Shown here: in pieces, positions 1 through 64,000 of the stretch
How the letters are laid out: each line of letters opens with the position of its first letter
Position numbering within the stretch: the first letter of the stretch is position 1
Assembly: GCA_024707225.1 (NCBI GenBank)
Contig: JANQAE010000002.1
Span: 558,001-622,000 of the forward strand
Direction: 5' to 3'
Source: Dokdonella sp.
Lineage (GTDB): Bacteria > Pseudomonadota > Gammaproteobacteria > Xanthomonadales > Rhodanobacteraceae
Length of the DNA: 64,000 nucleotides
The notes under the pieces: generated by a model
The model's database searches: none
Told to the model about the DNA's origin: nothing
Seen by the model: only the letters and a program-made list of their open reading frames with translations
Program-made: the position numbers and the translations under genes

Positions 1-220
1 GCTCGCCGGCGACCCAGGGCACGATCGCCAGCGAATCGAGCAGATGCCGCGTGATCATCTCGCGCGGGTCGCGGACCGCGCTCAGGTTGTAGGCGCGGTT
101 CCAGCGGACCAGCAGGTCGATGTAGTCGAGCAGGCGTTCGACCGTCGCCTCCGCCAGATCGAGGCCGAGACGGGTCGCGCCGCCGGTCAGCAGTTGCCGC
201 AGCGGGTCGCGGGCAGGCAT
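1..220 (-). CDS. rsmG: 16S rRNA (guanine-527-N7)-methyltransferase, N-terminal part
   Basis: The gene starts at an ATG (218-220) and runs off the left edge, so only about 73 residues are visible. They match the N-terminal helical part of RsmG/GidB: a leucine-rich [12 protein letters not shown] stretch (residues 30-41), the YNLSAVRDP segment (44-52) and the family signature [11 protein letters not shown] (55-65). RsmG methylates G527 of 16S rRNA using S-adenosylmethionine. The SAM-binding Rossmann part lies outside the window. An SPFH gene lies upstream on the same strand, 89 bp away. Confidence 0.9.
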
Positions 221-309
221 GGGAAAGGCGAAAGCGGGCGCGCCAGTATCCGGGGCGGCGGCGGCAAAATCCAGCCGCGGACCGGCGAGGCCGGGACTCG
301 CAGTGCCGC

Positions 310-768
310 TCAGGCGGCGTCGGCCAGCTCGATGCGCGTGACCAGCAGGCCCTGGTCGCGCAGTTCGCGATTCAGCGACTGCTTGAGCCAGGCGCGCCGT
401 TCGGACAAGTCGTCCGGCAGCGCCGGCTGGTGCAGCAGCGCGCAGGTGCGATCGCGCAGCAGGTCGTCGACCTGCTCGATCACGGCGTCCGCACGCTGCG
501 GATCGAGGACCTGGAAATAGACCGCGCCGCGCAGGCGCTGGCCGTTGCTGGCGGCGTCCTCGAACGCGAGCGTGCTGCCGGTCAGGCTGATCTTGTGCGC
601 GACGCGCTCGACCAGCGGCACGACCCAGTGCGTGCCCGACTGCAGCAGGCGGATGCGGCCGTCCAGACGGCGCAGCGTATAGGCCTGGCCTTCAGGGATG
701 CGGCGCACCGAGAGCAGCGCGAGCACGGCGAGCGCCGCGAGAGATGTCCATACGAGAGGCGACAACAT
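310..768 (-). CDS. Small membrane-anchored SPFH/band-7 domain protein
   Basis: A 152-residue protein with one N-terminal membrane helix (about residues 4-20), followed directly by an SPFH-type core: the [17 protein letters not shown] start, a [12 protein letters not shown] segment and a C-terminal helical part. SPFH proteins such as HflK/HflC, stomatin and QmcA scaffold membrane microdomains or proteases. This one is much shorter than HflK/C or QmcA (about 300 residues) and lacks their long C-terminal coiled coil. The start has an AGGA-like ribosome site just upstream. The specific role is unknown. Confidence 0.7.
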
Positions 769-1210
769 GTCCTGTGTTCTCTGCTTCTATTACAACGAGT
801 TGCGAAAACTTCTTGAGGCGACTATATCAAAATGTGCCGTAACTGATCATAACACGACTTTAACAGTTTGACCGCCCAAGCCCTAACAAAAACTGAACAT
901 CGCCTGATCGGAGCTTGAAGATGCGCTCGGTCGTTGGCAGCGGCATTGCCGATTCGGCGCAGATCGCGCGTTTTATGAGCCGATCCGGAGGACGGTCCTG
1001 CGTATCGGGAGCGCCCGACACGTCCCGGCGCGAGCCGCTCGACGCGCGCATGGCCGGATGCTGCGACCTGCGTTCGCGCGGCGGGTTCCGACTTGACCGT
1101 CGCCGGCGCGCATCGCTTCAGATGCACCCGCCGCGCCAACTGCTCGCAGGTTCGCGAAGTGGACGATCAGCGCCCGGCGCCGACTCGGCGAGCGGACCTG
1201 CCCGGGCGGA
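769..1210. other. Intergenic stretch with an A+T-rich block
   Basis: No convincing gene. Short open frames here have arginine-rich, non-conserved translations. Positions 781-895 are clearly richer in A+T than anything nearby and lie directly upstream of the minus-strand SPFH gene, so they probably hold its promoter. On the minus strand there are TATGAT and TATAGT hexamers that could act as -10 boxes, but I found no well-spaced -35 partner. Confidence 0.4.
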
Positions 1211-5930
<4,720 letters not shown>

Positions 5931-6035
5931 ATGTGGGGTGCCGCATAGGCTGACCGTAGCAAGCGTGACAGTCAGCAAGGCTCGCCACTTAGCAAAGAAG
6001 CTTAAATTGCATGCACGCTACCAATGGAGGGTGCC

Positions 6036-6386
6036 ATGGAGAGTAAATCGCGCTTCTCGGGCAGGTTGGACGTATCAGATGACGCCTTCGTGCTTGTCGC
6101 GAAAGAAATTCTGATTTTCCCCAATGATCACATTGGCTTTATTTTCATTGGAGAGGATGGCGCCGGACCGTTTCGGTGTGAAGGCGTTGCGATATGGGCT
6201 GAATCTGCAAGGCGCTACGTAGCCAGCCAAGTCAAGATGGCATCTGCTCGCAGCGGTCGAGCTGACATCTTCTTCACGCGTATCGGCCGGATTGACGATC
6301 AAGCATGGGAGATCGAGGGAGTGTGGCAAGAAGATGGCCTCGTGGGCAGTCCCTGGCATTTCAGTGGCGAAGTCACTGCGCCCTAG
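6036..6386 (+). CDS. Hypothetical protein of atypical base composition
   Basis: A 116-residue soluble protein that I do not recognise. No membrane helix or signal peptide is visible. The sequence is acidic/aromatic and looks beta-rich, with stretches such as EILIFPNDHIGFIFIGEDG and a C-terminal SPWHFSGEV. I chose the ATG at 6036 because GGAGG sits just before it; an in-frame ATG at 6024 would add four residues. The G+C content is visibly lower than in all neighbours, and codons such as GTA, AAA and ATT are used freely. This suggests recent acquisition between aroE and the following gene. Confidence 0.6.
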   Translation: MESKSRFSGRLDVSDDAFVLVAKEILIFPNDHIGFIFIGEDGAGPFRCEGVAIWAESARRYVASQVKMASARSGRADIFFTRIGRIDDQAWEIEGVWQEDGLVGSPWHFSGEVTAP

Positions 6387-6417
6387 CACTGTCTCGCGGT
6401 GTGTCTAGGACGTCGCC

Positions 6418-6671
6418 ATGAATTGCCGCCCCGGCTGCGGTGCCTGTTGCATCGCGCCGTCGATCTCCTCGCCGATTCCCGGCATGCCGCACGGCAAGCC
6501 GGCCGGCGTGCGTTGCATACAGCTGACTGCAGACAACCGTTGCGCGATCTTCGGTAAGCCGGAGCGGCCAGCGGTTTGCGGTCGTCTGCAGCCGTCGGCG
6601 GCGATGTGCGGTGCCAATGCGCGGAGGCGATCGCGCACCTGCGGACGCTGGAAGCGGCGACGCGGCCGTAG
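6418..6671 (+). CDS. YkgJ-type cysteine-cluster (zinc/iron-chelating) protein, frameshifted
   Basis: The first 68 residues are a textbook YkgJ family protein: [20 protein letters not shown], then [18 protein letters not shown] and PSAAMCG, with all expected cysteines for metal or Fe-S binding. At about 6620 the frame breaks. Reading on in the shifted frame gives the family C-terminus [15 protein letters not shown] followed by TAG at 6669-6671. The span is one base short of a multiple of three, so a single missing base explains it. Unshifted, the frame runs to 6765 as arginine-rich nonsense. I treat this as one gene of about 84 residues with a sequencing or real frameshift. Function of the family is poorly known. 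Confidence 0.75.
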
Positions 6672-6881
6672 CGGAAGCCTCGCCGCCTGGGCGGGACTGC
6701 GGGCCCGTCGTCGTCGCGCATCTGCGCGTGGCGCGAAAGCGCGGCAGGCGGGCGCATTTGCCTGACCGCTCTCGTCCGCGCGTGAATCGGAATGTCGGCG
6801 CCCGCGAGCAGGGACACGCACCAGACCGCCGGCTCGATGCGGACCAATCTGTATCGCCGCTGTCCGGCCGTAATACTTGCC

Positions 6882-6909
6882 TTGACAACTAAACCGACGA
6901 GTTTAGAAT
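6882..6909 (+). promoter_or_regulatory. Sigma-70-type promoter of the MarR/efflux operon
   Basis: TTGACA (6882-6887) and TAGAAT (6904-6909) are separated by 16 bp, a strong match to the vegetative consensus. Transcription would start about 6916, only a few bases before the marR ATG at 6919, so the mRNA would be leaderless or nearly so. Confidence 0.75.
6889..6906. promoter_or_regulatory. Inverted repeat, probable MarR operator
   Basis: A perfect 6-bp inverted repeat CTAAAC-N6-GTTTAG lies in the spacer and first half of the -10 box of the promoter. Binding of the adjacent MarR protein here would block RNA polymerase, the usual autorepression arrangement for this family. Confidence 0.7.
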
Positions 6910-6918
6910 GCGCCGCCC

Positions 6919-7377
6919 ATGTGCTCCTCCGCTGCCACCTCGGCCGACGCCCATTACAGCCTCGGCTCGCTGATCGGCCAGACGCGCAGTGCGCTGGTCG
7001 GTTCGATCGAGCGGACGCTGGCACGCGGCGGCTTCGACATCACGATGTCGCAGTTCCTGACGCTCAAGCAGCTGGCCGCCAAAGGCCCGATGAGCGCCGG
7101 CGAGCTCGCGCAGGCGCTGCGCCATGATCCCGGCGCGATGACGCGCATGCTGGCCAAACTGGAAGCGAAGGGCTATCTGCGCCGCCAGCCCGATCCGCGT
7201 GACCGCCGTGCCCTGCGCATCGAGCTGACCGAAGTCGGCGCGCGGCTCTGGCAGGACATCCGCGCGGCGGCCGATGCCTGCATCGAACGCGCGCTGGTCG
7301 ATCTCGACGCGGCCGAGCGCGACCAGCTCGAAACGATCCTGCGGCGCATCCTGCACACGCTCGCGCACGAGTCCTAG
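6919..7377 (+). CDS. MarR-family transcriptional regulator of the efflux operon
   Basis: A 152-residue winged-helix regulator. The recognition region PMSAGELAQALRHDPGAMTRM and the wing KGYLRRQPDPRDRRAL (DPRDRR being the MarR signature) are clear, flanked by the dimerisation helices. It is the first gene of an operon with three efflux genes; the outer-membrane factor starts 21 bp downstream. By family precedent it represses its own operon until a phenolic or other toxic ligand binds. No ribosome site precedes the ATG, in line with the predicted near-leaderless transcript. Confidence 0.88.
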   Translation: MCSSAATSADAHYSLGSLIGQTRSALVGSIERTLARGGFDITMSQFLTLKQLAAKGPMSAGELAQALRHDPGAMTRMLAKLEAKGYLRRQPDPRDRRALRIELTEVGARLWQDIRAAADACIERALVDLDAAERDQLETILRRILHTLAHES

Positions 7378-7398
7378 CACTCCATCCGGACCCCTCTC

Positions 7399-8847
7399 AT
7401 GCGTTCCTCCTTCGTGACGCTCGTCGTTTCCGCCCTGCTGGTCGCGGGCTGCGCCAGCACGCAGGGCCTGCATCCGCAGGGCCGCCTGCGCGACCCGGAC
7501 AGCCTCGCCGCGCGGCGCAGCCTGGACGCGGTCGAGGTGTCGCCGGCCGCGTGGCCGCGGCACGACTGGTGGCGCTCGCTCGGCGATCCGCAGCTCGATG
7601 CGCTCGTCGACGAAGCGCTGGCCGGCAATCCCGGCCTCGAGGTCGCCGACGCACGCAGCCGTCAGGCGCTCGCACGCGTCGGCACGGCCGATGCCGATCG
7701 TCAGCCGAGCGTGGGCGCGCGCGCGTCCTCCTCGGGCCTGCGCATTCCCGAGACCGTGATCGAACCGCCGATCGGCGGTCACTACAGCGCGCTGAACTCA
7801 CTGTCGCTGAGCTTCAGCTACGGTTTCGACCTGTGGGGCGGCAAGCGCGCGGCCTGGGAGGCCGCGGTCGACGAGGCGCACGCGGCCGAGATCGACGCGC
7901 AGGCGGCGCGGTTGACGCTGTCGGCCAACGTCGCGCGCAGCTACGTGGAACTCGCACACGCGTTCGAGCGTGCCGACATCGCCGATCGCGAGCGCGAGCG
8001 TGCGCGGCACGCGCTGGATCTGACGCGTCAGCGCGTCGAGGCCGGCATCGACAGCGCATTGCAGCTGCGCCAGGCCGAGGCCGCGGTGCCGATGGCCGAG
8101 CAGCAGTGGCTGGCCGCGCAGGCGCGTATCGACGACGAGCGCATCACGTTGGCGGCGCTGCTCGGCGCCGGTCCCGATCGCGGTCTGACGATCGCGCGGC
8201 CGCAGCTGGCGGCACCGTCCTCGCTGCAGCTGCCGGGCCGGCTGCCGGCCGAACTGCTCGGCCGTCGCCCCGATCTGGTCGCGGCGCGCTGGCGCGTCGA
8301 ATCCACGCGGCACACGATCGATAACGCGCGCGCGGCGTTCTATCCGAATGTCGACCTCAGCGCCGCGGTCGGCCTGGCCGCGCTCGGAGGCGACGGTCTG
8401 TTCTCGGCGCAGGGCCGCTACTACCAGTTCGCGCCGGCGATCTCGCTGCCGATCTTCGACGGCGGCCGCCTGCGCGCGAACCTCGCCGGCGCCGACGCCC
8501 AGTACGACCTGGCCGTCGCCGAATACAACCAGAACCTCGTCGACGCGCTGCGCGAGGTCGCCGCGCGGATCACCGCGCTGCGCTCGCTGACGCCGCAGAT
8601 CGCGGCCGCGCGCGAGGCCGCGCAGACCGCGGCGGCCGCGCATCGGCTCGCCGAGGAACGCTATCGCAACGGCATCGGCAACTACCTGGACGTGCTGATC
8701 GTGCAGCAGCAGCTGCTGAGCGCCGAGCAACGCGTGGCCGACCTCGAGACGCAGCGCGTCGACGACGCGATCGCGCTGGTGCAGGCGCTCGGCGGCGGCT
8801 TCGAGGCCGACGCGCCGGCCCCGGCCGAGCCGGCGACCCATTCCTGA
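7399..8847 (+). CDS. Outer-membrane efflux lipoprotein (NodT/OprM-type OMF)
   Basis: A 482-residue TolC-like channel subunit. The N-terminus is a lipoprotein signal with lipobox LVAGC (Cys18). Two OMF repeats follow, rich in alanine-containing coiled-coil helices, with the SYGFDLWGG and PNVDLSAAVGLA beta segments and the RYRNGIGNYLDVLIVQQQ helix typical of the NodT family. It should connect the EmrA adaptor and EmrB pump to the outside. It belongs to the MarR-controlled operon. It lacks evidence for substrate, but EmrAB-type systems commonly export uncouplers, phenolics and hydrophobic drugs. Confidence 0.92.
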   Translation: MRSSFVTLVVSALLVAGCASTQGLHPQGRLRDPDSLAARRSLDAVEVSPAAWPRHDWWRSLGDPQLDALVDEALAGNPGLEVADARSRQALARVGTADADRQPSVGARASSSGLRIPETVIEPPIGGHYSALNSLSLSFSYGFDLWGGKRAAWEAAVDEAHAAEIDAQAARLTLSANVARSYVELAHAFERADIADRERERARHALDLTRQRVEAGIDSALQLRQAEAAVPMAEQQWLAAQARIDDERITLAALLGAGPDRGLTIARPQLAAPSSLQLPGRLPAELLGRRPDLVAARWRVESTRHTIDNARAAFYPNVDLSAAVGLAALGGDGLFSAQGRYYQFAPAISLPIFDGGRLRANLAGADAQYDLAVAEYNQNLVDALREVAARITALRSLTPQIAAAREAAQTAAAAHRLAEERYRNGIGNYLDVLIVQQQLLSAEQRVADLETQRVDDAIALVQALGGGFEADAPAPAEPATHS

Positions 8848-8878
8848 CGTTCCATCGCTTCCCGCAAGGACATTCTCC

Positions 8879-10075
8879 ATGAGCAGTCCGAACACCGAAG
8901 TCGCCGCCACGACGCAGCGCGGCCGCCGCCGGCGCCTCTTGTCGCTGCTGGCGATCCTCCTCGTCGCCGCCGGCATCGCCTGGGCCGCGTGGTACTGGCT
9001 GCACGGCCGCTGGTTCGAGCACACCGAGGACGCCTACGTGCAGGGCAACGTCGTGCAGATCACGCCGCAGACCGCCGGCACCGTGATCGGCATCGGCGCC
9101 GACGACGGCGACTTCGTGCGTCAGGGCCAGCCGCTGGCGACGCTCGATCCGAGCGATGCCGACGTCGCCCTGGCCCAGGCCGAGGCGGGCCTGGCCGCCA
9201 GCGTGCGCCAGGTGCGCGGCCTCTACAGCAACGTCGACAGCGGCCGCGCCCAGGTCGCCGCGCAGAAGGTCGCGCTCGATCGCGCGCGCGCCGACTTCCG
9301 GCGCCGCCAGGGGCTGGCCGCGAGTGGCGCGATCTCGGCCGAGGAGCTGGCCCACGCGCGCGACGCGCTGGCCGCCGCCGAGACCGCACTGGCCGCGACG
9401 CAAGAGCAGCTGGTCACGACGCGCGCGCTGGTCGACGACACCGTGATCGCCTCGCATCCGGACGTGCAGGCCGCCTCGGCGCGGCTGCGTGCGGCGTTCC
9501 TGGACCGCGCGCGCGTCGAGGTGCTGGCGCCGGTCAGCGGCTACGTCGCGCGGCGCAGCGTACAGCTCGGCCAGCGCGTGCAGCCCGGCGCGCCGCTGAT
9601 GGCGGTGATCGCGCTCGATCAGGTCTGGGTCGACGCCAACTTCAAGGAGACCCAGCTGCGCCACATGCGGATCGGCCAGGAGGTGGAGCTGAAGTCCGAT
9701 CTCTACGGCGGCGAGGCGGTCTTCAAGGGCCGCGTGCAGAGCCTGGGCGCCGGCACCGGCAGCGCGTTCTCGCTGCTGCCGGCGCAGAACGCGTCCGGCA
9801 ACTGGATCAAGATCGTGCAGCGCCTGCCGGTGCGCATCGCGCTCGATCCGGCGCAGGTCAAGGCGCACCCGTTGCGCATCGGCCTGTCGATGCAGGCGGA
9901 AGTGAACCTGCACGACCGCTCCGGCCCGGTGCTGGCCGAGCAGCCGCCGGCACAGGCGCCGTTCGCGACCGACGTCTACGCCGGCCAGCTCGGCGAGGCC
10001 GACGCGCTGATCGCGCGCATCGTGCACGCCAACAGCGCCGGCGCCCGCGACGCGGTCGCGGCCAAGACGCCCTGA
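8879..10075 (+). CDS. emrA: EmrA-type membrane fusion protein (HlyD family)
   Basis: A 398-residue periplasmic adaptor with a cytoplasmic basic N-terminus and one transmembrane helix (about 20-41). A lipoyl/barrel-sandwich domain follows (VVQITPQTAGTVIGIGADDG and APVSGYVARRSVQLGQRV), split by a long alpha-helical hairpin (about 90-200), then the beta-barrel with WVDANFKETQLRHM, a hallmark of EmrA. It bridges the inner-membrane MFS pump and the outer-membrane factor encoded beside it. AAGGA precedes the ATG. Confidence 0.93.
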   Translation: MSSPNTEVAATTQRGRRRRLLSLLAILLVAAGIAWAAWYWLHGRWFEHTEDAYVQGNVVQITPQTAGTVIGIGADDGDFVRQGQPLATLDPSDADVALAQAEAGLAASVRQVRGLYSNVDSGRAQVAAQKVALDRARADFRRRQGLAASGAISAEELAHARDALAAAETALAATQEQLVTTRALVDDTVIASHPDVQAASARLRAAFLDRARVEVLAPVSGYVARRSVQLGQRVQPGAPLMAVIALDQVWVDANFKETQLRHMRIGQEVELKSDLYGGEAVFKGRVQSLGAGTGSAFSLLPAQNASGNWIKIVQRLPVRIALDPAQVKAHPLRIGLSMQAEVNLHDRSGPVLAEQPPAQAPFATDVYAGQLGEADALIARIVHANSAGARDAVAAKTP

Positions 10076-10099
10076 CGCCCGCCGCCCGAGGATCCTCCG

Positions 10100-11649
10100 A
10101 TGAATGCCGTCGCCGCGCCGCGCCCGACGCCTTCCGCCCGGCCAGCGTCGGCCTGACCACGCTCGGGCTGTCGCTGGCGACCTTCATGCAGGTGCTCGAC
10201 ACGACGATCGCCAACGTCTCGCTGCCGACGATCGCCGGCAATCTCGGCGTCAGCGCCGATCAGAGCACCTGGGTGATCACCTCGTTCGCGGTCTGCATGG
10301 CGATCTCGCTGCCGCTGACCGGCTGGCTGACGCGCCGCTTCGGCGAGGTGCCGCTGTTCGTCGCCTCGACGCTGCTGTTCACGCTGGCCTCGTTCCTGTG
10401 CGGCATCGCGCAGAGCATGCCGATGCTGATCGCGTTCCGCGCGCTGCAGGGCGCCGTGGCCGGGCCGATGTATCCGGTCACGCAGAGCCTGCTGATCTCG
10501 ATCTATCCGCCCGAGAAGCGCGGCCAGGCCCTGGCGCTGCTGGCGATGGTGACGATCGTCGCGCCGATCGCCGGCCCGATCCTCGGCGGCTGGATCACCG
10601 ACAACTATTCCTGGCCGTGGATCTTCTTCATCAACGTGCCGATCGGCCTGTTCGCGTGCCTGGTCGTACGCAGCCAGCTCGGCGCGCGGCCCAAGCGCCT
10701 GGAACGGCCGAAGATGGACTACGTCGGCCTGTTCACGCTGATCGTCGGCGTCGGCGCGCTGCAGATCGTGCTCGACAAGGGCAACGACGAGGACTGGTTC
10801 GAATCGACCTTCATCATCGTCACGGCGCTGATCTCGGCGATCTCGCTGGCGGTGTTCCTGATCTGGGAGCTCACCGACAAGGAGCCGATCGTCAATCTGC
10901 GCCTGTTCCGCCATCGCAACTTCGCGGCCGGCACGACGGTGCTGGTGTTCGCGTACGCGGCGTTCTTCGCGATCAGCCTGCTGGTGCCGCAATGGCTGCA
11001 GCGCCAGCTCGGCTACACCTCGACCTGGGCCGGCTTCGCGACCGCGCCGATCGGTATCCTGCCGGTGCTGCTGTCGCCGTTCATCGGCCGGCACGCGCAC
11101 CGGTTCGACCTGCGCCTGCTCGCGTCGCTGGCGTTCCTGACGATGGGCGCGACCAGCCTGATGCGCTCGGGCTTCAATCTCGACGTCGACTTCAACCATG
11201 TCGCGACAATCCAGCTGATCCAGGGCATCGGCGTGGCGCTGTTCTTCATGCCGGTCACGCAGATCCTGCTGTCGGATCTGGCGCCCGGCGAGATCGCCGA
11301 CGGCTCGGGCCTGGCGACGTTCCTGCGCACGCTCGGCGGCAGCTTCTCCGCGTCGCTGACCACGTTCCTGTGGCAGCGCCGCGCCGAGGTCCATCACGCG
11401 CACCTGACCGAGCACGTGACCGTCTACGATCCGGCCGCGCAGCAGGCGATCGCGACGCTCGGCAACGGCGACCTGCCGCGCGCGGCAGGCCTGCTCGACC
11501 GCATGATCACGCTGCAGAGCTACCAGATCTCGTTCAACGAGGTCTTCCACCTGCTCGGCTGGGTGTTCTTCAGCCTGGTGCTGGTGCTGTGGCTGGCCAA
11601 GCCGCCGTTCGGCGCCAAGACCGGCGCGCCGCCGGGCGGCGGGCACTGA
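10100..11649 (+). CDS. emrB: EmrB-type drug:H+ antiporter (MFS, DHA2), frameshifted near the start
   Basis: A 14-helix DHA2 transporter of about 516 residues. Diagnostic motifs are LATFMQVLDTTIANVSLPTI (helix 1, motif D1), GWLTRRFGEVPLF (motif A), FRALQGAVAGPMYP and a motif C-like APIAGPILGGWITDN. The well-placed start, ATG at 10100 preceded by GAGGA, is in a different frame from the body. The frames join between about 10121 and 10135, and the span is one base short of a multiple of three. No ATG, GTG or TTG exists in the body frame before the ATG at 10186, which would remove half of helix 1. A single missing C in the CGCCCG run is the simplest explanation. Confidence 0.85.
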
Positions 11650-11710
11650 CCGGCGCAGCGGATGGCGCGGTCGTGCCGCGCTCGCGCCGCAGGTGCCGGC
11701 GGATGCCGCC

Positions 11711-13870
11711 TCAGCGCGCCGGCAGCAGCGGGGGACGCTCGGCGTACCAGTCCTTGGCGCCGATCAGGTGCAGATCGCGCTCCTCGTCGCGCAGCTCGAT
11801 GCCGAGCGCGAGCACGCCCCAGCGCAGCAGCAGGTCGCCGTACGCACGCGCGTCGGCGATGCGCATGCGCGCCTTGACGTCGAAGCGGTCGTTGGCGGCC
11901 TCGACATGGTCGAACACGATCGAATCGCCCTTGACCTGCATCTGGCCGGTCGCGCGCAGCCGGCCCTTGTCGGCCAGGCCGAGCACCCAGCGCGGATAGT
12001 CGCTGCGCTGCGCGAACAGCGTCAGCAGCAGGCCGATGTCCTGCATCTCGATCGAGGCCTGGCTGTGCAGCGACAGCGGCCGGCCAGCCACGACGTGGCC
12101 GCGCGTGACGCCGATCCGCGCCCACCAGCGCTCGCCGGCGCTGCGGCCGCTATCGAGCACCTGCACGCGGTCCAGGCGCAGCGTGCTGCCGTCCAGATCG
12201 AAGCGGCCGGCGGCCAGGTCGGCGCGCGTCAGGCGGCCGTCCAGATCGAAGTCGCCGGCGAAGCTGAGCCGGCCGAGCCGGACGCGGCCGTCGCGGCCTT
12301 CGACGCGGACGCGACCGGTCGCGATCTCGCCGGCGGCGTCGAGCGCCAGATCGCCGCTGAGCAGGCTGCGGCCGCCGAGCAGGCGCAGGTCCGCATCGGG
12401 CAGATACACGTTGAACGCGCGCAGATCGGGGACCTCGGCCTGCTCGAAGCGCAACTGCGCCTGCGCGGCGCGCACGCCGTCCAGACCGTCGGGTGCCGTC
12501 AGATCGATGCGCAGATCGCGGCCCTGGACCAGCGGCCGGTCGGGCGCGTCGGCCGCGGCGACGTCGAAGCGCTCGATCGCCAGGCCCACCTCGGCGACCG
12601 CCTCGCCGTCGCGTTCGACGACGCGGCCGTCGGCATGGGCGCGTCCGGCGAAGCGGTGGCCGGCCACGGTCGCCGCGACCGCGACCGCCGGCACCGACAC
12701 CGTGCTGCCGGGCCGCACGCGGCCTTCGCGGATCGCGAGCTGGGCCTGGATCGTGCCGGCGCCGTCGAGCTGCAGCCACGGCACGCGGGTCAGCCACGGG
12801 CCGAGCCAGGCCAGCGACTCGAACGGCCAGTCCAGCGCGATCTCGCCGTGCAGACGGCGCGCCAGCGCAGCCGCGTCCGGCGGCAGCGCGAAGCCGGTGC
12901 CGTCGAGCCTCAGATGGGCCTGCAGCGAGCGCGGATCCTGCGCATCGCGCGGCAGGTTCACGTCGAACGCGATCGCCTCCTCGCCGACCGCCAGCCCGAT
13001 CGTCAGCGTATTGGCGGCGTGGCTGCCGGCGCGGCTCGCGCGCAGCGGCAGCTGCGCGGCGAGCGTACCGCCCGGCACCAGTGCGCCGCGGTGCCAGGCC
13101 AGCCGCGTCTTCAGCGTGCCGGACTCGCTAGCCGCGTCGAAGCGGCCGGCGATGCGGCCGTCGGCGTCGAGGTCGACCGCCAGCGCCGGCAGTGCGGTGT
13201 CCAGATCGAGACTCGCCTCGGCCAGCATCAGCTTGGCCAGGCCGATCGCCTCGTCGGGCCGGTGCCGCGGCAGCGCGAACGTCGCCTCGGCGCGGCCGCC
13301 CTGCAGCAGGGCCTGCTCGCCCCAGGCCAGATCCAGCTCCGTCAAACGCGCCTCGGACCGGTAGATCTCGAGCGCGCCGCCGCGCAACTGCTTGTAGAAG
13401 CCGAAGCGCGCCTCGCCGTCGGCGCTCAGGCGGAGCGGGCCGAGGTCGACCTCGCGCAGGCCGTGCGCAACGATCCGATCGAAGCGCAGCGCCCAGGCGT
13501 CGGGGCGCGGCGGCGGCGGCAGCTTGTCCTCATCCGCGCGCCGGACCTCGCCGCTGACCTCGATCGCGTCGATCGACGTCAGCCGCAGCTCGCGCTGCAG
13601 CAGCGGCCACAAGGCGAGATGACCGTGGCCGCGCTTGGTCCGTGCGGTCCAGGCCACGCGGCGGACGTGGCCGTGCAGCTCGACGTTCCACAGCATTGCG
13701 CTGCCGGGCCACCAGGTGACGCCGTGCGACCACTGCATCGTGAAGCGGTCCGGCTTGCGATTGATCGCGGCCGGCCCGAACGAGGTGTTGAGGAAGAGGT
13801 TGCCGGCGATCCAGTACGCGCCGAGCAGAGCGAGCAGGGTCCAGCCGGCGCGCCGCAATGCGACCGGCAT
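11711..13870 (-). CDS. AsmA-like periplasmic protein with an N-terminal membrane anchor
   Basis: A 719-residue protein with one N-terminal helix (RAGWTLLALLGAYWIAGNLF). It is followed by a long, repetitive beta-rich periplasmic region with many short LxLDxxGxI/xRVxVEGRDG-type strands and acidic turns. This is the appearance of AsmA/TamB-like bridge proteins, which move lipid or control outer-membrane assembly. I cannot assign it to a named subfamily. The ATG at 13870 is chosen because the membrane anchor begins there; the frame is open upstream but overlaps the kinase gene. It lies 52 bp downstream of the kinase gene on the same strand and is probably co-transcribed. Confidence 0.6.
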   Translation of the reverse strand: MPVALRRAGWTLLALLGAYWIAGNLFLNTSFGPAAINRKPDRFTMQWSHGVTWWPGSAMLWNVELHGHVRRVAWTARTKRGHGHLALWPLLQRELRLTSIDAIEVSGEVRRADEDKLPPPPRPDAWALRFDRIVAHGLREVDLGPLRLSADGEARFGFYKQLRGGALEIYRSEARLTELDLAWGEQALLQGGRAEATFALPRHRPDEAIGLAKLMLAEASLDLDTALPALAVDLDADGRIAGRFDAASESGTLKTRLAWHRGALVPGGTLAAQLPLRASRAGSHAANTLTIGLAVGEEAIAFDVNLPRDAQDPRSLQAHLRLDGTGFALPPDAAALARRLHGEIALDWPFESLAWLGPWLTRVPWLQLDGAGTIQAQLAIREGRVRPGSTVSVPAVAVAATVAGHRFAGRAHADGRVVERDGEAVAEVGLAIERFDVAAADAPDRPLVQGRDLRIDLTAPDGLDGVRAAQAQLRFEQAEVPDLRAFNVYLPDADLRLLGGRSLLSGDLALDAAGEIATGRVRVEGRDGRVRLGRLSFAGDFDLDGRLTRADLAAGRFDLDGSTLRLDRVQVLDSGRSAGERWWARIGVTRGHVVAGRPLSLHSQASIEMQDIGLLLTLFAQRSDYPRWVLGLADKGRLRATGQMQVKGDSIVFDHVEAANDRFDVKARMRIADARAYGDLLLRWGVLALGIELRDEERDLHLIGAKDWYAERPPLLPAR

Positions 13871-13922
13871 CCCCGCGCTGCGCGGCCCGGCCGTCGTGCG
13901 GGCCGGGCCGGACCGCACGGGT

Positions 13923-15917
13923 TCAGCCACGACCGCCGCTGCGGAACTCGGCCAGGTTGCGGTCGACCGCGTCGAGCATCGGATCGACCGCCTCGCGCGC
14001 CTTCTCGGCGGCGTTGAGCGTCGTGAAATTGATCTGCTCGGCCGGGCTGCTCCACAGCACGCTGCCGTCGCGCGTGCGGTACGCCTTGACGGCGACCTGC
14101 ACCGTGTACAGCGTCGAGCTCTGGCCGTAGTAGTGGATCTGCTCGCTGCCGACCGGGCGGGCCTGCACGAACACCACCGCGTCGGCACGGCCGGCCAGCG
14201 ATTTCAGATTGGGCTGGCTGCCCGACACGCTGCCGGCCTCGATCACGCGGAAGCCGCGGCTCTGCAGCAGGTCGGTGATCGCGTCGCGTGCCGGTTCGGC
14301 GATGACCTCGTCGCCGCCGTAGACGACTGCGACGGTCGGCACGCTCGGGCGGGCCGGTGCGGCCGGCTTCGACGGTGGCGGCGCCTTGGCGATCTGCGGC
14401 GGCGCGCTGCTCTCGGCCTGGGCGGCCGGCAGGTTGCGCAGTGCGTCGACGTCGGCCTGCGAGGCGCGCGGTGCCGGCGGCTCGCCGTCGGCACCCGGCA
14501 CCGAGGCCGTCGGGATCGGCGGCGGCTTGGACGACGGCGTCGATGGCGCGTCAGCGCCGGCCGTGTTCGCGGCCAGCGGCGCCGGTTCGGCGACGCTCGG
14601 CGTCGGGGGCGGTTCGGTCGAGGCGGTCCGCGTCGGGTCGGCCGTGGCGGTGGCGCCGGTCGCCGAGGTCGTCGCCGAGCCGTTCGGCGAGCTCGCCTGC
14701 AGGCCCGCGGTCAGGTCGGGCGACGTCGCCGGCTGCGTGGTCGTCACGCTGCCGGCGCCGAGGCCCGGAATGCGGTCGCGCAGCGTCCAGGCGCCGGCAC
14801 CGGCCGCCAGCAGCAGGATCGCGGCGATCGCCCACGGCAGCGCACTGCTGCGCCGCGGCGCCGACGCGTGCACGGTCGGCCGGTCCAGCACCGACGGGCG
14901 AGCCGGCGCCGCGGCGCCCGGCAGCGGCGGCGGTGCGGCGTCGCCGGCGGTGACGTGGGTCGCCGCGCCGCCCGGCATGCGCACCGGCGTCGGCGCAGTG
15001 ATCGGCGTCGTCAGCGCGGCCGGCAACGGCGTCTTCTGGCCGACCAGGGTCGCGGCGGCCGGCGACAGTTTCGGCTGCAGCGTGATCGGCCCGCCGCGCG
15101 CGACCAGCGGATGGGCGAGCAGGTCGGCGGCCAGCTCGTGGCAGTTCTGATAGCGATGGGCCGGGTCCTTGGCGATCATCCGCGACAGGATGCGCGAGGT
15201 CGTCTCGTCGACGTTCGCATTGAGCTGGCGCACGTCGGGAATCTCGGCGCGCACGACCTCGAGCATCAGGCCGAGCGGCGATTCGTCGGTGAACGGCATC
15301 TTTCCGGTCAGCATCTCGAACAGCACGATGCCGAGCGAGAAGATGTCCGAGCGCTGGTCGACCGGCTTGCCGAGGCAGACCTCCGGCGACAGATAGCCCG
15401 GCGTGCCGACGAATTCGCCGGTCGAGGTCAGCTTCTTCGACAGGTCCTGGTTCGACAGCGCGATGCCGAAGTCGGCGATCTTGACCGAGCCGCGGCTGCT
15501 GATCATCAGGTTGCCGGGCTTGATGTCGCGGTGGACCACGCCGCGATCGTGTGCGGTGGCCAGGCCCGAAGCGGTCTGGTGGATCACCTTCAGCGACTGC
15601 TCGAGCGTCAGGCGGCCTTCGCGCTTGAGCAGCGAGCCGAGCGACTCGCCCTCGACGAACTCCATGACGAAGTACGGATGGCCCTCGTCCTCGCCGATCG
15701 AGTGGATCTGGATGATGTGCGGGTCGTTCAGCGCGGCCATGCTGCGCGCCTCGCGCAGGAAGCGTTCGCGCACGCCCGGATCGTGGGCCAGCGAGTCGGC
15801 CAGCACCTTGATCGCGACGTAGCGACCGAGTGCCGATTCGAAACCCTTGTAGACCACACCCATGCCACCGCGGCCGAGTTCGGCGACGATGTCGTAGTGA
15901 CCCACGCGCTGCTTCAT
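13923..15917 (-). CDS. Transmembrane eukaryotic-type Ser/Thr protein kinase with a C-terminal periplasmic domain
   Basis: A PknB-type kinase of 664 residues with a complete catalytic core: GRGGMGVVYKG glycine loop, VAIKVL lysine, HRDIKPGNLM catalytic loop, DFGIA and GTPGYLSPE activation segment. After the kinase (to about residue 275) comes a Pro/Ala/Thr linker and one transmembrane helix (about WAIAAILLLAAGAGAW). A second low-complexity Thr/Pro-rich stretch follows, then a folded C-terminal domain of about 140 residues (VAVVYGGDEVIAEPARDAI to DAVDRNLAEF). That domain resembles the nucleotide-free alpha/beta fold of CsgG/FlgT-like proteins (VEVxVxAYxxxDGxVLW pattern). This last match is my inference. 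The ATG at 15917 is preferred over 15941 because GGGAG precedes it. Confidence 0.8.
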   Translation of the reverse strand: MKQRVGHYDIVAELGRGGMGVVYKGFESALGRYVAIKVLADSLAHDPGVRERFLREARSMAALNDPHIIQIHSIGEDEGHPYFVMEFVEGESLGSLLKREGRLTLEQSLKVIHQTASGLATAHDRGVVHRDIKPGNLMISSRGSVKIADFGIALSNQDLSKKLTSTGEFVGTPGYLSPEVCLGKPVDQRSDIFSLGIVLFEMLTGKMPFTDESPLGLMLEVVRAEIPDVRQLNANVDETTSRILSRMIAKDPAHRYQNCHELAADLLAHPLVARGGPITLQPKLSPAAATLVGQKTPLPAALTTPITAPTPVRMPGGAATHVTAGDAAPPPLPGAAAPARPSVLDRPTVHASAPRRSSALPWAIAAILLLAAGAGAWTLRDRIPGLGAGSVTTTQPATSPDLTAGLQASSPNGSATTSATGATATADPTRTASTEPPPTPSVAEPAPLAANTAGADAPSTPSSKPPPIPTASVPGADGEPPAPRASQADVDALRNLPAAQAESSAPPQIAKAPPPSKPAAPARPSVPTVAVVYGGDEVIAEPARDAITDLLQSRGFRVIEAGSVSGSQPNLKSLAGRADAVVFVQARPVGSEQIHYYGQSSTLYTVQVAVKAYRTRDGSVLWSSPAEQINFTTLNAAEKAREAVDPMLDAVDRNLAEFRSGGRG

Positions 15918-16274
15918 GGACTTGCCACTCCCGGGGACCATCCCCTGTCGATGGCGGGCATCCTAGCACCGGCCTGCCGGGGCCATGCCCGGACCGGCTT
16001 GGCAGGCGCCGGGGGCGCGGCGCACGCCGCCACTGCCAACCCGATCACATTCCGGCGCGCTCGGGCCGTCCGGACCGCTCGCGCCGCGATCACATCGGCG
16101 ACGTCACGGCTGCCTCGCCGCGCAGGCAGCGGCCGCCAGGGCAAGGCTCGCCGCCGCCTTCGCGCCTCACGCCAGGGGCAGGCGCTGCCGCCCGCCCATC
16201 GCCCGCGGTTTGCCAGCTTTCGGCATGCCGCGCGACACTGCATCGCACCGCCCGTCATCGACGAGAGCCCAGCG
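15918..16274. other. Divergent intergenic region without a visible gene
   Basis: It lies between the minus-strand kinase and the plus-strand membrane protein. The DNA is G+C-rich, and open frames crossing it are unsupported extensions of the flanking genes. It presumably holds both promoters, but no clear -10/-35 pair could be picked out. Confidence 0.4.
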
Positions 16275-17753
16275 ATGAGCGTCACCGAGAACCGCCGCGA
16301 TCCCGAAGCCGCCAGCGCCGCGTCGCGCCCGGTCGCGCGCGGCTGGCGGATCGCGATCGCGCTGCTGCTGGTCCTGGGCCTGATCCGCGCACTGACGCTG
16401 TGGGCGCATCAGCCGCTGTACGCGTATGCCAACAGCTACGACCAGGTCCGCTACACGGCCTGCTTCGATCTGTATCCGGACCGTCCCGCCGATGTGCCGC
16501 CGACTCAGAACAGCCCGCAGGCGCCGTACGCGCAGTACCGCTTCATCGCGACCGACGATCCGATGTGCTACTGGTCGAGCGAGCTGCTGTTCCAGGGCGC
16601 GACCGCCGGCCTCTACGCGCTGGCCGAGGCGTTCGGCGGCGGGCCGCTGCATTCGGTCCGCGTGATCGGCCTGCTGCGCCTGGCGGCCTGGGCGGCGCTC
16701 GCGATCGCGCTGACGATCGGCTTCCTGCGGCGCGGCCGGCCGGGCGCAGCTTTGATCCATGCCGTGATCGTTGCGGTCGTGCTGGCCGATCCCGGCAATA
16801 CGCTCTATCTCAATACGTTCTACGCCGAATGGACCGCGCTGCTGGCGGCCTGGGCGCTGTTCGGACTGCTCGTGCTGTGGCGGCACCAGGTACGCTCGCG
16901 CTGGCGCTTCATCGTGCTGGCGCTGCTCGCGTTCGCGCTGGCGGCCAGCAAGATCCAGCATCTGCTGCTGCCGCTGGCGCTGGCGGTCGTGCTGGTGGTC
17001 GCCGATCGCCTGCGGCTGCGCGGTACCAGCTGGCGCAGTGCGGCGATCCTGATCGGCGCACTGGCCGGCCTGTGGATGCAGTTCATCCAGCTACAGCGGC
17101 CCGGCCAGATGGTCGACAGCATCCGCCAGTACAACCAGGCGCACGTCGTGTTCACGGCGTTCCTGCCGATGGCGAGCGACCGCGTCGCGCTGCTCGACGA
17201 GCTCGGCCTCGATCGCAGCTGCGAAGCGTTCACGGGTCTGCGCGCCTGGCAGCTGCCGGACATGCCGGACCGGGCCTGCCCGGGATTGTCCGGTTTCACG
17301 CGCGGTACCGAGCTGGTCACCTTGCTGCGGCATCCGGACCTCGCTGCGCGCGTGGTCTGGGGCGGCGTGCGCGCGCTCGATCCCTGGCTCGCGCGCAACA
17401 TCGGTCATATCGAAGGCGCCGAGTTCGCGCTGATCCCGCCGCCGACGCCGAGTCTCGGACACGCGCTGCATGCGGTGCCGCCGCTGCAGGCCGCCGTGCT
17501 CGCGTTGCCGCTGATCGTCCTGCTCGTGCTGGTCGCGCGCCACGGCCTGCGCCGCGATGCGCCGCTGCGCGACCATGCCGCGCTGACGGTGGTGCTGATG
17601 GTCGTGACCCTGGTCATCACTGTGCTCGGCGACGGCCTGGCCGACGTCGCCAAGCAGGGGCATCTGCTGGTCAATGCCGCGCTGGCGTTCGCGATCATCG
17701 CGATCGGCGCGGCGGCCGGTGCCTGGATCGAGCGGCGGCGCGCCCCGCCGTGA
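16275..17753 (+). CDS. Multi-pass membrane protein of unknown function
   Basis: A 492-residue protein with about nine hydrophobic helices, the first at roughly residues 23-42. An early hydrophilic, aromatic-rich stretch (QPLYAYANSYDQVRY) follows, then a periplasmic-looking loop with cysteine residues around DPMCYWSS. The helix and loop order (a long first loop carrying acidic residues, then YLNTFYAEWTALLAAW) resembles GT-C-fold glycosyltransferase-like proteins. I see no diagnostic motif, so this is only a suggestion. The ATG at 16275 gives a normal N-terminus; the same frame is open for thousands of bases upstream by chance. Confidence 0.55.
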   Translation: MSVTENRRDPEAASAASRPVARGWRIAIALLLVLGLIRALTLWAHQPLYAYANSYDQVRYTACFDLYPDRPADVPPTQNSPQAPYAQYRFIATDDPMCYWSSELLFQGATAGLYALAEAFGGGPLHSVRVIGLLRLAAWAALAIALTIGFLRRGRPGAALIHAVIVAVVLADPGNTLYLNTFYAEWTALLAAWALFGLLVLWRHQVRSRWRFIVLALLAFALAASKIQHLLLPLALAVVLVVADRLRLRGTSWRSAAILIGALAGLWMQFIQLQRPGQMVDSIRQYNQAHVVFTAFLPMASDRVALLDELGLDRSCEAFTGLRAWQLPDMPDRACPGLSGFTRGTELVTLLRHPDLAARVVWGGVRALDPWLARNIGHIEGAEFALIPPPTPSLGHALHAVPPLQAAVLALPLIVLLVLVARHGLRRDAPLRDHAALTVVLMVVTLVITVLGDGLADVAKQGHLLVNAALAFAIIAIGAAAGAWIERRRAPP

Positions 17754-17836
17754 CGCGCCGCGCCGCCCGGCGCGGGCACGTTGCGCATCGGCACTTTAAA
17801 CTCGCCGGCTTCCGCTGCCGATCGTGCATCCGATTC

Positions 17837-18907
17837 GTGAGTCCCGTCGCCCTTCCCGCCGCCGCCGAGGCGGTCCTCGATGCGCTGTTCGTACCGTTCG
17901 CCGACGGCACGCTGCCGCTGCCGGCCGCGCAGCCGGTGCTGTTCCTCGGCGCGCGCACCGGCGCCTGGACCAACGTCCATCGCGGTGTCGACTGGCACTG
18001 TGTGCAGGGCTTCAAGCCGTTCGCCGACGCGCTGGCGCGCCAGGGTCGGGACGTGATCGAGCCGGCAGGGTCGGATCGCTACGCCGCGGTCCTGGTGCTG
18101 CCGCCGCGGCAGCGCGATCAGGCCCGCGCGCTGTTCGCGACCGCGCTGCATCATGCGCGTTCGGATGCGCTCGTCGCCGCCGCGGTCGCCAACCTCGAGG
18201 GCGCGCGCTCGGCCGAGGGTGATTTCGTGCGGCTGGCCGGGCCGGTGCGCGTGCTCAGCAAGCACAAGTGCCGCGTGTTCTGGTCGCTGCCGGACGATCG
18301 TCGCGTCGATGCCGAGCTCGCCGCCGCCTGGCGGGCGCTCGACCGGCCGCGTCCGATCGGCGAGGGCGGCATCGTCAGCCGGCCGGGCCTGTTCGCGTGG
18401 GATCGCGTCGATCCGGCCTCGCGCCTGCTGGCCGAGACGCTGCCGGCGTCGCTGGCCGGCCGTGTCGCCGATCTCGGCGCCGGTTACGGCTATCTGTCGA
18501 TGCAGGTGCTCGAACGCTGCCCGGCGGTGCGGGCGATCGACCTGTACGAGGCCGACGCGCGCGCATTGGAGCCGGCGCGGATCAACCTCGAGCGCGCCGC
18601 GAGCGCCCGCGTCGAGCCGGTCGAGTGGTCCGTGCACTGGCACGACGTGACCGCCGGCCTGCCGCAGCGCTACGACACGATCGTCAGCAACCCGCCGTTC
18701 CACCAGGGCCGTACCGGTCAGCCGGACATCGGCCGGGCGTTCATCGCGGCGGCCGCCGACGCGCTGGCGCCGCAGGGCCGCCTGTGGCTGGTCGCCAACC
18801 GGCACCTGCCGTACGAGGCCGAGCTCGCGCGGCGCTTCGGGGCCGTCGACACGCTGGCCGAGCGCGACGGCTTCAAGGTCATCGCGGCCGCCGAGGTGCG
18901 CCGATGA
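17837..18907 (+). CDS. rsmC: 16S rRNA (guanine-1207-N2)-methyltransferase
   Basis: A 356-residue RsmC with an N-terminal pseudo-methyltransferase half and a C-terminal catalytic half. The catalytic half has the SAM-binding VADLGAGYGYLSMQ (about 213-226) and the base-amino-methyltransferase motif IVSNPPFHQG. The linker LSKHKCRVFW is typical of the family. It methylates the exocyclic amine of G1207 in 16S rRNA. I use the GTG at 17837, because the first conserved residues follow it and no in-frame ATG is suitably placed. The stop overlaps rsuA by four bases (ATGA). Confidence 0.88.
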   Translation: MSPVALPAAAEAVLDALFVPFADGTLPLPAAQPVLFLGARTGAWTNVHRGVDWHCVQGFKPFADALARQGRDVIEPAGSDRYAAVLVLPPRQRDQARALFATALHHARSDALVAAAVANLEGARSAEGDFVRLAGPVRVLSKHKCRVFWSLPDDRRVDAELAAAWRALDRPRPIGEGGIVSRPGLFAWDRVDPASRLLAETLPASLAGRVADLGAGYGYLSMQVLERCPAVRAIDLYEADARALEPARINLERAASARVEPVEWSVHWHDVTAGLPQRYDTIVSNPPFHQGRTGQPDIGRAFIAAAADALAPQGRLWLVANRHLPYEAELARRFGAVDTLAERDGFKVIAAAEVRR

Positions 18908-19623
18908 AACTGGTCCGTCTGATAGCCAATCTCGGCTACGGCAGCCGCAAGCAGGTCGCGGCGATGTTCCGCGAAGGACGCATCACGCGCCGCGACGGCG
19001 AGGTGCTCTATGCCGACGATCGCATCGAGCCGGCCGAGGTCTGCGTCGACGGCGAGCCGCTCGATCCGCCGCCGGGCCTGACGCTGATGCTGCACAAGCC
19101 GGTCGGCTACACCTGTTCGACGCGCGATGCCGGGCGGCTCGTCTACGACCTGCTGCCCGAGCGCTACCGCCGCCGCGATCCGGTGCTGTCGACGGTCGGC
19201 CGCCTCGATCGCGATACCTCCGGCCTGCTGCTGATGACCGACGACGGCGGCCTGCTGCACCGGATCATCTCGCCACGCTCGCAGGTCGCCAAATGCTACG
19301 AGGCCGAGCTCGCAGCCGATTTGAGTGGCGAGGAGGCCGCACTGTTCGCGAGCGGCACGCTGATGCTCGACTCGGAGACCATGCCACTCGCGCCGGCCGC
19401 GCTCGAGGTGATCGCGCCGCGGCGGGCGCGCCTGACCGTGACCGAAGGCCGTTACCACCAGGCGCGCCGCATGTTCGCGGCGACCGGCAATCACGTGCTG
19501 GCGCTGCATCGCGTCTCGGTCGGCGGCCTGACGCTCGGTGATCTCGCGTCCGGTCAGTGGCACGCGCTGGACGCCGGCGACATCACGCAGATCCTCGACG
19601 GGGGCCGGACGCCGGATGCCTGA
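18904..19623 (+). CDS. rsuA: 16S rRNA pseudouridine(516) synthase
   Basis: A 239-residue RsuA. An N-terminal S4 RNA-binding domain (LVRLIANLGYGSRKQVAAM) is followed by the catalytic domain with LMLHKPVGYTCS and the catalytic-Asp motif VGRLDRDTSGLLL. The C-terminal EGRYHQARRMFAATG is also a family mark. It isomerises U516 of 16S rRNA. It is coupled to rsmC, so two small-subunit rRNA modifiers form one operon. Confidence 0.94.
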   Translation: MKLVRLIANLGYGSRKQVAAMFREGRITRRDGEVLYADDRIEPAEVCVDGEPLDPPPGLTLMLHKPVGYTCSTRDAGRLVYDLLPERYRRRDPVLSTVGRLDRDTSGLLLMTDDGGLLHRIISPRSQVAKCYEAELAADLSGEEAALFASGTLMLDSETMPLAPAALEVIAPRRARLTVTEGRYHQARRMFAATGNHVLALHRVSVGGLTLGDLASGQWHALDAGDITQILDGGRTPDA

Positions 19624-19627
19624 AGCG

Positions 19628-19648
19628 CGGGCGCGATGCACGCGCCCG
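19628..19648. terminator. G+C-rich hairpin between convergent genes
   Basis: A perfect 8-bp stem CGGGCGCG/CGCGCCCG with a 5-base loop starts 4 bases after the rsuA stop and precedes the convergent EF-hand gene. There is no T-tract on either side. It may be a bidirectional transcription stop aided by Rho, or chance in G+C-rich DNA. Confidence 0.4.
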
Positions 19649-19672
19649 GTGCCTGATGCGACCGGCCGCGCC

Positions 19673-19993
19673 TCAGCGCTGCGCGGTCCAGCGCGCGTAT
19701 TCGCGTTCGGACAGCCGTCCGTCGCGATTGCCGTCGGCATAGAGGAAGTCGGTCGCCAGCAGCGGATAGGCGCGCGCCTCGTCGGCCGAGAGGTGGCCGT
19801 CGCGGTTGGTGTCGAGCGCCGAGAACGTCGGCGCCGGGCCGTCGGCCGGATAGGTCGCCATGCCCGAGTGCAGTTCCACCTCGGTGCCGGTGCGATCCTG
19901 GAAGCGGTGGACGCGGTCCTGGGCCTGGGCCAGGCCGGCGGCGCCGAGCGCGAGCAGCACGGCACCGATCGGAACGATTCGATGAGCCAACAT
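19673..19993 (-). CDS. Secreted EF-hand calcium-binding protein
   Basis: A 106-residue protein with a signal peptide (cleavage after AGLAQAQ, about residue 25). Two EF-hand loops follow: DTNRDGHLSADE and DGNRDGRLSERE, both with canonical acidic residues at positions 1, 3, 5 and 12. It should bind two Ca2+ ions in the periplasm or outside the cell. The ATG at 19993 places a normal signal peptide at the start; the frame continues upstream without support. It converges with rsuA. No partner is apparent. Confidence 0.8.
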   Translation of the reverse strand: MLAHRIVPIGAVLLALGAAGLAQAQDRVHRFQDRTGTEVELHSGMATYPADGPAPTFSALDTNRDGHLSADEARAYPLLATDFLYADGNRDGRLSEREYARWTAQR

Positions 19994-20249
19994 GCGTAGC
20001 CTCCGGTGTGGGACGTGTCCGCAGCCTAGCCCGCGCGCCTGAACCGGCGATGGATCGCCGACCCGGCGGCGGCGTCCGCCATCATGACGGTGCGACCGGC
20101 CTCGCGAAGCAGGCCCCTCCGGCGCGGCACGGCGTCGGCGATCGCACCGCGGATCGATCGCGCCTGCCGTCGTGCCGTGCGCACGCTCACGCGAGGCGTC
20201 GTCGCGACCGCTTGCTATGATCCGGCGCTGATCGAACGGTGGAGCGGAC

Positions 20250-20594
20250 ATGGTCAAGGGCAGCTGTCATTGCGGTCGGATCACCTTCCAGGCCGAGGGC
20301 GAGATCGAAGGCGTCATCGAGTGCAACTGCTCGCATTGCAGCCGCAAGGGCTATCTGCTGTGGTTCGTGCCGCGCGAGCGCTTCAACTACAGCGCCGACC
20401 TCAGCGCGCTGTCGACCTACACGTTCAACAAGCACGTGATCAACCATCACTTCTGCACGCACTGCGGCTGTGCGCCGTTCGGCCTCGGCACCGGCCCCGA
20501 CGGCGTCGCGATGGCGGCGATCAATCTGCGCTGCGCCGAGGATCTGGACCTCGCCGCGATCGAGCGCACGCCGTTCGACGGCCGCCGTTACTGA
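20250..20594 (+). CDS. GFA/CENP-V family zinc protein
   Basis: A 114-residue protein with the GFA fold signature: GSCHCGRITF, CNCSHCSRKGYL and FCTHCGCAPFG, giving the seven zinc-binding cysteines expected for the family. The family was named for glutathione-dependent formaldehyde activation, but most members have no proven enzymatic role. It stands alone. Confidence 0.9.
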   Translation: MVKGSCHCGRITFQAEGEIEGVIECNCSHCSRKGYLLWFVPRERFNYSADLSALSTYTFNKHVINHHFCTHCGCAPFGLGTGPDGVAMAAINLRCAEDLDLAAIERTPFDGRRY

Positions 20595-20718
20595 TCCTGC
20601 ATCGGGCGTTCGGCTGCCGGAGCCAGCGGCGCGGTCTGCCGATCGCCGTGCGGTCCGGTGACGACGAACGAAGCGCCTGCCGTTCCATCGGGCCGCACGT
20701 GAGCCGCTGCCCGCGGCG

Positions 20719-23151
20719 TCACGGCGCGGCGTCGGCCGTCGCGATCGGCAGCGGCCGCTCGCCGGCCAGCAGGCGCGCGCGATCGAGCGCCGTGCGGCCG
20801 GCCTGGGCCTGGCCGAGCGCGAGATAGAGCCGGGCCTGCAGCAGCGCACAGTCGAAATCCTCCGTGGCGAAGCGGTCGAGCTGGCCGGCGATCGGCACCG
20901 CGCGGCGCAGTTCGTCGCGCGCGATCAGGCTGTCGGCATAGGCGATCGCGACCTCGGCCAGATCGAGCGGCACGTTCTGCCGGTTGGCGTCGCTGAGCGC
21001 CTGCGCGTAGAGCGCGTCGGCCGCGGCCACGCGTCCTTCGGCGAAGGCCTGCTCGGCCTGCGCGAGCGCGAGCCGGATGCGCACCGAGCTGTTCGTCGAG
21101 GGCTCGGCCCAGGCGCCGAAGCGTTCGATGCCGGCGGTGGCCTCGCCGATCCGGCCCAGGCGGCGCTGCGCGCGCAGCGCGATCGTCCAGGCCTCGGCCT
21201 GCGCGTTCTCCAGCTCGGGACCGAGCGCCTCGTCGAGCACCGGTGCGACCAGCGCCAGTGCCTGCTCGGCCTGGTCGCGCGTCAGCGCCAGGCGCGCCCG
21301 CTCGATCGCGACCAGTGGCGCCGAGCCCGGCTCGCGCACCGGATCAATCGCGCGCGCGAGTTCGCCGAGCAGGCCGTCGGCCTCGCGCCAGCGGCCGACG
21401 TCGAGCAGCGCCTGCGCGCGGCGCAGCTGGATCAGATGCGCGGTGTCGATCGTCAGCGGACCGGCCAGCAGGGCCATGCCGCGTTCGCTCGCGGCGAGCG
21501 CGGCGCGCGGCTGCAGCAGCGCGCGATGCGCGACGACCTGGTTGGTCAGCGCGGTCGCCAGTTCGTTCGGCACGCCGAAGCGCTCGAGCTGGTCGGCCGC
21601 GCGCTCGAAACTGGTCAATGCGGCGTCGGGATGATTGCGCATGCCGTTGAGCGCGCCTTCGTTGAGCTCGACCTGGGCCAGGCCGAGCGAATCGCCGGCC
21701 AGCTGCATCGCGATGCGCGCCTGCGCGAAGTCGGCCAGCGCGTCGTCGTAGCGCTCGAGCAGGCTGCGCGCGACGCCGCGCCGCATGTGCGTCTTGCCGA
21801 TCAGGATCGGATCGCCACGGCCTTCGAGCAGCGCCAGCGCGGTGCTGGTGTCCTGCTCGGCCTGCGCGATCTCGCCGAGCCGCACGTGCACGGCGCCGAG
21901 CCCGCTGACGATGCGCGCGCGCAGCAGCGGATAGGTCTCGGCCGGCAGATCGTCGAGCAGGCGCGTCAGCACCTGGCCGGCCTCCTCGTTGCGTCCGGCC
22001 ACGAAATCGATCTCGGCCTCGCGCAGGCGCAGCTCCGGCGTCGCGCGCATCGCGGCCGGCGCGGTCGTGATCAGGCGCTGCGCGTTCTCCAGATCGTCGA
22101 TCAGCAGGGCGGCGTCGATCCGCGACAGCCGCTCTTCCTCGGCCGGTCCGGGGCCGGGTGCGGCATCGGCCGGGGCCGCCGCGCCGAGCGCGGCGGCGAG
22201 CAGGTCGGCGGCGATCCGCGCCGCCGCCATCGGCTCGTCGGCGCGTGCCGGAAAGCTGCGCACGGCGCCGCCGCGTTCGCGCAGATCGAGATCGACCGTC
22301 CAGCCGGCATCGGCGCGGCGCAGCCGCGCTGCGATCTGCCAGCGCGGCGACAATGCGCGCTCGACGCGCTCGGACAGCTCGCCGGCGGCCGCGTCGTGGC
22401 GCAGCATCGACACCACGTTCTCGCTCGGCGCGACGCGCTGGCCGGCCTGGCGCAGGCGGCCGGCGACGAATTCCATGACGCCGAGCCGCAGCCAGGTCCA
22501 CTCGGCCGGTGCGTCGACGCTGGCCGGCAGCACCGCGATCAGGTCGTCGGGCTGCACCGGCCCGGCGGGCGCGCCGCTGCGGGCCGGCACGGCCGGCGCC
22601 GGTGTTGCGGCTGAACGATGCCGCAGCCACAGCGCGGCCAGCGCGATGCCGACCAGCACGAGCACCGCGACCGCGAGCGCGACCCGGCGGCCGGGGTCGC
22701 GCGCCGGCGCGGACGGCGCCGGCCTGGTCGGCGCCGCGGCGGCCACGGCCGGGTCGGCGAGCGGCGCCGCATCCGCATCCGCAGCCGGTGCCGCGGCCGG
22801 CACGGGTTCGGCCGGTACCGGCTCGGCGGGCTCCTCGCACGGGACGACCTCGGCGATCCAGCGGTAGCCGAAGCCGGCCACGGTGCGGATCGCCTGCTGC
22901 GTCTCGCCGGAATCGCCGACCGCACGCCGCGCCTTCAGCATGACCTGGGCCAGCTGGGTGTCGGCGACGTCGGCCTTGCCCCAGACGGCGGCCATCAGCT
23001 CGTCGCGGCCGATCGCGCGGTCGCGGTGCTCGATCAGATAGGCCAGGCAGTCGAACACGCGCGGCGACAACGGGCGCAGGCGGCCGTCCTCGGACAGCTC
23101 GCGCGTCGCAAGATCGATCAGATGGGAACCGAAACGCAGCCGTCTTGTCAC
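20719..23151 (-). CDS. CadC-like transmembrane winged-helix regulator with a TPR-rich C-terminus
   Basis: An 810-residue protein. Residues 1-100 form an OmpR-type DNA-binding winged helix (LRPLSPRVFDCLAYLIEHRD, then AVWGKADVADTQLAQVMLKARRAVGD and TVAGFGYRW). An Ala/Pro-rich linker and one membrane helix follow (RVALAVAVLVLVGIALAALW). The remaining 500 residues are periplasmic and all-helical, resembling tetratricopeptide repeats (ALTNQVVAHRALLQPRAALAAS and similar). The GTG at 23151 starts exactly at the DNA-binding domain. This architecture senses periplasmic conditions and regulates transcription from the membrane. It lies 101 bp downstream of the secreted Asp-box protein on the same strand; that protein may be in the same transcript. 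Confidence 0.8.
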   Translation of the reverse strand: MTRRLRFGSHLIDLATRELSEDGRLRPLSPRVFDCLAYLIEHRDRAIGRDELMAAVWGKADVADTQLAQVMLKARRAVGDSGETQQAIRTVAGFGYRWIAEVVPCEEPAEPVPAEPVPAAAPAADADAAPLADPAVAAAAPTRPAPSAPARDPGRRVALAVAVLVLVGIALAALWLRHRSAATPAPAVPARSGAPAGPVQPDDLIAVLPASVDAPAEWTWLRLGVMEFVAGRLRQAGQRVAPSENVVSMLRHDAAAGELSERVERALSPRWQIAARLRRADAGWTVDLDLRERGGAVRSFPARADEPMAAARIAADLLAAALGAAAPADAAPGPGPAEEERLSRIDAALLIDDLENAQRLITTAPAAMRATPELRLREAEIDFVAGRNEEAGQVLTRLLDDLPAETYPLLRARIVSGLGAVHVRLGEIAQAEQDTSTALALLEGRGDPILIGKTHMRRGVARSLLERYDDALADFAQARIAMQLAGDSLGLAQVELNEGALNGMRNHPDAALTSFERAADQLERFGVPNELATALTNQVVAHRALLQPRAALAASERGMALLAGPLTIDTAHLIQLRRAQALLDVGRWREADGLLGELARAIDPVREPGSAPLVAIERARLALTRDQAEQALALVAPVLDEALGPELENAQAEAWTIALRAQRRLGRIGEATAGIERFGAWAEPSTNSSVRIRLALAQAEQAFAEGRVAAADALYAQALSDANRQNVPLDLAEVAIAYADSLIARDELRRAVPIAGQLDRFATEDFDCALLQARLYLALGQAQAGRTALDRARLLAGERPLPIATADAAP

Positions 23152-23252
23152 CGGGGCGAGGGTAAACGCCGCGTGCGCGCGTGACCAGAGCGCCGCCGCA
23201 GACGGCGGCGCCCCGGTCGCGAATCCGCCCGGTGCCGGCAGGGCGGAGGAGG

Positions 23253-25454
23253 TCAATCGAAGCCGTCGGCGAAGATCGCGTCGGCGGCGCCGTCGCGCGG
23301 CGTCACGAAGCTGCCGCGCGTCGTCGACAGGTACAGGCGCGGCTCGCCGGCACGCGACAGCGCCAGCTCGGTCGGCGAGCCGGCCGCGTCGAGGCCGGAC
23401 GCGAATGCCGCGAAGCTGGCGCCGGCGTCGGTCGAGCGGATCACCGCGGTGGCGCTCTGCTGGGCCGCGTACAGCACGCCGGCTTCCTGCGGATGGCAGG
23501 CGATGTCGGACAGATTGCCGCCGGACCAGCCGGTCGAGGCCCACGACGCGCCGTCGTCGGTGCTGCGGTACACCGCGCCGGTACTCCAGGTGTCCCACAT
23601 CGACATGTACGTGACGCCCGGAGCGGCGGGCGAGGAGCACAGACGGCCGAACCGGGCGAAGCCGGGCAGGCCGGTCACCGCGGCCGACCAGGCGACGCCG
23701 CCGTCGGCCGAGCGCAGCGCGCCGCCCTCGGGGCCGTCGTAGGTCGCGATCAGACGCTGGTTGCCGCTGCCGGCGACGATCTCGATGTCGACGACCTTGT
23801 CGCCGTCGGTGCCCTCGTGGTTCTTGGTCCAGGTGGTGCCGCCGTCGGTCGAGCGCCAGACCGTGCGTTCGGAACCGGCCACGCCGAAGTCGGCGCCGCC
23901 GAGGTAGATCGTCGAGGCGGTGCTGCCGAAGCGGATCGCGACCAGGTCCGACTCGAACAGCGTGCCCTGATCGGGGCCGAGGCTGGTCCAGCTGCCGTCA
24001 CCGTTGCGGCGGTACAGGCCTTCCGGCGCGACCGAGCTCGGGCCGCTCGACAGCGCGAACAGCGTGCCGTCCGGTGCGTAGCGCACGTTGCTGTAGCGCG
24101 TCGGCGGTACCGGCTCGGCGGTCCAGGTGGTGCCGCCGTCGGTCGAGGTCAGGATGCCACCGTTGTTGTTGCCCTGGAACGCGACCGCGACGTGGTCGGG
24201 CTCGGCCGGGCTGGTGTCCACGGCCATCAGCGGCAGCTCGGCGATGCCGATCGTCGAGGCCGCGAACGCGTCGCCGCCGTCGGCGGAGCGGTAGACGCCG
24301 AGCGAGGCCGCGCCGACCAGGATCACGTCCGGGTTGCCGGGCGCGTAGCGCACCGACTGCGCCGACAGGATCGTGCTGCCGCCGACGCCGGTCTCCCAGG
24401 TCGCGCCGCCGTCGGTCGTGCGATTGATGCCGCCGCCGTCGATCGCGGCCAGGATCGTCTGCGGATCGGTCGGGTCCACGGCGATGTCGGTCACGACGCG
24501 CAGCGGCCAGCCGGCATCGTGCAGCGCAGTCCAGGTCTGGCCGAGGTTGGTCGAGGCATAGAGGCCGACGAACTGCGAGCCGAACATCTGCCCGCCGCCG
24601 ACCAGCAGCCGGATGCCGTCGTATTGAACGGCGCGCATCGGATTGGCCGGCAGGCCGGCCGAGCGGTTGGTCCAGCTGCTGCCGCCGTTGGTGGTGACCC
24701 AGACCTCGCCGCCGCCCATCCAGCCGCCGAACGTCGCGATGACGATCTGCGGGTCGGCCGGATGGATCGCAATCGCGGTCGCACTCATCGGCGTCGGCCG
24801 CGCCGGCGTGACGTTGGTCCAGGTCGCGCCGCCGTCGGTCGAGCGCACGACATTGGCGGCCTGGGTGCCGAACGCGTCGTCGACGCCGGCCCAGATCGTC
24901 GAGGGATTGCCCGGGTCGACCGCGATCGCGGTGGTCAGCTGATTGGTGCCGATGCCCAGATCGCGCTGGGTCCAGGTCGTGCCGCCGTCGCTGCTGCTGA
25001 AGACGCCGCCGTCGGTGCCGACGAAGACGGTGCCGGTCGTCGCGAACGCGATGTCGAACACGCTGCGGAACGCCAGTGCGGGCACTGCGCTCCAGTGCGC
25101 GGCGCCGTCGGTCGAGCGGTACAGCGTGCCGCCGCCGGCGCCGCCCGGTGCGGTGCCGGCGAACACCAGGTCCGGCTGCGTCGGCGACGCGGCGACGCTG
25201 GTGACGTCGCCGCCGTACGGTCCGAGCGCGCTCCAGGCGGCCGGTACGCCGCCGCCGCGCGGCGCCGTCGAGACGGCGTCGTCGAGCCGCGTGGTCCGCA
25301 GCGGCCGGCGGCCGGCATGGTCGCCGCGTTCGGCATGGCGCGCGTCGAAGCTGGCGGCGCCGGGCGGCAGCGTGGGCGTCGCCGCAGCGGCGGCGAGTGC
25401 GCTGGCTGCGGCGGCGCAGCAGGTCAGGGTCAGGATCAGGCTGCGTTGGGTCAT
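23253..25454 (-). CDS. Secreted Asp-box (BNR/VPS10-like) beta-propeller protein with a GFD tail
   Basis: A 733-residue exported protein with a Sec signal peptide (MTQRSLILTLTCCAAAASAL). It carries at least eight Asp-box repeats of the SxDGGxTW type (for example STDGGATW, SSDGGTTW), which build beta-propellers as in sialidase-like and VPS10 proteins. There is no catalytic signature of a sialidase, so it is probably a surface or adhesion protein. The C-terminus is DAIFADGFD, a short tail I associate with exported proteins of Lysobacter/Dokdonella relatives. The ATG at 25454 begins the signal peptide. Confidence 0.82.
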   Translation of the reverse strand: MTQRSLILTLTCCAAAASALAAAAATPTLPPGAASFDARHAERGDHAGRRPLRTTRLDDAVSTAPRGGGVPAAWSALGPYGGDVTSVAASPTQPDLVFAGTAPGGAGGGTLYRSTDGAAHWSAVPALAFRSVFDIAFATTGTVFVGTDGGVFSSSDGGTTWTQRDLGIGTNQLTTAIAVDPGNPSTIWAGVDDAFGTQAANVVRSTDGGATWTNVTPARPTPMSATAIAIHPADPQIVIATFGGWMGGGEVWVTTNGGSSWTNRSAGLPANPMRAVQYDGIRLLVGGGQMFGSQFVGLYASTNLGQTWTALHDAGWPLRVVTDIAVDPTDPQTILAAIDGGGINRTTDGGATWETGVGGSTILSAQSVRYAPGNPDVILVGAASLGVYRSADGGDAFAASTIGIAELPLMAVDTSPAEPDHVAVAFQGNNNGGILTSTDGGTTWTAEPVPPTRYSNVRYAPDGTLFALSSGPSSVAPEGLYRRNGDGSWTSLGPDQGTLFESDLVAIRFGSTASTIYLGGADFGVAGSERTVWRSTDGGTTWTKNHEGTDGDKVVDIEIVAGSGNQRLIATYDGPEGGALRSADGGVAWSAAVTGLPGFARFGRLCSSPAAPGVTYMSMWDTWSTGAVYRSTDDGASWASTGWSGGNLSDIACHPQEAGVLYAAQQSATAVIRSTDAGASFAAFASGLDAAGSPTELALSRAGEPRLYLSTTRGSFVTPRDGAADAIFADGFD

Positions 25455-26183
25455 CGGGTACCTCGTTGCAGGGGGCTGAAGGCAGCGGCGAGACGGCGTC
25501 CGTAGCGGGCGCGGCGGAACCCGCCGTCCGTTGCGCGCCTGCGTCGGCGCGCCCTCGTCGTTCGGGCGCGGCAGCGCAGGCATGCAGGCCGGATGGCAGA
25601 CCCTTAGCCTGCCGCAATCGATCGCCGAAAGCGTTTGCGGCGTCTTTCGTTCGTGTTTGCGCGGCTGCCGAAACAGTGAACGTGAGCACGAAATGCGAGC
25701 CCGGACGTCGGGCCGTCGGCATTCAGCCAGACACAGCGGCGTCGCCGGCTCGCCTGCCGATGCGCGTCGCACGAGCCGTCACGAGGTGCCGTGTGGTGCG
25801 ATCGATGCGCGTCGCGCTGCGCGCGAACGGCGCATCGGCGGTGTGATGCGTACGGCCAGGCATGTGCGCCGCATCGAGGGAAGCACGCGAGCGCGCATCG
25901 AGCCGATGCCGGCGAGACCGGTGTCCTCGGCGTGTTGCAATGCGGCAGGACCTGCAGGATCCGAACGGTGTCGGCGTGGGTTCCGACGCCCCCGGTTCGC
26001 GCGCTTAGGGGCGGGGGCCTCGCGTCTGCGTCCGCGCTCGGTGCTGCCCGATCGAGCGGCGCGGGCGATTGCGCTCGATCGTCGTGGACGGATTGCTCGG
26101 CGATCGATACGGAGGTGATCGCCGGACGGACTCGCAGGCTGCCGATCGTCAGCCTGCGAGCGGAGCACAGGCGCGTTCGCCGC
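25455..26183. other. 729-bp stretch without a supported gene
   Basis: Open frames on both strands have arginine/alanine-rich, non-conserved translations. The only structured element I see is the inverted repeat at 26131-26160. The region must hold the promoter of the Asp-box gene (minus strand). No clear boxes are visible, though 25620-25700 is slightly richer in A+T. Confidence 0.4.
26131..26160 (-). terminator. Perfect 11-bp hairpin at the end of the aryl-polyene operon
   Basis: CTCGCAGGCTG and CAGCCTGCGAG form an 11-bp perfect stem around an 8-base loop. It starts 23 bp after the stop of the last operon gene. No T-tract follows on the minus strand, so intrinsic termination would be weak. 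It may instead protect the 3' end of the long mRNA. Confidence 0.5.
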
Positions 26184-26627
26184 CTACTCGGCAACCTTCG
26201 CGTAGTTGCCCTTCAGCGTGACGCCGGTGACGAACGCGCCGTCGTGGCATTCGTAGTCGGTCGGGCTGGCCTTGGTGTTCTTCTTGTAGTAGCTGACCAT
26301 GCCGATCACGGCGTTGGCGCCGATCTGCTTGGCCTTCTGCTCGAACGCGATCAGCGCCGACAGCGCGGCCCACTGGCAGGCGCGGTCGATGCCCTTGCCG
26401 GCGCTGTTGGTCTTCTTGTTCGATACGTCCGAGCTCATCTTCTGCAGCACCTTCGGCGTCTTCTGGCCTTCCAGATAGAACGCGACCGAGCCGTCGAGCT
26501 TGCCCTCGGCCTTGCCGAGTTCGATGACGTCCTTGAGCGGCAGCATGTGGGCGTCGTCACGGGCGGACGCGGGCGCGGCGGCGGCCAGCAGCAGCGTGGC
26601 CAGGGCGGTGGCGATGACGGTCTTCAT
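26184..26627 (-). CDS. Small secreted protein, last gene of the aryl-polyene operon
   Basis: A 147-residue protein with a Sec signal peptide (cleaved after about residue 22, ASARDD). The mature part has paired cysteines (DRACQW and YECHDG). Its segment KQIGANAVIGMVSYYKKN recalls the YbjQ/heavy-metal-binding fold. Proteins like this sit in aryl-polyene clusters of xanthomonads and, as far as I recall, are often labelled 'excinuclease ATPase subunit', which the sequence does not support (no Walker motifs, exported). It lies 30 bp after the preceding ketosynthase gene. Its role in pigment synthesis or transport is unknown. Confidence 0.65.
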   Translation of the reverse strand: MKTVIATALATLLLAAAAPASARDDAHMLPLKDVIELGKAEGKLDGSVAFYLEGQKTPKVLQKMSSDVSNKKTNSAGKGIDRACQWAALSALIAFEQKAKQIGANAVIGMVSYYKKNTKASPTDYECHDGAFVTGVTLKGNYAKVAE

Positions 26628-26657
26628 CAGGGATCTCCTTCGGAAAAACGGCGGGGG

Positions 26658-27908
26658 TCAGTCGCTCCAGCGGCGCAGCACCAGCGAGGTGTTGATGCCG
26701 CCGAACGCGAAGTTGTTGGTCATGACCAGGTCGGTGTCGATCGCGCGGCCGGCACCGGTCACGTGGTCGAGCGGCGCGCAGCGCGGATCGACGCTGCCGA
26801 GATTGACGGTTGGCGCGAACCAGCCGCTGCGCATCATCTCCAGCGTGATCCAGGCCTCCAGTGCGCCGCAGGCGCCGAGCGTATGGCCCATGTAGCTCTT
26901 CAGCGACGAGATCGCGACATGCTCGCCGAACACCGCATGGGTCGCCGCGGCCTCGGCGACGTCTCCCTGGTCGGTCGCGGTGCCGTGCGCATTGACATAG
27001 GCGATCGCCGCGGCCGGCAGGCCGGCGTCGGCCAGTGCCAGGCGCATCGCCGCGGCCATCGTCTCGCTGTTGGGATGGGTCACGTGGCGGCCGTCGCTGT
27101 TGGTGCCGAAGCCGACGATCTCGCCGAGGATCCGTGCGCCGCGCGCCTGCGCATGCTCGAGTTCCTCGAGCAGGAACGTGCAGGCGCCCTCGCCGAGCAC
27201 CAGGCCGTCGCGCTCGGCGTCGAACGGACGCGGCGTCAGCTGCGGCTCGTGGTTGTGGCGCACGCTGGTCGCGAACAGCGTGTCGAACACCGCCGCCTGC
27301 GTCGCGTCCAGTTCCTCGGCGCCGCCGGCCAGCATCGCGACCTGATGGCCCGCCTTGATCGCCTCGTACGCGTAGCCCAGGCCCTGGCTGCCCGAGGTGC
27401 AGGCGCTGGAGGTCGTCACGACGCGGCCGGTGATGCCGAAGAACACGCCGACGTTGACCGGCGCGGTGTGCGACATCATGCGGATGTAGGTCGTCGCGTT
27501 GATGCCCTCGGTGGTCTTCTCGGCGATCATCCGGCCGAAGTCGCCGATCGCGACCGGCGAACCGGACGACGAGCCGTAGGCGATGCCGACGCGGCCGCTG
27601 CCGAGCAGCGGATCGCCGAGCAGGCCGGCGTCGGCGAGCGCCAGTTCGCTGGCGCGCGTGGCCATCAGCGCGACGCGGCCCATGCTGCGCGTGTTCTTGC
27701 GATTGTAGGTGTCGGCCGGCAGCTCGAACGCGGCTGCGCGCGCGCCGACGCGCGTGTTGAGCCCTTCGTAGGCGTCCCATTCCTCGATGTAAGTGACCGC
27801 GTTGCGTCCGGCGCGCAGGCGCGCCTCGACGCTGCTCCAATCGTTGCCGAGCGGGCTGATCGCGCCGACGCCGGTCACCACGACGCGTCGCGTTGCCGCC
27901 GGCCTCAT
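26658..27908 (-). CDS. apeR: Aryl-polyene 3-oxoacyl-ACP synthase (ApeR-like ketosynthase)
   Basis: A 416-residue FabF-type condensing enzyme with a full catalytic triad: C170 in TSSACTSGS, H308 in NAHGTATD and H342 in YMGHTLGA. The N-terminus (RRVVVTGVGAISPLGNDW), the SMGRVALMATRASELAL helix and the C-terminal NNFAFGGINTSLVLRRW match the second ketosynthase of aryl-polyene clusters. Its position after KS-dehydratase-ketoreductase matches apeR in the Ape gene order. It elongates the ACP-bound aryl-polyene chain with malonyl units. It lies 10 bp after the ketoreductase gene. Confidence 0.9.
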   Translation of the reverse strand: MRPAATRRVVVTGVGAISPLGNDWSSVEARLRAGRNAVTYIEEWDAYEGLNTRVGARAAAFELPADTYNRKNTRSMGRVALMATRASELALADAGLLGDPLLGSGRVGIAYGSSSGSPVAIGDFGRMIAEKTTEGINATTYIRMMSHTAPVNVGVFFGITGRVVTTSSACTSGSQGLGYAYEAIKAGHQVAMLAGGAEELDATQAAVFDTLFATSVRHNHEPQLTPRPFDAERDGLVLGEGACTFLLEELEHAQARGARILGEIVGFGTNSDGRHVTHPNSETMAAAMRLALADAGLPAAAIAYVNAHGTATDQGDVAEAAATHAVFGEHVAISSLKSYMGHTLGACGALEAWITLEMMRSGWFAPTVNLGSVDPRCAPLDHVTGAGRAIDTDLVMTNNFAFGGINTSLVLRRWSD

Positions 27909-27918
27909 GCCTGCACCC

Positions 27919-28649
27919 TCATCCGACCAGACCTCCGTTGACAGAAATCACCTGGCGCGTGATGTAGGCGGCGTCCTCGCCCATCAGGAAGCTGACCACC
28001 GCGGCGACCTCCGCCGGTTTGCCGACGCGGCCGGCCGGGATCAGCTTCAGCGCCTCGTCGAGCACGCGCGGATCGACCATCTCGGTGTCGATCAGACCCG
28101 GCGCGACGCAGTTGACGGTGATCGCGCGGCTCGCCAGTTCGACCGCCAGCGCCTTGGTGGCACCGATGATGCCGGCCTTGGCGGCGCTGTAGTTGACCTG
28201 GCCGCGGTTGCCGATGATGCCCGACACCGACGCCAGCGTGACGATGCGGCCGGGCCTGCGACGGCGCACCAGCGGCATCGTCAGCGGATGCAGTACGTTG
28301 TAGAAGCCGTCCAGGTTGGTGTGGACGACCGCGTCCCAGTCCTCCGGCGGCATCGCCGGAAACGCGTTGTCGCGCGCGATGCCGGCATTGCAGACGATGC
28401 CGTACGGACAGCCGTGCGCGTCGACGTCGGCCAGCAGCGCCGCGGCGCGGCGGCGCGGTCGGCGACGTCGAACATCAGCACGCGCGCGGCGCGGCCGAGC
28501 GCGCCGATCTCCTCGGCGACCGCGTCGGCCTCCGCCTTGCGGCTGCGGCAGTGCAGGACCAGGTCGTAGCCGTCGCGCGCCAGGCGCAGCGCGATCGCGC
28601 GGCCGATGCCGCGGCTGGACCCGGTGACCAGGATCGTCTTGTCAGTCAT
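27919..28649 (-). CDS. apeQ: Aryl-polyene 3-oxoacyl-ACP reductase (ApeQ/FabG-like), frameshifted
   Basis: A short-chain dehydrogenase of about 243 residues. The N-terminal half has the NADP-binding TGSSRGIGRAIALRLA and the FDVADRAAA segment. The C-terminal half, in another frame, has SVSGIIGNRGQVNYSAAKAG with the catalytic Ser-Tyr-Lys, and a C-terminus TRQVISVNGGLVG. The frames must join in the GCGGCGCGGCGGCGCGG stretch around 28441-28460. The span is one base short of a multiple of three. It reduces the beta-keto group after each condensation. The start (28649) overlaps the preceding dehydratase stop. Confidence 0.85.
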
Positions 28650-29103
28650 CGTGCCCCCGTTGCAGCAAGGCGGCCGCATCGGCCGGTTCGTACACGGTCA
28701 GCGCGGCCTCGGCCACGGTCCGGGCGGCCTGCGTGATGCGGCAGTCGAACTGGCCCAGGCCGTTGTCGGCGAGGTACTCGCAGCGGATCTCCACGCGCAG
28801 CGTCTGCCCCGGCAGGAAGCGCGCGACCGTACAGCGGTACCGCCGGCTGCCGAGCAGGAAGCCGATCCTCGGCGTGCCGCCGCCGGCACGCGCGCGCAGG
28901 CCGGCCCAGGCCGCGATCGCCTGCGCCATGTACTCGATGCCGACCCAGCTGCCGACGCCTTCGCCGTCGAAGAACAGGCCGTCGTCGCGGATGTCGACCT
29001 CGGCGACCAGGCGGTCGGCGTCGGCCTCGATCGCACGATCGAGCAGACGCATGCGTCCGGCATGCGGCAGCAGGTCGGCGATCGGCAGCGCGACCGGCAT
29101 CAT
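28642..29103 (-). CDS. apeP: Aryl-polyene 3-hydroxyacyl-ACP dehydratase (ApeP-like hotdog)
   Basis: A 153-residue single-hotdog dehydratase. The FabZ/FabA-like start LLPHAGRMRLLDRAIEAD and the central hotdog helix VGIEYMAQAIAAWAGL are visible, followed by strands RRYRCTVARFLPG. It removes water from the beta-hydroxyacyl-ACP to create each double bond. In Ape systems ApeP works with a second dehydratase, ApeI, here fused to the ligase. Its start overlaps the previous ketosynthase stop (ATGATG) and its stop overlaps the reductase start. Confidence 0.85.
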   Translation of the reverse strand: MMPVALPIADLLPHAGRMRLLDRAIEADADRLVAEVDIRDDGLFFDGEGVGSWVGIEYMAQAIAAWAGLRARAGGGTPRIGFLLGSRRYRCTVARFLPGQTLRVEIRCEYLADNGLGQFDCRITQAARTVAEAALTVYEPADAAALLQRGHDD

Positions 29104-30287
29104 CGGGCGCGGCCGAGCACGAGGCTGGCATTGCTGCCGCCGAACGCGAACGAGTTGCTGAGCACGTAGTCGAGCGGCCGGCCGAGCGCGCTGCCGGGTC
29201 CGGCGATCGTGACCGGTGCCAGGGCCGGATCGGCCGCGCCGTCCCACCAGTGCGCGGGCAGGCGGCCGTCGGGATTGTCGGCCAGCGTCAGCCAGGCCAC
29301 CGCCGCCTCGATCGCGCCGGCGGCGCCGAGCGTGTGGCCGGTCAGCGGCTTGGTCGAGCTGACCGGCACGCGGTCGCCGAACAGGCCGTTGACGGCCAGG
29401 CATTCCATCTGGTCGTTCTGCGCGGTCGCGGTGCCGTGCAGGTTGACGTAGTCGATCGCGTCCGGACCGATCGCGGCGCGCTGCAGCGCCTCGCGCATCG
29501 AGGCCGATGCGCCGCGCCCGCTCGGGTCCGGCGCCGAGATGTGATGCGCGTCGGACGACTCGCCCCAGCCGGCCAGCGTGACCGGCCCGGGCTCGCGCGT
29601 CATCAGGAACAGCGCCGCGCCCTCGCCGATGTTGATGCCGGCGCGATGGCGGCTCAGCGGATTGCAGCGCGCCGGGCTGATCGCCTCCAGCGATGCGAAG
29701 CCGGCCACCGTGAATGCGCACATCGAATCGCCGCCGCCGGTGATCACCGCGTCGCAGAGGCCGCCGCGCAGCAGCCGCGCCGCGCTCGCCATCGCCTTGG
29801 CGCTCGACGAGCAGGCCGTGGAGACGACGATCGACGGGCCGGCCAGGCCGAGCAGGCCGCCCAGCGCCATGACCGGCGAGCCGAGTTCCTGCTGGCCGAC
29901 GTGATAGTGCGACGGCAGCACGCCTTCGCGTGCGTAGTGTGCGATCGCGGTCTCGCTCTCGCCGATGCCCGAGGTGCTGGTGCCGAGCACCAGACCGACG
30001 CGGTCGGCGCCGTAGCGCGCGATTGCGGCGTCGACGGCCGGCCGGATCTCGGTCAGCGCGGTCAGCAGCAGCGCGTTGTTGCGGCTGCGCTGCCAGGCCG
30101 GCAGCACGCCGTCGTCGGCCAGCGTCTCGCCGACGATGCCCAGATGCAGCGTCTGCCCCGGCAGCACGCCGGCGTGCGCGGCGACGCCGCCCGGCGCCGC
30201 GGCGAACAGGCCCTCGCGCAGCGCATCCTGGCCGCGGCCGAGCGCGCAGACCACGCCGAGCGCGTTGAGATAGACCGGATCGTTCAC
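29100..30287 (-). CDS. apeO: Aryl-polyene ketosynthase (ApeO-like)
   Basis: A 395-residue KS with intact C159 (VSTACSSSAK), H284 (VNLHGTAT) and H318 (LTGHTLGA). It starts at a GTG (30285-30287) overlapping the lipoprotein gene's stop (GTGA). Gene order places it as ApeO, which in characterised clusters forms a heterodimer with the chain-length-factor-like ApeC. A matching Cys-less partner is encoded at 42781-43506. It should carry out the main chain elongation. Confidence 0.88.
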   Translation of the reverse strand: MNDPVYLNALGVVCALGRGQDALREGLFAAAPGGVAAHAGVLPGQTLHLGIVGETLADDGVLPAWQRSRNNALLLTALTEIRPAVDAAIARYGADRVGLVLGTSTSGIGESETAIAHYAREGVLPSHYHVGQQELGSPVMALGGLLGLAGPSIVVSTACSSSAKAMASAARLLRGGLCDAVITGGGDSMCAFTVAGFASLEAISPARCNPLSRHRAGINIGEGAALFLMTREPGPVTLAGWGESSDAHHISAPDPSGRGASASMREALQRAAIGPDAIDYVNLHGTATAQNDQMECLAVNGLFGDRVPVSSTKPLTGHTLGAAGAIEAAVAWLTLADNPDGRLPAHWWDGAADPALAPVTIAGPGSALGRPLDYVLSNSFAFGGSNASLVLGRAR

Positions 30288-30868
30288 GGCGCCAGCTCGC
30301 GCGAGTCGATCGTCAGCCGATAACCCTCGTGGCGGTTCTCGAGCACGATCGTGCCGGCCCAGGCCGGCATGGCGGCGTATTCGATCGCGACCGCGACGGT
30401 GTCGCCGTGGCGCAGCTCGCGCCGCAGGCCGCTCTCGTGCAGCGTCCATCCGGCCGGCAGGGCCGCGGCGATCGCGGCGGCCGGCCACAGCACCATCTGC
30501 ACGTCGCGCAGCACGCGCGCCGGATCGACCTGCGCCGGCAGTTGCGGATCGCGCTCCACGTCGAGCGTCCGGCCGTCCCAGCTCAGCGTCAGCACGCGCC
30601 GGTTCAGCGCGAGCGCGGCCAGACGCACGCGCTCGGCGTCGATCTCGAGCACCGCATCGAGCGGCTTGGCGCCCACCGCGGCGCCGTCGAGCCGCGCGAA
30701 GCGCAGCTGTTGGGCCAGGCCGATCGCGCCGCCGAACGCGGCCGGCGTCAGCGCCAGCGCCGGCAGCGGCGTGCCGGCGCGGCGCGGCACCTGCGCGCAG
30801 GCGGCCAGCAGCACGGCCAGGCCGGCCGCGATGCAGGCGGCGCGGATCGTGCCGATCAGGCCGCGCAC
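30284..30868 (-). CDS. DUF3261 outer-membrane lipoprotein of the aryl-polyene cluster
   Basis: A 194-residue lipoprotein with signal and lipobox LLAAC (about residue 21). The mature part shows the DUF3261 pattern: a beta-strand-rich body with RRVLTLSWDGRTL and LQMVLWP-like (VQMVLWPAAAIAAALP) segments. In Ape gene order this corresponds to ApeN, placed next to the MMPL exporter and LolA-like protein, so a role in moving pigment to the outer membrane is likely. The GTG at 30868 is the only suitable start. It overlaps the flavoprotein gene by 13 bp. Confidence 0.7.
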   Translation of the reverse strand: MRGLIGTIRAACIAAGLAVLLAACAQVPRRAGTPLPALALTPAAFGGAIGLAQQLRFARLDGAAVGAKPLDAVLEIDAERVRLAALALNRRVLTLSWDGRTLDVERDPQLPAQVDPARVLRDVQMVLWPAAAIAAALPAGWTLHESGLRRELRHGDTVAVAIEYAAMPAWAGTIVLENRHEGYRLTIDSRELAP

Positions 30869-32082
30869 AGCTGCTCCAGCGTCTTGAGGCGACGCGGTTC
30901 GGCGACGTAAGGGTTGTCCAGATCCCAGGCATAGCCGGCGAGGATCGCCGCGATCATGCGCCGGATCTCGGCGGACTGGCGCGGATGGAAGATCACGTCC
31001 TGGAAGCCGCCGGCGTACCAGCTGTCGACGAACGCGCGGAACGTGTCGACGCCGCGCTTGAGCGGATCGGCGTAGTCGCGCTGCCAGTCGACGGTCTCGC
31101 CGCCCGCTTCGCGCGCGAGCGCGGCGGCGGCCAGGCTGGCCGACTTGAACGCGATCGTCACGCCGCTCGAGAACACCGGATCGAGGAACTCGCCGGCATT
31201 GCCGAGCAGCGCGAAACGCTTGCCCCACAGCGAGCTGACGTTGGCCGCGTAACCGACCAGCTTGCGCGCCGGCGTGTCCCAGACCGCGTCGGCGAGCAGC
31301 CGGTTCAGCGTCGGCGTTTCGGCGACGATCGCGCGCAGGCGCTCGGTCTCGTCTCCCGGGAAACGATCGAGGAACTCCGGACGCGCGACCACGCCCTGCG
31401 AGCAGCGGCCGTTCGAGAACGGGATCGTCCAGAACCAGACGTCGACGTGCTCGGGATGCACGCTGACGAGGATCTTGTTGCGGTCGAACGCACCGGTCGC
31501 GATGCGATCCTCGACATGGGTGAAATAGGCGCCGCGGACCGGAAAGCTCGATGGGGTTTCGAGCTTGAGCAGGCGTGGCAGGATGCGGCCGAAGCCGCTG
31601 GCGTCGAGCAGGAAGTCGGCGCGCACCTGGTACATGCTGCCGTCCGGCGCGACGACGTCCACGCTCGGCTGGTCGCCCTCGACGTCGACCGCGACCACCT
31701 GATGGCGATAGCGCACCTCGGCGCCGGCCTTCTCGGCGGCCTTGGCCAGCACGTGGTCGAAGTCGGCGCGCTGCACCTGGTAGGTGGTGCCCCAACCCTT
31801 TGAGAACTTGTCGCGGAAGTCGAATGCGGTGGCGCGCTCGCCGCGCACGAAGGCCGCGCCGTTCTTGTACTGGAAGCCGGCCTCGACGACGTCGCGCAGG
31901 AAGCCGGCCTCTTCCAGGTACTGCATGCTCTGCGGCAGCAGGCTCTCGCCGATCGAGAAGCGCGGAAACTGCTCCTTCTCGATCATCAGTACGCGCCGGC
32001 CCTGCCGGCGCAGCATGCCGGCGGCGACCGAACCGGCCGGGCCGGCACCGACGATGAGGATTTCGGTGCGTTCGATCTGCAT
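30856..32082 (-). CDS. FAD-dependent halogenase-like flavoprotein of the aryl-polyene cluster
   Basis: A 408-residue single-component-fold flavoprotein. The FAD-binding GAGPAGSVAAGML lies at 12-24. A halogenase-type core (FSIGESLLP, GFQYKNGAAF with candidate catalytic K73) is followed by WFWTIP at 216-221, an exact match to the WxWxIP signature of flavin-dependent halogenases. The region LLGNAGEFLDPVFSSGV is the second FAD-contact segment. Xanthomonadins are brominated aryl polyenes, so ring or chain halogenation is a reasonable prediction. A non-halogenating oxidoreductase remains possible. It lies between MMPL and lipoprotein genes in the operon. Confidence 0.75.
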   Translation of the reverse strand: MQIERTEILIVGAGPAGSVAAGMLRRQGRRVLMIEKEQFPRFSIGESLLPQSMQYLEEAGFLRDVVEAGFQYKNGAAFVRGERATAFDFRDKFSKGWGTTYQVQRADFDHVLAKAAEKAGAEVRYRHQVVAVDVEGDQPSVDVVAPDGSMYQVRADFLLDASGFGRILPRLLKLETPSSFPVRGAYFTHVEDRIATGAFDRNKILVSVHPEHVDVWFWTIPFSNGRCSQGVVARPEFLDRFPGDETERLRAIVAETPTLNRLLADAVWDTPARKLVGYAANVSSLWGKRFALLGNAGEFLDPVFSSGVTIAFKSASLAAAALAREAGGETVDWQRDYADPLKRGVDTFRAFVDSWYAGGFQDVIFHPRQSAEIRRMIAAILAGYAWDLDNPYVAEPRRLKTLEQLCAA

Positions 32083-32262
32083 GGTCAGCGGTTCCCGGAT
32101 GCGAAAGCGAGCGAGGCGAAGCGGCCGCCTCCCCGGCGGCGCGCGCAGTATGCCGGGAATGGCGGCCGGCGCAGAAGAACGCCGCGTTCAGCCAGCGCCG
32201 CGCGGCACGCCCGCGGCAGGCCGCCGCCACGCATGCCGCGGCTGTCCTGACGCAAGATCGCG

Positions 32263-34617
32263 TCATATCCGATCACGTTCCGCGTGTTCGGACTCCGGCA
32301 TGAACAGCGGCGTCAGCAGCCAGGCCAGGAAGATGCCGAACAGCATCGTCAGGCCGAACGCGCGCAGCGCCGGTGTCTGCGACAGCGCCAGCAGACCGAA
32401 CGCGAGCAGGATGCAGGCCGCGGCGATCGTCACCGACAGGAACGGGCGGCGCTCGCCGCGGCCGGGCTGCTCGAGCAGGAAGATGCCGTAGTCCACGCCC
32501 ATGCCGAGGATCAGCAGCAGCGCGAGCACGTTGAACAGCTGCAGCGACTGGCCGAGCAGCGCGAGCAGGGCCAGCGCCAGCACGCTGGCGATCGCGGTCG
32601 GCGCCAGGGCGCGCCAGCCGCGGCGGCCGAAGCGCAGGCACAGCGCGACCAGCACCAGCGCATAGCTGGCGAGGATCACCATGCCCATGCGCTGGCGGTA
32701 GTGCGTGAGCACCTCGGACACCTCGCCGACCTTGTCGACGAAGCGCACGCCGGGCACGCCGTCGGCGACCGCGGCCAGCCGCGGGAACTGCTTCGGATCG
32801 TGCGCGCCGCGCAGCAGCATCACGCTGGCGTAGCCGTCGCCGAAGCGGCCCAGCCACTGATGGTGCAGCGGCTCGGACACCGGTGCGGCGAGCCAGTCCT
32901 CGATCCGCAGCGTCGCGGCCGGCGTGGGCGCCGGCGGCGCGAACGTCTCGCCGAGCCGCGCCGATGCCTGCGCGAGCACGCCGTCGGCGCCGCCGATGCG
33001 GCCTGCGATCAGGGCATGGTCCTCGGCCTGTCGCGCCGGCGAGGGCACCCAGTCCGACACCGCCTGCCAGCCGTCGAGCACGCCCTCGCCGGCCAGGCCG
33101 GCCAGCGCGCGCTTGACCGCCTCCTCGGCGACGAGCACCTCGCCGGGACTCGGTGCGGCGACCAGGTAGAACTGCGCCGGGCTCGGCAGGTCGAGCAGCT
33201 TGCCGAGCGCGAGCTGCTGCTCGATCAGCGTCGGCGGCGAGTTCTGCAGCAGGCGGATGTCGTCGTTGCTGCGCAGCTTGAACGCGCCGGCCGCGACGAT
33301 CGCGAGCACGAGCGCCCAGAACGCCAGCGTGAAGCGGTTGCGGCCGAGCGCCGGCCAGTACGCGCGGCGGCTGCCGAGCCAGTCGGCGAAGCGGTTGAAC
33401 GGGATCGGCCGGTGGTCCAGGAACGGAAACCACCACAGCACCGTCACGAATGCCGCGAGCAGGCCCACGCCCGAGAACACCGCGATCTGGCGCAGCCCCG
33501 GGAACGGCGCCAGCGCGAGCAGCGCATAGCCGATCACCGTCGTCAGCATCGCCAGCCACATCACCGGCGCCTGCCGCCGCCGCATCGCCCAGCGCTCCTC
33601 GGGCGGCCGGCCGAGCCGGTTGCAGAACCAGTTGGTGCCGTAGTTCTCGGCGACGCCGACCAGACTCGCGCCGAACACCAGCGTGATCAGGTGCACGCGT
33701 TCGAACAGCAGCGCGCAGACCGAGATCGCCGCGAGCAGGCCGACGCCGATCGACAGCGCGACCAGCAGGCGCGGGCGCAGGCCGTTGAACGCCAGCACGG
33801 TCAGGATCAGGATGCCGGCCAGCGAGCCGAGGCCGATCGTGTGGACCTCCCGATGCGCCTGCTCGGCCGCATGCGCCGCGTACAGCGGCACGCCGGCGTT
33901 GATGACCTCGGCACCGGGCACGGCCGCCAGCGCGGCCGCGCGCGCCGCCTCGAGCACCGGCACCAGCGCGCGCTGTGCGGCGATCGAGAATGCCGATCCG
34001 TGCTGTTCGACCATCAGCAGCGCGTACTGCCGGCCGTCGCCGGCGACCGAGAGCCGCTCGTCGACGACCCGCACCGGGCTCTCGGCCGCGCGCGCGGCGA
34101 GCCAGCCGCCGAACAGGTTCAGCGGGTCGTCCTGCCAGGCGCCGATGCGCGGCATGCCGAACGGCCGGTACAGCGCCTCGACCGCCTTGGCCGCCAGGCG
34201 TTCGGTCGATTCGGTCGTCAGTTCGGCGCGCTGCGCATCGGTCAGCAGCTGGCCGCGATACGGCGCGAAGAAGCCGATCCAGTCGTCGGCGAGGTCGGCG
34301 CCGACCCGGTAGCGCAGGCCGAGCGAGGCATCGGCGGCCTCGATGCTGGTCGCGTAGGCATCGGCCGCGGCGCGTGCCGAAGGCCAGTCCGCGGCGCCGA
34401 CCAGCACGACGACGCGGCGTCCGGCCGCGTCGGCGAGCTGGCGCGTCGCGTCCTGCACGGCGCGGTCGTCGGCACGCTGCGGCAGCATCGCCAGCATGTC
34501 GGTCTCCAGCTGCAGGCGGTCGCCGCTCCACAGCCACAGGCCGTGGCCGGCCATCGCCAGCACGACCAGCAGCCAGCCGATCGCGAGCCGGCGCGCCGAT
34601 GCGGTCGCCTCACTCAA
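32263..34617 (-). CDS. MMPL/RND-family exporter of the aryl-polyene cluster
   Basis: A 784-residue protein with 12 predicted membrane helices in two halves. Each half is preceded by a large periplasmic loop (residues about 35-240 and 420-600). Sequences such as VFGASLVGVAENYGTNWF and LLILGMGVDYGIFLLEQPG are the helix-4/helix-10 motifs of MMPL-type RND transporters; the second contains the proton-relay GxxxDYG. It corresponds to ApeM and probably extracts the finished pigment lipid from the inner membrane. The start overlaps the LolA-like gene's end by 8 bp. Confidence 0.88.
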   Translation of the reverse strand: MSEATASARRLAIGWLLVVLAMAGHGLWLWSGDRLQLETDMLAMLPQRADDRAVQDATRQLADAAGRRVVVLVGAADWPSARAAADAYATSIEAADASLGLRYRVGADLADDWIGFFAPYRGQLLTDAQRAELTTESTERLAAKAVEALYRPFGMPRIGAWQDDPLNLFGGWLAARAAESPVRVVDERLSVAGDGRQYALLMVEQHGSAFSIAAQRALVPVLEAARAAALAAVPGAEVINAGVPLYAAHAAEQAHREVHTIGLGSLAGILILTVLAFNGLRPRLLVALSIGVGLLAAISVCALLFERVHLITLVFGASLVGVAENYGTNWFCNRLGRPPEERWAMRRRQAPVMWLAMLTTVIGYALLALAPFPGLRQIAVFSGVGLLAAFVTVLWWFPFLDHRPIPFNRFADWLGSRRAYWPALGRNRFTLAFWALVLAIVAAGAFKLRSNDDIRLLQNSPPTLIEQQLALGKLLDLPSPAQFYLVAAPSPGEVLVAEEAVKRALAGLAGEGVLDGWQAVSDWVPSPARQAEDHALIAGRIGGADGVLAQASARLGETFAPPAPTPAATLRIEDWLAAPVSEPLHHQWLGRFGDGYASVMLLRGAHDPKQFPRLAAVADGVPGVRFVDKVGEVSEVLTHYRQRMGMVILASYALVLVALCLRFGRRGWRALAPTAIASVLALALLALLGQSLQLFNVLALLLILGMGVDYGIFLLEQPGRGERRPFLSVTIAAACILLAFGLLALSQTPALRAFGLTMLFGIFLAWLLTPLFMPESEHAERDRI

Positions 34618-35353
34618 AGCGGGCGGCCTCCTCGGCGGTCAGCGTCGGCGGCGCATCGCGCTGATCGGAGAACACGATCTCGGTACGGTCGCCGTTGGCC
34701 TCCTCGAGCACGATGCGCCGCACGTGGCGGTCGCCCTGCAGATCCACGCCGCTCAGCAGCTTGGCCAGGCCCGGCTGCCGCGGCTTCAGCGCGAGTTCCC
34801 AGCCGGCATCGCCGGCCTGGCCGTCGACCGTGAAATGTTCGGCGAGCCGGTCGACCTCGCCGTTGAGCAGCGAGAACATCAGGCCGTTGATGATGCGTAC
34901 GGTCGGTTCCTCGTCGGCGCTGAGCCGGAACGCGGTCTGGCCGTCCTGCGTGGCGACGATCGCCTCGCGCGTCAGCCTGAGCTCGCCGGCGAACGGCTCG
35001 CGCGTGTGCCACAGCACGCCGTGATCGCGCGCGACCAGGAAGTCGCCGTTCGAGCGCAGCGGCCGGCTGAAGCCGGCGACCTGCTTGGTCTGTTCGAAGC
35101 GTCCGCGCAGCACCGCCGGCTGCGCGAGCCGGCTGCCGATCGCGCCGGCCAATGCGGCGGTATCGGCGGCCGGTGCCGCCGCGGCGGCCATCGTCGGCGG
35201 GGCCGGATCGGCCACGGCCGCCGGCGAACCCGCCGACCCGAGCGCGATCAGCGCCGCGCCGAGCGCGCGCATGCGCAGCCCGGCGCTTCCCGGCGCCGTC
35301 TTGCCGGCCGCAGCGGCCTGCGCGGCGGCGATGTTCGTGGACGTGGCTCTCAT
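34610..35353 (-). CDS. LolA-like outer-membrane lipid carrier of the aryl-polyene cluster
   Basis: A 247-residue exported protein with LolA fold features: RGRFEQTKQVAGFSRPLRS, GVLWHTREPFAGELRLT and the C-terminal GDRTEIVFSDQRDAP. It corresponds to ApeL, a pigment-specific LolA paralogue that would carry the lipid across the periplasm. The start is uncertain. The ATG at 35353 has GAGGA eight bases upstream but gives a long N-terminus before the signal peptide; the ATG at 35272 would give a normal signal peptide. Confidence 0.78.
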   Translation of the reverse strand: MRATSTNIAAAQAAAAGKTAPGSAGLRMRALGAALIALGSAGSPAAVADPAPPTMAAAAAPAADTAALAGAIGSRLAQPAVLRGRFEQTKQVAGFSRPLRSNGDFLVARDHGVLWHTREPFAGELRLTREAIVATQDGQTAFRLSADEEPTVRIINGLMFSLLNGEVDRLAEHFTVDGQAGDAGWELALKPRQPGLAKLLSGVDLQGDRHVRRIVLEEANGDRTEIVFSDQRDAPPTLTAEEAARFE

Positions 35354-35389
35354 ACGACGATCCTCACAGGGCCTGGACGGACGCGCGCG

Positions 35390-35821
35390 TCACGGACTGA
35401 CGCCGAGACGATCCCACAATACGCGCGGACACACGTACTGCATCTGACCGCTGGCGATCTCGACCGCGACCTGGATCGTGTGCGCGCGCGTCATCCGCTC
35501 GCCGCTGAGCGCATCGCGGATCAGGTAGTCGATCTTCAGCCGGTTCTCCCACTCGACGATCGTCGCGCGCACCTGGAGCGCGCGGCCCCAGATCGCCGGG
35601 CGGATGTACTTGCTGCGCAGATCGACGATCGGCCAGAAGTAGCCCGAGTCGCGCATCTGCGGATAGTCGTAGTCGAAGCGCTGCAGCAGCGCGCAGCGCG
35701 CCAGCTCCAGATACTTGAGGTAATGCCCGTGCCAGACCACGTTCATCGGGTCGAAGTCGTGGAACGCCGGCGTCAGCTCGATCGCGTGGCTGAAGCGGTC
35801 GTCGGCGGTGCGCTCAGTCAT
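35390..35821 (-). CDS. apeK: Acyl-ACP/CoA thioesterase (ApeK-like, 4HBT hotdog)
   Basis: A 143-residue hotdog thioesterase with the 4-hydroxybenzoyl-CoA-thioesterase pattern: HDFDPMNVVWHGHYLKYLE, containing the catalytic Asp and Asn-Trp-His-Gly, and YIRPAIWGRALQVRATI. In Ape systems ApeK releases or proofreads ACP-bound aryl-polyene acids. It starts 8 bases inside the end of the ammonia-lyase gene and is followed by the LolA-like gene, 36 bp away. Confidence 0.85.
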   Translation of the reverse strand: MTERTADDRFSHAIELTPAFHDFDPMNVVWHGHYLKYLELARCALLQRFDYDYPQMRDSGYFWPIVDLRSKYIRPAIWGRALQVRATIVEWENRLKIDYLIRDALSGERMTRAHTIQVAVEIASGQMQYVCPRVLWDRLGVSP

Positions 35822-37359
35822 GGACGCTCCAGGCGCGCGCGCGGATCGCCTCGACCAGGCCGCCGAGGTCGGCGTCGAGCGCGCGGTCCTCGTCGACCAG
35901 GGCGATGCGCCGCTCCAGATCGGCGTGCATCGCCGCCAGCGGCGGACTCAACGCGAGCGCCGGATCGACGCGTGCACGCAGCGTGATGCCCTGGCGCGCC
36001 GCGATCAGCATCGCCGCGACGACCTGCTCGGTCAGCTCGAGCACGCGCAGCGCGTCGCGCGCTGCGATCGTGCCCATACTGACCTTGTCCTGGTTGTGGC
36101 ATTCGGTCGAGCGCGAAAACACCGAGGCCGGCATCGTCAGCTTCAGCGCCTCGGCGGTCCACGCCGACACGCTGATCTGCAGGGCCTTCAGGCCGTGGTT
36201 GATCGCCGCGCGCGGACCCTCGGCGGCGCTGAGATTGCTCGGCAGGCCGTGGTTGAAGCGCGTGTCGACGAGCAGGGCCAGCTGGCGGTCGAGCAGGTCG
36301 GCGAGGTTGGCGACCGCGTTCTTGAGCGTGTCCATCGCCAGCGCGATGTGGCCGCCGTAGAAATGGCCGCCGTGCAGCACCGCGCGCGTCGTCGGGATCG
36401 ACCAGCGGATTGTCGTTGGCGCTGTTGAGCTCGTTCTCGATCAGCCCGCGCAGGAACGGCAGCAGATCCTCGAGCACGCCGATCACGTGCGGTGCGCAGC
36501 GCAGCGAATAGCGGTCCTGCAGGCGCTGCTCGTTGCGCGGCGGCCGGTCGCTGGCCAGATCCGCGCGCAGCCGCGCCGCGACGCGCTGCTGGCCCGGATG
36601 CGGCTTGGCCGCGAACAGCCGTTCGTCGAAATGATGCGCATTGCCGGCGCTGGCCAGCACGTTGAACGCGGTCAGCCGCGTCGCCAGCCGGCCCAGATAG
36701 TCCGCGCGCGACCAGGCCAGGCAGGCCAGCGCGGTCATCACGGCGGTGCCGTTCATGATCGCCAGGCCTTCCTTCGGGCGCAGCCGCAGCGGCACGATGC
36801 CGAGCTCGGCGAAGACCTCGGCGGTGGCGCGCCGCGCGCCGCCGTACCAGACCTCGCGCTCGCCGCAGAGCACCGCGGCCACGTACGACAGCGGCGTCAG
36901 GTCGCCGCTGGCGCCGACCGAGCCTTCGGCCGGGATCAGCGGCAGGATGTCGTGCCGCAGCAGCCGCTCGAACTGCTCGAGCAGGCCGGTGCTGACGCCG
37001 GACATGCCGATCGCCAGCGAGGCCAGCCGCGTCGCCAGCACTGCGCGCGTCTCCTCCGGCGTCAGCAGGCGGCCCGCGCCGCAGCCGTGGTACGCGTACA
37101 GGTGATGCGGCAGCTCGGCGACCAGGGCCGGCGGGATCGTCACCGTGCACGAGTCGCCGTAGCCGGTCGTCACGCCGTAGATCACGCCGTCGGTCGCGAG
37201 CAGGCGATCGAGGAAGGCCGCGCCGCGGCTGATCCGGTCGCGGAATGCGGTCTCGGTCGACAGCTCGGCGCCGCGCCGGCGCTGTGCGAGAGCGATCACA
37301 TCCTCGATCGACAGCGCGCGGCCGTCGAAACGGACCGCCTCAGGAACGCTCGGAGCCAT
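35814..37359 (-). CDS. Aromatic amino-acid ammonia-lyase (HAL/TAL/PAL superfamily), frameshifted
   Basis: An approximately 514-residue MIO enzyme. The prosthetic-group triad A150-S151-G152 lies in GSVGASGDLTPLS, and catalytic Y61 is in YGVTTGYGDS. In the substrate-selectivity position the pair reads Y90-H91 (YHGCG), unlike the Ser-His of HAL or His-Leu of the best-known TAL; this is a visual alignment. The body continues to NSANDNPLVD, then the frame is lost. The rest (VLHGGHFYGGHIALAMD to the end) is in another frame. One extra G in the GGG run at 36394-36396 explains it: without that G the joint reads DPTTRAVLHGG. It should make a cinnamate-type starter for the aryl polyene. Confidence 0.85.
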
Positions 37360-38279
37360 CGCTCTGATCCCAGAATGGAAAGAAGTTGAACCAGTCATAT
37401 GGCGAGCGCTCGAGCATGCGCGTGAGGGCGGCGGCGTAGCGCGCAGCATAGTCGGCAATCGCCTCCTCGCGGCGGCCGCGCGGCAGCTCGACGCGATCGG
37501 CCAGCGGTTCGAAGCGGATCGTGTAGCGGCCGCGCTCGTGGATCGAGGCCAGGAAGTGGACCGGACATTTCAGCAGCGCCGCCAGCACCCAGGGGCCGGC
37601 CGGCAGCGGCGCGCGGTGGCCGAGGAAGTCGACCGCGACGGTCTGGCTCGCGAACACCGGCACACGGTCGCCGGCGATCACGACGTATTCGCCGGCGGCC
37701 ACCTTCTCGCCGAGCAGCAGCGCGGTCTCCGGGCCGATCGAGGGTGACCTCGATCAGGTTGACGTCCTGGGCCGGGTTGAGCCGCTTGAGCAGGCGGTTG
37801 AACTGCGCGGCATGGCGCGTGTGGACGAGGATGTTGAGCCGGAACACGCCGCGGTGTCCGGCCATCGCGCGGCCGATCTCCAGGCAGCCCAGATGCGCGG
37901 TCACCAGCAGGCCGCCGACGCCGCGCCCGGCGATCGCGTAGATCTCCTCGCGGCCCTCGGTGTGCACGTTCTCGAACCGGTAGCGGCCCGACACCGCCAG
38001 CAGCTTGTCGAGCAGCGTCTCGGCGAACAGGCCGACGTGGCGCATGCCGTCGCGCCAGGTCGGCGTGTGGCCGAGCGCGCCGGTCGCGGCCTGCAGCCGC
38101 TCCAGGTACTGCAGCGAGGCCGCGCGCAGGTCGCGCCGGGCCAGCCAGTAGACGCCGATCACCGGATAGACCGCGAGGCGGAACGGCCAGCGGCCGAACA
38201 GGCGGTGCACCCAGTACAGCAGCCAGATGCCGGCGACGAAGGTGTTCTCGCCGATCTGTGCCCAGTGCCGCGCGCTCAA
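37340..38279 (-). CDS. LpxL-like acyltransferase of the aryl-polyene cluster, frameshifted
   Basis: An approximately 312-residue lauroyl/myristoyl-transferase-type enzyme. The N-terminal membrane segment ends near ARHWAQIGENTFVAGIWLLYW. The catalytic HX4D-like region is TAHLGCLEIGRAM, and the C-terminus YDWFNFFPFWDQ is typical. One extra G in the GGG at 37742-37744 breaks the frame; removing it joins NLIEVT to SIGPETALLLGEKV. The start is a TTG (38279) with AAGGTGG just upstream, overlapping the glycosyltransferase stop. In E. coli-type clusters this activity is fused to the glycosyltransferase as ApeJ; here they are two genes. Confidence 0.82.
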
Positions 38280-39013
38280 GAGGCCACCTTGCGCCAGAGC
38301 AGGCGCGGCAGGCGCAGCAGCATGCCGAGGAACAGTCGCGCGTGCATGCGCGAGATCAGCAGGTTGTCGCGCAGCACGTCGAAGTGCGAGACGCCGTCGC
38401 TCGGATAGCGCACCTGCGTCGGCAGATTGACGATGTCCACGCCGCGCCAGTGCAGCCGCACCAGCACCTCGCTGTCGAAATCCATGCGCCGGCCCAGCCG
38501 CGCCGCATCGAGCAGCGCGATCGTCGGCGCCAGCGGATAGACGCGGAAGCCGCACATCGAGTCGCGGATCGCCAGCGACAGCGTGTTGATCCAGACCCAG
38601 ACGTGGGTCGCGTAGCGGCCGTAGAGGCGGCCCTTCGGCACGGTGTCGTCGAAGATCGGACAGCCGCAGATGACGCTGGAAGGGTAGCGCCCGGCCTGTT
38701 CGAGGAAGCACGGGATGTCGCGCGTGTCGTGCTGGCCGTCGGCGTCGATCTGCAGCGCATGCGTGAAGCCGCGCGCAGCGGCCGCGCGCAGGCCGGCGAT
38801 CATCGCGCCGCCCTTGCCCTGGTTGAGCGGCAGGCGCACCAGGCGCACGCGATCCGGATCGGCGCTGGCGATCAGGTCGAGCACGCTCGCGCAGTCCGCA
38901 TCGCTGCCGTCGTCGACCAGGATGCACGGCAGGCCGTGGGCGAGCACGGCCTCGACGACGGCGCCGACCGCCCGGCCGTGGTTGTAGACCGGAATCACCG
39001 CGCAGGTCTTCAC
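38276..39013 (-). CDS. Family 2 glycosyltransferase of the aryl-polyene cluster
   Basis: A 245-residue GT2 with the nucleotide-sugar fold: IPVYNHGRAV, ILVDDGSD and the metal-binding QIDADGQHDTRDIP. A C-terminal region follows with RDSMCGFRVYP and DFDSEVLVRLHW. It resembles dolichol-phosphate-mannose-type enzymes but lacks added membrane helices. It would attach a sugar to the pigment or its lipid anchor. The start is a GTG (39011-39013) overlapping the end of the ligase-dehydratase gene (GTGA). Confidence 0.87.
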   Translation of the reverse strand: MKTCAVIPVYNHGRAVGAVVEAVLAHGLPCILVDDGSDADCASVLDLIASADPDRVRLVRLPLNQGKGGAMIAGLRAAAARGFTHALQIDADGQHDTRDIPCFLEQAGRYPSSVICGCPIFDDTVPKGRLYGRYATHVWVWINTLSLAIRDSMCGFRVYPLAPTIALLDAARLGRRMDFDSEVLVRLHWRGVDIVNLPTQVRYPSDGVSHFDVLRDNLLISRMHARLFLGMLLRLPRLLWRKVAS

Positions 39014-40707
39014 GGTGCCTCGCCGAACGCGATGCGGCCGCCGGCGTGCGGGCCGGCCGCCGAACTCAGCCGGAACGTCAGCTGGCCGCGCTCGGCCGAG
39101 TAGGCAAGATCGAGCTCGACCTCGCCGCCCGGCACGATGACCTGCTGGAACTTCAGCGCCTCCAGTCCCCGGAACGCCGGCGGCAGCGCGAACAGTTCGC
39201 GCGCGAAGCCGATCGCCCAGTCGATCTGGGTCACGCCGGGCACGATCGGCGCGCCGGGGAAATGGCCGTCGAACCACGGCAGGTCGGCGTCGATCGTCAG
39301 CCGCAGCCGTGCCGTCGAGGCGTCGTGCCCGAGCAGACGCGCATGCGGCCGGCGCGGATCGAACAGCGCGAGCAGGGCGGCCTCGGTCGTCTTGCCCTGG
39401 CTGTTCAGCGGCAGTGCCCAGGCGTAGCGCCAGCGCGCGCGGCCGCACGCTGGCGTCGACGTGCGCGGCGAGCAGGCCGCGCAGGCGTTCGCCGAACGCG
39501 CGGCGCCCATCGGCGTCGAGCCGCGCCCAGCCGGTCTCGCTCGGCACGACCACGCCGCCGAGCTGCGCACGCGGGCCGGGCAGCACGACGACGCGCACCG
39601 CGGCGACGGCCTCGTCGGCGGCCAGCACGCGCTCGATCGCGTCGAGCGAGACGCGCTTCTCCTCGATCTTGGCGATGCGGTCGCGGCGGCCGCGCAACAC
39701 GAAGCCGCCGGCGGCCGCTGCGGCACGGTCGGCGCTCGGCTGCCAGTCGCGTCCGGCCAGATGCGGCGAGCGCACCCACAGCGTGTCGTCCTCGATACGG
39801 ATCTGGACGTCCGGCAGCGGCCGCCACGCGGCATCGCCGTCGCTGTCGCGCCGGCGCCAGGCGACGCCGCCGGTCTCGGAGCTGCCGTAGACCTCGATCG
39901 GCGCATGGCCGAGCAGCGCACGGCAATCGGGCAGCGCCTCGTCCGGCAGCGGACCGCCCGACGAGAACACGCCGTGCAGTCCTGCCCGTGCCGCCGCCCA
40001 AGGCAGCGCCTGCGGCAGCCGCTTCAGATGCGCGGGGCTGGCGACCAGCAGCGACGGGCCGCGCGCGAGCGCGGCGGCGATGTCCTCCGGAAACGCCAGG
40101 CGTGCGGTCGCGAACGGGCGCCCGGCCGCGAGCGGCCACAGCACGCGGAACAGCAGGCCGTAGATGTGCTGGTGCGAGACCGTCGCATGCACGCAGGCCT
40201 GCGCCGGCAGGTCCGGCCAGGCGCGTTCGAGCGCGCCGACCTCGTCGAACAGCTGGCCGAGCCGCTTGCCGATCGCCGCCGGCTCGCCACTCGATCCGGA
40301 CGTGTAGACGGTCAGGCCGGTCCAGTCCGGATCGAGCGCGCGCCAGTCGGTCGTGGCCGGCTGCGGCGCCGGCCGCAGCGGATCGAGCGTGGCCGGCACG
40401 TCGCCCGCGAAGCGCTCGACGTGCGTGCCGAGCCGGGCCAGCGTCGCCGGCAGGGCGTCGGCCGGCAGCCAGACCTCGGTGCCGGCATGCCAGGCGCCGA
40501 ACAGCGCCGCCGCGAACTCGAATCCGTCCTCGATATACAGGCCGACCGAAGCGACGCGCGCCTGCACGAACGCCCTGCCGCCAGGCGCCGCGGCGGCGCG
40601 GCGAACGCGCCGAACGTCAGCGCCGTGCCGCCGCGCAGCGCGACCGCATGACCGGCCGGCCGGCCGGTCGCCAGCAGCTGGCCCGGCGCGACGAACGGCG
40701 GCCTCAT
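39010..40707 (-). CDS. Fused AMP-dependent ligase and 3-hydroxyacyl-ACP dehydratase (ApeH-ApeI), two compensating frameshifts
   Basis: About 565 residues. The N-terminal part is an ANL-superfamily ligase: phosphate loop VYTSGSSGEPAAIGK, A5 motif YGSSETGGVAW, and a C-terminal lysine region LNSQGKTTEAAL. It is followed in the same frame, without a stop, by a hotdog dehydratase (PWFDGHFPGAPIVPGVTQID). The ligase should load the aryl acid onto an ACP; the dehydratase matches ApeI. The gene is broken twice: one base missing at about 40602-40605 (restores LTFGAFRRAAAAP) and one extra in the CGCGCGC at about 39432-39443. The total length is therefore a multiple of three. The ATG at 40707 overlaps the previous gene's stop. 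Confidence 0.82.
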
Positions 40708-41258
40708 CGCGGCTCTCCGGCCGCCGCGTGGCGCGCGCGGACGCGCCGGCGCACCAGCCATTCGGCGGCGAACAGCGCGCCGATCAGCCCATAGGCGATC
40801 AGGCCGTTGTAGAGCGCCCAGGTCGCCGCGTCGGCCCACAGCGCGGTCGCCAGCGCCAGCGTGCCGTTGACGACGAAGAAGCCGCACCAGACCCAGGTGA
40901 CCTTGCGCGTATAGGCGATCGCGGCCGGCGGCAGGTCCGGCTCGCGCAGGCGCGCCAGGCGTTCGATCGCGCTCGGCGGATGCGCCAGGCTGATCGCGAA
41001 CACCGTCAGCAGCACCGCATTGACCAGGGCCGGATACAGCTTCAGCGGCAGCAGCGCGTTGCCGAGCGCGGCGACCGCGGCCAGCACCAGCGCACCGGCG
41101 GGCGCGGCCAGCCAGAGCCGCTCGCGTGTCGCGGCGGCGCGTGCCAGCGCGAGCACGGCCAGGCCCACCGCCAGCCAGCGCGGTTCCAGATGGGCCATGC
41201 CCAGCCACACCAGCAGCGGGTAGGCCAGCGTCGCCAGCGCGATCAGGGCCAGGCGCAT
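40704..41258 (-). CDS. Small multi-pass membrane protein (ApeG/COG4648-like)
   Basis: A 184-residue protein with five to six hydrophobic helices. Between helices 3 and 4 lies LREPDLPPAAIAYTRKVTWVW, the characteristic conserved segment of the membrane protein found in nearly all aryl-polyene clusters. Its biochemical function is unknown; association with the ligase and acyltransferases in the membrane is likely. I chose the ATG at 41258 at the start of the first helix; an upstream ATG at 41315 would add 19 polar residues. It overlaps the ligase start by four bases. Confidence 0.75.
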   Translation of the reverse strand: MRLALIALATLAYPLLVWLGMAHLEPRWLAVGLAVLALARAAATRERLWLAAPAGALVLAAVAALGNALLPLKLYPALVNAVLLTVFAISLAHPPSAIERLARLREPDLPPAAIAYTRKVTWVWCGFFVVNGTLALATALWADAATWALYNGLIAYGLIGALFAAEWLVRRRVRARHAAAGEPR

Positions 41259-41345
41259 GGCGAGCGGTCGGTGGCGCCGGGCCGGCGCAGCGGTCGAGGC
41301 CGCGCCGGCCGGCACGCACGAATGGGCCCGGAGCGCATCGGCGGA

Positions 41346-41612
41346 TCAGTCGTTGAGCAGGCCGTGCAGCGCGTCGACGACGTCCTGCAGCGTACGCACC
41401 GACTTGAACGCGTCCGGCTGCAGGCGCACGCCGACGATCGGCTTGAGCTTCACGATCAGGTCGACCGCGTCGATGCTGTCGATGTCCAGATCCTCGTACA
41501 GGCGTGCCTCCGGCCGGATCGCGTCCGGGTCGATCTCGAAGGTGTCCTGCAGGATCGCCGAGAGGCGCTGGAAGATGTCGTCGGGCGTCATGGCGAGCGT
41601 GGCGGCGTTCAT
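41346..41612 (-). CDS. apeF: Acyl carrier protein 2 of the aryl-polyene cluster
   Basis: An 88-residue ACP with the 4'-phosphopantetheine site DLDIDSIDAVDLIVKLK; the modified serine is in DSID. Acidic helices flank it. It starts at ATG 41612, overlapping the stop of the first ACP (ATGA); an internal ATG at 41591 is possible. Ape pathways use two ACPs, ApeE and ApeF, one being the main chain carrier. Which of the two genes here is which is assigned by order only. Confidence 0.88.
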   Translation of the reverse strand: MNAATLAMTPDDIFQRLSAILQDTFEIDPDAIRPEARLYEDLDIDSIDAVDLIVKLKPIVGVRLQPDAFKSVRTLQDVVDALHGLLND

Positions 41613-41872
41613 GCGGTCCGGGAATCGGCGACGAAGCGCGAAAGCGCGCGCACGCTGGCGAAATGGCGGCGCGTTTCCTCCGACTCGGCCGACAGCGTCA
41701 CGCCGTACCGCTTCTGCAGCGCCAGCCCGAGCTCGAGCGCGTCGATCGAGTCCAGCCCGAGCCCGTCGACGAACAGCGGCGCGTCCGGATCGATGTCGTC
41801 GGCGCCGACGTCCTCGAGGTTGAGGGCTTCGATGATCAGCAGCTTGATCTCCTGCTCCAGCGGTTCGTGCAT
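41609..41872 (-). CDS. apeE: Acyl carrier protein 1 of the aryl-polyene cluster
   Basis: An 87-residue ACP with pantetheine site DGLGLDSIDALELGLAL. It is followed by QKRYGVTLSAESEETRRHFASV, a region longer than in FabF-pathway AcpP and typical of Ape carriers. It lies 32 bp downstream of the acyltransferase gene and overlaps the second ACP by four bases. Confidence 0.9.
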   Translation of the reverse strand: MHEPLEQEIKLLIIEALNLEDVGADDIDPDAPLFVDGLGLDSIDALELGLALQKRYGVTLSAESEETRRHFASVRALSRFVADSRTA

Positions 41873-41904
41873 GAGGGGGCCTTGGGTGACGGTGGGGGCG
41901 AAGT

Positions 41905-42788
41905 TTAGAACGGGTCGACCGGTTTGGGGCGCGCCGCTGCGGCGGCGCGGCGCGCATCCGGCGCGCTCAGCCGGTCTGCGGCAGCCGCTCCGGCGGTGCC
42001 GCATCCGAGGCGGCCGCCGCGCCCGCTTCCCCCATACGAAAAACAGCGGTGCAAGTGATCGGTGATGCGGCGCGCGGCCAGGCCGGCCTCGCCGCCGGCC
42101 GCCGCCAGGAACGGCGCGACCGGGATGTCCTGGCCGATCCGGATCGTGTACTGCATGCGGCGCGGCGGCACGCGCCACCACGGCAGGCCCTTGGTCAGGC
42201 TGCGCGGCTCGCAGCGGATCAGCACCGGCGTGATGTCGCAGGGGCCGCGCGCGGCGATGTTGGCGGCGCCGCGCTGCAGGCGCATCGGCCCGTCCACCGG
42301 CGTGCGCGTGCCTTCCGGGAAGATGATCAGGTTGCTGCCGCTCTTGACCGAGGCGATGCAGTCCTCGATCAGCCCGGCGCCGGAGTCGTTGCAGAGGTAG
42401 TCGGTCGCGCGGATCGGTCCGCGCGTGAACGGATTGCGCGCCAGCCCCGAGCGCACGACACAGTCGGCCTCGGGCACCAGCGAGACCAGGAACACCACGT
42501 CGAGCAGGGTCGGGTGGTTGGCCAGGATCAGCAGGCGCGGCGATCCAGCCGTTCGCGGCCTTCGATGCGGTAGTCGAGCACGCCGAGCAGGCGCATCCAC
42601 TCGATGAACAGTCTGAACGCATGGTGCACCGAGCGCCGCGCCAGCCGCGTGCGGCGCGCGCGGTCGCGCACCAGCAGACCGAGCAGCGGAAACCAGACCA
42701 GCCACAGCAGCACGCCGCCGACGCCGAACGTCGCGAACGACAGGCCCGTGCCGAAGACGCGCCAGCCGCGGTCGAGCGCCTCACGCAT
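41905..42788 (-). CDS. PlsC-like 1-acylglycerol-3-phosphate acyltransferase (ApeD-like), frameshifted
   Basis: An approximately 294-residue membrane acyltransferase. The N-terminal hydrophobic segment (VGGVLLWLVWFPLLGLLVRD) and the link VLDYRIEGRERL are in one frame. The catalytic NHPTLLDVV (HX4D) and FPEGTRTPVDGP are in another. The joint lies near 42541-42556 and the span is one base short of a multiple of three. It probably adds the acyl chain that anchors the pigment, or makes its lipid part. The start at 42788 overlaps the preceding gene's stop. Confidence 0.82.
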
Positions 42789-43506
42789 GGCGCCGCCACT
42801 GCCACAGTCGCGCGCCGGCACGATGATCCAGCGCCGCCGCGTCCGATTTCAGGAAGCCGAGCACGCGGCGGTCGGCCGAGCGGTCCGGCGCTACGTCGGC
42901 TGCGGCGCCCGCCGGCGCGTTCGCGTCGGCCGGCACCGAGCTGAGGCTGATGCCGGCGCCGTCGCCGAGGCGCAGCCGGCAGGCCCAGGCATGCGCGGTG
43001 TCCGGATAGCCGGCGTAGACGTCGTAGGGTGCCGGCAGCGGCTCGTCGTAGCAGACCACCATGACCGCCGGCGTGCCGTCGGCGAGCAGGCCGATCGCTT
43101 CGGTGAACGCGGCCTCGACGGTCTCGTCGCCGGCGGCGATCGCGGTGTACGACGCCGTATGGCCGCCGGCGATCGACCACAGTGCGCCGAACGCGTTGTG
43201 CACCGACAGGCTGAAGGCCGTCGGTGACGGCGTCTGGCCGTCGACGAGCTGGCGCAGCAGCGCGATCGAGCGCGGCACGTCGCCGTAGCGCGACGCGAAG
43301 ATCACCGGCAGCGGCGCGTCCTGGCCCTGGCTCGCATAGGCCACATGCAGCGCCATGCGGCCGAGTGGCTCGACGCGCCGGCGCATCATCGGCGGCATCT
43401 CGCCGAGCTTCGGCAGCGGCTGCTCGCCGCCGCCGCCGGCCGCGGGCATCCGGACCAGGTCGTCCGGCCAGGTCGCAAGGTGGGTCACCTGCAAGCGTGG
43501 GCTCAT
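42781..43506 (-). CDS. apeC: Chain-length-factor-like ketosynthase subunit (ApeC-like)
   Basis: A 241-residue protein resembling the N-terminal half of a ketosynthase. The segment that would hold the nucleophile reads SLSVHNAFGALWSIA, with no cysteine, and no later HGT motif is present. The preceding IFASRYGDVPRSIALL is typical of the family. In Ape biosynthesis ApeC forms a heterodimer with ApeO and limits chain length, so this is probably the partner of the KS at 29100-30287. It is the first gene of the minus-strand operon. Confidence 0.82.
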   Translation of the reverse strand: MSPRLQVTHLATWPDDLVRMPAAGGGGEQPLPKLGEMPPMMRRRVEPLGRMALHVAYASQGQDAPLPVIFASRYGDVPRSIALLRQLVDGQTPSPTAFSLSVHNAFGALWSIAGGHTASYTAIAAGDETVEAAFTEAIGLLADGTPAVMVVCYDEPLPAPYDVYAGYPDTAHAWACRLRLGDGAGISLSSVPADANAPAGAAADVAPDRSADRRVLGFLKSDAAALDHRAGARLWQWRRHA

Positions 43507-43595
43507 CGCGATTCGTCGAGGCGGCTGCAAACCGCGCATCCTACCGCGGTCCGGCCCTGCTATCCTCGCCGGCCGCAGCTGGGGAGAGGGTAGGG
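43507..43595. promoter_or_regulatory. Divergent promoter region of the aryl-polyene operon and the second acyltransferase
   Basis: An 89-bp gap separates two divergent genes, so both promoters must lie here or inside the genes. On the plus strand TGCTATCCT (from about 43558) looks like an extended -10; on the minus strand TAGGAT (43537-43542) is a possible -10. Neither has a good -35 at the right distance. Confidence 0.35.
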
Positions 43596-44542
43596 GTGAT
43601 CGAGCCGGGACGATCGGCGAGCGCGCACTGGAGCGACCGGCCCGAGGGCGGCGGGCGCTTCGCGCTGTGGCTGATCCGCACGATCGCGCTGCGCGGCGGC
43701 CGCGGACTGGCGCGGCTGATCCTGTATCCGGTGACCGGGTACTTCTACCTGCGGCGCGCGCACGAGCGCGAGGCCTCGCGGGCTTTTCTGACGCGCGTAT
43801 GGGGCCGGCCGGCGCGTCCGCGCGAGGTGCTGCGCCATCTGCATGCCTATGCGGCGACCACGCTGGACCGGGTCTTCCTGCTGACCGACCGGCACCGCCC
43901 GTTCGAGGTCCGCATCGACGGTCTCGACGCCTTGCGCGATCGGCTCGATCCGCGCCGCGGCATCCTGCTGCTCGGCGCGCACGTCGGCAGCTTCGAGGTG
44001 CTGCGCGCCCTGCCGCACGGCGCGGCGATCTGGACGTGCGCGTCGTGCTCGACACGCGCAAGACGCCGGCGATGACCGATCTGCTGCACAGTCTCGATCC
44101 GGATCTCGCGCGGCGCGTGATCGACGCCTCGCGACCGGGGCCGGAACTGGTCTTCGCGATGGATCGCGCGCTGCGCCAGGGCGCCCTGGTCGCCGTGCTC
44201 GGCGACCGCGCGCGGCTGCACGAGCACACCGTCGCGGTCGACTTCCTCGGCGCGCCGGCGCACTTTCCGACCGCGCCGTTCCTGGTCGCGGCCCTGGTCA
44301 AGGTGCCGGTGATCCTGTGCCTGGGCCTGTACCGCGGCGGCGCGCGCTACGACCTCTCGTTCGAGCCGTTTGCCGACACGCTGACGCTGACGCGCGAGCG
44401 CCGCGAGGACGAGTTGCGCGAGGTCGTGCAGCGCTATGCGCGGCGGCTCGAGGAGGTCGTGCGCGAGGATCCGTACAACTGGTTCAACTTCTACGATTTC
44501 TGGGCCGACGCCGACCCGGCCGCGACACCGTCGCGCACCTGA
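43596..44542 (+). CDS. Second LpxL-like acyltransferase, divergent from the cluster, frameshifted
   Basis: An approximately 315-residue acyltransferase similar to the one at 37340-38279. It has an N-terminal membrane region (RGLARLILYPVTGYFYLRRA), the HX4D-like region GAHVGSFEVLRAL, AFLVAALVKVPVILC-like central strand and the C-terminus YNWFNFYDFWAD. The frame breaks around 44012-44030 (after ALPHG) and resumes at DLDVRVVLDTRKTP; the span is one base short of a multiple of three. The start is the GTG at 43596 with GGGGAGAGGG upstream. It probably acylates the pigment or its glycolipid together with the cluster enzymes. Confidence 0.8.
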
Positions 44543-45034
44543 GCGCGGGTCGCGCGCGCCTCGGACGGCCGCAGCACCGCTGCGCGTCCGCTCGACGCCC
44601 AGGGGCGGCGGGCCGACCGGCGTGATGCCGGTGAACGCGCGCCTGCGCGAACGCCTCGTGGTTGCCGAACCAGGGGCGGCCGCAGCGGCGCGGCCGGCAG
44701 CCCCGCCGCTGCCGAGCAGCAGCCATGACGGCAGCGTCGTCGGCAGCCGCGCAGCTGAGGAGCGGCTCGACCGCGTCGAGCGCGCCGGCACGGACGATCA
44801 GGACCGTGCATGCGCGCCGCCTGCCGCACCGTTCCGAGCGGTCGCTCGCAGCGGCGAGGTGGCCGCGACGCGGCCCGCCGGAGAGCCGATGCCGCGCCGC
44901 GACCGGTGCAACGCGCCCCCGTCGACCAGAGATACGGGAAAGCCGCGCCCGATCGGACAGGCCGGGCCCGGCCGCGCGCGCCGGCGCCGTGATCGGGCGC
45001 GGCGCGATCCGGGTCGCGAGCGCCGGTCGTCGGC
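44543..45034. other. 492-bp stretch without a supported gene
   Basis: It lies between the plus-strand acyltransferase and the stop of the minus-strand glycosyltransferase. Both strands are open over most of it, but the translations are arginine/proline-rich and match nothing I know. No repeat or hairpin stands out. Confidence 0.4.
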
Positions 45035-46842
<1,808 letters not shown>

Positions 46843-46854
46843 CGCGCGGCGGCG

Positions 46855-47349
46855 TCAGTTCCACTCGTAGAGGCGGAAATACACCGGCGCGACCGGGCCC
46901 ATGTTCGGATCGCGCGTCAGCCGGCCGTTGCCGGTCATGTCCATGAAGGTCTGGTCGCTGCCGTCGGGACGGACGATGCGGATCATCCAGACCCTGCCGT
47001 TCTGGCGGTATTCCTCGACGGTATCGTCGCCTTCCTTGCGGATCGCGACGTCGCTGGCGGCGGTGCGTTCGGCCAGACCGGCCGCATCGCGCGAGCTGCG
47101 ATCGCGCGCCGGCCGCGTATCGGGCTTGGGCAGCGCGTCGGTGTCGCTCGGCGGCGCGGCCGGCACCGCCTGCGGCGGCGCGGCCGGATCGCGCTGGGGG
47201 GCGGCGTCCCTGGCCGGCGTCTGCGCCGCGATGCCCGGATCCTCCAGCGTCGGCGGCGGCAGTACCGGCGTCTGCTGACGCGGCGGCGATGCGGCGCCGA
47301 GCGGCATCGCCAGGACGAGGAGCGTAGCGAACAGCACGGGGCGGGTCAT
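46855..47349 (-). CDS. Exported DUF2782-like protein
   Basis: A 164-residue protein with a signal peptide (cleaved after about residue 20, GAASPP). A long Pro/Ala/Asp-rich linker (25-95) is followed by a C-terminal domain VEEYRQNGRVWMIRIVRPDG to FRLYEWN. That ending resembles the DUF2782 domain found in gamma- and betaproteobacteria, whose function is unknown. The match is from the EEYRxNGRxxMI pattern. The start at ATG 47349 gives the signal peptide. Confidence 0.65.
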   Translation of the reverse strand: MTRPVLFATLLVLAMPLGAASPPRQQTPVLPPPTLEDPGIAAQTPARDAAPQRDPAAPPQAVPAAPPSDTDALPKPDTRPARDRSSRDAAGLAERTAASDVAIRKEGDDTVEEYRQNGRVWMIRIVRPDGSDQTFMDMTGNGRLTRDPNMGPVAPVYFRLYEWN

Positions 47350-47524
47350 GGCGCGATCTCCGGACGGGGACCGCAGCCTAGCAAACCGCGGCTGTATGCG
47401 GTTTGACCCCGGACAAGGAAACGCGCGCCGACGCCGATCGGGCATGCAGCGACGCACGCGCATGCAATCACCCGTACGGCCGGTATGCTGTGCTGGTCAG
47501 CATCGGTTTTCCGCAGAGGCCTCC

Positions 47525-48400
47525 ATGTCCGATCAGTTCCAGGCGATCGAGCCCCGCATCCACGACGTCGGCCATCTCGAGGTCGCCCGCTTCCTGCCGC
47601 ATGTCCTGCGGCGCCACCTGGGGCCGTTCGTGTTCTTCGACCACATCGGCCCGGCGCAGATGCCGCCCGGCATCGGCATGGACGTGCGGCCGCATCCGCA
47701 CATCGGCCTGGCCACGGTCACGTATCTGTTCGACGGTGCGATCGAGCACCGCGACAGCCTCGGTTTCGATCAGGTGATCCGGCCCGGCGACGTCAACTGG
47801 ATGACGGCCGGCCGCGGTATCGTCCACTCCGAGCGCACGCCGGCGGCCGAGCGCGCCGCCGGCCATCGCGTGCACGGCATCCAGACCTGGGTCGCCCTGC
47901 CGCAGACCGACGAGGAGACCGCGCCCGCGTTCCATCACCATCCGGCCGCGACGCTGCCGACGCTGAGCCTCGACGAGGGCCGCGTGCGGCTGCGCGTCGT
48001 CGCCGGCGACGCCTACGGGCTGACCTCGCCGGTGCAGGTGTTCACGCGCACGCTCTACGTCGCGGTCGAGTGCGACGCCGGCGCACGGCTGACGATCCAC
48101 GATGATCATCGCGAGCGCGGCATCCACGTCGCCGACGGCGCGGTCGCGATCGGCGGCCACACGCTGACCGCCTCGCGGATGCTGGTGCTGCCCGAGCGCG
48201 GCGCCTGCGAGCTGCAGGCGCTGGCGCCGACGCGCCTGTTCCTGTTCGGCGGCGATCCGCTCGACGGCGAACGCTACATCTGGTGGAACTTCGTCTCGTC
48301 GCGGCGCGAACGGATCGAACAGGCCAAGCGCGACTGGACCGAGCAGCGCTTCGGCCAGGTGCCCAGCGAGACCGAGTTCATTCCGCTGCCGGACCGCTGA
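47525..48400 (+). CDS. Pirin-family protein
   Basis: A 291-residue bicupin. The N-terminal cupin has the metal ligands in RPHPHIGLATVTYLFDG and EHRDS, and a further histidine in IVHSERTP. The C-terminal cupin is degenerate. Bacterial pirins act as quercetinases or as regulators binding other enzymes; which applies here is not visible. The ATG at 47525 follows GGCCTCC at distance; the frame is open further upstream. Confidence 0.92.
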   Translation: MSDQFQAIEPRIHDVGHLEVARFLPHVLRRHLGPFVFFDHIGPAQMPPGIGMDVRPHPHIGLATVTYLFDGAIEHRDSLGFDQVIRPGDVNWMTAGRGIVHSERTPAAERAAGHRVHGIQTWVALPQTDEETAPAFHHHPAATLPTLSLDEGRVRLRVVAGDAYGLTSPVQVFTRTLYVAVECDAGARLTIHDDHRERGIHVADGAVAIGGHTLTASRMLVLPERGACELQALAPTRLFLFGGDPLDGERYIWWNFVSSRRERIEQAKRDWTEQRFGQVPSETEFIPLPDR

Positions 48401-48686
48401 TCCGCAGCGGCTCGCCGCGATCGCGGCGCGCTCCGTCACGGCGCGGCAGGATGCGCGTCGGGGTCCGCTCGCGTGGGCCCGGCGCCCGCGAGCGCAGCGC
48501 CCGTCCGCGTCGCTGCAAGCCGCCGCAAGCCCCTGTTGCGCGGCGATGCCGGCTCCGCCGCGACGACCCGGCCTCGGCGAAGCGCAGCACGGCGCATCGC
48601 TGCCGATCGGCGGGCGTATCGATCGATGCTCTCGTCGCGACCGTCGGCCCGGCGTTCGATCGGTGCTCCGATCGAAACGCGCCCGA

Positions 48687-49244
48687 TCAGTGGCCGGCTT
48701 CGCGGACCGGCCGCTTGGCCAGCTTGCGCTGCAAGGTACGGCGGTGCAGGCCGAGCCGGCGCGCGGTCTCGGAGATGTTGCCCTCGCACTCGGCCAGCAC
48801 GCGCTGGATGTGCTCCCACTCCAGCCGCTTCAGCGGCGGCGGCGCGTCGGGCAACGCGGCCTCCAGCTCGGCATCGTCACGGCCGTCGCCGAGCAGCGCA
48901 TGCACGACCTGATCGGCGTCGACCGGCTTGGCCAGATAGTCGTGCGCGCCGCGCTTGATCGCCTCCACCGCGGTCGCGATCGACGCATAGCCGGTCAGCA
49001 GCAGGATGCGCAGACGCGGGCTGGCCGCGAGCAGCTCCGGGATCAGCGCCAGACCGTTCTCGGCACCGAGCTTCAGATCGAGCACGGCATGGTCGGGCCG
49101 GTGTTCGGCGCAGGCCGCCAGCGCCGACGCACGGTCGTGTGCGGTCACGACCGTGAACCCGCGCGCGGTCAGCGCACGCGAGAGAACGCGGACGAAGACC
49201 TCGTCGTCGTCGATCAGCAGGATCGTGGCAGCGGGCTCAGACAT
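48687..49244 (-). CDS. regA: RegA/PrrA/ActR-type redox response regulator
   Basis: A 185-residue regulator with a receiver (LLIDDDEVFVR; phospho-Asp in AVLDLKLG; K in YLAKPVDAD), a short linker with four prolines and a Fis-type helix-turn-helix (EGNISETARRLGLHRRTLQRKLAKR). This short PrrA/RegA layout is diagnostic. It is a global regulator of respiration, electron transport and anaerobic metabolism in many proteobacteria. The ATG at 49244 overlaps the kinase gene by 8 bp; upstream in-frame codons belong to the kinase region. Confidence 0.92.
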   Translation of the reverse strand: MSEPAATILLIDDDEVFVRVLSRALTARGFTVVTAHDRASALAACAEHRPDHAVLDLKLGAENGLALIPELLAASPRLRILLLTGYASIATAVEAIKRGAHDYLAKPVDADQVVHALLGDGRDDAELEAALPDAPPPLKRLEWEHIQRVLAECEGNISETARRLGLHRRTLQRKLAKRPVREAGH

Positions 49245-50547
49245 CGTGGCCGGCATTCTCCAGTACCGACACCGGCAGGCGCAATCGCTGCAGCGTGCCG
49301 CCGCCGCCCGGGCGCTGCGCGACCAGCTCGCCACCGAGACGCTCGGCGGTGGCCTTGGTCAGCGCCAGACCGAGGCCGAGGCCGTCGCGCTTGGTCGTGA
49401 AGAAGCCGATCGATGCGCCGCCCGGCGCCGGTGCGTCCAGTCCCGGGCCGTAGTCGCGCACGCGCAGCTCGAGCCAGCCGCCGACGATCGCCGCCTGCAG
49501 CGCGACACGCAGTTCGCCGGCGCTGCGCGAGGCGTCGCCGGCGTTGTTGAGCAGGTTGATCAGCGCGTGGCGCAGCGCCGGCACGATGTGGACCGCGCGG
49601 TCGACGACGGCCTCGTCGGGAACGTATTCCAGCTCGATCTCCGGACGCAGCAGCGCGAACGAGCGCCGCGCGGCGTCGACATAGGCGCCGATCGTGGTGC
49701 GCTCGGGCTTGCCGGCCAGCTGGTTGCGACCGACCGCGACCAGCTCGCGCAGGATGTCGCGGCAGCGGTCGGCCTGGCCGGCCAGCAGCGCCAGGTCCTC
49801 GGCCAGCTGCGGCTGGTCGCCGTGCTCGCGGCGCAGCTCGGTCAGCAGCGTGCGCATCGTCGACAGCGGCGTGTTGAGCTCGTGCGCGGTGCCGGCCGCC
49901 TGCGTCGCGATCGCCAGGATGCCCTCGTCGCGCAGCGCGCGCTCGCGCTCGTGCTCGGACGCGGCCTGGCGCGCACGCAGCGCGCCGGCCAGGCCGGCGA
50001 TGAAGAAGCCGAGCAGGCCGGCCGTGATCACGAAGCTGATCGCCATGCCGGCGACGTGCAGGTTGAAGACGTTGTAGCTGCGGTCGCCGTGCACGTACGG
50101 CAGCGGCAGATACCAGCGCAGCAGCACCAGATAGGTCGTCGCCGCCAGCGTCGCGACCGCCGCGACGTAGAGCCGCGGCAGCGCGGCCGCGGTCAGCGTG
50201 ATCGGCATGACCAGCAGCGAGACGAACGGATTGGTCGCGCCGCCGGTCAGGTACAGCAGATAGCCGAGCACGATCGTGTCGATCGCGATGTGGACCACCG
50301 CCTCGGTGCTGCCGACCGGCCAGGGCTGCATCAGCCGCCAGAACGCGAACAGCGCGAACGCGGCCAGCACCGCGATGCCGATCGAGAGCGGTAAGACGGG
50401 GATCGGCAGATCGAGCCAGACCGCGACGAACGCCACCGTCAGCGCCTGCCCGGCGACCGCGCACAGGCGCAGCCAGGCCAGCGTCGAGACCAGCTGGCGC
50501 GGTCCGTGCGGCCAGGTGCCGCCGGTCTCGTTGAGCGACGGACTCAT
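49237..50547 (-). CDS. regB: RegB/PrrB/ActS-type redox sensor histidine kinase
   Basis: A 436-residue membrane kinase with six helices. The loop GGATNPFVSLLVMP matches the quinone-binding GGxxNPF segment of RegB. The H-box is GTAHELNTPLSTM, and 40 residues after that histidine is a cysteine in RCRDIL, the same spacing as His225-Cys265 in Rhodobacter RegB, whose cysteine senses redox. The ATP-binding part has NLLNNAGDA, DYGPGLD and GFFTTKRDGLGLGLAL. It is coupled to regA. Confidence 0.93.
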   Translation of the reverse strand: MSPSLNETGGTWPHGPRQLVSTLAWLRLCAVAGQALTVAFVAVWLDLPIPVLPLSIGIAVLAAFALFAFWRLMQPWPVGSTEAVVHIAIDTIVLGYLLYLTGGATNPFVSLLVMPITLTAAALPRLYVAAVATLAATTYLVLLRWYLPLPYVHGDRSYNVFNLHVAGMAISFVITAGLLGFFIAGLAGALRARQAASEHERERALRDEGILAIATQAAGTAHELNTPLSTMRTLLTELRREHGDQPQLAEDLALLAGQADRCRDILRELVAVGRNQLAGKPERTTIGAYVDAARRSFALLRPEIELEYVPDEAVVDRAVHIVPALRHALINLLNNAGDASRSAGELRVALQAAIVGGWLELRVRDYGPGLDAPAPGGASIGFFTTKRDGLGLGLALTKATAERLGGELVAQRPGGGGTLQRLRLPVSVLENAGHDV

Positions 50548-50548
50548 G

Positions 50549-51565
50549 TCACGGCGCCAGCTCGAAGGCCTTCAGCAGCTCGACCCTGAAGCGCTCGGGC
50601 GCCTCGATCTGCGGCAGATGGCCCAGGCCCGGCATCTCGATCAGGCGTGCCCCCGGTATGCGCCGTGCCGCCTCGCGGCCGAGCGCCGGATAGTCGCCGA
50701 GCGCGGCGGCGACGGCCGGCGGCGCGCCTTCGCGGCCGATCGCGGTGCGGTCACGCTGGCCGATGATCAGCGTCGTCGGCACCGCGATCCGCTCGAACTC
50801 GTGCACGACCGGCTGCGTATAGATCATGTCCGCGGTCAGCGCGGCGTTCCACGCGTAGGCCTGGCCGTCCGGCCCGGCGTAGATCGCCGCCAGTCCGCGC
50901 GCGAGCGCCTCATAGGCCGGCTTCCAGTCGCCGTCGTAGTAGTTCGCGCGCTGGTAGCGCGCGATGGTCTCGTAGTCGCTCTTGAGCTCGGCCGCATAGG
51001 CCGCGTCGATCGAGCGGTACGGCGCGCCCTTGGCCTTCCAGTCCTCCAGGCCGATCGGATTGACCAGCACCAGGCGCGTCGTCGTCTGCGGATACAGCAA
51101 GGCATAGCGCAGCGCCAGCATGCCGCCCATCGAATGGCCGACCAACTCGGCACGTTCGACGCCGAGCGCGTCGAGCAGCGCCCGCGTATTGGCGGCCAGC
51201 TGATGCAGGCTGAACTGGTAGCGTTCGGGCTTGTCCGACGCGCAGAAGCCGATCTGCTCCGGCACGATCACGCGGAAGCCGCGCCCGGCCAGCGTCGCGG
51301 CGGTGTCGCGCCAGTAGTCGGCGCAGAAGTTCTTGCCGTGCAGCAGCAGCGCGGTGCGGCCGTTGGCCGGCGCGGTCGGCGCGACGTCGCGGTAGCGCAT
51401 CGTCAGCGTCTGGCGCTGGCTCTCGAAGCGGAACGTCTCGGCCGTCGGCAGTTGCGGCGTCTCGGCCGCGTCGGCCGCGTCGGCCGGCGCGAGCGGCGAC
51501 AGCGCGAGAGCGGCCAGCAGCGTGGCGGCGCGCAGGTGCGATGACGGACGGTCGAGAGGGCGCAT
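50549..51565 (-). CDS. Exported alpha/beta-hydrolase
   Basis: A 338-residue hydrolase with an N-terminal signal peptide (cleavage near residue 30, ADAADA). The oxyanion-hole loop LLLHGKNFCADYW, nucleophile S145 in GHSMGG, catalytic Asp in IIGQRDRTA and a catalytic His in GHLPQIEAP complete the triad. The substrate is not predictable; relatives include lipases, esterases and haloalkane dehalogenase-like enzymes. The stop is one base from the start of the RegB gene on the same strand. Confidence 0.88.
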   Translation of the reverse strand: MRPLDRPSSHLRAATLLAALALSPLAPADAADAAETPQLPTAETFRFESQRQTLTMRYRDVAPTAPANGRTALLLHGKNFCADYWRDTAATLAGRGFRVIVPEQIGFCASDKPERYQFSLHQLAANTRALLDALGVERAELVGHSMGGMLALRYALLYPQTTTRLVLVNPIGLEDWKAKGAPYRSIDAAYAAELKSDYETIARYQRANYYDGDWKPAYEALARGLAAIYAGPDGQAYAWNAALTADMIYTQPVVHEFERIAVPTTLIIGQRDRTAIGREGAPPAVAAALGDYPALGREAARRIPGARLIEMPGLGHLPQIEAPERFRVELLKAFELAP

Positions 51566-51630
51566 CGGCGGGCTCCGGCGGCGGACGGGCCGCCGATGAT
51601 ACCGCGCCGTCTTCGGCGCCCGTGCCTGCG

Positions 51631-53031
51631 TCAGGCCGCGGGCTCGACCGGCAGGCTGATCGTGACCTCGAGGCCGCCGCCGTCGGCGTTGCAGGCGATG
51701 ATGTGGCCGCCGTGGTTGATCACTGCGCGCCGCGCGATCGCCAGGCCCAGCCCGGTGCCGCCGCTGGAGCGCGTGCGCGCCGCGTCGGTGCGGTAGAACG
51801 GCTCGAAGATGCGCTTGAGTTCGTTCTCGGGCACGCCCGGCCCGTGGTCGCGCACGACGATCCGCGCCAGCGCCGGATCGGCCGGATCGCGCAGCAGCGC
51901 GACCTCGACCGTGCTGCCGTCGGCGGTATAGGCCAGCGCGTTGCGGATGATGTTCTCGACCGCGCTGTACAGCGCATCGGGCGCGCCCTCCAGGCGGATC
52001 GGCGCGGTCGCGGTCTGCACGACCTTGCGCTCGCGCAACGCCCCCTCGTAGTCGGCGTTGCGGATCGCGTGGTCGACCAGCTCGTCGAGCGCGACGCGCT
52101 CGCGGCGCGGCTCGTGCGCGGTCTCCAGCCGCGACAGCTCGATCGCCTGCGCGAGCATCGCCTCGAGGCGGTCGGCCTCGCGCTCGATGCGGTCGAGCGA
52201 GCGCCGCGCCTCGCCCGGATCGCCCTCGCGTGCCAGCTCCAGCGCGACGCGCAGGCGCGCCAGCGGCGAGCGCAGCTCGTGCGAGACGTCGCGGACCAGG
52301 CGCCGGTTGTTCTCGACCAGCGCGCGGATGCGCTCGGCCATGCGGTCGAACTCGCCGGCCAGGCCGGTCATCTCGGTGCTGCGGCCGAAGCGCAGCCGGC
52401 CCACGCGCGCGTCCAGGTCGCCCTCGGCGAAGCGGCGCATGCTGGTGCGGATGCGCCCGATCGGGTGCGCGACGTAGTACGCCAGCAGGCCGCTGACCAG
52501 GGTGCTGACGATCAGCGCCAGGCCGATATGGCTCCAGAACGCGTAGGGCCGGTGGTAGAGCAGCCGGCCGAACGAGGAGCCGTCGAACACCGCGACCGCC
52601 GCGTAGCGCCGGCCGTCGCGCAGGATCACCAGGCGCTGCCGGATCCGGTCCGAGTCCGGCTCGGCCGGTGCGCTGCGCATCGGGTCGGCCGGATCGAGAC
52701 CGAGCAGGGCGGTGCGCGCCGCCTCGGCCGCCTCGGACGGCACGCGCCGGTCGAGCAGATCGCGGCCCTGTTCGTCGAGCAGATACAGCCGCACCGGCCC
52801 GCGCTCGTCGCTGGCGCGCAGCCAGCGATGCGGGCCGTCCGGTCCGTTGCGGCGCAGGTCGCGCGCGACACGCGCGAGCTGGTCGTCCATCGTCGCCTGC
52901 AGACGCGTGACGTCCAGGCCCGGAATCTTCTCGGTCTCGAAATTGCGCGTGGTGATCCAGACCATCGCCAGGACCAGGACCACCATGGCCAGCCAGAACG
53001 CCGCGAAGATGCGCCAGAACAGCCGCCGCAC
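51631..53031 (-). CDS. OmpR-type two-component sensor histidine kinase
   Basis: A 466-residue kinase (from GTG 53031) with two membrane helices (about 9-28 and 155-178) flanking a periplasmic sensor of about 125 residues. HAMP (RIRTSMRRFAEGDLDARV), H-box VRDVSHELRSPLARL, N-box NIIRNALAY and G-boxes DHGPGVPE and GTGLGLAIARR follow. The GTG start lies one base after the upstream regulator's stop and removes a non-conserved N-terminal extension. The layout resembles CpxA/RstB-type envelope sensors, but the sensor domain is not recognisable. Confidence 0.88.
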   Translation of the reverse strand: MRRLFWRIFAAFWLAMVVLVLAMVWITTRNFETEKIPGLDVTRLQATMDDQLARVARDLRRNGPDGPHRWLRASDERGPVRLYLLDEQGRDLLDRRVPSEAAEAARTALLGLDPADPMRSAPAEPDSDRIRQRLVILRDGRRYAAVAVFDGSSFGRLLYHRPYAFWSHIGLALIVSTLVSGLLAYYVAHPIGRIRTSMRRFAEGDLDARVGRLRFGRSTEMTGLAGEFDRMAERIRALVENNRRLVRDVSHELRSPLARLRVALELAREGDPGEARRSLDRIEREADRLEAMLAQAIELSRLETAHEPRRERVALDELVDHAIRNADYEGALRERKVVQTATAPIRLEGAPDALYSAVENIIRNALAYTADGSTVEVALLRDPADPALARIVVRDHGPGVPENELKRIFEPFYRTDAARTRSSGGTGLGLAIARRAVINHGGHIIACNADGGGLEVTISLPVEPAA

Positions 53032-53032
53032 G

Positions 53033-53737
53033 TCAGTGCTCGTCGAGCTTGCGGAACAGGTAGCCGCTGCGATGGATCGTCGTGATGTGCGACTGTCCGT
53101 CGGCGGCATTGCCGAGCTTGCGGCGCAGGTTAGACACGTGCACGTCGATCGAGCGGTCGTACGGACCGAGCGGCCGGCCGAGCACGGTCTGCGAGATGCG
53201 CTCCTTGGTGACCACGCGTCCGGCCTCGCGCATCAGCAGCGCCAGCAGGTCGAACTCGGTCGCGGTCAGCGTGACCGGCTCGCCGTCGACGCTGACGCTG
53301 CGTGCGGCGGCGCGCAGGGTCACGTTCTCGCACTGCAGGTCGGCCAGCGCCTCGGCACCGGCATCGCCGTTCGCGCGCCGCAGCACCGCGCGCAGCCGCG
53401 CGGCCAGCTCGCGCGGATTGCACGGCTTGGGGATGTAGTCGTCCGCGCCGAGCTCCAGGCCGAGGATGCGGTCGATGTCCTCGCCGAGCGCGGTCAGCAT
53501 CAGCACCGGCAGCGTGCTGTCGCGGCGCAGCTCGCGCAGCACGTCCAGGCCCGAGCGGCCCGGCAGCATGACGTCCAGCACCAGCGCATCGAACGGCTTG
53601 TCGCCGTGCACCGCCGCGATCGCCGCATCGGCATCGTGGGCGAGCACCACGTCGAAACCTTCGCGCACGAGGAAGTCGCGCAGCAGCTGGGCCAGCTCGA
53701 CGTCGTCGTCGGCCAGCAGGATCCGGTTCTTGGTCAT
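53033..53737 (-). CDS. OmpR-type response regulator
   Basis: A 234-residue regulator with receiver (ILLADDDVELAQLL; LDVMLPG; MLTALGE; IPKPCNP) and winged-helix domain (LTATEFDLLALLMREAGRVV, RSIDVHVSNLRRKLG and TIHRSGYLF). I prefer the ATG at 53737, directly before KNRILLADDD; 53749 is also possible. The CPxR-like family fits, including the PYDRSIDVHVSNLRRKLG stretch of CpxR proteins, but the regulon is not visible. Operon with the sensor kinase. Confidence 0.92.
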   Translation of the reverse strand: MTKNRILLADDDVELAQLLRDFLVREGFDVVLAHDADAAIAAVHGDKPFDALVLDVMLPGRSGLDVLRELRRDSTLPVLMLTALGEDIDRILGLELGADDYIPKPCNPRELAARLRAVLRRANGDAGAEALADLQCENVTLRAAARSVSVDGEPVTLTATEFDLLALLMREAGRVVTKERISQTVLGRPLGPYDRSIDVHVSNLRRKLGNAADGQSHITTIHRSGYLFRKLDEH

Positions 53738-53809
53738 GCGCGCAAGCATAGCGCCGCCTCCGCCGGCCGCGGCCCGGCCTGCGCGGCGATGGCCAGGTTT
53801 TGCAAGGCT

Positions 53810-54072
53810 TTACGTCGCGCGCCGGCGGCGTCTCAGCACGATCCAGCCGCCGATCAGCAGCGCCGTCAGCGCAGCGAGCCGTCCCGTCACGCTCGTCGAC
53901 GGAACGGGTACAGGCGTCTCGGCGGATCGAGCGGCGTGCCGTGGATCGAGACGGTATAGATCAGTTCACGGCCGGCATAGCGTTGCGGTGCGCTGTCGTC
54001 GTAGCGCCAGGTAAAGGCGAATGTCGAGCCGGCGGATAGATCGACTTGCGCGAAATGCGAATTGAACGGCAT
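53810..54072 (-). pseudogene. Remnant of an exported protein with a C-terminal sorting tail
   Basis: An open frame of 61 residues begins at ATG 54072 (MPFNSHFAQVDLSAG; TFTWRYDDSAP-like beta segment) and ends early. One frame over, it continues as ETPVPVPSTSVTGRLAALTA plus a hydrophobic stretch and RRRRAT before TAA (53810-53812). A short proline-rich motif, a membrane helix and an arginine cluster at the C-terminus are the layout of IPTL/PEP-CTERM-type sorting signals. The coding pattern also extends upstream of the ATG to an in-frame stop at 54103-54105 (EITNASAGLA before MPFN). The gene is therefore broken at least once and its N-terminal part is missing. Family unknown. Confidence 0.5.
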
Positions 54073-54212
54073 GGCGAGGCCGGCGCTGGCATTGGTGATT
54101 TCTCAGATGAAGCGGTCCTTGAGCAGCTGCGCTGCTCGATCGATTGCCCGACAGCCGGACCCTGCAGCCCGGACAGACACGCGGGTGACGAAGGAAAAAC
54201 GCACTCGGATTC

Positions 54213-55960
54213 TCAGCTGCGCTGATCCTCGCCAGCTTGGCGCTGCGCAGCCGCGCCGGCGACGGCCGCATGGCCGCCACCGGGCAGTCGCGGGCAACGC
54301 ACGTCCTTCACCCGGCCGATGTCCAGCCGAGCCGCTCGCGGAACACCGTCAGTTCCCATGTCGAAGCGGATCGTGAGATTGCCGAAGCTGAACTCGTGCT
54401 GCTGCAGCGGCCGGAACATTTCGGGCTCGCCCAGACGGTTGGTGCGGTAGAGCGCGTCGTCCTTGATCAACAGGCGGTAGACGATACCCAGTTCCTCGCA
54501 ATCGTAGTCGCCTACATAGCGTTCCAGCTCCGGTTCGGATGGGTTGTGCAATTGCAGCTTCGCGAAACGCGTCGTCCGCTCCATAGCCACCTGTTCCAGC
54601 TCGATCTCGCCCGCTGGACCCGCGAGGAACCGGAAAGTGGCATCGAACGGACCGTCCACCAGGTCGAAGCCGCCATCGGGTCGACCAGCCAACCGGAATC
54701 GTCCGCCGAAGGCTTCGATCCAGGTGCCATCCTCGATCTCGACCCTGCGCAAGCTCCCGGTCTCCGCGTTGCGGAACGTGCCTGCGCTGGCGGCGACGGG
54801 CTTGCCGCCACTAGCAGGAGCGGCCGCGGGTTTCGGTTGATCCTTTGCTCCCACCGATCCCTTCGCGGTCCGCGTGTCGGCCAGCCAGACGTCAGCAGTC
54901 GCAATCGCCAATGCGCTGGCGTCGACGTTGGCGTTGTTGCACAGCGTGGCGACGCCGAGATCGGCTTCGGGGAAGCGGACGACTTCGGCCCGGTAGCCGG
55001 CCCACGATCCGCCGTGATGCACCATCCGCAGCCCCTGACGAGTCGAGACCATCAAGCCGAGCGCGTAGCCGGTCGGACGGCCGTCGTCCAGTACGCCGAC
55101 GCGCTCCATGTCGCGCGTGAACGTTGCCCCGCCGACCTTCGGCTTGGCAAAGTTGGCAATCCAGTTCGACAGATCGGCCACGCTGGTCTGCACGCCGCCG
55201 TCACCGGTCTCCTCCCAGTTGGATTCGGCGACGCGGTAACGACCGCCTTCTGCCGGTGCATAACCGGAGGCCCGGCGCGCGACGACTTCCGCGTGGTCGT
55301 CCTTGTAGAAGGTATTCGCCATGCCGAGCGGCCCGAACATCCGTTGCTGCGCAAACGCACGCATCGACAGGCCGGAGACGCGTTCGACGATCTGGGTCGC
55401 CAGGAAGTAGCCGGAGTTGCTGTAGAGAAAACGCTCGCCGGGCCTGTTGTTCAGGTGATGCTGGCGCGCCAGCATCGCCAGCGCCTGTGCCGGCGTGCTG
55501 ACATCGCCGTAGTCGACATCGGCGAAGGTCAGCAGCGTCACGTAGTCGCGCAGACCCGCCGTGTGATGCAGCATCTGCCGAATCGTGACCGGCGTACCGT
55601 AGTCGGGTAGTTCAGGCAGATATGAGCGGACGTCTTCGTCCAAGGACAGCTTGCCTTCCTGAGCCAGCAGCACGATCGCGGCAGCCGTGAACTGCTTGGA
55701 CGTGGAGCCGATGTCGAAGACGGTTTGCGGACTGATCGGCGTCAGCGTCTCCAGGTTGGCGAGGCCATAGCCTTTCTGAAACTCGTTGGCCCCGCCGCGA
55801 TAGACGCCCACCGCACAGCCTGGCGTGGTCGGTCCGAATGCGGCGAACACCCGGTCCACCGCCGCCTCGCGAGCCGGTACCGCGTCAGCGGCGTGCGCGC
55901 CGATCGCGCTCAAAGGAGCAGCCAAGCCAGTGCACGGCCGGTGAACGCTGATGCGGTCAT
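54213..55960 (-). CDS. Serine hydrolase of the class C beta-lactamase/esterase family, frameshifted in the signal peptide
   Basis: An approximately 582-residue exported protein. The penicillin-binding-type motifs are present: STSK nucleophile (DIGSTSKQFTAAAI), YSN (RFLYSNSGYFL) and HHGGSWAGY. A beta-barrel C-terminal domain follows (about 400-560). It probably hydrolyses an ester, peptide or D-amino-acid substrate rather than beta-lactams. The ATG at 55960 begins a signal peptide MTASAFTGRALAWLL, but that frame stops at 55910-55912. One missing base at about 55913-55925 would join it to SAIGAHAADA. It is divergent from a MarR regulator over a palindrome. The C-terminal end after DIGRVKDV may also be altered. 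Confidence 0.8.
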
Positions 55961-55993
55961 GTTTCGAGCATCCCAAAAGTCGGTAACCGTGCC

Positions 55994-56013
55994 TATAATG
56001 TAGGCGCCTACAT
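55994..56013. promoter_or_regulatory. -10 box and 16-bp palindromic operator between marR and the serine hydrolase
   Basis: TATAAT (55994-55999) is directly followed and overlapped by ATGTAGGCGCCTACAT (55998-56013), a perfect 16-bp palindrome. It lies between two divergent genes, next to the MarR start at 56016. A dimeric regulator bound here would block the marR promoter and could also control the hydrolase promoter. Confidence 0.72.
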
Positions 56014-56015
56014 AA

Positions 56016-56532
56016 ATGGTCAAGCAGATGGAATCCGAAACAGCACCTTGGCAGGACTACACCGCCCGCGCCGGCGGCGCCGCGTTGGGCGCCCGTCTGC
56101 GCCGGCTGTCCGAGCGCGTCGACCGCGACCTGGCCGCGTTCTACGCGCATTTGGGCGTGGAGTTCGAACAGCGCTGGTTTGGCGTGCTGAACCTGCTGGA
56201 CCTTTTCGGTCCGATGAGCATCGGCCAGCTCGCCGAAGCTCTGGCAATCCGCCATGTCTCGGTGAGCCAGTCCAAGGACTCGCTGGAAAAGGCCGGCCTC
56301 GTTGCCGTCCGGCTCGACGGCAAGGACGCGCGCCGACGCGAACTGCATCTGACGCCGCGCGGGCGTGCATTCGTCAAGCGGATGCGACCGGTCTGGGACG
56401 CATTGGGGGGAATCGGCGCGCGCCCTCGACGCGGAGGCAGGCGGCGTCGTCAAGGTACTGGATGCGCTCGAACAGGCCTTGAACCGCGATTCGGTGAGCG
56501 AGCGGGCGCTGCGCCAACTCGAGCACTTCTAG
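56016..56532 (+). CDS. MarR-family regulator, frameshifted near the C-terminus
   Basis: An approximately 171-residue winged-helix regulator. The recognition helix region MSIGQLAEALAIRHVSVSQSK and wing VRLDGKDARRRELHLTPRG are clear. The run of six G at 56405-56410 adds one base: with five G the sequence continues ESARALDAEAGG to LRQLEHF and a TAG at 56530-56532, the expected C-terminal dimerisation helix. Read as given it ends at 56564 in arginine-rich sequence. An alternative start is ATG 56028. It likely represses itself and the divergent serine hydrolase. Confidence 0.82.
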
Positions 56533-56732
56533 CGGGCTGTCGAGGTTCACCACTCCACAGATGACACGATGGCCTGCATCGATCGCTTGATCCTGCGATG
56601 ACCCGTGGCCTCGTTGGTTCTCAAGTCGGCGACGGGTTCCACCACGATCCGATTCCGCCAACCCGGATCAGGTTGTGCGCCGCGAAGTTACACGTCGTCC
56701 GCGCGCACCACACAATGCCCTCGTGAATCCGC

Positions 56733-57369
56733 TCAGCGCGGCGGCAGCCAGCGCTTGAGCACGTACGAAAGCGGCCAAGGCGTACAGCGCCGCGATCAGC
56801 GTCGAGGCCATGACGTCGGACAGGAAATGCCGTGCCAGGTCGACCCGCGCGATGACGACATAAATCGGAATCGCCAGCAGCGTCGCGCGCAGCCAGGGCG
56901 GCTGCGCGATCGCGGCCAGCGGCAGGAACAGGCCGAAGTAGAACGCGCCGTGGCCGGACGGGAACGAGCCGCCGCCGGCGAACCAGATCCGCGACCAGTC
57001 GCCGGACTCCAACAGCGCGATCGGGCGCATCCGGCCGAATGCGTTCTTGCCCTGGATCATCGTCGCGATCGTCGCGACCTGGACCAGGCCGGCCGCGAGC
57101 AGAGCCGGCGGCAGCCGCGGCGGCAGCGGCAGGCGCGGCCAGAGCAGGCCGATCGCGCCGGCGGCGACGCAGACCGTGCCGGCCAGCCAGAACCAGACGT
57201 GGACGCCGAGCGCGGTGTCGAGCGCGTCGAGGCCGACCCGGAACAGCGCGGCGTCCTCGAGTCCGGATGCGCGGATCGCGCGCGCCAGCGGTACGTCCAG
57301 ACCGGCCAGGCCGATCAGCATCAGCGCCGCGGCGATCGCGGCGGTCCACAGCACGAGACGGCGGTTCAT
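56733..57369 (-). CDS. PAP2-type membrane phosphatase, frameshifted at the C-terminus
   Basis: An approximately 211-residue membrane phosphatase with five to six helices and the three PAP2 motifs: [14 protein letters not shown] and [13 protein letters not shown] (catalytic Arg-His-Asp). It probably dephosphorylates undecaprenyl pyrophosphate, phosphatidylglycerophosphate or lipid A. After ALYALAA the given frame runs on through [13 protein letters not shown] to 56668. One extra base in the TTT (AAA on the plus strand, 56768-56770) would instead give [11 protein letters not shown] and a stop at 56733-56735, a normal family C-terminus. Confidence 0.8.
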
Positions 57370-57519
57370 TACGGACGAGCTCCCCAGGCCAAGGCGGTTA
57401 TCGTAGCGACGCCCCCGGGGCGGCGGTACGGCCGCCAGCGCCCGCCGGGCCTGGCTCCGTCGCCGCGGTGCTTGTGGCATCATTGCGCGCTGATTTTTCC
57501 TCCTCTGGCGTGCCCGTCC

Positions 57520-58983
57520 ATGCTGATCTTCGAGCTTTCCCAGCCCGGCCGTACCGCGGCCGCGCAGCTTCCGGCCGATACCGCGATCCCGTCCGACCTG
57601 CCCGAGGCGCTGCGCCGCCGCGAACGCCCGGCATTGCCGGAGGTGTCCGAGCTGCAGACGGTGCGCCACTACACGAACCTGTCGCGCAAGAACTTCTCGA
57701 TCGACACGCAGTTCTACCCGCTCGGCTCGTGCACGATGAAGTACAACCCGCGCGCCTGCCACACGCTGGCGATGCTCGACGGTTTCCTGGCGCGTCATCC
57801 GTACGCGCCCGAATCGCTGAGCCAGGGCTTCCTGTCGTGCATGTACGACCTGCAGGAGATCCTGGCCGACGTCACCGGCATGAAGGGCGGCGTGTCGCTG
57901 GCGCCGATGGCCGGCGCGCAGGGCGAACTGGCCGGCGTGGCGATGATCGTGGCCTACCACCGCCACCGCGGCGACACCGAGCGCACCGAGATCATCGTGC
58001 CGGACGCCGCGCACGGCACCAATCCGGCGACCGCGACGATGTGCGGCTGCACGGTCCGCGAGATCCCGACCAAGGACGACGGCGACATCGACGTCGAGGC
58101 GCTCAAGAAGGTGCTCGGCCCGAAGACCGCCGGCATCATGCTGACCAATCCCTCGACGATCGGCGTGTTCGAGCGGCGCATCCAGGAGATCGCCAAGCTG
58201 GTCCACGACGCCGGCGGCCTGCTCTATTACGACGGCGCCAACTTGAACGCGATCCTCGGCAAGGTGCGGCCGGGCGACATGGGCTTCGACGCGATCCACA
58301 TGAACCTGCACAAGACCTTCTCGACGCCGCACGGCGGCGGCGGTCCGGGCGCGGGTGCGGTCGGTGTGTCCGAGCGGCTCAAGCCGTTCCTGCCGGTGCC
58401 GATGATCGAGAAGAAGGACGACGGCCGCTATGGCTGGGTCCGCCGCAAGGACCGTCCGCTGTCGATCGGCCGGCTGACCACGTTCGCCGGCAACGCCGGC
58501 GTGCTGCTGCGCGCCTACGTCTACGCGCGCCTGCTCGGCCGCGAGGGCATGCGCCGCGTCGCCGAGTACGCCACGCTCAACGCGAACTACCTGGCGCGTC
58601 GCCTGGCCGATGCCGGCTTCGATCTGGCCTATCCGGAGCGCCGCGCCAGCCACGAGTTCATCGTGACCGTGGCGCGCCAGAAGAAGGCCAACGGCATCAC
58701 CGCGCTGGACTTCTCCAAGAGCCTGCTCGACCGCAACATCCACGCGCCGACCAACTATTTCCCGCTGCTGGTGCCCGAGTGTCTGCTGATCGAGCCGACC
58801 GAGACCGAGAGCAAGGAGACGCTCGACGGCTTCGTCGAGGTCATGACCGAGTTGCTCGCGCTGTCGGCCTCCGATCCGCAGGCGATGAAGGACGCGCCGC
58901 TGACGATGCCGGTGCGCCGCCTCGACGACGTCAAGGCCGCGCGCGAGCTGGACATCGCCTGGCAGCCGCCCGCCGCGGCCTGA
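57520..58983 (+). CDS. gcvPB: Glycine dehydrogenase (decarboxylating) subunit 2
   Basis: A 487-residue PLP enzyme, the C-terminal subunit of the two-subunit P-protein of the glycine cleavage system. PLP lysine is in [18 protein letters not shown]; other marks are [26 protein letters not shown] and [12 protein letters not shown]. It decarboxylates glycine and transfers aminomethyl to the lipoyl H-protein. The partner subunit gcvPA and gcvH/gcvT are not in the window. The ATG at 57520 is the first with normal family N-terminus. No glycine riboswitch could be recognised upstream. Confidence 0.95.
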
Positions 58984-59008
58984 GCGCGCGGCCGGCGATC
59001 GCACCGCC

Positions 59009-59380
59009 ATGCCCAGTACCGAACCGCGCGGTCCGCGGCAGATCGTCCGCGCGCTGAAATGGTCGTGGAAGGGCCTGCGTGCGGCCTGGTCGCACGAGGC
59101 GTCGTTCCGGCTCGAGGTGCTGATCTGCGCGGTTCTGCTGCCGGCCGGCCTGTGGCTCGGTCGGGACGCGGTCGAGAAGGCGCTGCTCGCCGGCAGCCTG
59201 CTGCTGGTGCTGGCGATGGAACTGATCAACTCGGCGGTCGAGGCGGTCGTCGACAAGGTCAGCCCGGAGTTCCACGAGCTGGCCGGGCGCGCCAAGGACA
59301 TGGGCTCGGCGGCGGTGTTCCTGCTGCTGGCCAACGTCGCGCTGTGCTGGGGGCTGATCCTGTGGCAGCGCTTCGCATGA
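59009..59380 (+). CDS. dgkA: Diacylglycerol kinase (DgkA type)
   Basis: A 123-residue integral membrane kinase with three helices. The conserved AWSHEASFRLEVLICAVLLP, the catalytic MELINSAVEAVVDKVS (with acidic E and D residues) and RAKDMGSAAVFL are characteristic. It phosphorylates diacylglycerol to phosphatidate, recycling lipid produced by membrane glycan synthesis. It lies 25 bp after gcvPB on the same strand. Confidence 0.95.
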   Translation: MPSTEPRGPRQIVRALKWSWKGLRAAWSHEASFRLEVLICAVLLPAGLWLGRDAVEKALLAGSLLLVLAMELINSAVEAVVDKVSPEFHELAGRAKDMGSAAVFLLLANVALCWGLILWQRFA

Positions 59381-59489
59381 GCGCGCAGCGGATGGCCGCG
59401 CCGGACCGTTCATCGGCGCTTCGGTGCGCGGTGGCGATCGTCGCCGTTGCCGGCGCGCCGCCGGTGCGATCGGCCGACCGGAACGCACG

Positions 59490-60233
59490 ATGATCGAACT
59501 CCTTTCCGACCCGCAGGCCTGGATCGCGCTGTTCACGCTGGCGGCACTGGAGATCGTGCTCGGCGTCGACAACCTCGTCTTCGTCTCGATCGCGGTCAGC
59601 CGCCTGGCGCCGCCGCAGCGCCCGCTGGCGCGCCGCGTCGGCCTGGCGCTGGCCTGCATCACGCGCATCGCGTTGCTGCTGGTGCTGGCGACGCTGGCCG
59701 GCTTCGACGACGAGCGCATGGGCCTGTTCACCGCCGCAGGTCAGGTGATCTCGCTACGCGACATCATCCTGGTGGCCGGCGGCCTGTTCCTGCTGGTCAA
59801 GGCGGTCATGGAAATCCACCAGGAACTGGAAGGCGCGCGCGGCGGCGGCGACGAGGAGGGGCGCGTGTTCTCCTCGTTCGGCTTCGTGATCGCGCAGATC
59901 GCGGTGATCGACATCGTCTTCTCGCTGGACTCGGTGATCACCGCGGTCGGCATGGTCGACCACATCCCGATCATGGTCGCGGCGATCATCCTGGCCGTGG
60001 CGGTGATGATCTTCGCCGCCAACACCGTCGGCGAGTTCATCGACCACCACCCGACGATCCGCATGCTCGCACTGGCGTTCCTGATCCTGGTCGGCATGGT
60101 GCTGATCGCCGACGGTTTCGAGCTGCACATTCCGCGCGGCTACGTCTACTTCGCGATGGGCTTCTCGATCGCGGTGGAGTCGCTGAACCTGTGGGCACGC
60201 CGCCGCGCCGGCGGCGCGCAGCGCGATGGCTGA
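59490..60233 (+). CDS. TerC-family integral membrane protein
   Basis: A 247-residue membrane protein with about seven helices. The TerC signature residues are visible in [17 protein letters not shown] and [17 protein letters not shown], where the acidic residues form a cation-binding pair. TerC proteins (e.g. Alx, MeeF/MeeY) export or load metals such as Mn2+, or support tellurite resistance. The ATG at 59490 is used since upstream in-frame codons are not conserved. No metal-responsive riboswitch is obvious. Confidence 0.9.
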
Positions 60234-60264
60234 GCGCATGCGGCGATCGTCGGAGGCGCGCCGT

Positions 60265-60284
60265 GCGGCATACCCGGGTGCCGC
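60265..60284 (+). other. Short hairpin directly upstream of the cysD start
   Basis: GCGGCA (60265-60270) and TGCCGC (60279-60284) form a 6-bp stem around an 8-base loop ending three bases before the cysD ATG. It would occupy the ribosome site region. It may be chance in such G+C-rich DNA. Confidence 0.25.
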
Positions 60285-60287
60285 CCG

Positions 60288-61190
60288 ATGAGCGGCCTCG
60301 GTCACCTGCAGCGGCTCGAGGCGGAGAGCATCGACATCCTGCGCGAGGCCGTCGCCGAGGCCGAGCGGCCGGTCATGCTGTACTCGATCGGCAAGGACAG
60401 CGCGGTCATGCTGCATCTGGCGCGCAAGGCGTTCTTCCCGGGCCGGCCGCCGTTTCCGTTGCTGCATGTGGACACCACCTGGAAGTTCCGTGCGATGTAC
60501 GCGCTGCGCGATCGCGCGGCGCGCGAGGCCGGCATGGAGCTGGTCGTGCACCGCAATCCGGAGGCGGTCGCGCGCGGCATCGGTCCGTTCACGCACGGCT
60601 CGGCGCTGCACACCGACGTCTGGAAGACACAAGGTCTCAAGCAGGCGCTCGATCTGCACCGCTACGACCTCGCGTTCGGCGGCGCGCGGCGCGACGAGGA
60701 GAAGTCGCGCGCGAAGGAGCGCGTGTTCTCGTTCCGCAACGCGCAGCACCGCTGGGATCCGAAGGCGCAGCGGCCGGAGCTGTGGCGGCTCTACAACGCG
60801 CGCAAGCATCCCGGCGAGAGCCTGCGCGTGTTCCCGCTGTCGAACTGGACCGAGCTCGACGTCTGGCAGTACATCGCGCGCGAGCGCATCGAGGTGGTGC
60901 CGCTGTACTTCGCGGCGATGCGACCGGTCGTCACGCGCGACGGGCGGCTGATCGTCGTCGACGACGACCGCATGCCGCTGGCCGACGGCGAGGTGCCGGT
61001 GCTGCGCAGCGTGCGCTTCCGCACGCTCGGCTGCTGGCCGCTGACGGCCGCGATCGAGTCGCAGGCCGACAGCGTCGAGGCGGTGATCGCCGAGATGCTG
61101 ACGATGCGCACCAGCGAGCGCGAGGGCCGCCTGATCGATCACGACAGCGCCGGTTCGATGGAGAAGAAGAAGGCCGAGGGCTACTTCTGA
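60288..61190 (+). CDS. cysD: Sulfate adenylyltransferase subunit 2
   Basis: A 300-residue CysD with the PP-loop-type motif [20 protein letters not shown], then [15 protein letters not shown] and [20 protein letters not shown]. It makes adenosine 5'-phosphosulfate from ATP and sulfate, coupled to GTP hydrolysis in CysN. The stop overlaps the start of cysNC by one base (TGATG). Confidence 0.97.
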
Positions 61191-63100
61191 TGACACCGTC
61201 CGACGCACCCGCGCAGCACGCCGCCGCGACGCCGGACGGGCAGACGCTGCTGCGCTTCATCGCCTGCGGCAGCGTCGACGACGGCAAGAGCACGCTGATC
61301 GGCCGCCTGCTGTACGACACGCAGACCCTGCTCGAGGACCAGCTGGCCGTGCTCGCGGCCGATTCGCGGCGGGTCGGCACGCAGGGCGGCGAGCTCGATT
61401 TCGCCCTGCTGGTCGACGGGCTGTCGGCCGAGCGCGAGCAGGGCATCACGATCGACGTGGCCTACCGTTTCTTCGCGACCGCACGGCGCCGCTTCATCGT
61501 CGCCGATACGCCCGGCCATGTGCAGTACACGCGCAACATGGTCACCGGCGCGTCGACCGCGGATCTGGCCGTGATCCTGGTCGACGCGCGCCAGGGCGTG
61601 CTGACGCAGACGCGCCGGCACAGCCATCTGGTCGCGCTGCTCGGCATCCGCCACGTCGTGCTGGCGGTCAACAAGCTCGATCTGGCCGGCTATTCGCAGG
61701 CCGTTTTCAAGGCGATCGACGCCGAGTACCGCGCATTCGCCGAGCGCATCGGCATCGCCTCGGTCGTCAGCGTGCCGCTGTCGGCGCTGCGCGGCGACAA
61801 TCTGATCGCCGCGCCCAGTCCGAACACGCCGTGGTATCGCGGGCCCAGCCTGCTCGCGCATCTGGAAAGCGTCGTCGTCGAGCCGCCGGCCGCGACGGCG
61901 CCGCTGCGCTTCCTGGTGCAGGGCGTGCAGCGGCCCGATCCGGAGTTTCGCGGCTATGCCGGCCGCGTGCTCGGCGGCCGGGTCCGGCCCGGCGACGCGG
62001 TGCGCGTACTGCCGTCGGGCCACACCTCGACGGTCGCGCGCATCGTGACCTACGACGGCGATCTGGCCGAGGCGATCTGCGGCCAGTCGGTGACGCTGAC
62101 GCTGGCCGATCCGGTCGACGTCAGCCGCGGCGACGTGATCGCGGCCGCCGCGGCACCGCCGGCAGTCGCGGACCAGTTCGAGGCGACCGTGGTCTGGATG
62201 GACGAGGAGCCGATGCTGCCGGGCCGCGGCTATCTCGTGAAGATCGGCGCGACGACGACCGGCGGAGCGCTGGCCGCGCCGAAGTACCAGATCGACGTCG
62301 ACAGCCTCGAGCATCTGGCCGCGCGCACGCTCGCGCTGAACGCGATCGGCGTGTGCACGCTGACGCTCGACCGCGCGGTCCCGTTCGATCCGTACGCCGA
62401 CAACCGCGACATGGGCAGCTTCATCGTGATCGACCGCCTCAGCCATCGCACGGTCGGCGCCGGCCTGCTGCATTTCGCGCTGCGCCGCTCGCAGAACGTG
62501 CACTGGCAGGCGCTGACGGTCGATCGCGCCGCGCGCGCGGCGCGCAACGGTCACGGCGCGGCCGTGGTCTGGCTGACCGGTCTGTCCGGATCGGGCAAGT
62601 CGACGATCGCCAACCGGCTCGAGCAGCGCCTGCACGCGCTCGGCGTGCACACTTACCTGCTCGACGGCGACAACATCCGCCACGGCCTCAACAAGGATCT
62701 GGGCTTCACCGCCGCCGACCGTGTCGAGAACATCCGCCGCATCGCCGAGGTGGCCGGCCTGATGGTCGACGCCGGCCTGGTCGTGATCTGCGCGTTCATC
62801 TCACCGTTCCGGTCCGAGCGCGAGCTGGCGCGCCGCCGCATCGCCGACGGCGAGTTCGTCGAGGTCCATGTCGACACGCCGCTGGCGGTCGTCGAGCGGC
62901 GCGATCCGAAGGGTCTCTACGCGAAGGCGCGTCGCGGCGAGCTCAAGAACTTCACCGGCATCGATTCGCCGTACGAGGCGCCCGAGACGCCCGAGGTCCA
63001 CGTCCGCACCGACGAGACCGACCTCGACACGGCGGTCGAAAGGATCCTGGCGCGGCTCGCCGCCCAGGGCATTCTCGGCCGCGGTTCGACAGGCGGCTGA
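61190..63100 (+). CDS. cysNC: Bifunctional sulfate adenylyltransferase subunit 1 / adenylylsulfate kinase
   Basis: A 636-residue fusion. The CysN part (1 to about 445) is an EF-Tu-like GTPase: P-loop GSVDDGKST, switch [23 protein letters not shown] and NKLDLA. The CysC part (from about 455) has its own P-loop [25 protein letters not shown] and [13 protein letters not shown]. With CysD it converts sulfate to 3'-phosphoadenylylsulfate. The fusion is common in Xanthomonas and Pseudomonas relatives. The next genes, 191 bp on, are not in the same pathway. Confidence 0.96.
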
Positions 63101-63291
63101 CGCAGGACCGGTCGCCCGGGCCGGCGCGTGCGGGCGCGGTCCCGCCGCGGCCGCGCCGGCCTCGGCCAGGTGGGCACGGTGCCCAGGATGGCGCGATCCG
63201 GCCGGCTGCGCGCCCGACCGACGCCGCGGTCGAGTTGAGGCGATCCCGCTAGAATCGCCACCCCGCGCAGCCCGACGTCCCGAGCGATCCG

Positions 63292-63600
63292 ATGAACGAA
63301 GTCCTTTTCTACGTGCACAGCGTCGGCGTCACGCCGTGGAAGCTGGTCGGCTATCTCGGCGTGTTCCTGTTCACGAGCCGCTGGTTCGTGCAGATGTATG
63401 CCACGCGCAAGCTCAAGCGCGTGCACATGCCGCGCGCGTTCTGGTGGCTGTCGGTGTTCGGCAGCCTGCTGCTGGTCAGCTACTTCACGTTCGGCAAGAA
63501 CGACTCGGTCGGCATCCTGTCGAACCTGTTTCCGTCGGTCGTGGCGATCTACAACCTGGCCGTCGACCTGCGCCACCGGCGTGGCGGCAGCACGGCCTGA
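63292..63600 (+). CDS. Lipid A biosynthesis N-terminal-domain membrane protein
   Basis: A 102-residue protein with three helices that equals the LABND domain found at the start of some LpxB-related proteins: WKLVGYLGVFLFTSRWFVQMYA, FWWLSVFGSLLLVSYF and the C-terminal SVGILSNLFPSVVAIYNL. As a stand-alone protein it resembles the small partner proteins of lipid A glycosyltransferases in xanthomonads. The function is not proven. Its ATG follows AGCGATCCG. Confidence 0.85.
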   Translation: MNEVLFYVHSVGVTPWKLVGYLGVFLFTSRWFVQMYATRKLKRVHMPRAFWWLSVFGSLLLVSYFTFGKNDSVGILSNLFPSVVAIYNLAVDLRHRRGGSTA

Positions 63601-63720
63601 GGCGTCGCCGCACGCGCCGGAACGAGGGATGAGCGGCACGTCGGCCGCGGCCGCTGCCCTCTTGCGCGGGTCCGGGCCGCGCGCGCACAGTGCGCTGCAG
63701 GCCTATTCGGGAGAGCGGCG

Positions 63721-64000
63721 ATGGGTAGTTTCCGGCTGTTGCTGATCGGTGTGGCGTTGTTGCTGCTTTCCGGCTGCGGCTACAACGCGATCCAGAGCAA
63801 GGACGAGGCCGTCACCGCGGCCTGGTCCGAGGTCCTGAACCAGTACCAGCGGCGCGCCGACCTGGTGCCGAATCTGGTCAACACCGTCAAAGGCTATGCG
63901 AGCCACGAGGAATCGGTGTTCACGCGCGTGACCGAGGCCCGCGCCCAGGTCGGCACGCTGAAGATCACGCCGGAGATGCTGAGCGATCCGGCCGCGATAG
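63721..64000 (+). CDS. lemA: LemA-family lipoprotein, N-terminal part
   Basis: The gene runs off the right edge; 93 residues are visible. The signal with lipobox LLSGC (Cys about 19) is followed by the LemA core: YNAIQSKDEAVTAAWSEVLN, QYQRRADLVPNLVNTVKGYA and HEESVFTRVTEARAQVG. LemA proteins are membrane-associated coiled-coil-like proteins of unclear function, often next to a TPM-domain protein, which would lie to the right. It starts 120 bp after the lipid A-domain gene. Confidence 0.92.
   Translation, partial: MGSFRLLLIGVALLLLSGCGYNAIQSKDEAVTAAWSEVLNQYQRRADLVPNLVNTVKGYASHEESVFTRVTEARAQVGTLKITPEMLSDPAAI

Follow-up and report, generated by a model that had tools for sequence, protein, structure and literature searches.

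A predicted aryl-polyene operon in Dokdonella sp. and its in-cluster ammonia-lyase

Aryl polyenes are yellow membrane pigments that are very common among Gram-negative bacteria. According to its gene table, the Ape cluster of Escherichia coli CFT073 (ApeA-R, PMC8253772) follows the order C-D-E-F-G-H-I-J-K-L-M-N-O-P-Q-R. The xanthomonadin-type clusters of Xanthomonas and Lysobacter enzymogenes (PMC3691225) and the arc cluster of Azoarcus (PMC3949708) are described as sharing this type II ketosynthase chemistry and as carrying XanB2 within the cluster, and those of Xanthomonas and Azoarcus have a halogenase-like gene (PMC3691225, PMC3949708). The flexirubin cluster of Chitinophaga pinensis, as its description gives it, has an MIO lyase with a tyrosine-type motif 2, the tyrosine lyase FlxA (PMC3992019).

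The locus analysed here lies in a 64,000-nucleotide stretch of Dokdonella sp. DNA (the window), and keeps the gene order tabulated for E. coli, except that H and I form one protein, J is divided into two, and three genes are added, for a lyase, for a flavoprotein and, at the tail, for a secreted protein (PMC8253772). ApeA and the methyltransferase ApeB were not recognised among its 19 genes. It shares the halogenase-like gene with Xanthomonas and Azoarcus and, with Chitinophaga, an MIO lyase of tyrosine-type motif 2. In contrast to the reported xanthomonadin-type and arc clusters, it has the lyase in the cluster and its XanB2-like gene about 530 kb away.

Layout and identity of the cluster

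Frame-wise Pfam scans and gene ends confirmed 19 genes, all on the minus strand, running from 43506 to 26184 in the order ApeC-D-E-F-G-HI-J(glycosyltransferase)-J(acyltransferase)-lyase-K-L-M-flavoprotein-N-O-P-Q-R-small secreted protein. The initial annotation had described a single-strand run of about 19 genes in the order of Ape clusters; all the genes it listed were found within 26184-43506, and their domains and order match the E. coli gene table. It was also fair in reporting overlaps at most junctions, as these occur at 11 of 18 (C/D, E/F, G/HI, HI/JGT, JGT/JAT, JAT/lyase, lyase/K, L/M, N/O, O/P and P/Q) by the given coordinates, some of which depend on inferred starts.

The run opens with ApeC, a chain-length-factor-like ketosynthase homologue of 241 aa (42781..43506; PF13723, 4e-55), and the acyltransferase ApeD (41905..42788, start inferred; PF01553, 8.7e-10), which occupies two frames here and one 282-aa frame in another genome of the same genus, G005. 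Next come acyl carrier proteins 1 and 2, ApeE (41609..41872, 87 aa; PF00550, 7.6e-8; 92% to G005) and ApeF (41346..41612, start inferred; PF00550, 2.6e-8; 96% to G005), the small membrane protein ApeG, named by position only (40704..41258, 184 aa; 89% to G005), and an ApeH-ApeI fusion of aryl-acid-activating ligase and dehydratase (39010..40707; PF00501, 3.9e-15; PF22818 ApeI-like, 8e-15), broken at two places here and a single 561-aa open frame in G005. ApeJ is represented by a family 2 glycosyltransferase of 245 aa (part 1, 38276..39013; PF00535, 1.9e-15) and a lipid A-type acyltransferase (part 2, 37340..38279; PF03279, 1.4e-5 for the G005 protein), split here and 312 aa long in G005. The MIO-type aromatic amino acid ammonia-lyase follows in two frames (35814..37359; PF00221, 1.1e-106 and 2.2e-42; 514 aa in G005), then the hotdog thioesterase ApeK (35390..35821, 143 aa; PF13279, 2.4e-7; TIGR00051, 9.9e-14, under its cut-off), the LolA-like carrier ApeL (34610..35353, start uncertain; PF19574, 1.4e-11) and the MMPL/RND-type exporter ApeM (32263..34617, 784 aa; PF03176, 8.5e-5; 85% to G005).

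Beyond these lie a halogenase-like flavoprotein of 408 aa (30856..32082; PF04820, 8.3e-24), the DUF3261 lipoprotein-like ApeN (30284..30859, exact start uncertain; PF11659, 1.5e-34), the ketosynthase ApeO (29100..30287, 395 aa; ketosynthase domains; 84% to G005), the dehydratase ApeP (28642..29103, 153 aa; PF22817 ApeP-like, 2.6e-21), the ketoreductase ApeQ (27919..28649; PF13561, 1e-36, and PF00106, 1.3e-12, in two frames; 243 aa in G005) and the FabB/F-like ketosynthase ApeR (26658..27908, 416 aa; NF006587, 676 bits against a cut-off of 470; 91% to G005). The last gene encodes a small secreted protein (26184..26627, 147 aa; 86% to G005) whose weak match to PF01906 YbjQ (E 0.029) is below cut-off, and which follows ApeR in many related loci too. 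Neither it nor ApeG has a Pfam match over the cut-off, and both were accepted as genes because they are conserved in G005.

In G005 the cluster is intact and in the same gene order, and two aligned segments with 84-85% DNA identity span nearly all of it. The ratio pN/pS was below 1 in all 13 unbroken genes compared (range 0.10 to 0.64; 13 of the 14 unbroken genes, the glycosyltransferase being left out). Together with domain E-values down to 1e-106, this conservation places the cluster far beyond chance. As expected of an Ape cluster, it holds the ketosynthase/chain-length factor pair ApeO-ApeC along with ApeR, the dedicated dehydratases ApeI and ApeP with the reductase ApeQ (PF22818, PF22817, PF13561; ApeHI and ApeQ split here), two acyl carrier proteins with the aryl-acid ligase ApeH (split here, open in G005), and the export set ApeL, ApeM and ApeN. 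By these genes, the locus is almost certainly an aryl-polyene biosynthesis, attachment and export operon. It had been called complete, and ApeC to ApeR are all represented, with the correction that five genes are split in the present assembly.

The ammonia-lyase and the source of the starter

The in-cluster lyase retains its MIO triad ASG and has Gln in motif 2 (NQDKVSMG in the window). Besides the window pieces, the GSVGASGDLTPL segment is conserved in 63 of 63 aligned lyase sequences, and motif 2 reads HNQDKVS in the same 63 of 63. Motif 1 is YH in the window, mostly FH in relatives, and differs from the TAL/PAL pattern, giving the subfamily the signature (Y/F)HG - ASG - HNQDKVS. Histidine lyases are reported to carry Glu at motif 2 (FlxA paper, PMC3992019), and the in-cluster enzyme differs from histidine ammonia-lyase at this position and scores under the cut-off of the HutH model (TIGR01225, 389 bits, cut-off 539). 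The ASG triad with Gln at motif 2 fits the tyrosine ammonia-lyase pattern, and the same genome encodes, apart from it, another lyase whose motif 2 has Glu. On these three grounds, the in-cluster enzyme may be a tyrosine lyase making p-coumarate. Its sequence passes no NCBIfam cut-off: the best model, that of the tyrosine lyases BagA/FevW, gives 431 bits (cut-off 1000) and the FlxA model 320 (cut-off 700). The window also departs from flexirubin in ApeR, with 27 bits on the DarB model (cut-off 550). The best solved relatives of the lyase are tyrosine aminomutases (233 bits), nearly equalled by chains labelled histidine ammonia-lyase (231 and 230 bits).

The initial annotation had derived an amino-acid starter from the lack of XanB2. 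Indeed, no XanB2-type chorismatase was recognised inside the cluster in the minus-strand frames scanned, and UbiC was not detected in the window's genome. Nevertheless, the argument fails, as the genome does encode a XanB2/FkbO/Hyg5-type chorismatase, found at a single place (G000:C3:53530-54303) that lies about 530 kb away from the cluster. It passes PF21168 (E 6e-33; 113.9 against a cut-off of 27) and is under the cut-off of NCBIfam TIGR04444 (170.8 against 325 bits), which is passed in none of the 23 other genomes, 14 of them with a match. A starter gene missing from the window thus says little about the whole genome. An amino-acid starter is possible on other grounds, namely the lyase motifs.

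Since the XanB2-like enzyme is present, the lyase is not needed, and the starter could be solely chorismate-derived (3- or 4-hydroxybenzoate), with the lyase capping, scavenging or tailoring; this is a serious possibility that falls a little short of being probable. Consistent with it are the UbiC result and the lack of a lyase match at at least 64% identity in 19 of the 23 ApeR-bearing genomes examined. Deletion of the XanB2 homologue in L. enzymogenes is reported to have lowered pigment by about 90%, with restoration by 3-HBA (PMC3691225), and Azoarcus ArcB in E. coli to have given 3- and 4-HBA (PMC3949708). Against it, the lyase is embedded in the operon with overlaps, and its active-site motifs are intact and conserved across many families. 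Co-occurrence of the lyase with a lack of other starter genes was dropped as a test because it does not discriminate: among genomes examined for both XanB2-type and UbiC, neither was found in 3 of 13 with the lyase cluster versus 4 of 19 with an ApeR-like synthase and no such lyase, so that lyase presence does not follow the absence of other starter genes. The chances that a tyrosine lyase feeds the Ape pathway appear evenly balanced.

The flavoprotein and the distribution of the cluster

The initial annotation was right to place both a lyase (PF00221) and a halogenase-like flavoprotein in the operon, the latter carrying the halogenase-type WFWTIP motif and a Trp_halogenase Pfam match (PF04820). 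These two features, and the report that two Xanthomonas species have a halogenase gene in their xanthomonadin clusters (PMC3691225), would agree with a halogenated polyene made using the flavoprotein. However, the best solved relative is 3nix, a "Flavoprotein/dehydrogenase" and not a named halogenase (8.9e-106, 358 bits), whereas named halogenase chains start at 3.1e-40 with at best 142 bits; the CmlS model likewise gives 142 bits, with its cut-off at 900. Moreover, no such flavoprotein is seen in 3 of the 62 loci that have the lyase, on which ground we consider that it is accessory, and a halogenated product seems rather unlikely.

The added genes had been read as a combination that could give a product not yet described. 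That the combination is unusual was rejected: among 80 related loci examined, the lyase is present in 62, acyltransferase-lyase-K-L-M is contiguous in 57, and lyase and flavoprotein occur together in 59. Loci of Acinetobacter, Chromobacterium and Pseudoxanthomonas share acyltransferase-lyase-K-L-M-(flavoprotein)-...-O-P-Q-R, in most cases with the small secreted protein next, at protein identities of about 24-84%; unlike the window, those of Chromobacterium and Pseudogulbenkiania show no flavoprotein. By gene content, the locus is one more case of a standard aryl-polyene cluster whose extra genes are common to many relatives. Cimermancic 2014 and Schoner 2016 are said to have drawn some clusters with ammonia-lyase genes.

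In a tree of ApeR with 47 rows, 32 of which come from the 80 named loci, G005 is the partner of the window (support 100/100), and nine genomes of the same family form a separate clade (100/100), with other neighbours beside ApeR in their 4-kb loci. A transfer of the cluster into the genus is suggested, and no more firmly, since the wider group of 12 rows around the window has a support of just 82/63. The product had been called xanthomonadin-like, which is a loose description: the ApeR of the window stands apart from those of the nine genomes, and no chorismatase was recognised in the cluster.

Split genes and the predicted pathway

Five genes, open in G005, are split between frames here: ApeD, ApeHI (at two places), the acyltransferase, the lyase and the ketoreductase. 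The gene of 30S ribosomal protein S4 (uS4) is split likewise in the same assembly, as is one gene near the chorismatase, and the break in the essential uS4 gene points to assembly error. Breaks were assessed by a crude protein comparison, which replaced DNA-gap counts against G005 that were dominated by paired alignment gaps. It flagged 4 of 12 aligned genes inside the cluster, one of them an artefact (an ApeK/ApeL "break" due to a wrong-frame open frame, left out of the broken genes), against 0 of 17 in the window outside it. Around the ribosomal genes it flagged 1 of 20, and close to the chorismatase 1 of 8. The breaks in ApeHI and in the acyltransferase escaped it and come from the frame-wise readings. 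With the direction of comparison reversed, 2 of 25 frames were flagged in the window and 0 of 19 in the ribosomal stretch. The denser breaks in the cluster give more weight to decay and less to the favoured overall reading. Still, with S4 showing that indel errors do happen, pN/pS below 1 in the 13 genes and lyase pieces that retain their motifs, recent decay of the operon in the sequenced strain is unlikely, and the cluster is probably functional in that very strain.

By homology to studied Ape systems, ApeH would load an acyl carrier protein with an aryl acid. Elongation by malonyl steps that leave conjugated double bonds would fall to ApeO-ApeC (with ApeR), ApeQ and ApeP/ApeI, ApeD and ApeJ would join the acid to a lipid, and ApeM, L and N would convey it to the outer membrane. 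The chorismate-derived acid would still be supplied by the XanB2-like enzyme encoded elsewhere, and the extra lyase would deaminate tyrosine to p-coumarate. As one extension, reduction and dehydration turn 4-hydroxybenzoyl-ACP into p-coumaroyl-ACP, a p-coumarate starter would join this pathway with one cycle already behind it, and the polyene would be of the same kind. An Ape operon is the overall reading that we hold to be likely, with a tyrosine lyase as a possible second starter source.

Within the collection of papers searched, we found none that tests an ammonia-lyase from an aryl-polyene cluster of proteobacteria, and the locus is useful as a pointer to a conserved in-cluster lyase of predicted starter role. 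That the widespread Ape lyase subfamily is a tyrosine lyase priming the polyene synthase with p-coumarate is a tentative proposal, which we hold somewhat less readily than its contrary. If true, tyrosine would, as in flexirubin, be a starting point besides chorismate for a class of aryl polyenes that is widespread in proteobacteria.

Gene content and order of the operon

The 19 genes of the cluster run on the minus strand from 43506 to 26184. The window covers C3:558001-622000 of a 4.37 Mb genome in four contigs. Frame-wise Pfam scans of the window gave ApeC (Ketoacyl-synt_2), ApeD (acyltransferase), the two ACPs ApeE and ApeF, ApeG (named by position, no match in the Pfam scan), ApeHI (AMP-binding and ApeI-like), the ApeJ glycosyltransferase (glycosyltransferase 2), the ApeJ second acyltransferase (Pfam match found on the protein of G005, a same-genus genome), an aromatic amino acid lyase, ApeK (thioesterase), ApeL (LolA, matching LolA_3), ApeM (MMPL), a flavoprotein (Trp_halogenase/FAD protein), ApeN (DUF3261), ApeO (ketosynthase), ApeP (ApeP-like), ApeQ (short-chain reductase), ApeR (ketosynthase), and a small secreted tail protein (sub-threshold YbjQ match only). 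The initial annotation held that this order matches Ape clusters, and it indeed equals that of E. coli in PMC8253772 (table rows E to R, passages for C and D), with the lyase, flavoprotein and tail gene in addition.

Directly beyond the cluster lies a second family 2 glycosyltransferase (45035-45781, minus strand), and the flanks hold a coproporphyrinogen III oxidase (45838-46842, plus), a pirin (47348-48400, plus) and a response regulator/sensor kinase pair (48687-50571, minus), whose kinase has a sub-threshold PilS-like region. Close to the downstream end, a 973-aa frame combining a winged-helix transcription regulator domain with tetratricopeptide repeats (20719-23640, minus) is a possible regulator.

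Integrity of the reading frames

Five cluster genes are broken by frame changes in the window: ApeD, ApeHI (broken twice), the acyltransferase, the lyase and the ketoreductase. G005, whose genome is a single contig, aligns with nearly the whole cluster, in two segments at 84-85% DNA identity, and its cluster genes are open. Assembly error is the likelier source of the splits. That the operon has decayed in the window strain is the less likely reading, though one favoured by the concentration of breaks in the cluster: a crude protein test, which misses the known ApeHI and acyltransferase breaks, flagged four of 12 aligned genes there (one an artefact), none of 17 in the rest of the window, one of 20 in a ribosomal stretch and one of eight near the chorismatase gene described below. 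Against long-standing decay, pN/pS is below 1 in all 13 cluster genes compared with G005, and motifs are kept. Moreover, the flagged ribosomal gene encodes the essential 30S protein S4 (L130, 15930-16555), split here and open in G005; indel errors therefore do happen in this assembly. The split S4 gene also calls for caution on frame breaks elsewhere in the genome.

Lyase, starter supply and flavoprotein

The MIO segment GSVGASGDLTPL is invariant in 63 of 63 lyase sequences, and motif 2 reads CHNQDKVSMG in 60, SHNQDKVSMG in two and CHNQDKVSLG in one (window pieces excluded from both counts). According to PMC3992019, Glu in motif 2 marks a histidine lyase and Gln a tyrosine/phenylalanine lyase; the flexirubin enzyme FlxA, a proven tyrosine lyase, combines a histidine-like motif 1 with a tyrosine-type motif 2. 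The window lyase has YH in motif 1 and Gln in motif 2; aligned with tyrosine aminomutase 2rjr, SH and NQD fall at equivalent positions. Chains labelled histidine ammonia-lyase scored nearly equal to the aminomutase in the search of solved relatives, and no NCBIfam model reached its cut-off. The enzyme is likely a tyrosine lyase; the chances that it is used in priming the polyene appear evenly balanced. A second, long ammonia-lyase in the genome (640 aa, C1:818444-820042) carries ANAEDHVS, with the Glu of the histidine type.

An amino-acid starter had been proposed on the premise that no XanB2-type gene is visible. This holds for the window, but not for the genome, where a chorismatase of the FkbO/Hyg5/XanB2 kind lies ~530 kb from the cluster (C3:53530-54303; TIGR04444, 6e-50 and 170.8 bits, under the cut-off of 325; PF21168, 6e-33; solved relatives 5ag3, 5a3k and FkbO 4bps). 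UbiC was not found in this genome. XanB2-type enzymes produce 3- and 4-hydroxybenzoate, and one of this type feeds the pigment in L. enzymogenes, probably also in Azoarcus (PMC3691225, PMC3949708). Among 13 lyase-cluster genomes examined for both genes, five have the XanB2 type, five UbiC and three neither (G056, G065, G068); of 19 genomes that carry an ApeR-like synthase but lack this lyase, four have neither (G023, G029, G074, G079). This co-occurrence (3/13 versus 4/19) does not show the lyase to replace chorismate.

The flavoprotein, initially called halogenase-like, keeps the halogenase-type motif WFWTIP and a Lys in GFQYKNG. Among solved proteins it is closest to 3nix, a 'Flavoprotein/dehydrogenase' (358 bits, almost full length), and the best chain named halogenase reaches 142 bits. 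Halogenation is possible.

Distribution among relatives

Named genomes were scanned with ApeR and the best 80 of 90 relatives kept, a set leaning strongly to Acinetobacter. In these best 80 loci, the lyase is present in 62, the flavoprotein (at least 45% identity) in 62, both together in 59, and a contiguous acyltransferase-lyase-K-L-M run in 57. No fetched locus reaches further than 10 kb upstream of ApeR, and several stop short of that, so that a gene missing from a locus may still be present; locus L009 shows no lyase, yet its genome has a 74% lyase.

In the ApeR tree (47 rows), the window pairs with G005, and nine same-family genomes form another clade. In the relatives search, among ten same-genus genomes (own included) only the window's own and G005 gave a strong ApeR match, the best E-values of the other eight (1e-61 to 1e-72) being at the level of other ketosynthases. 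By these matches the cluster is patchy within its genus. The operon itself is an ordinary aryl-polyene operon of common architecture, open in the congener G005.
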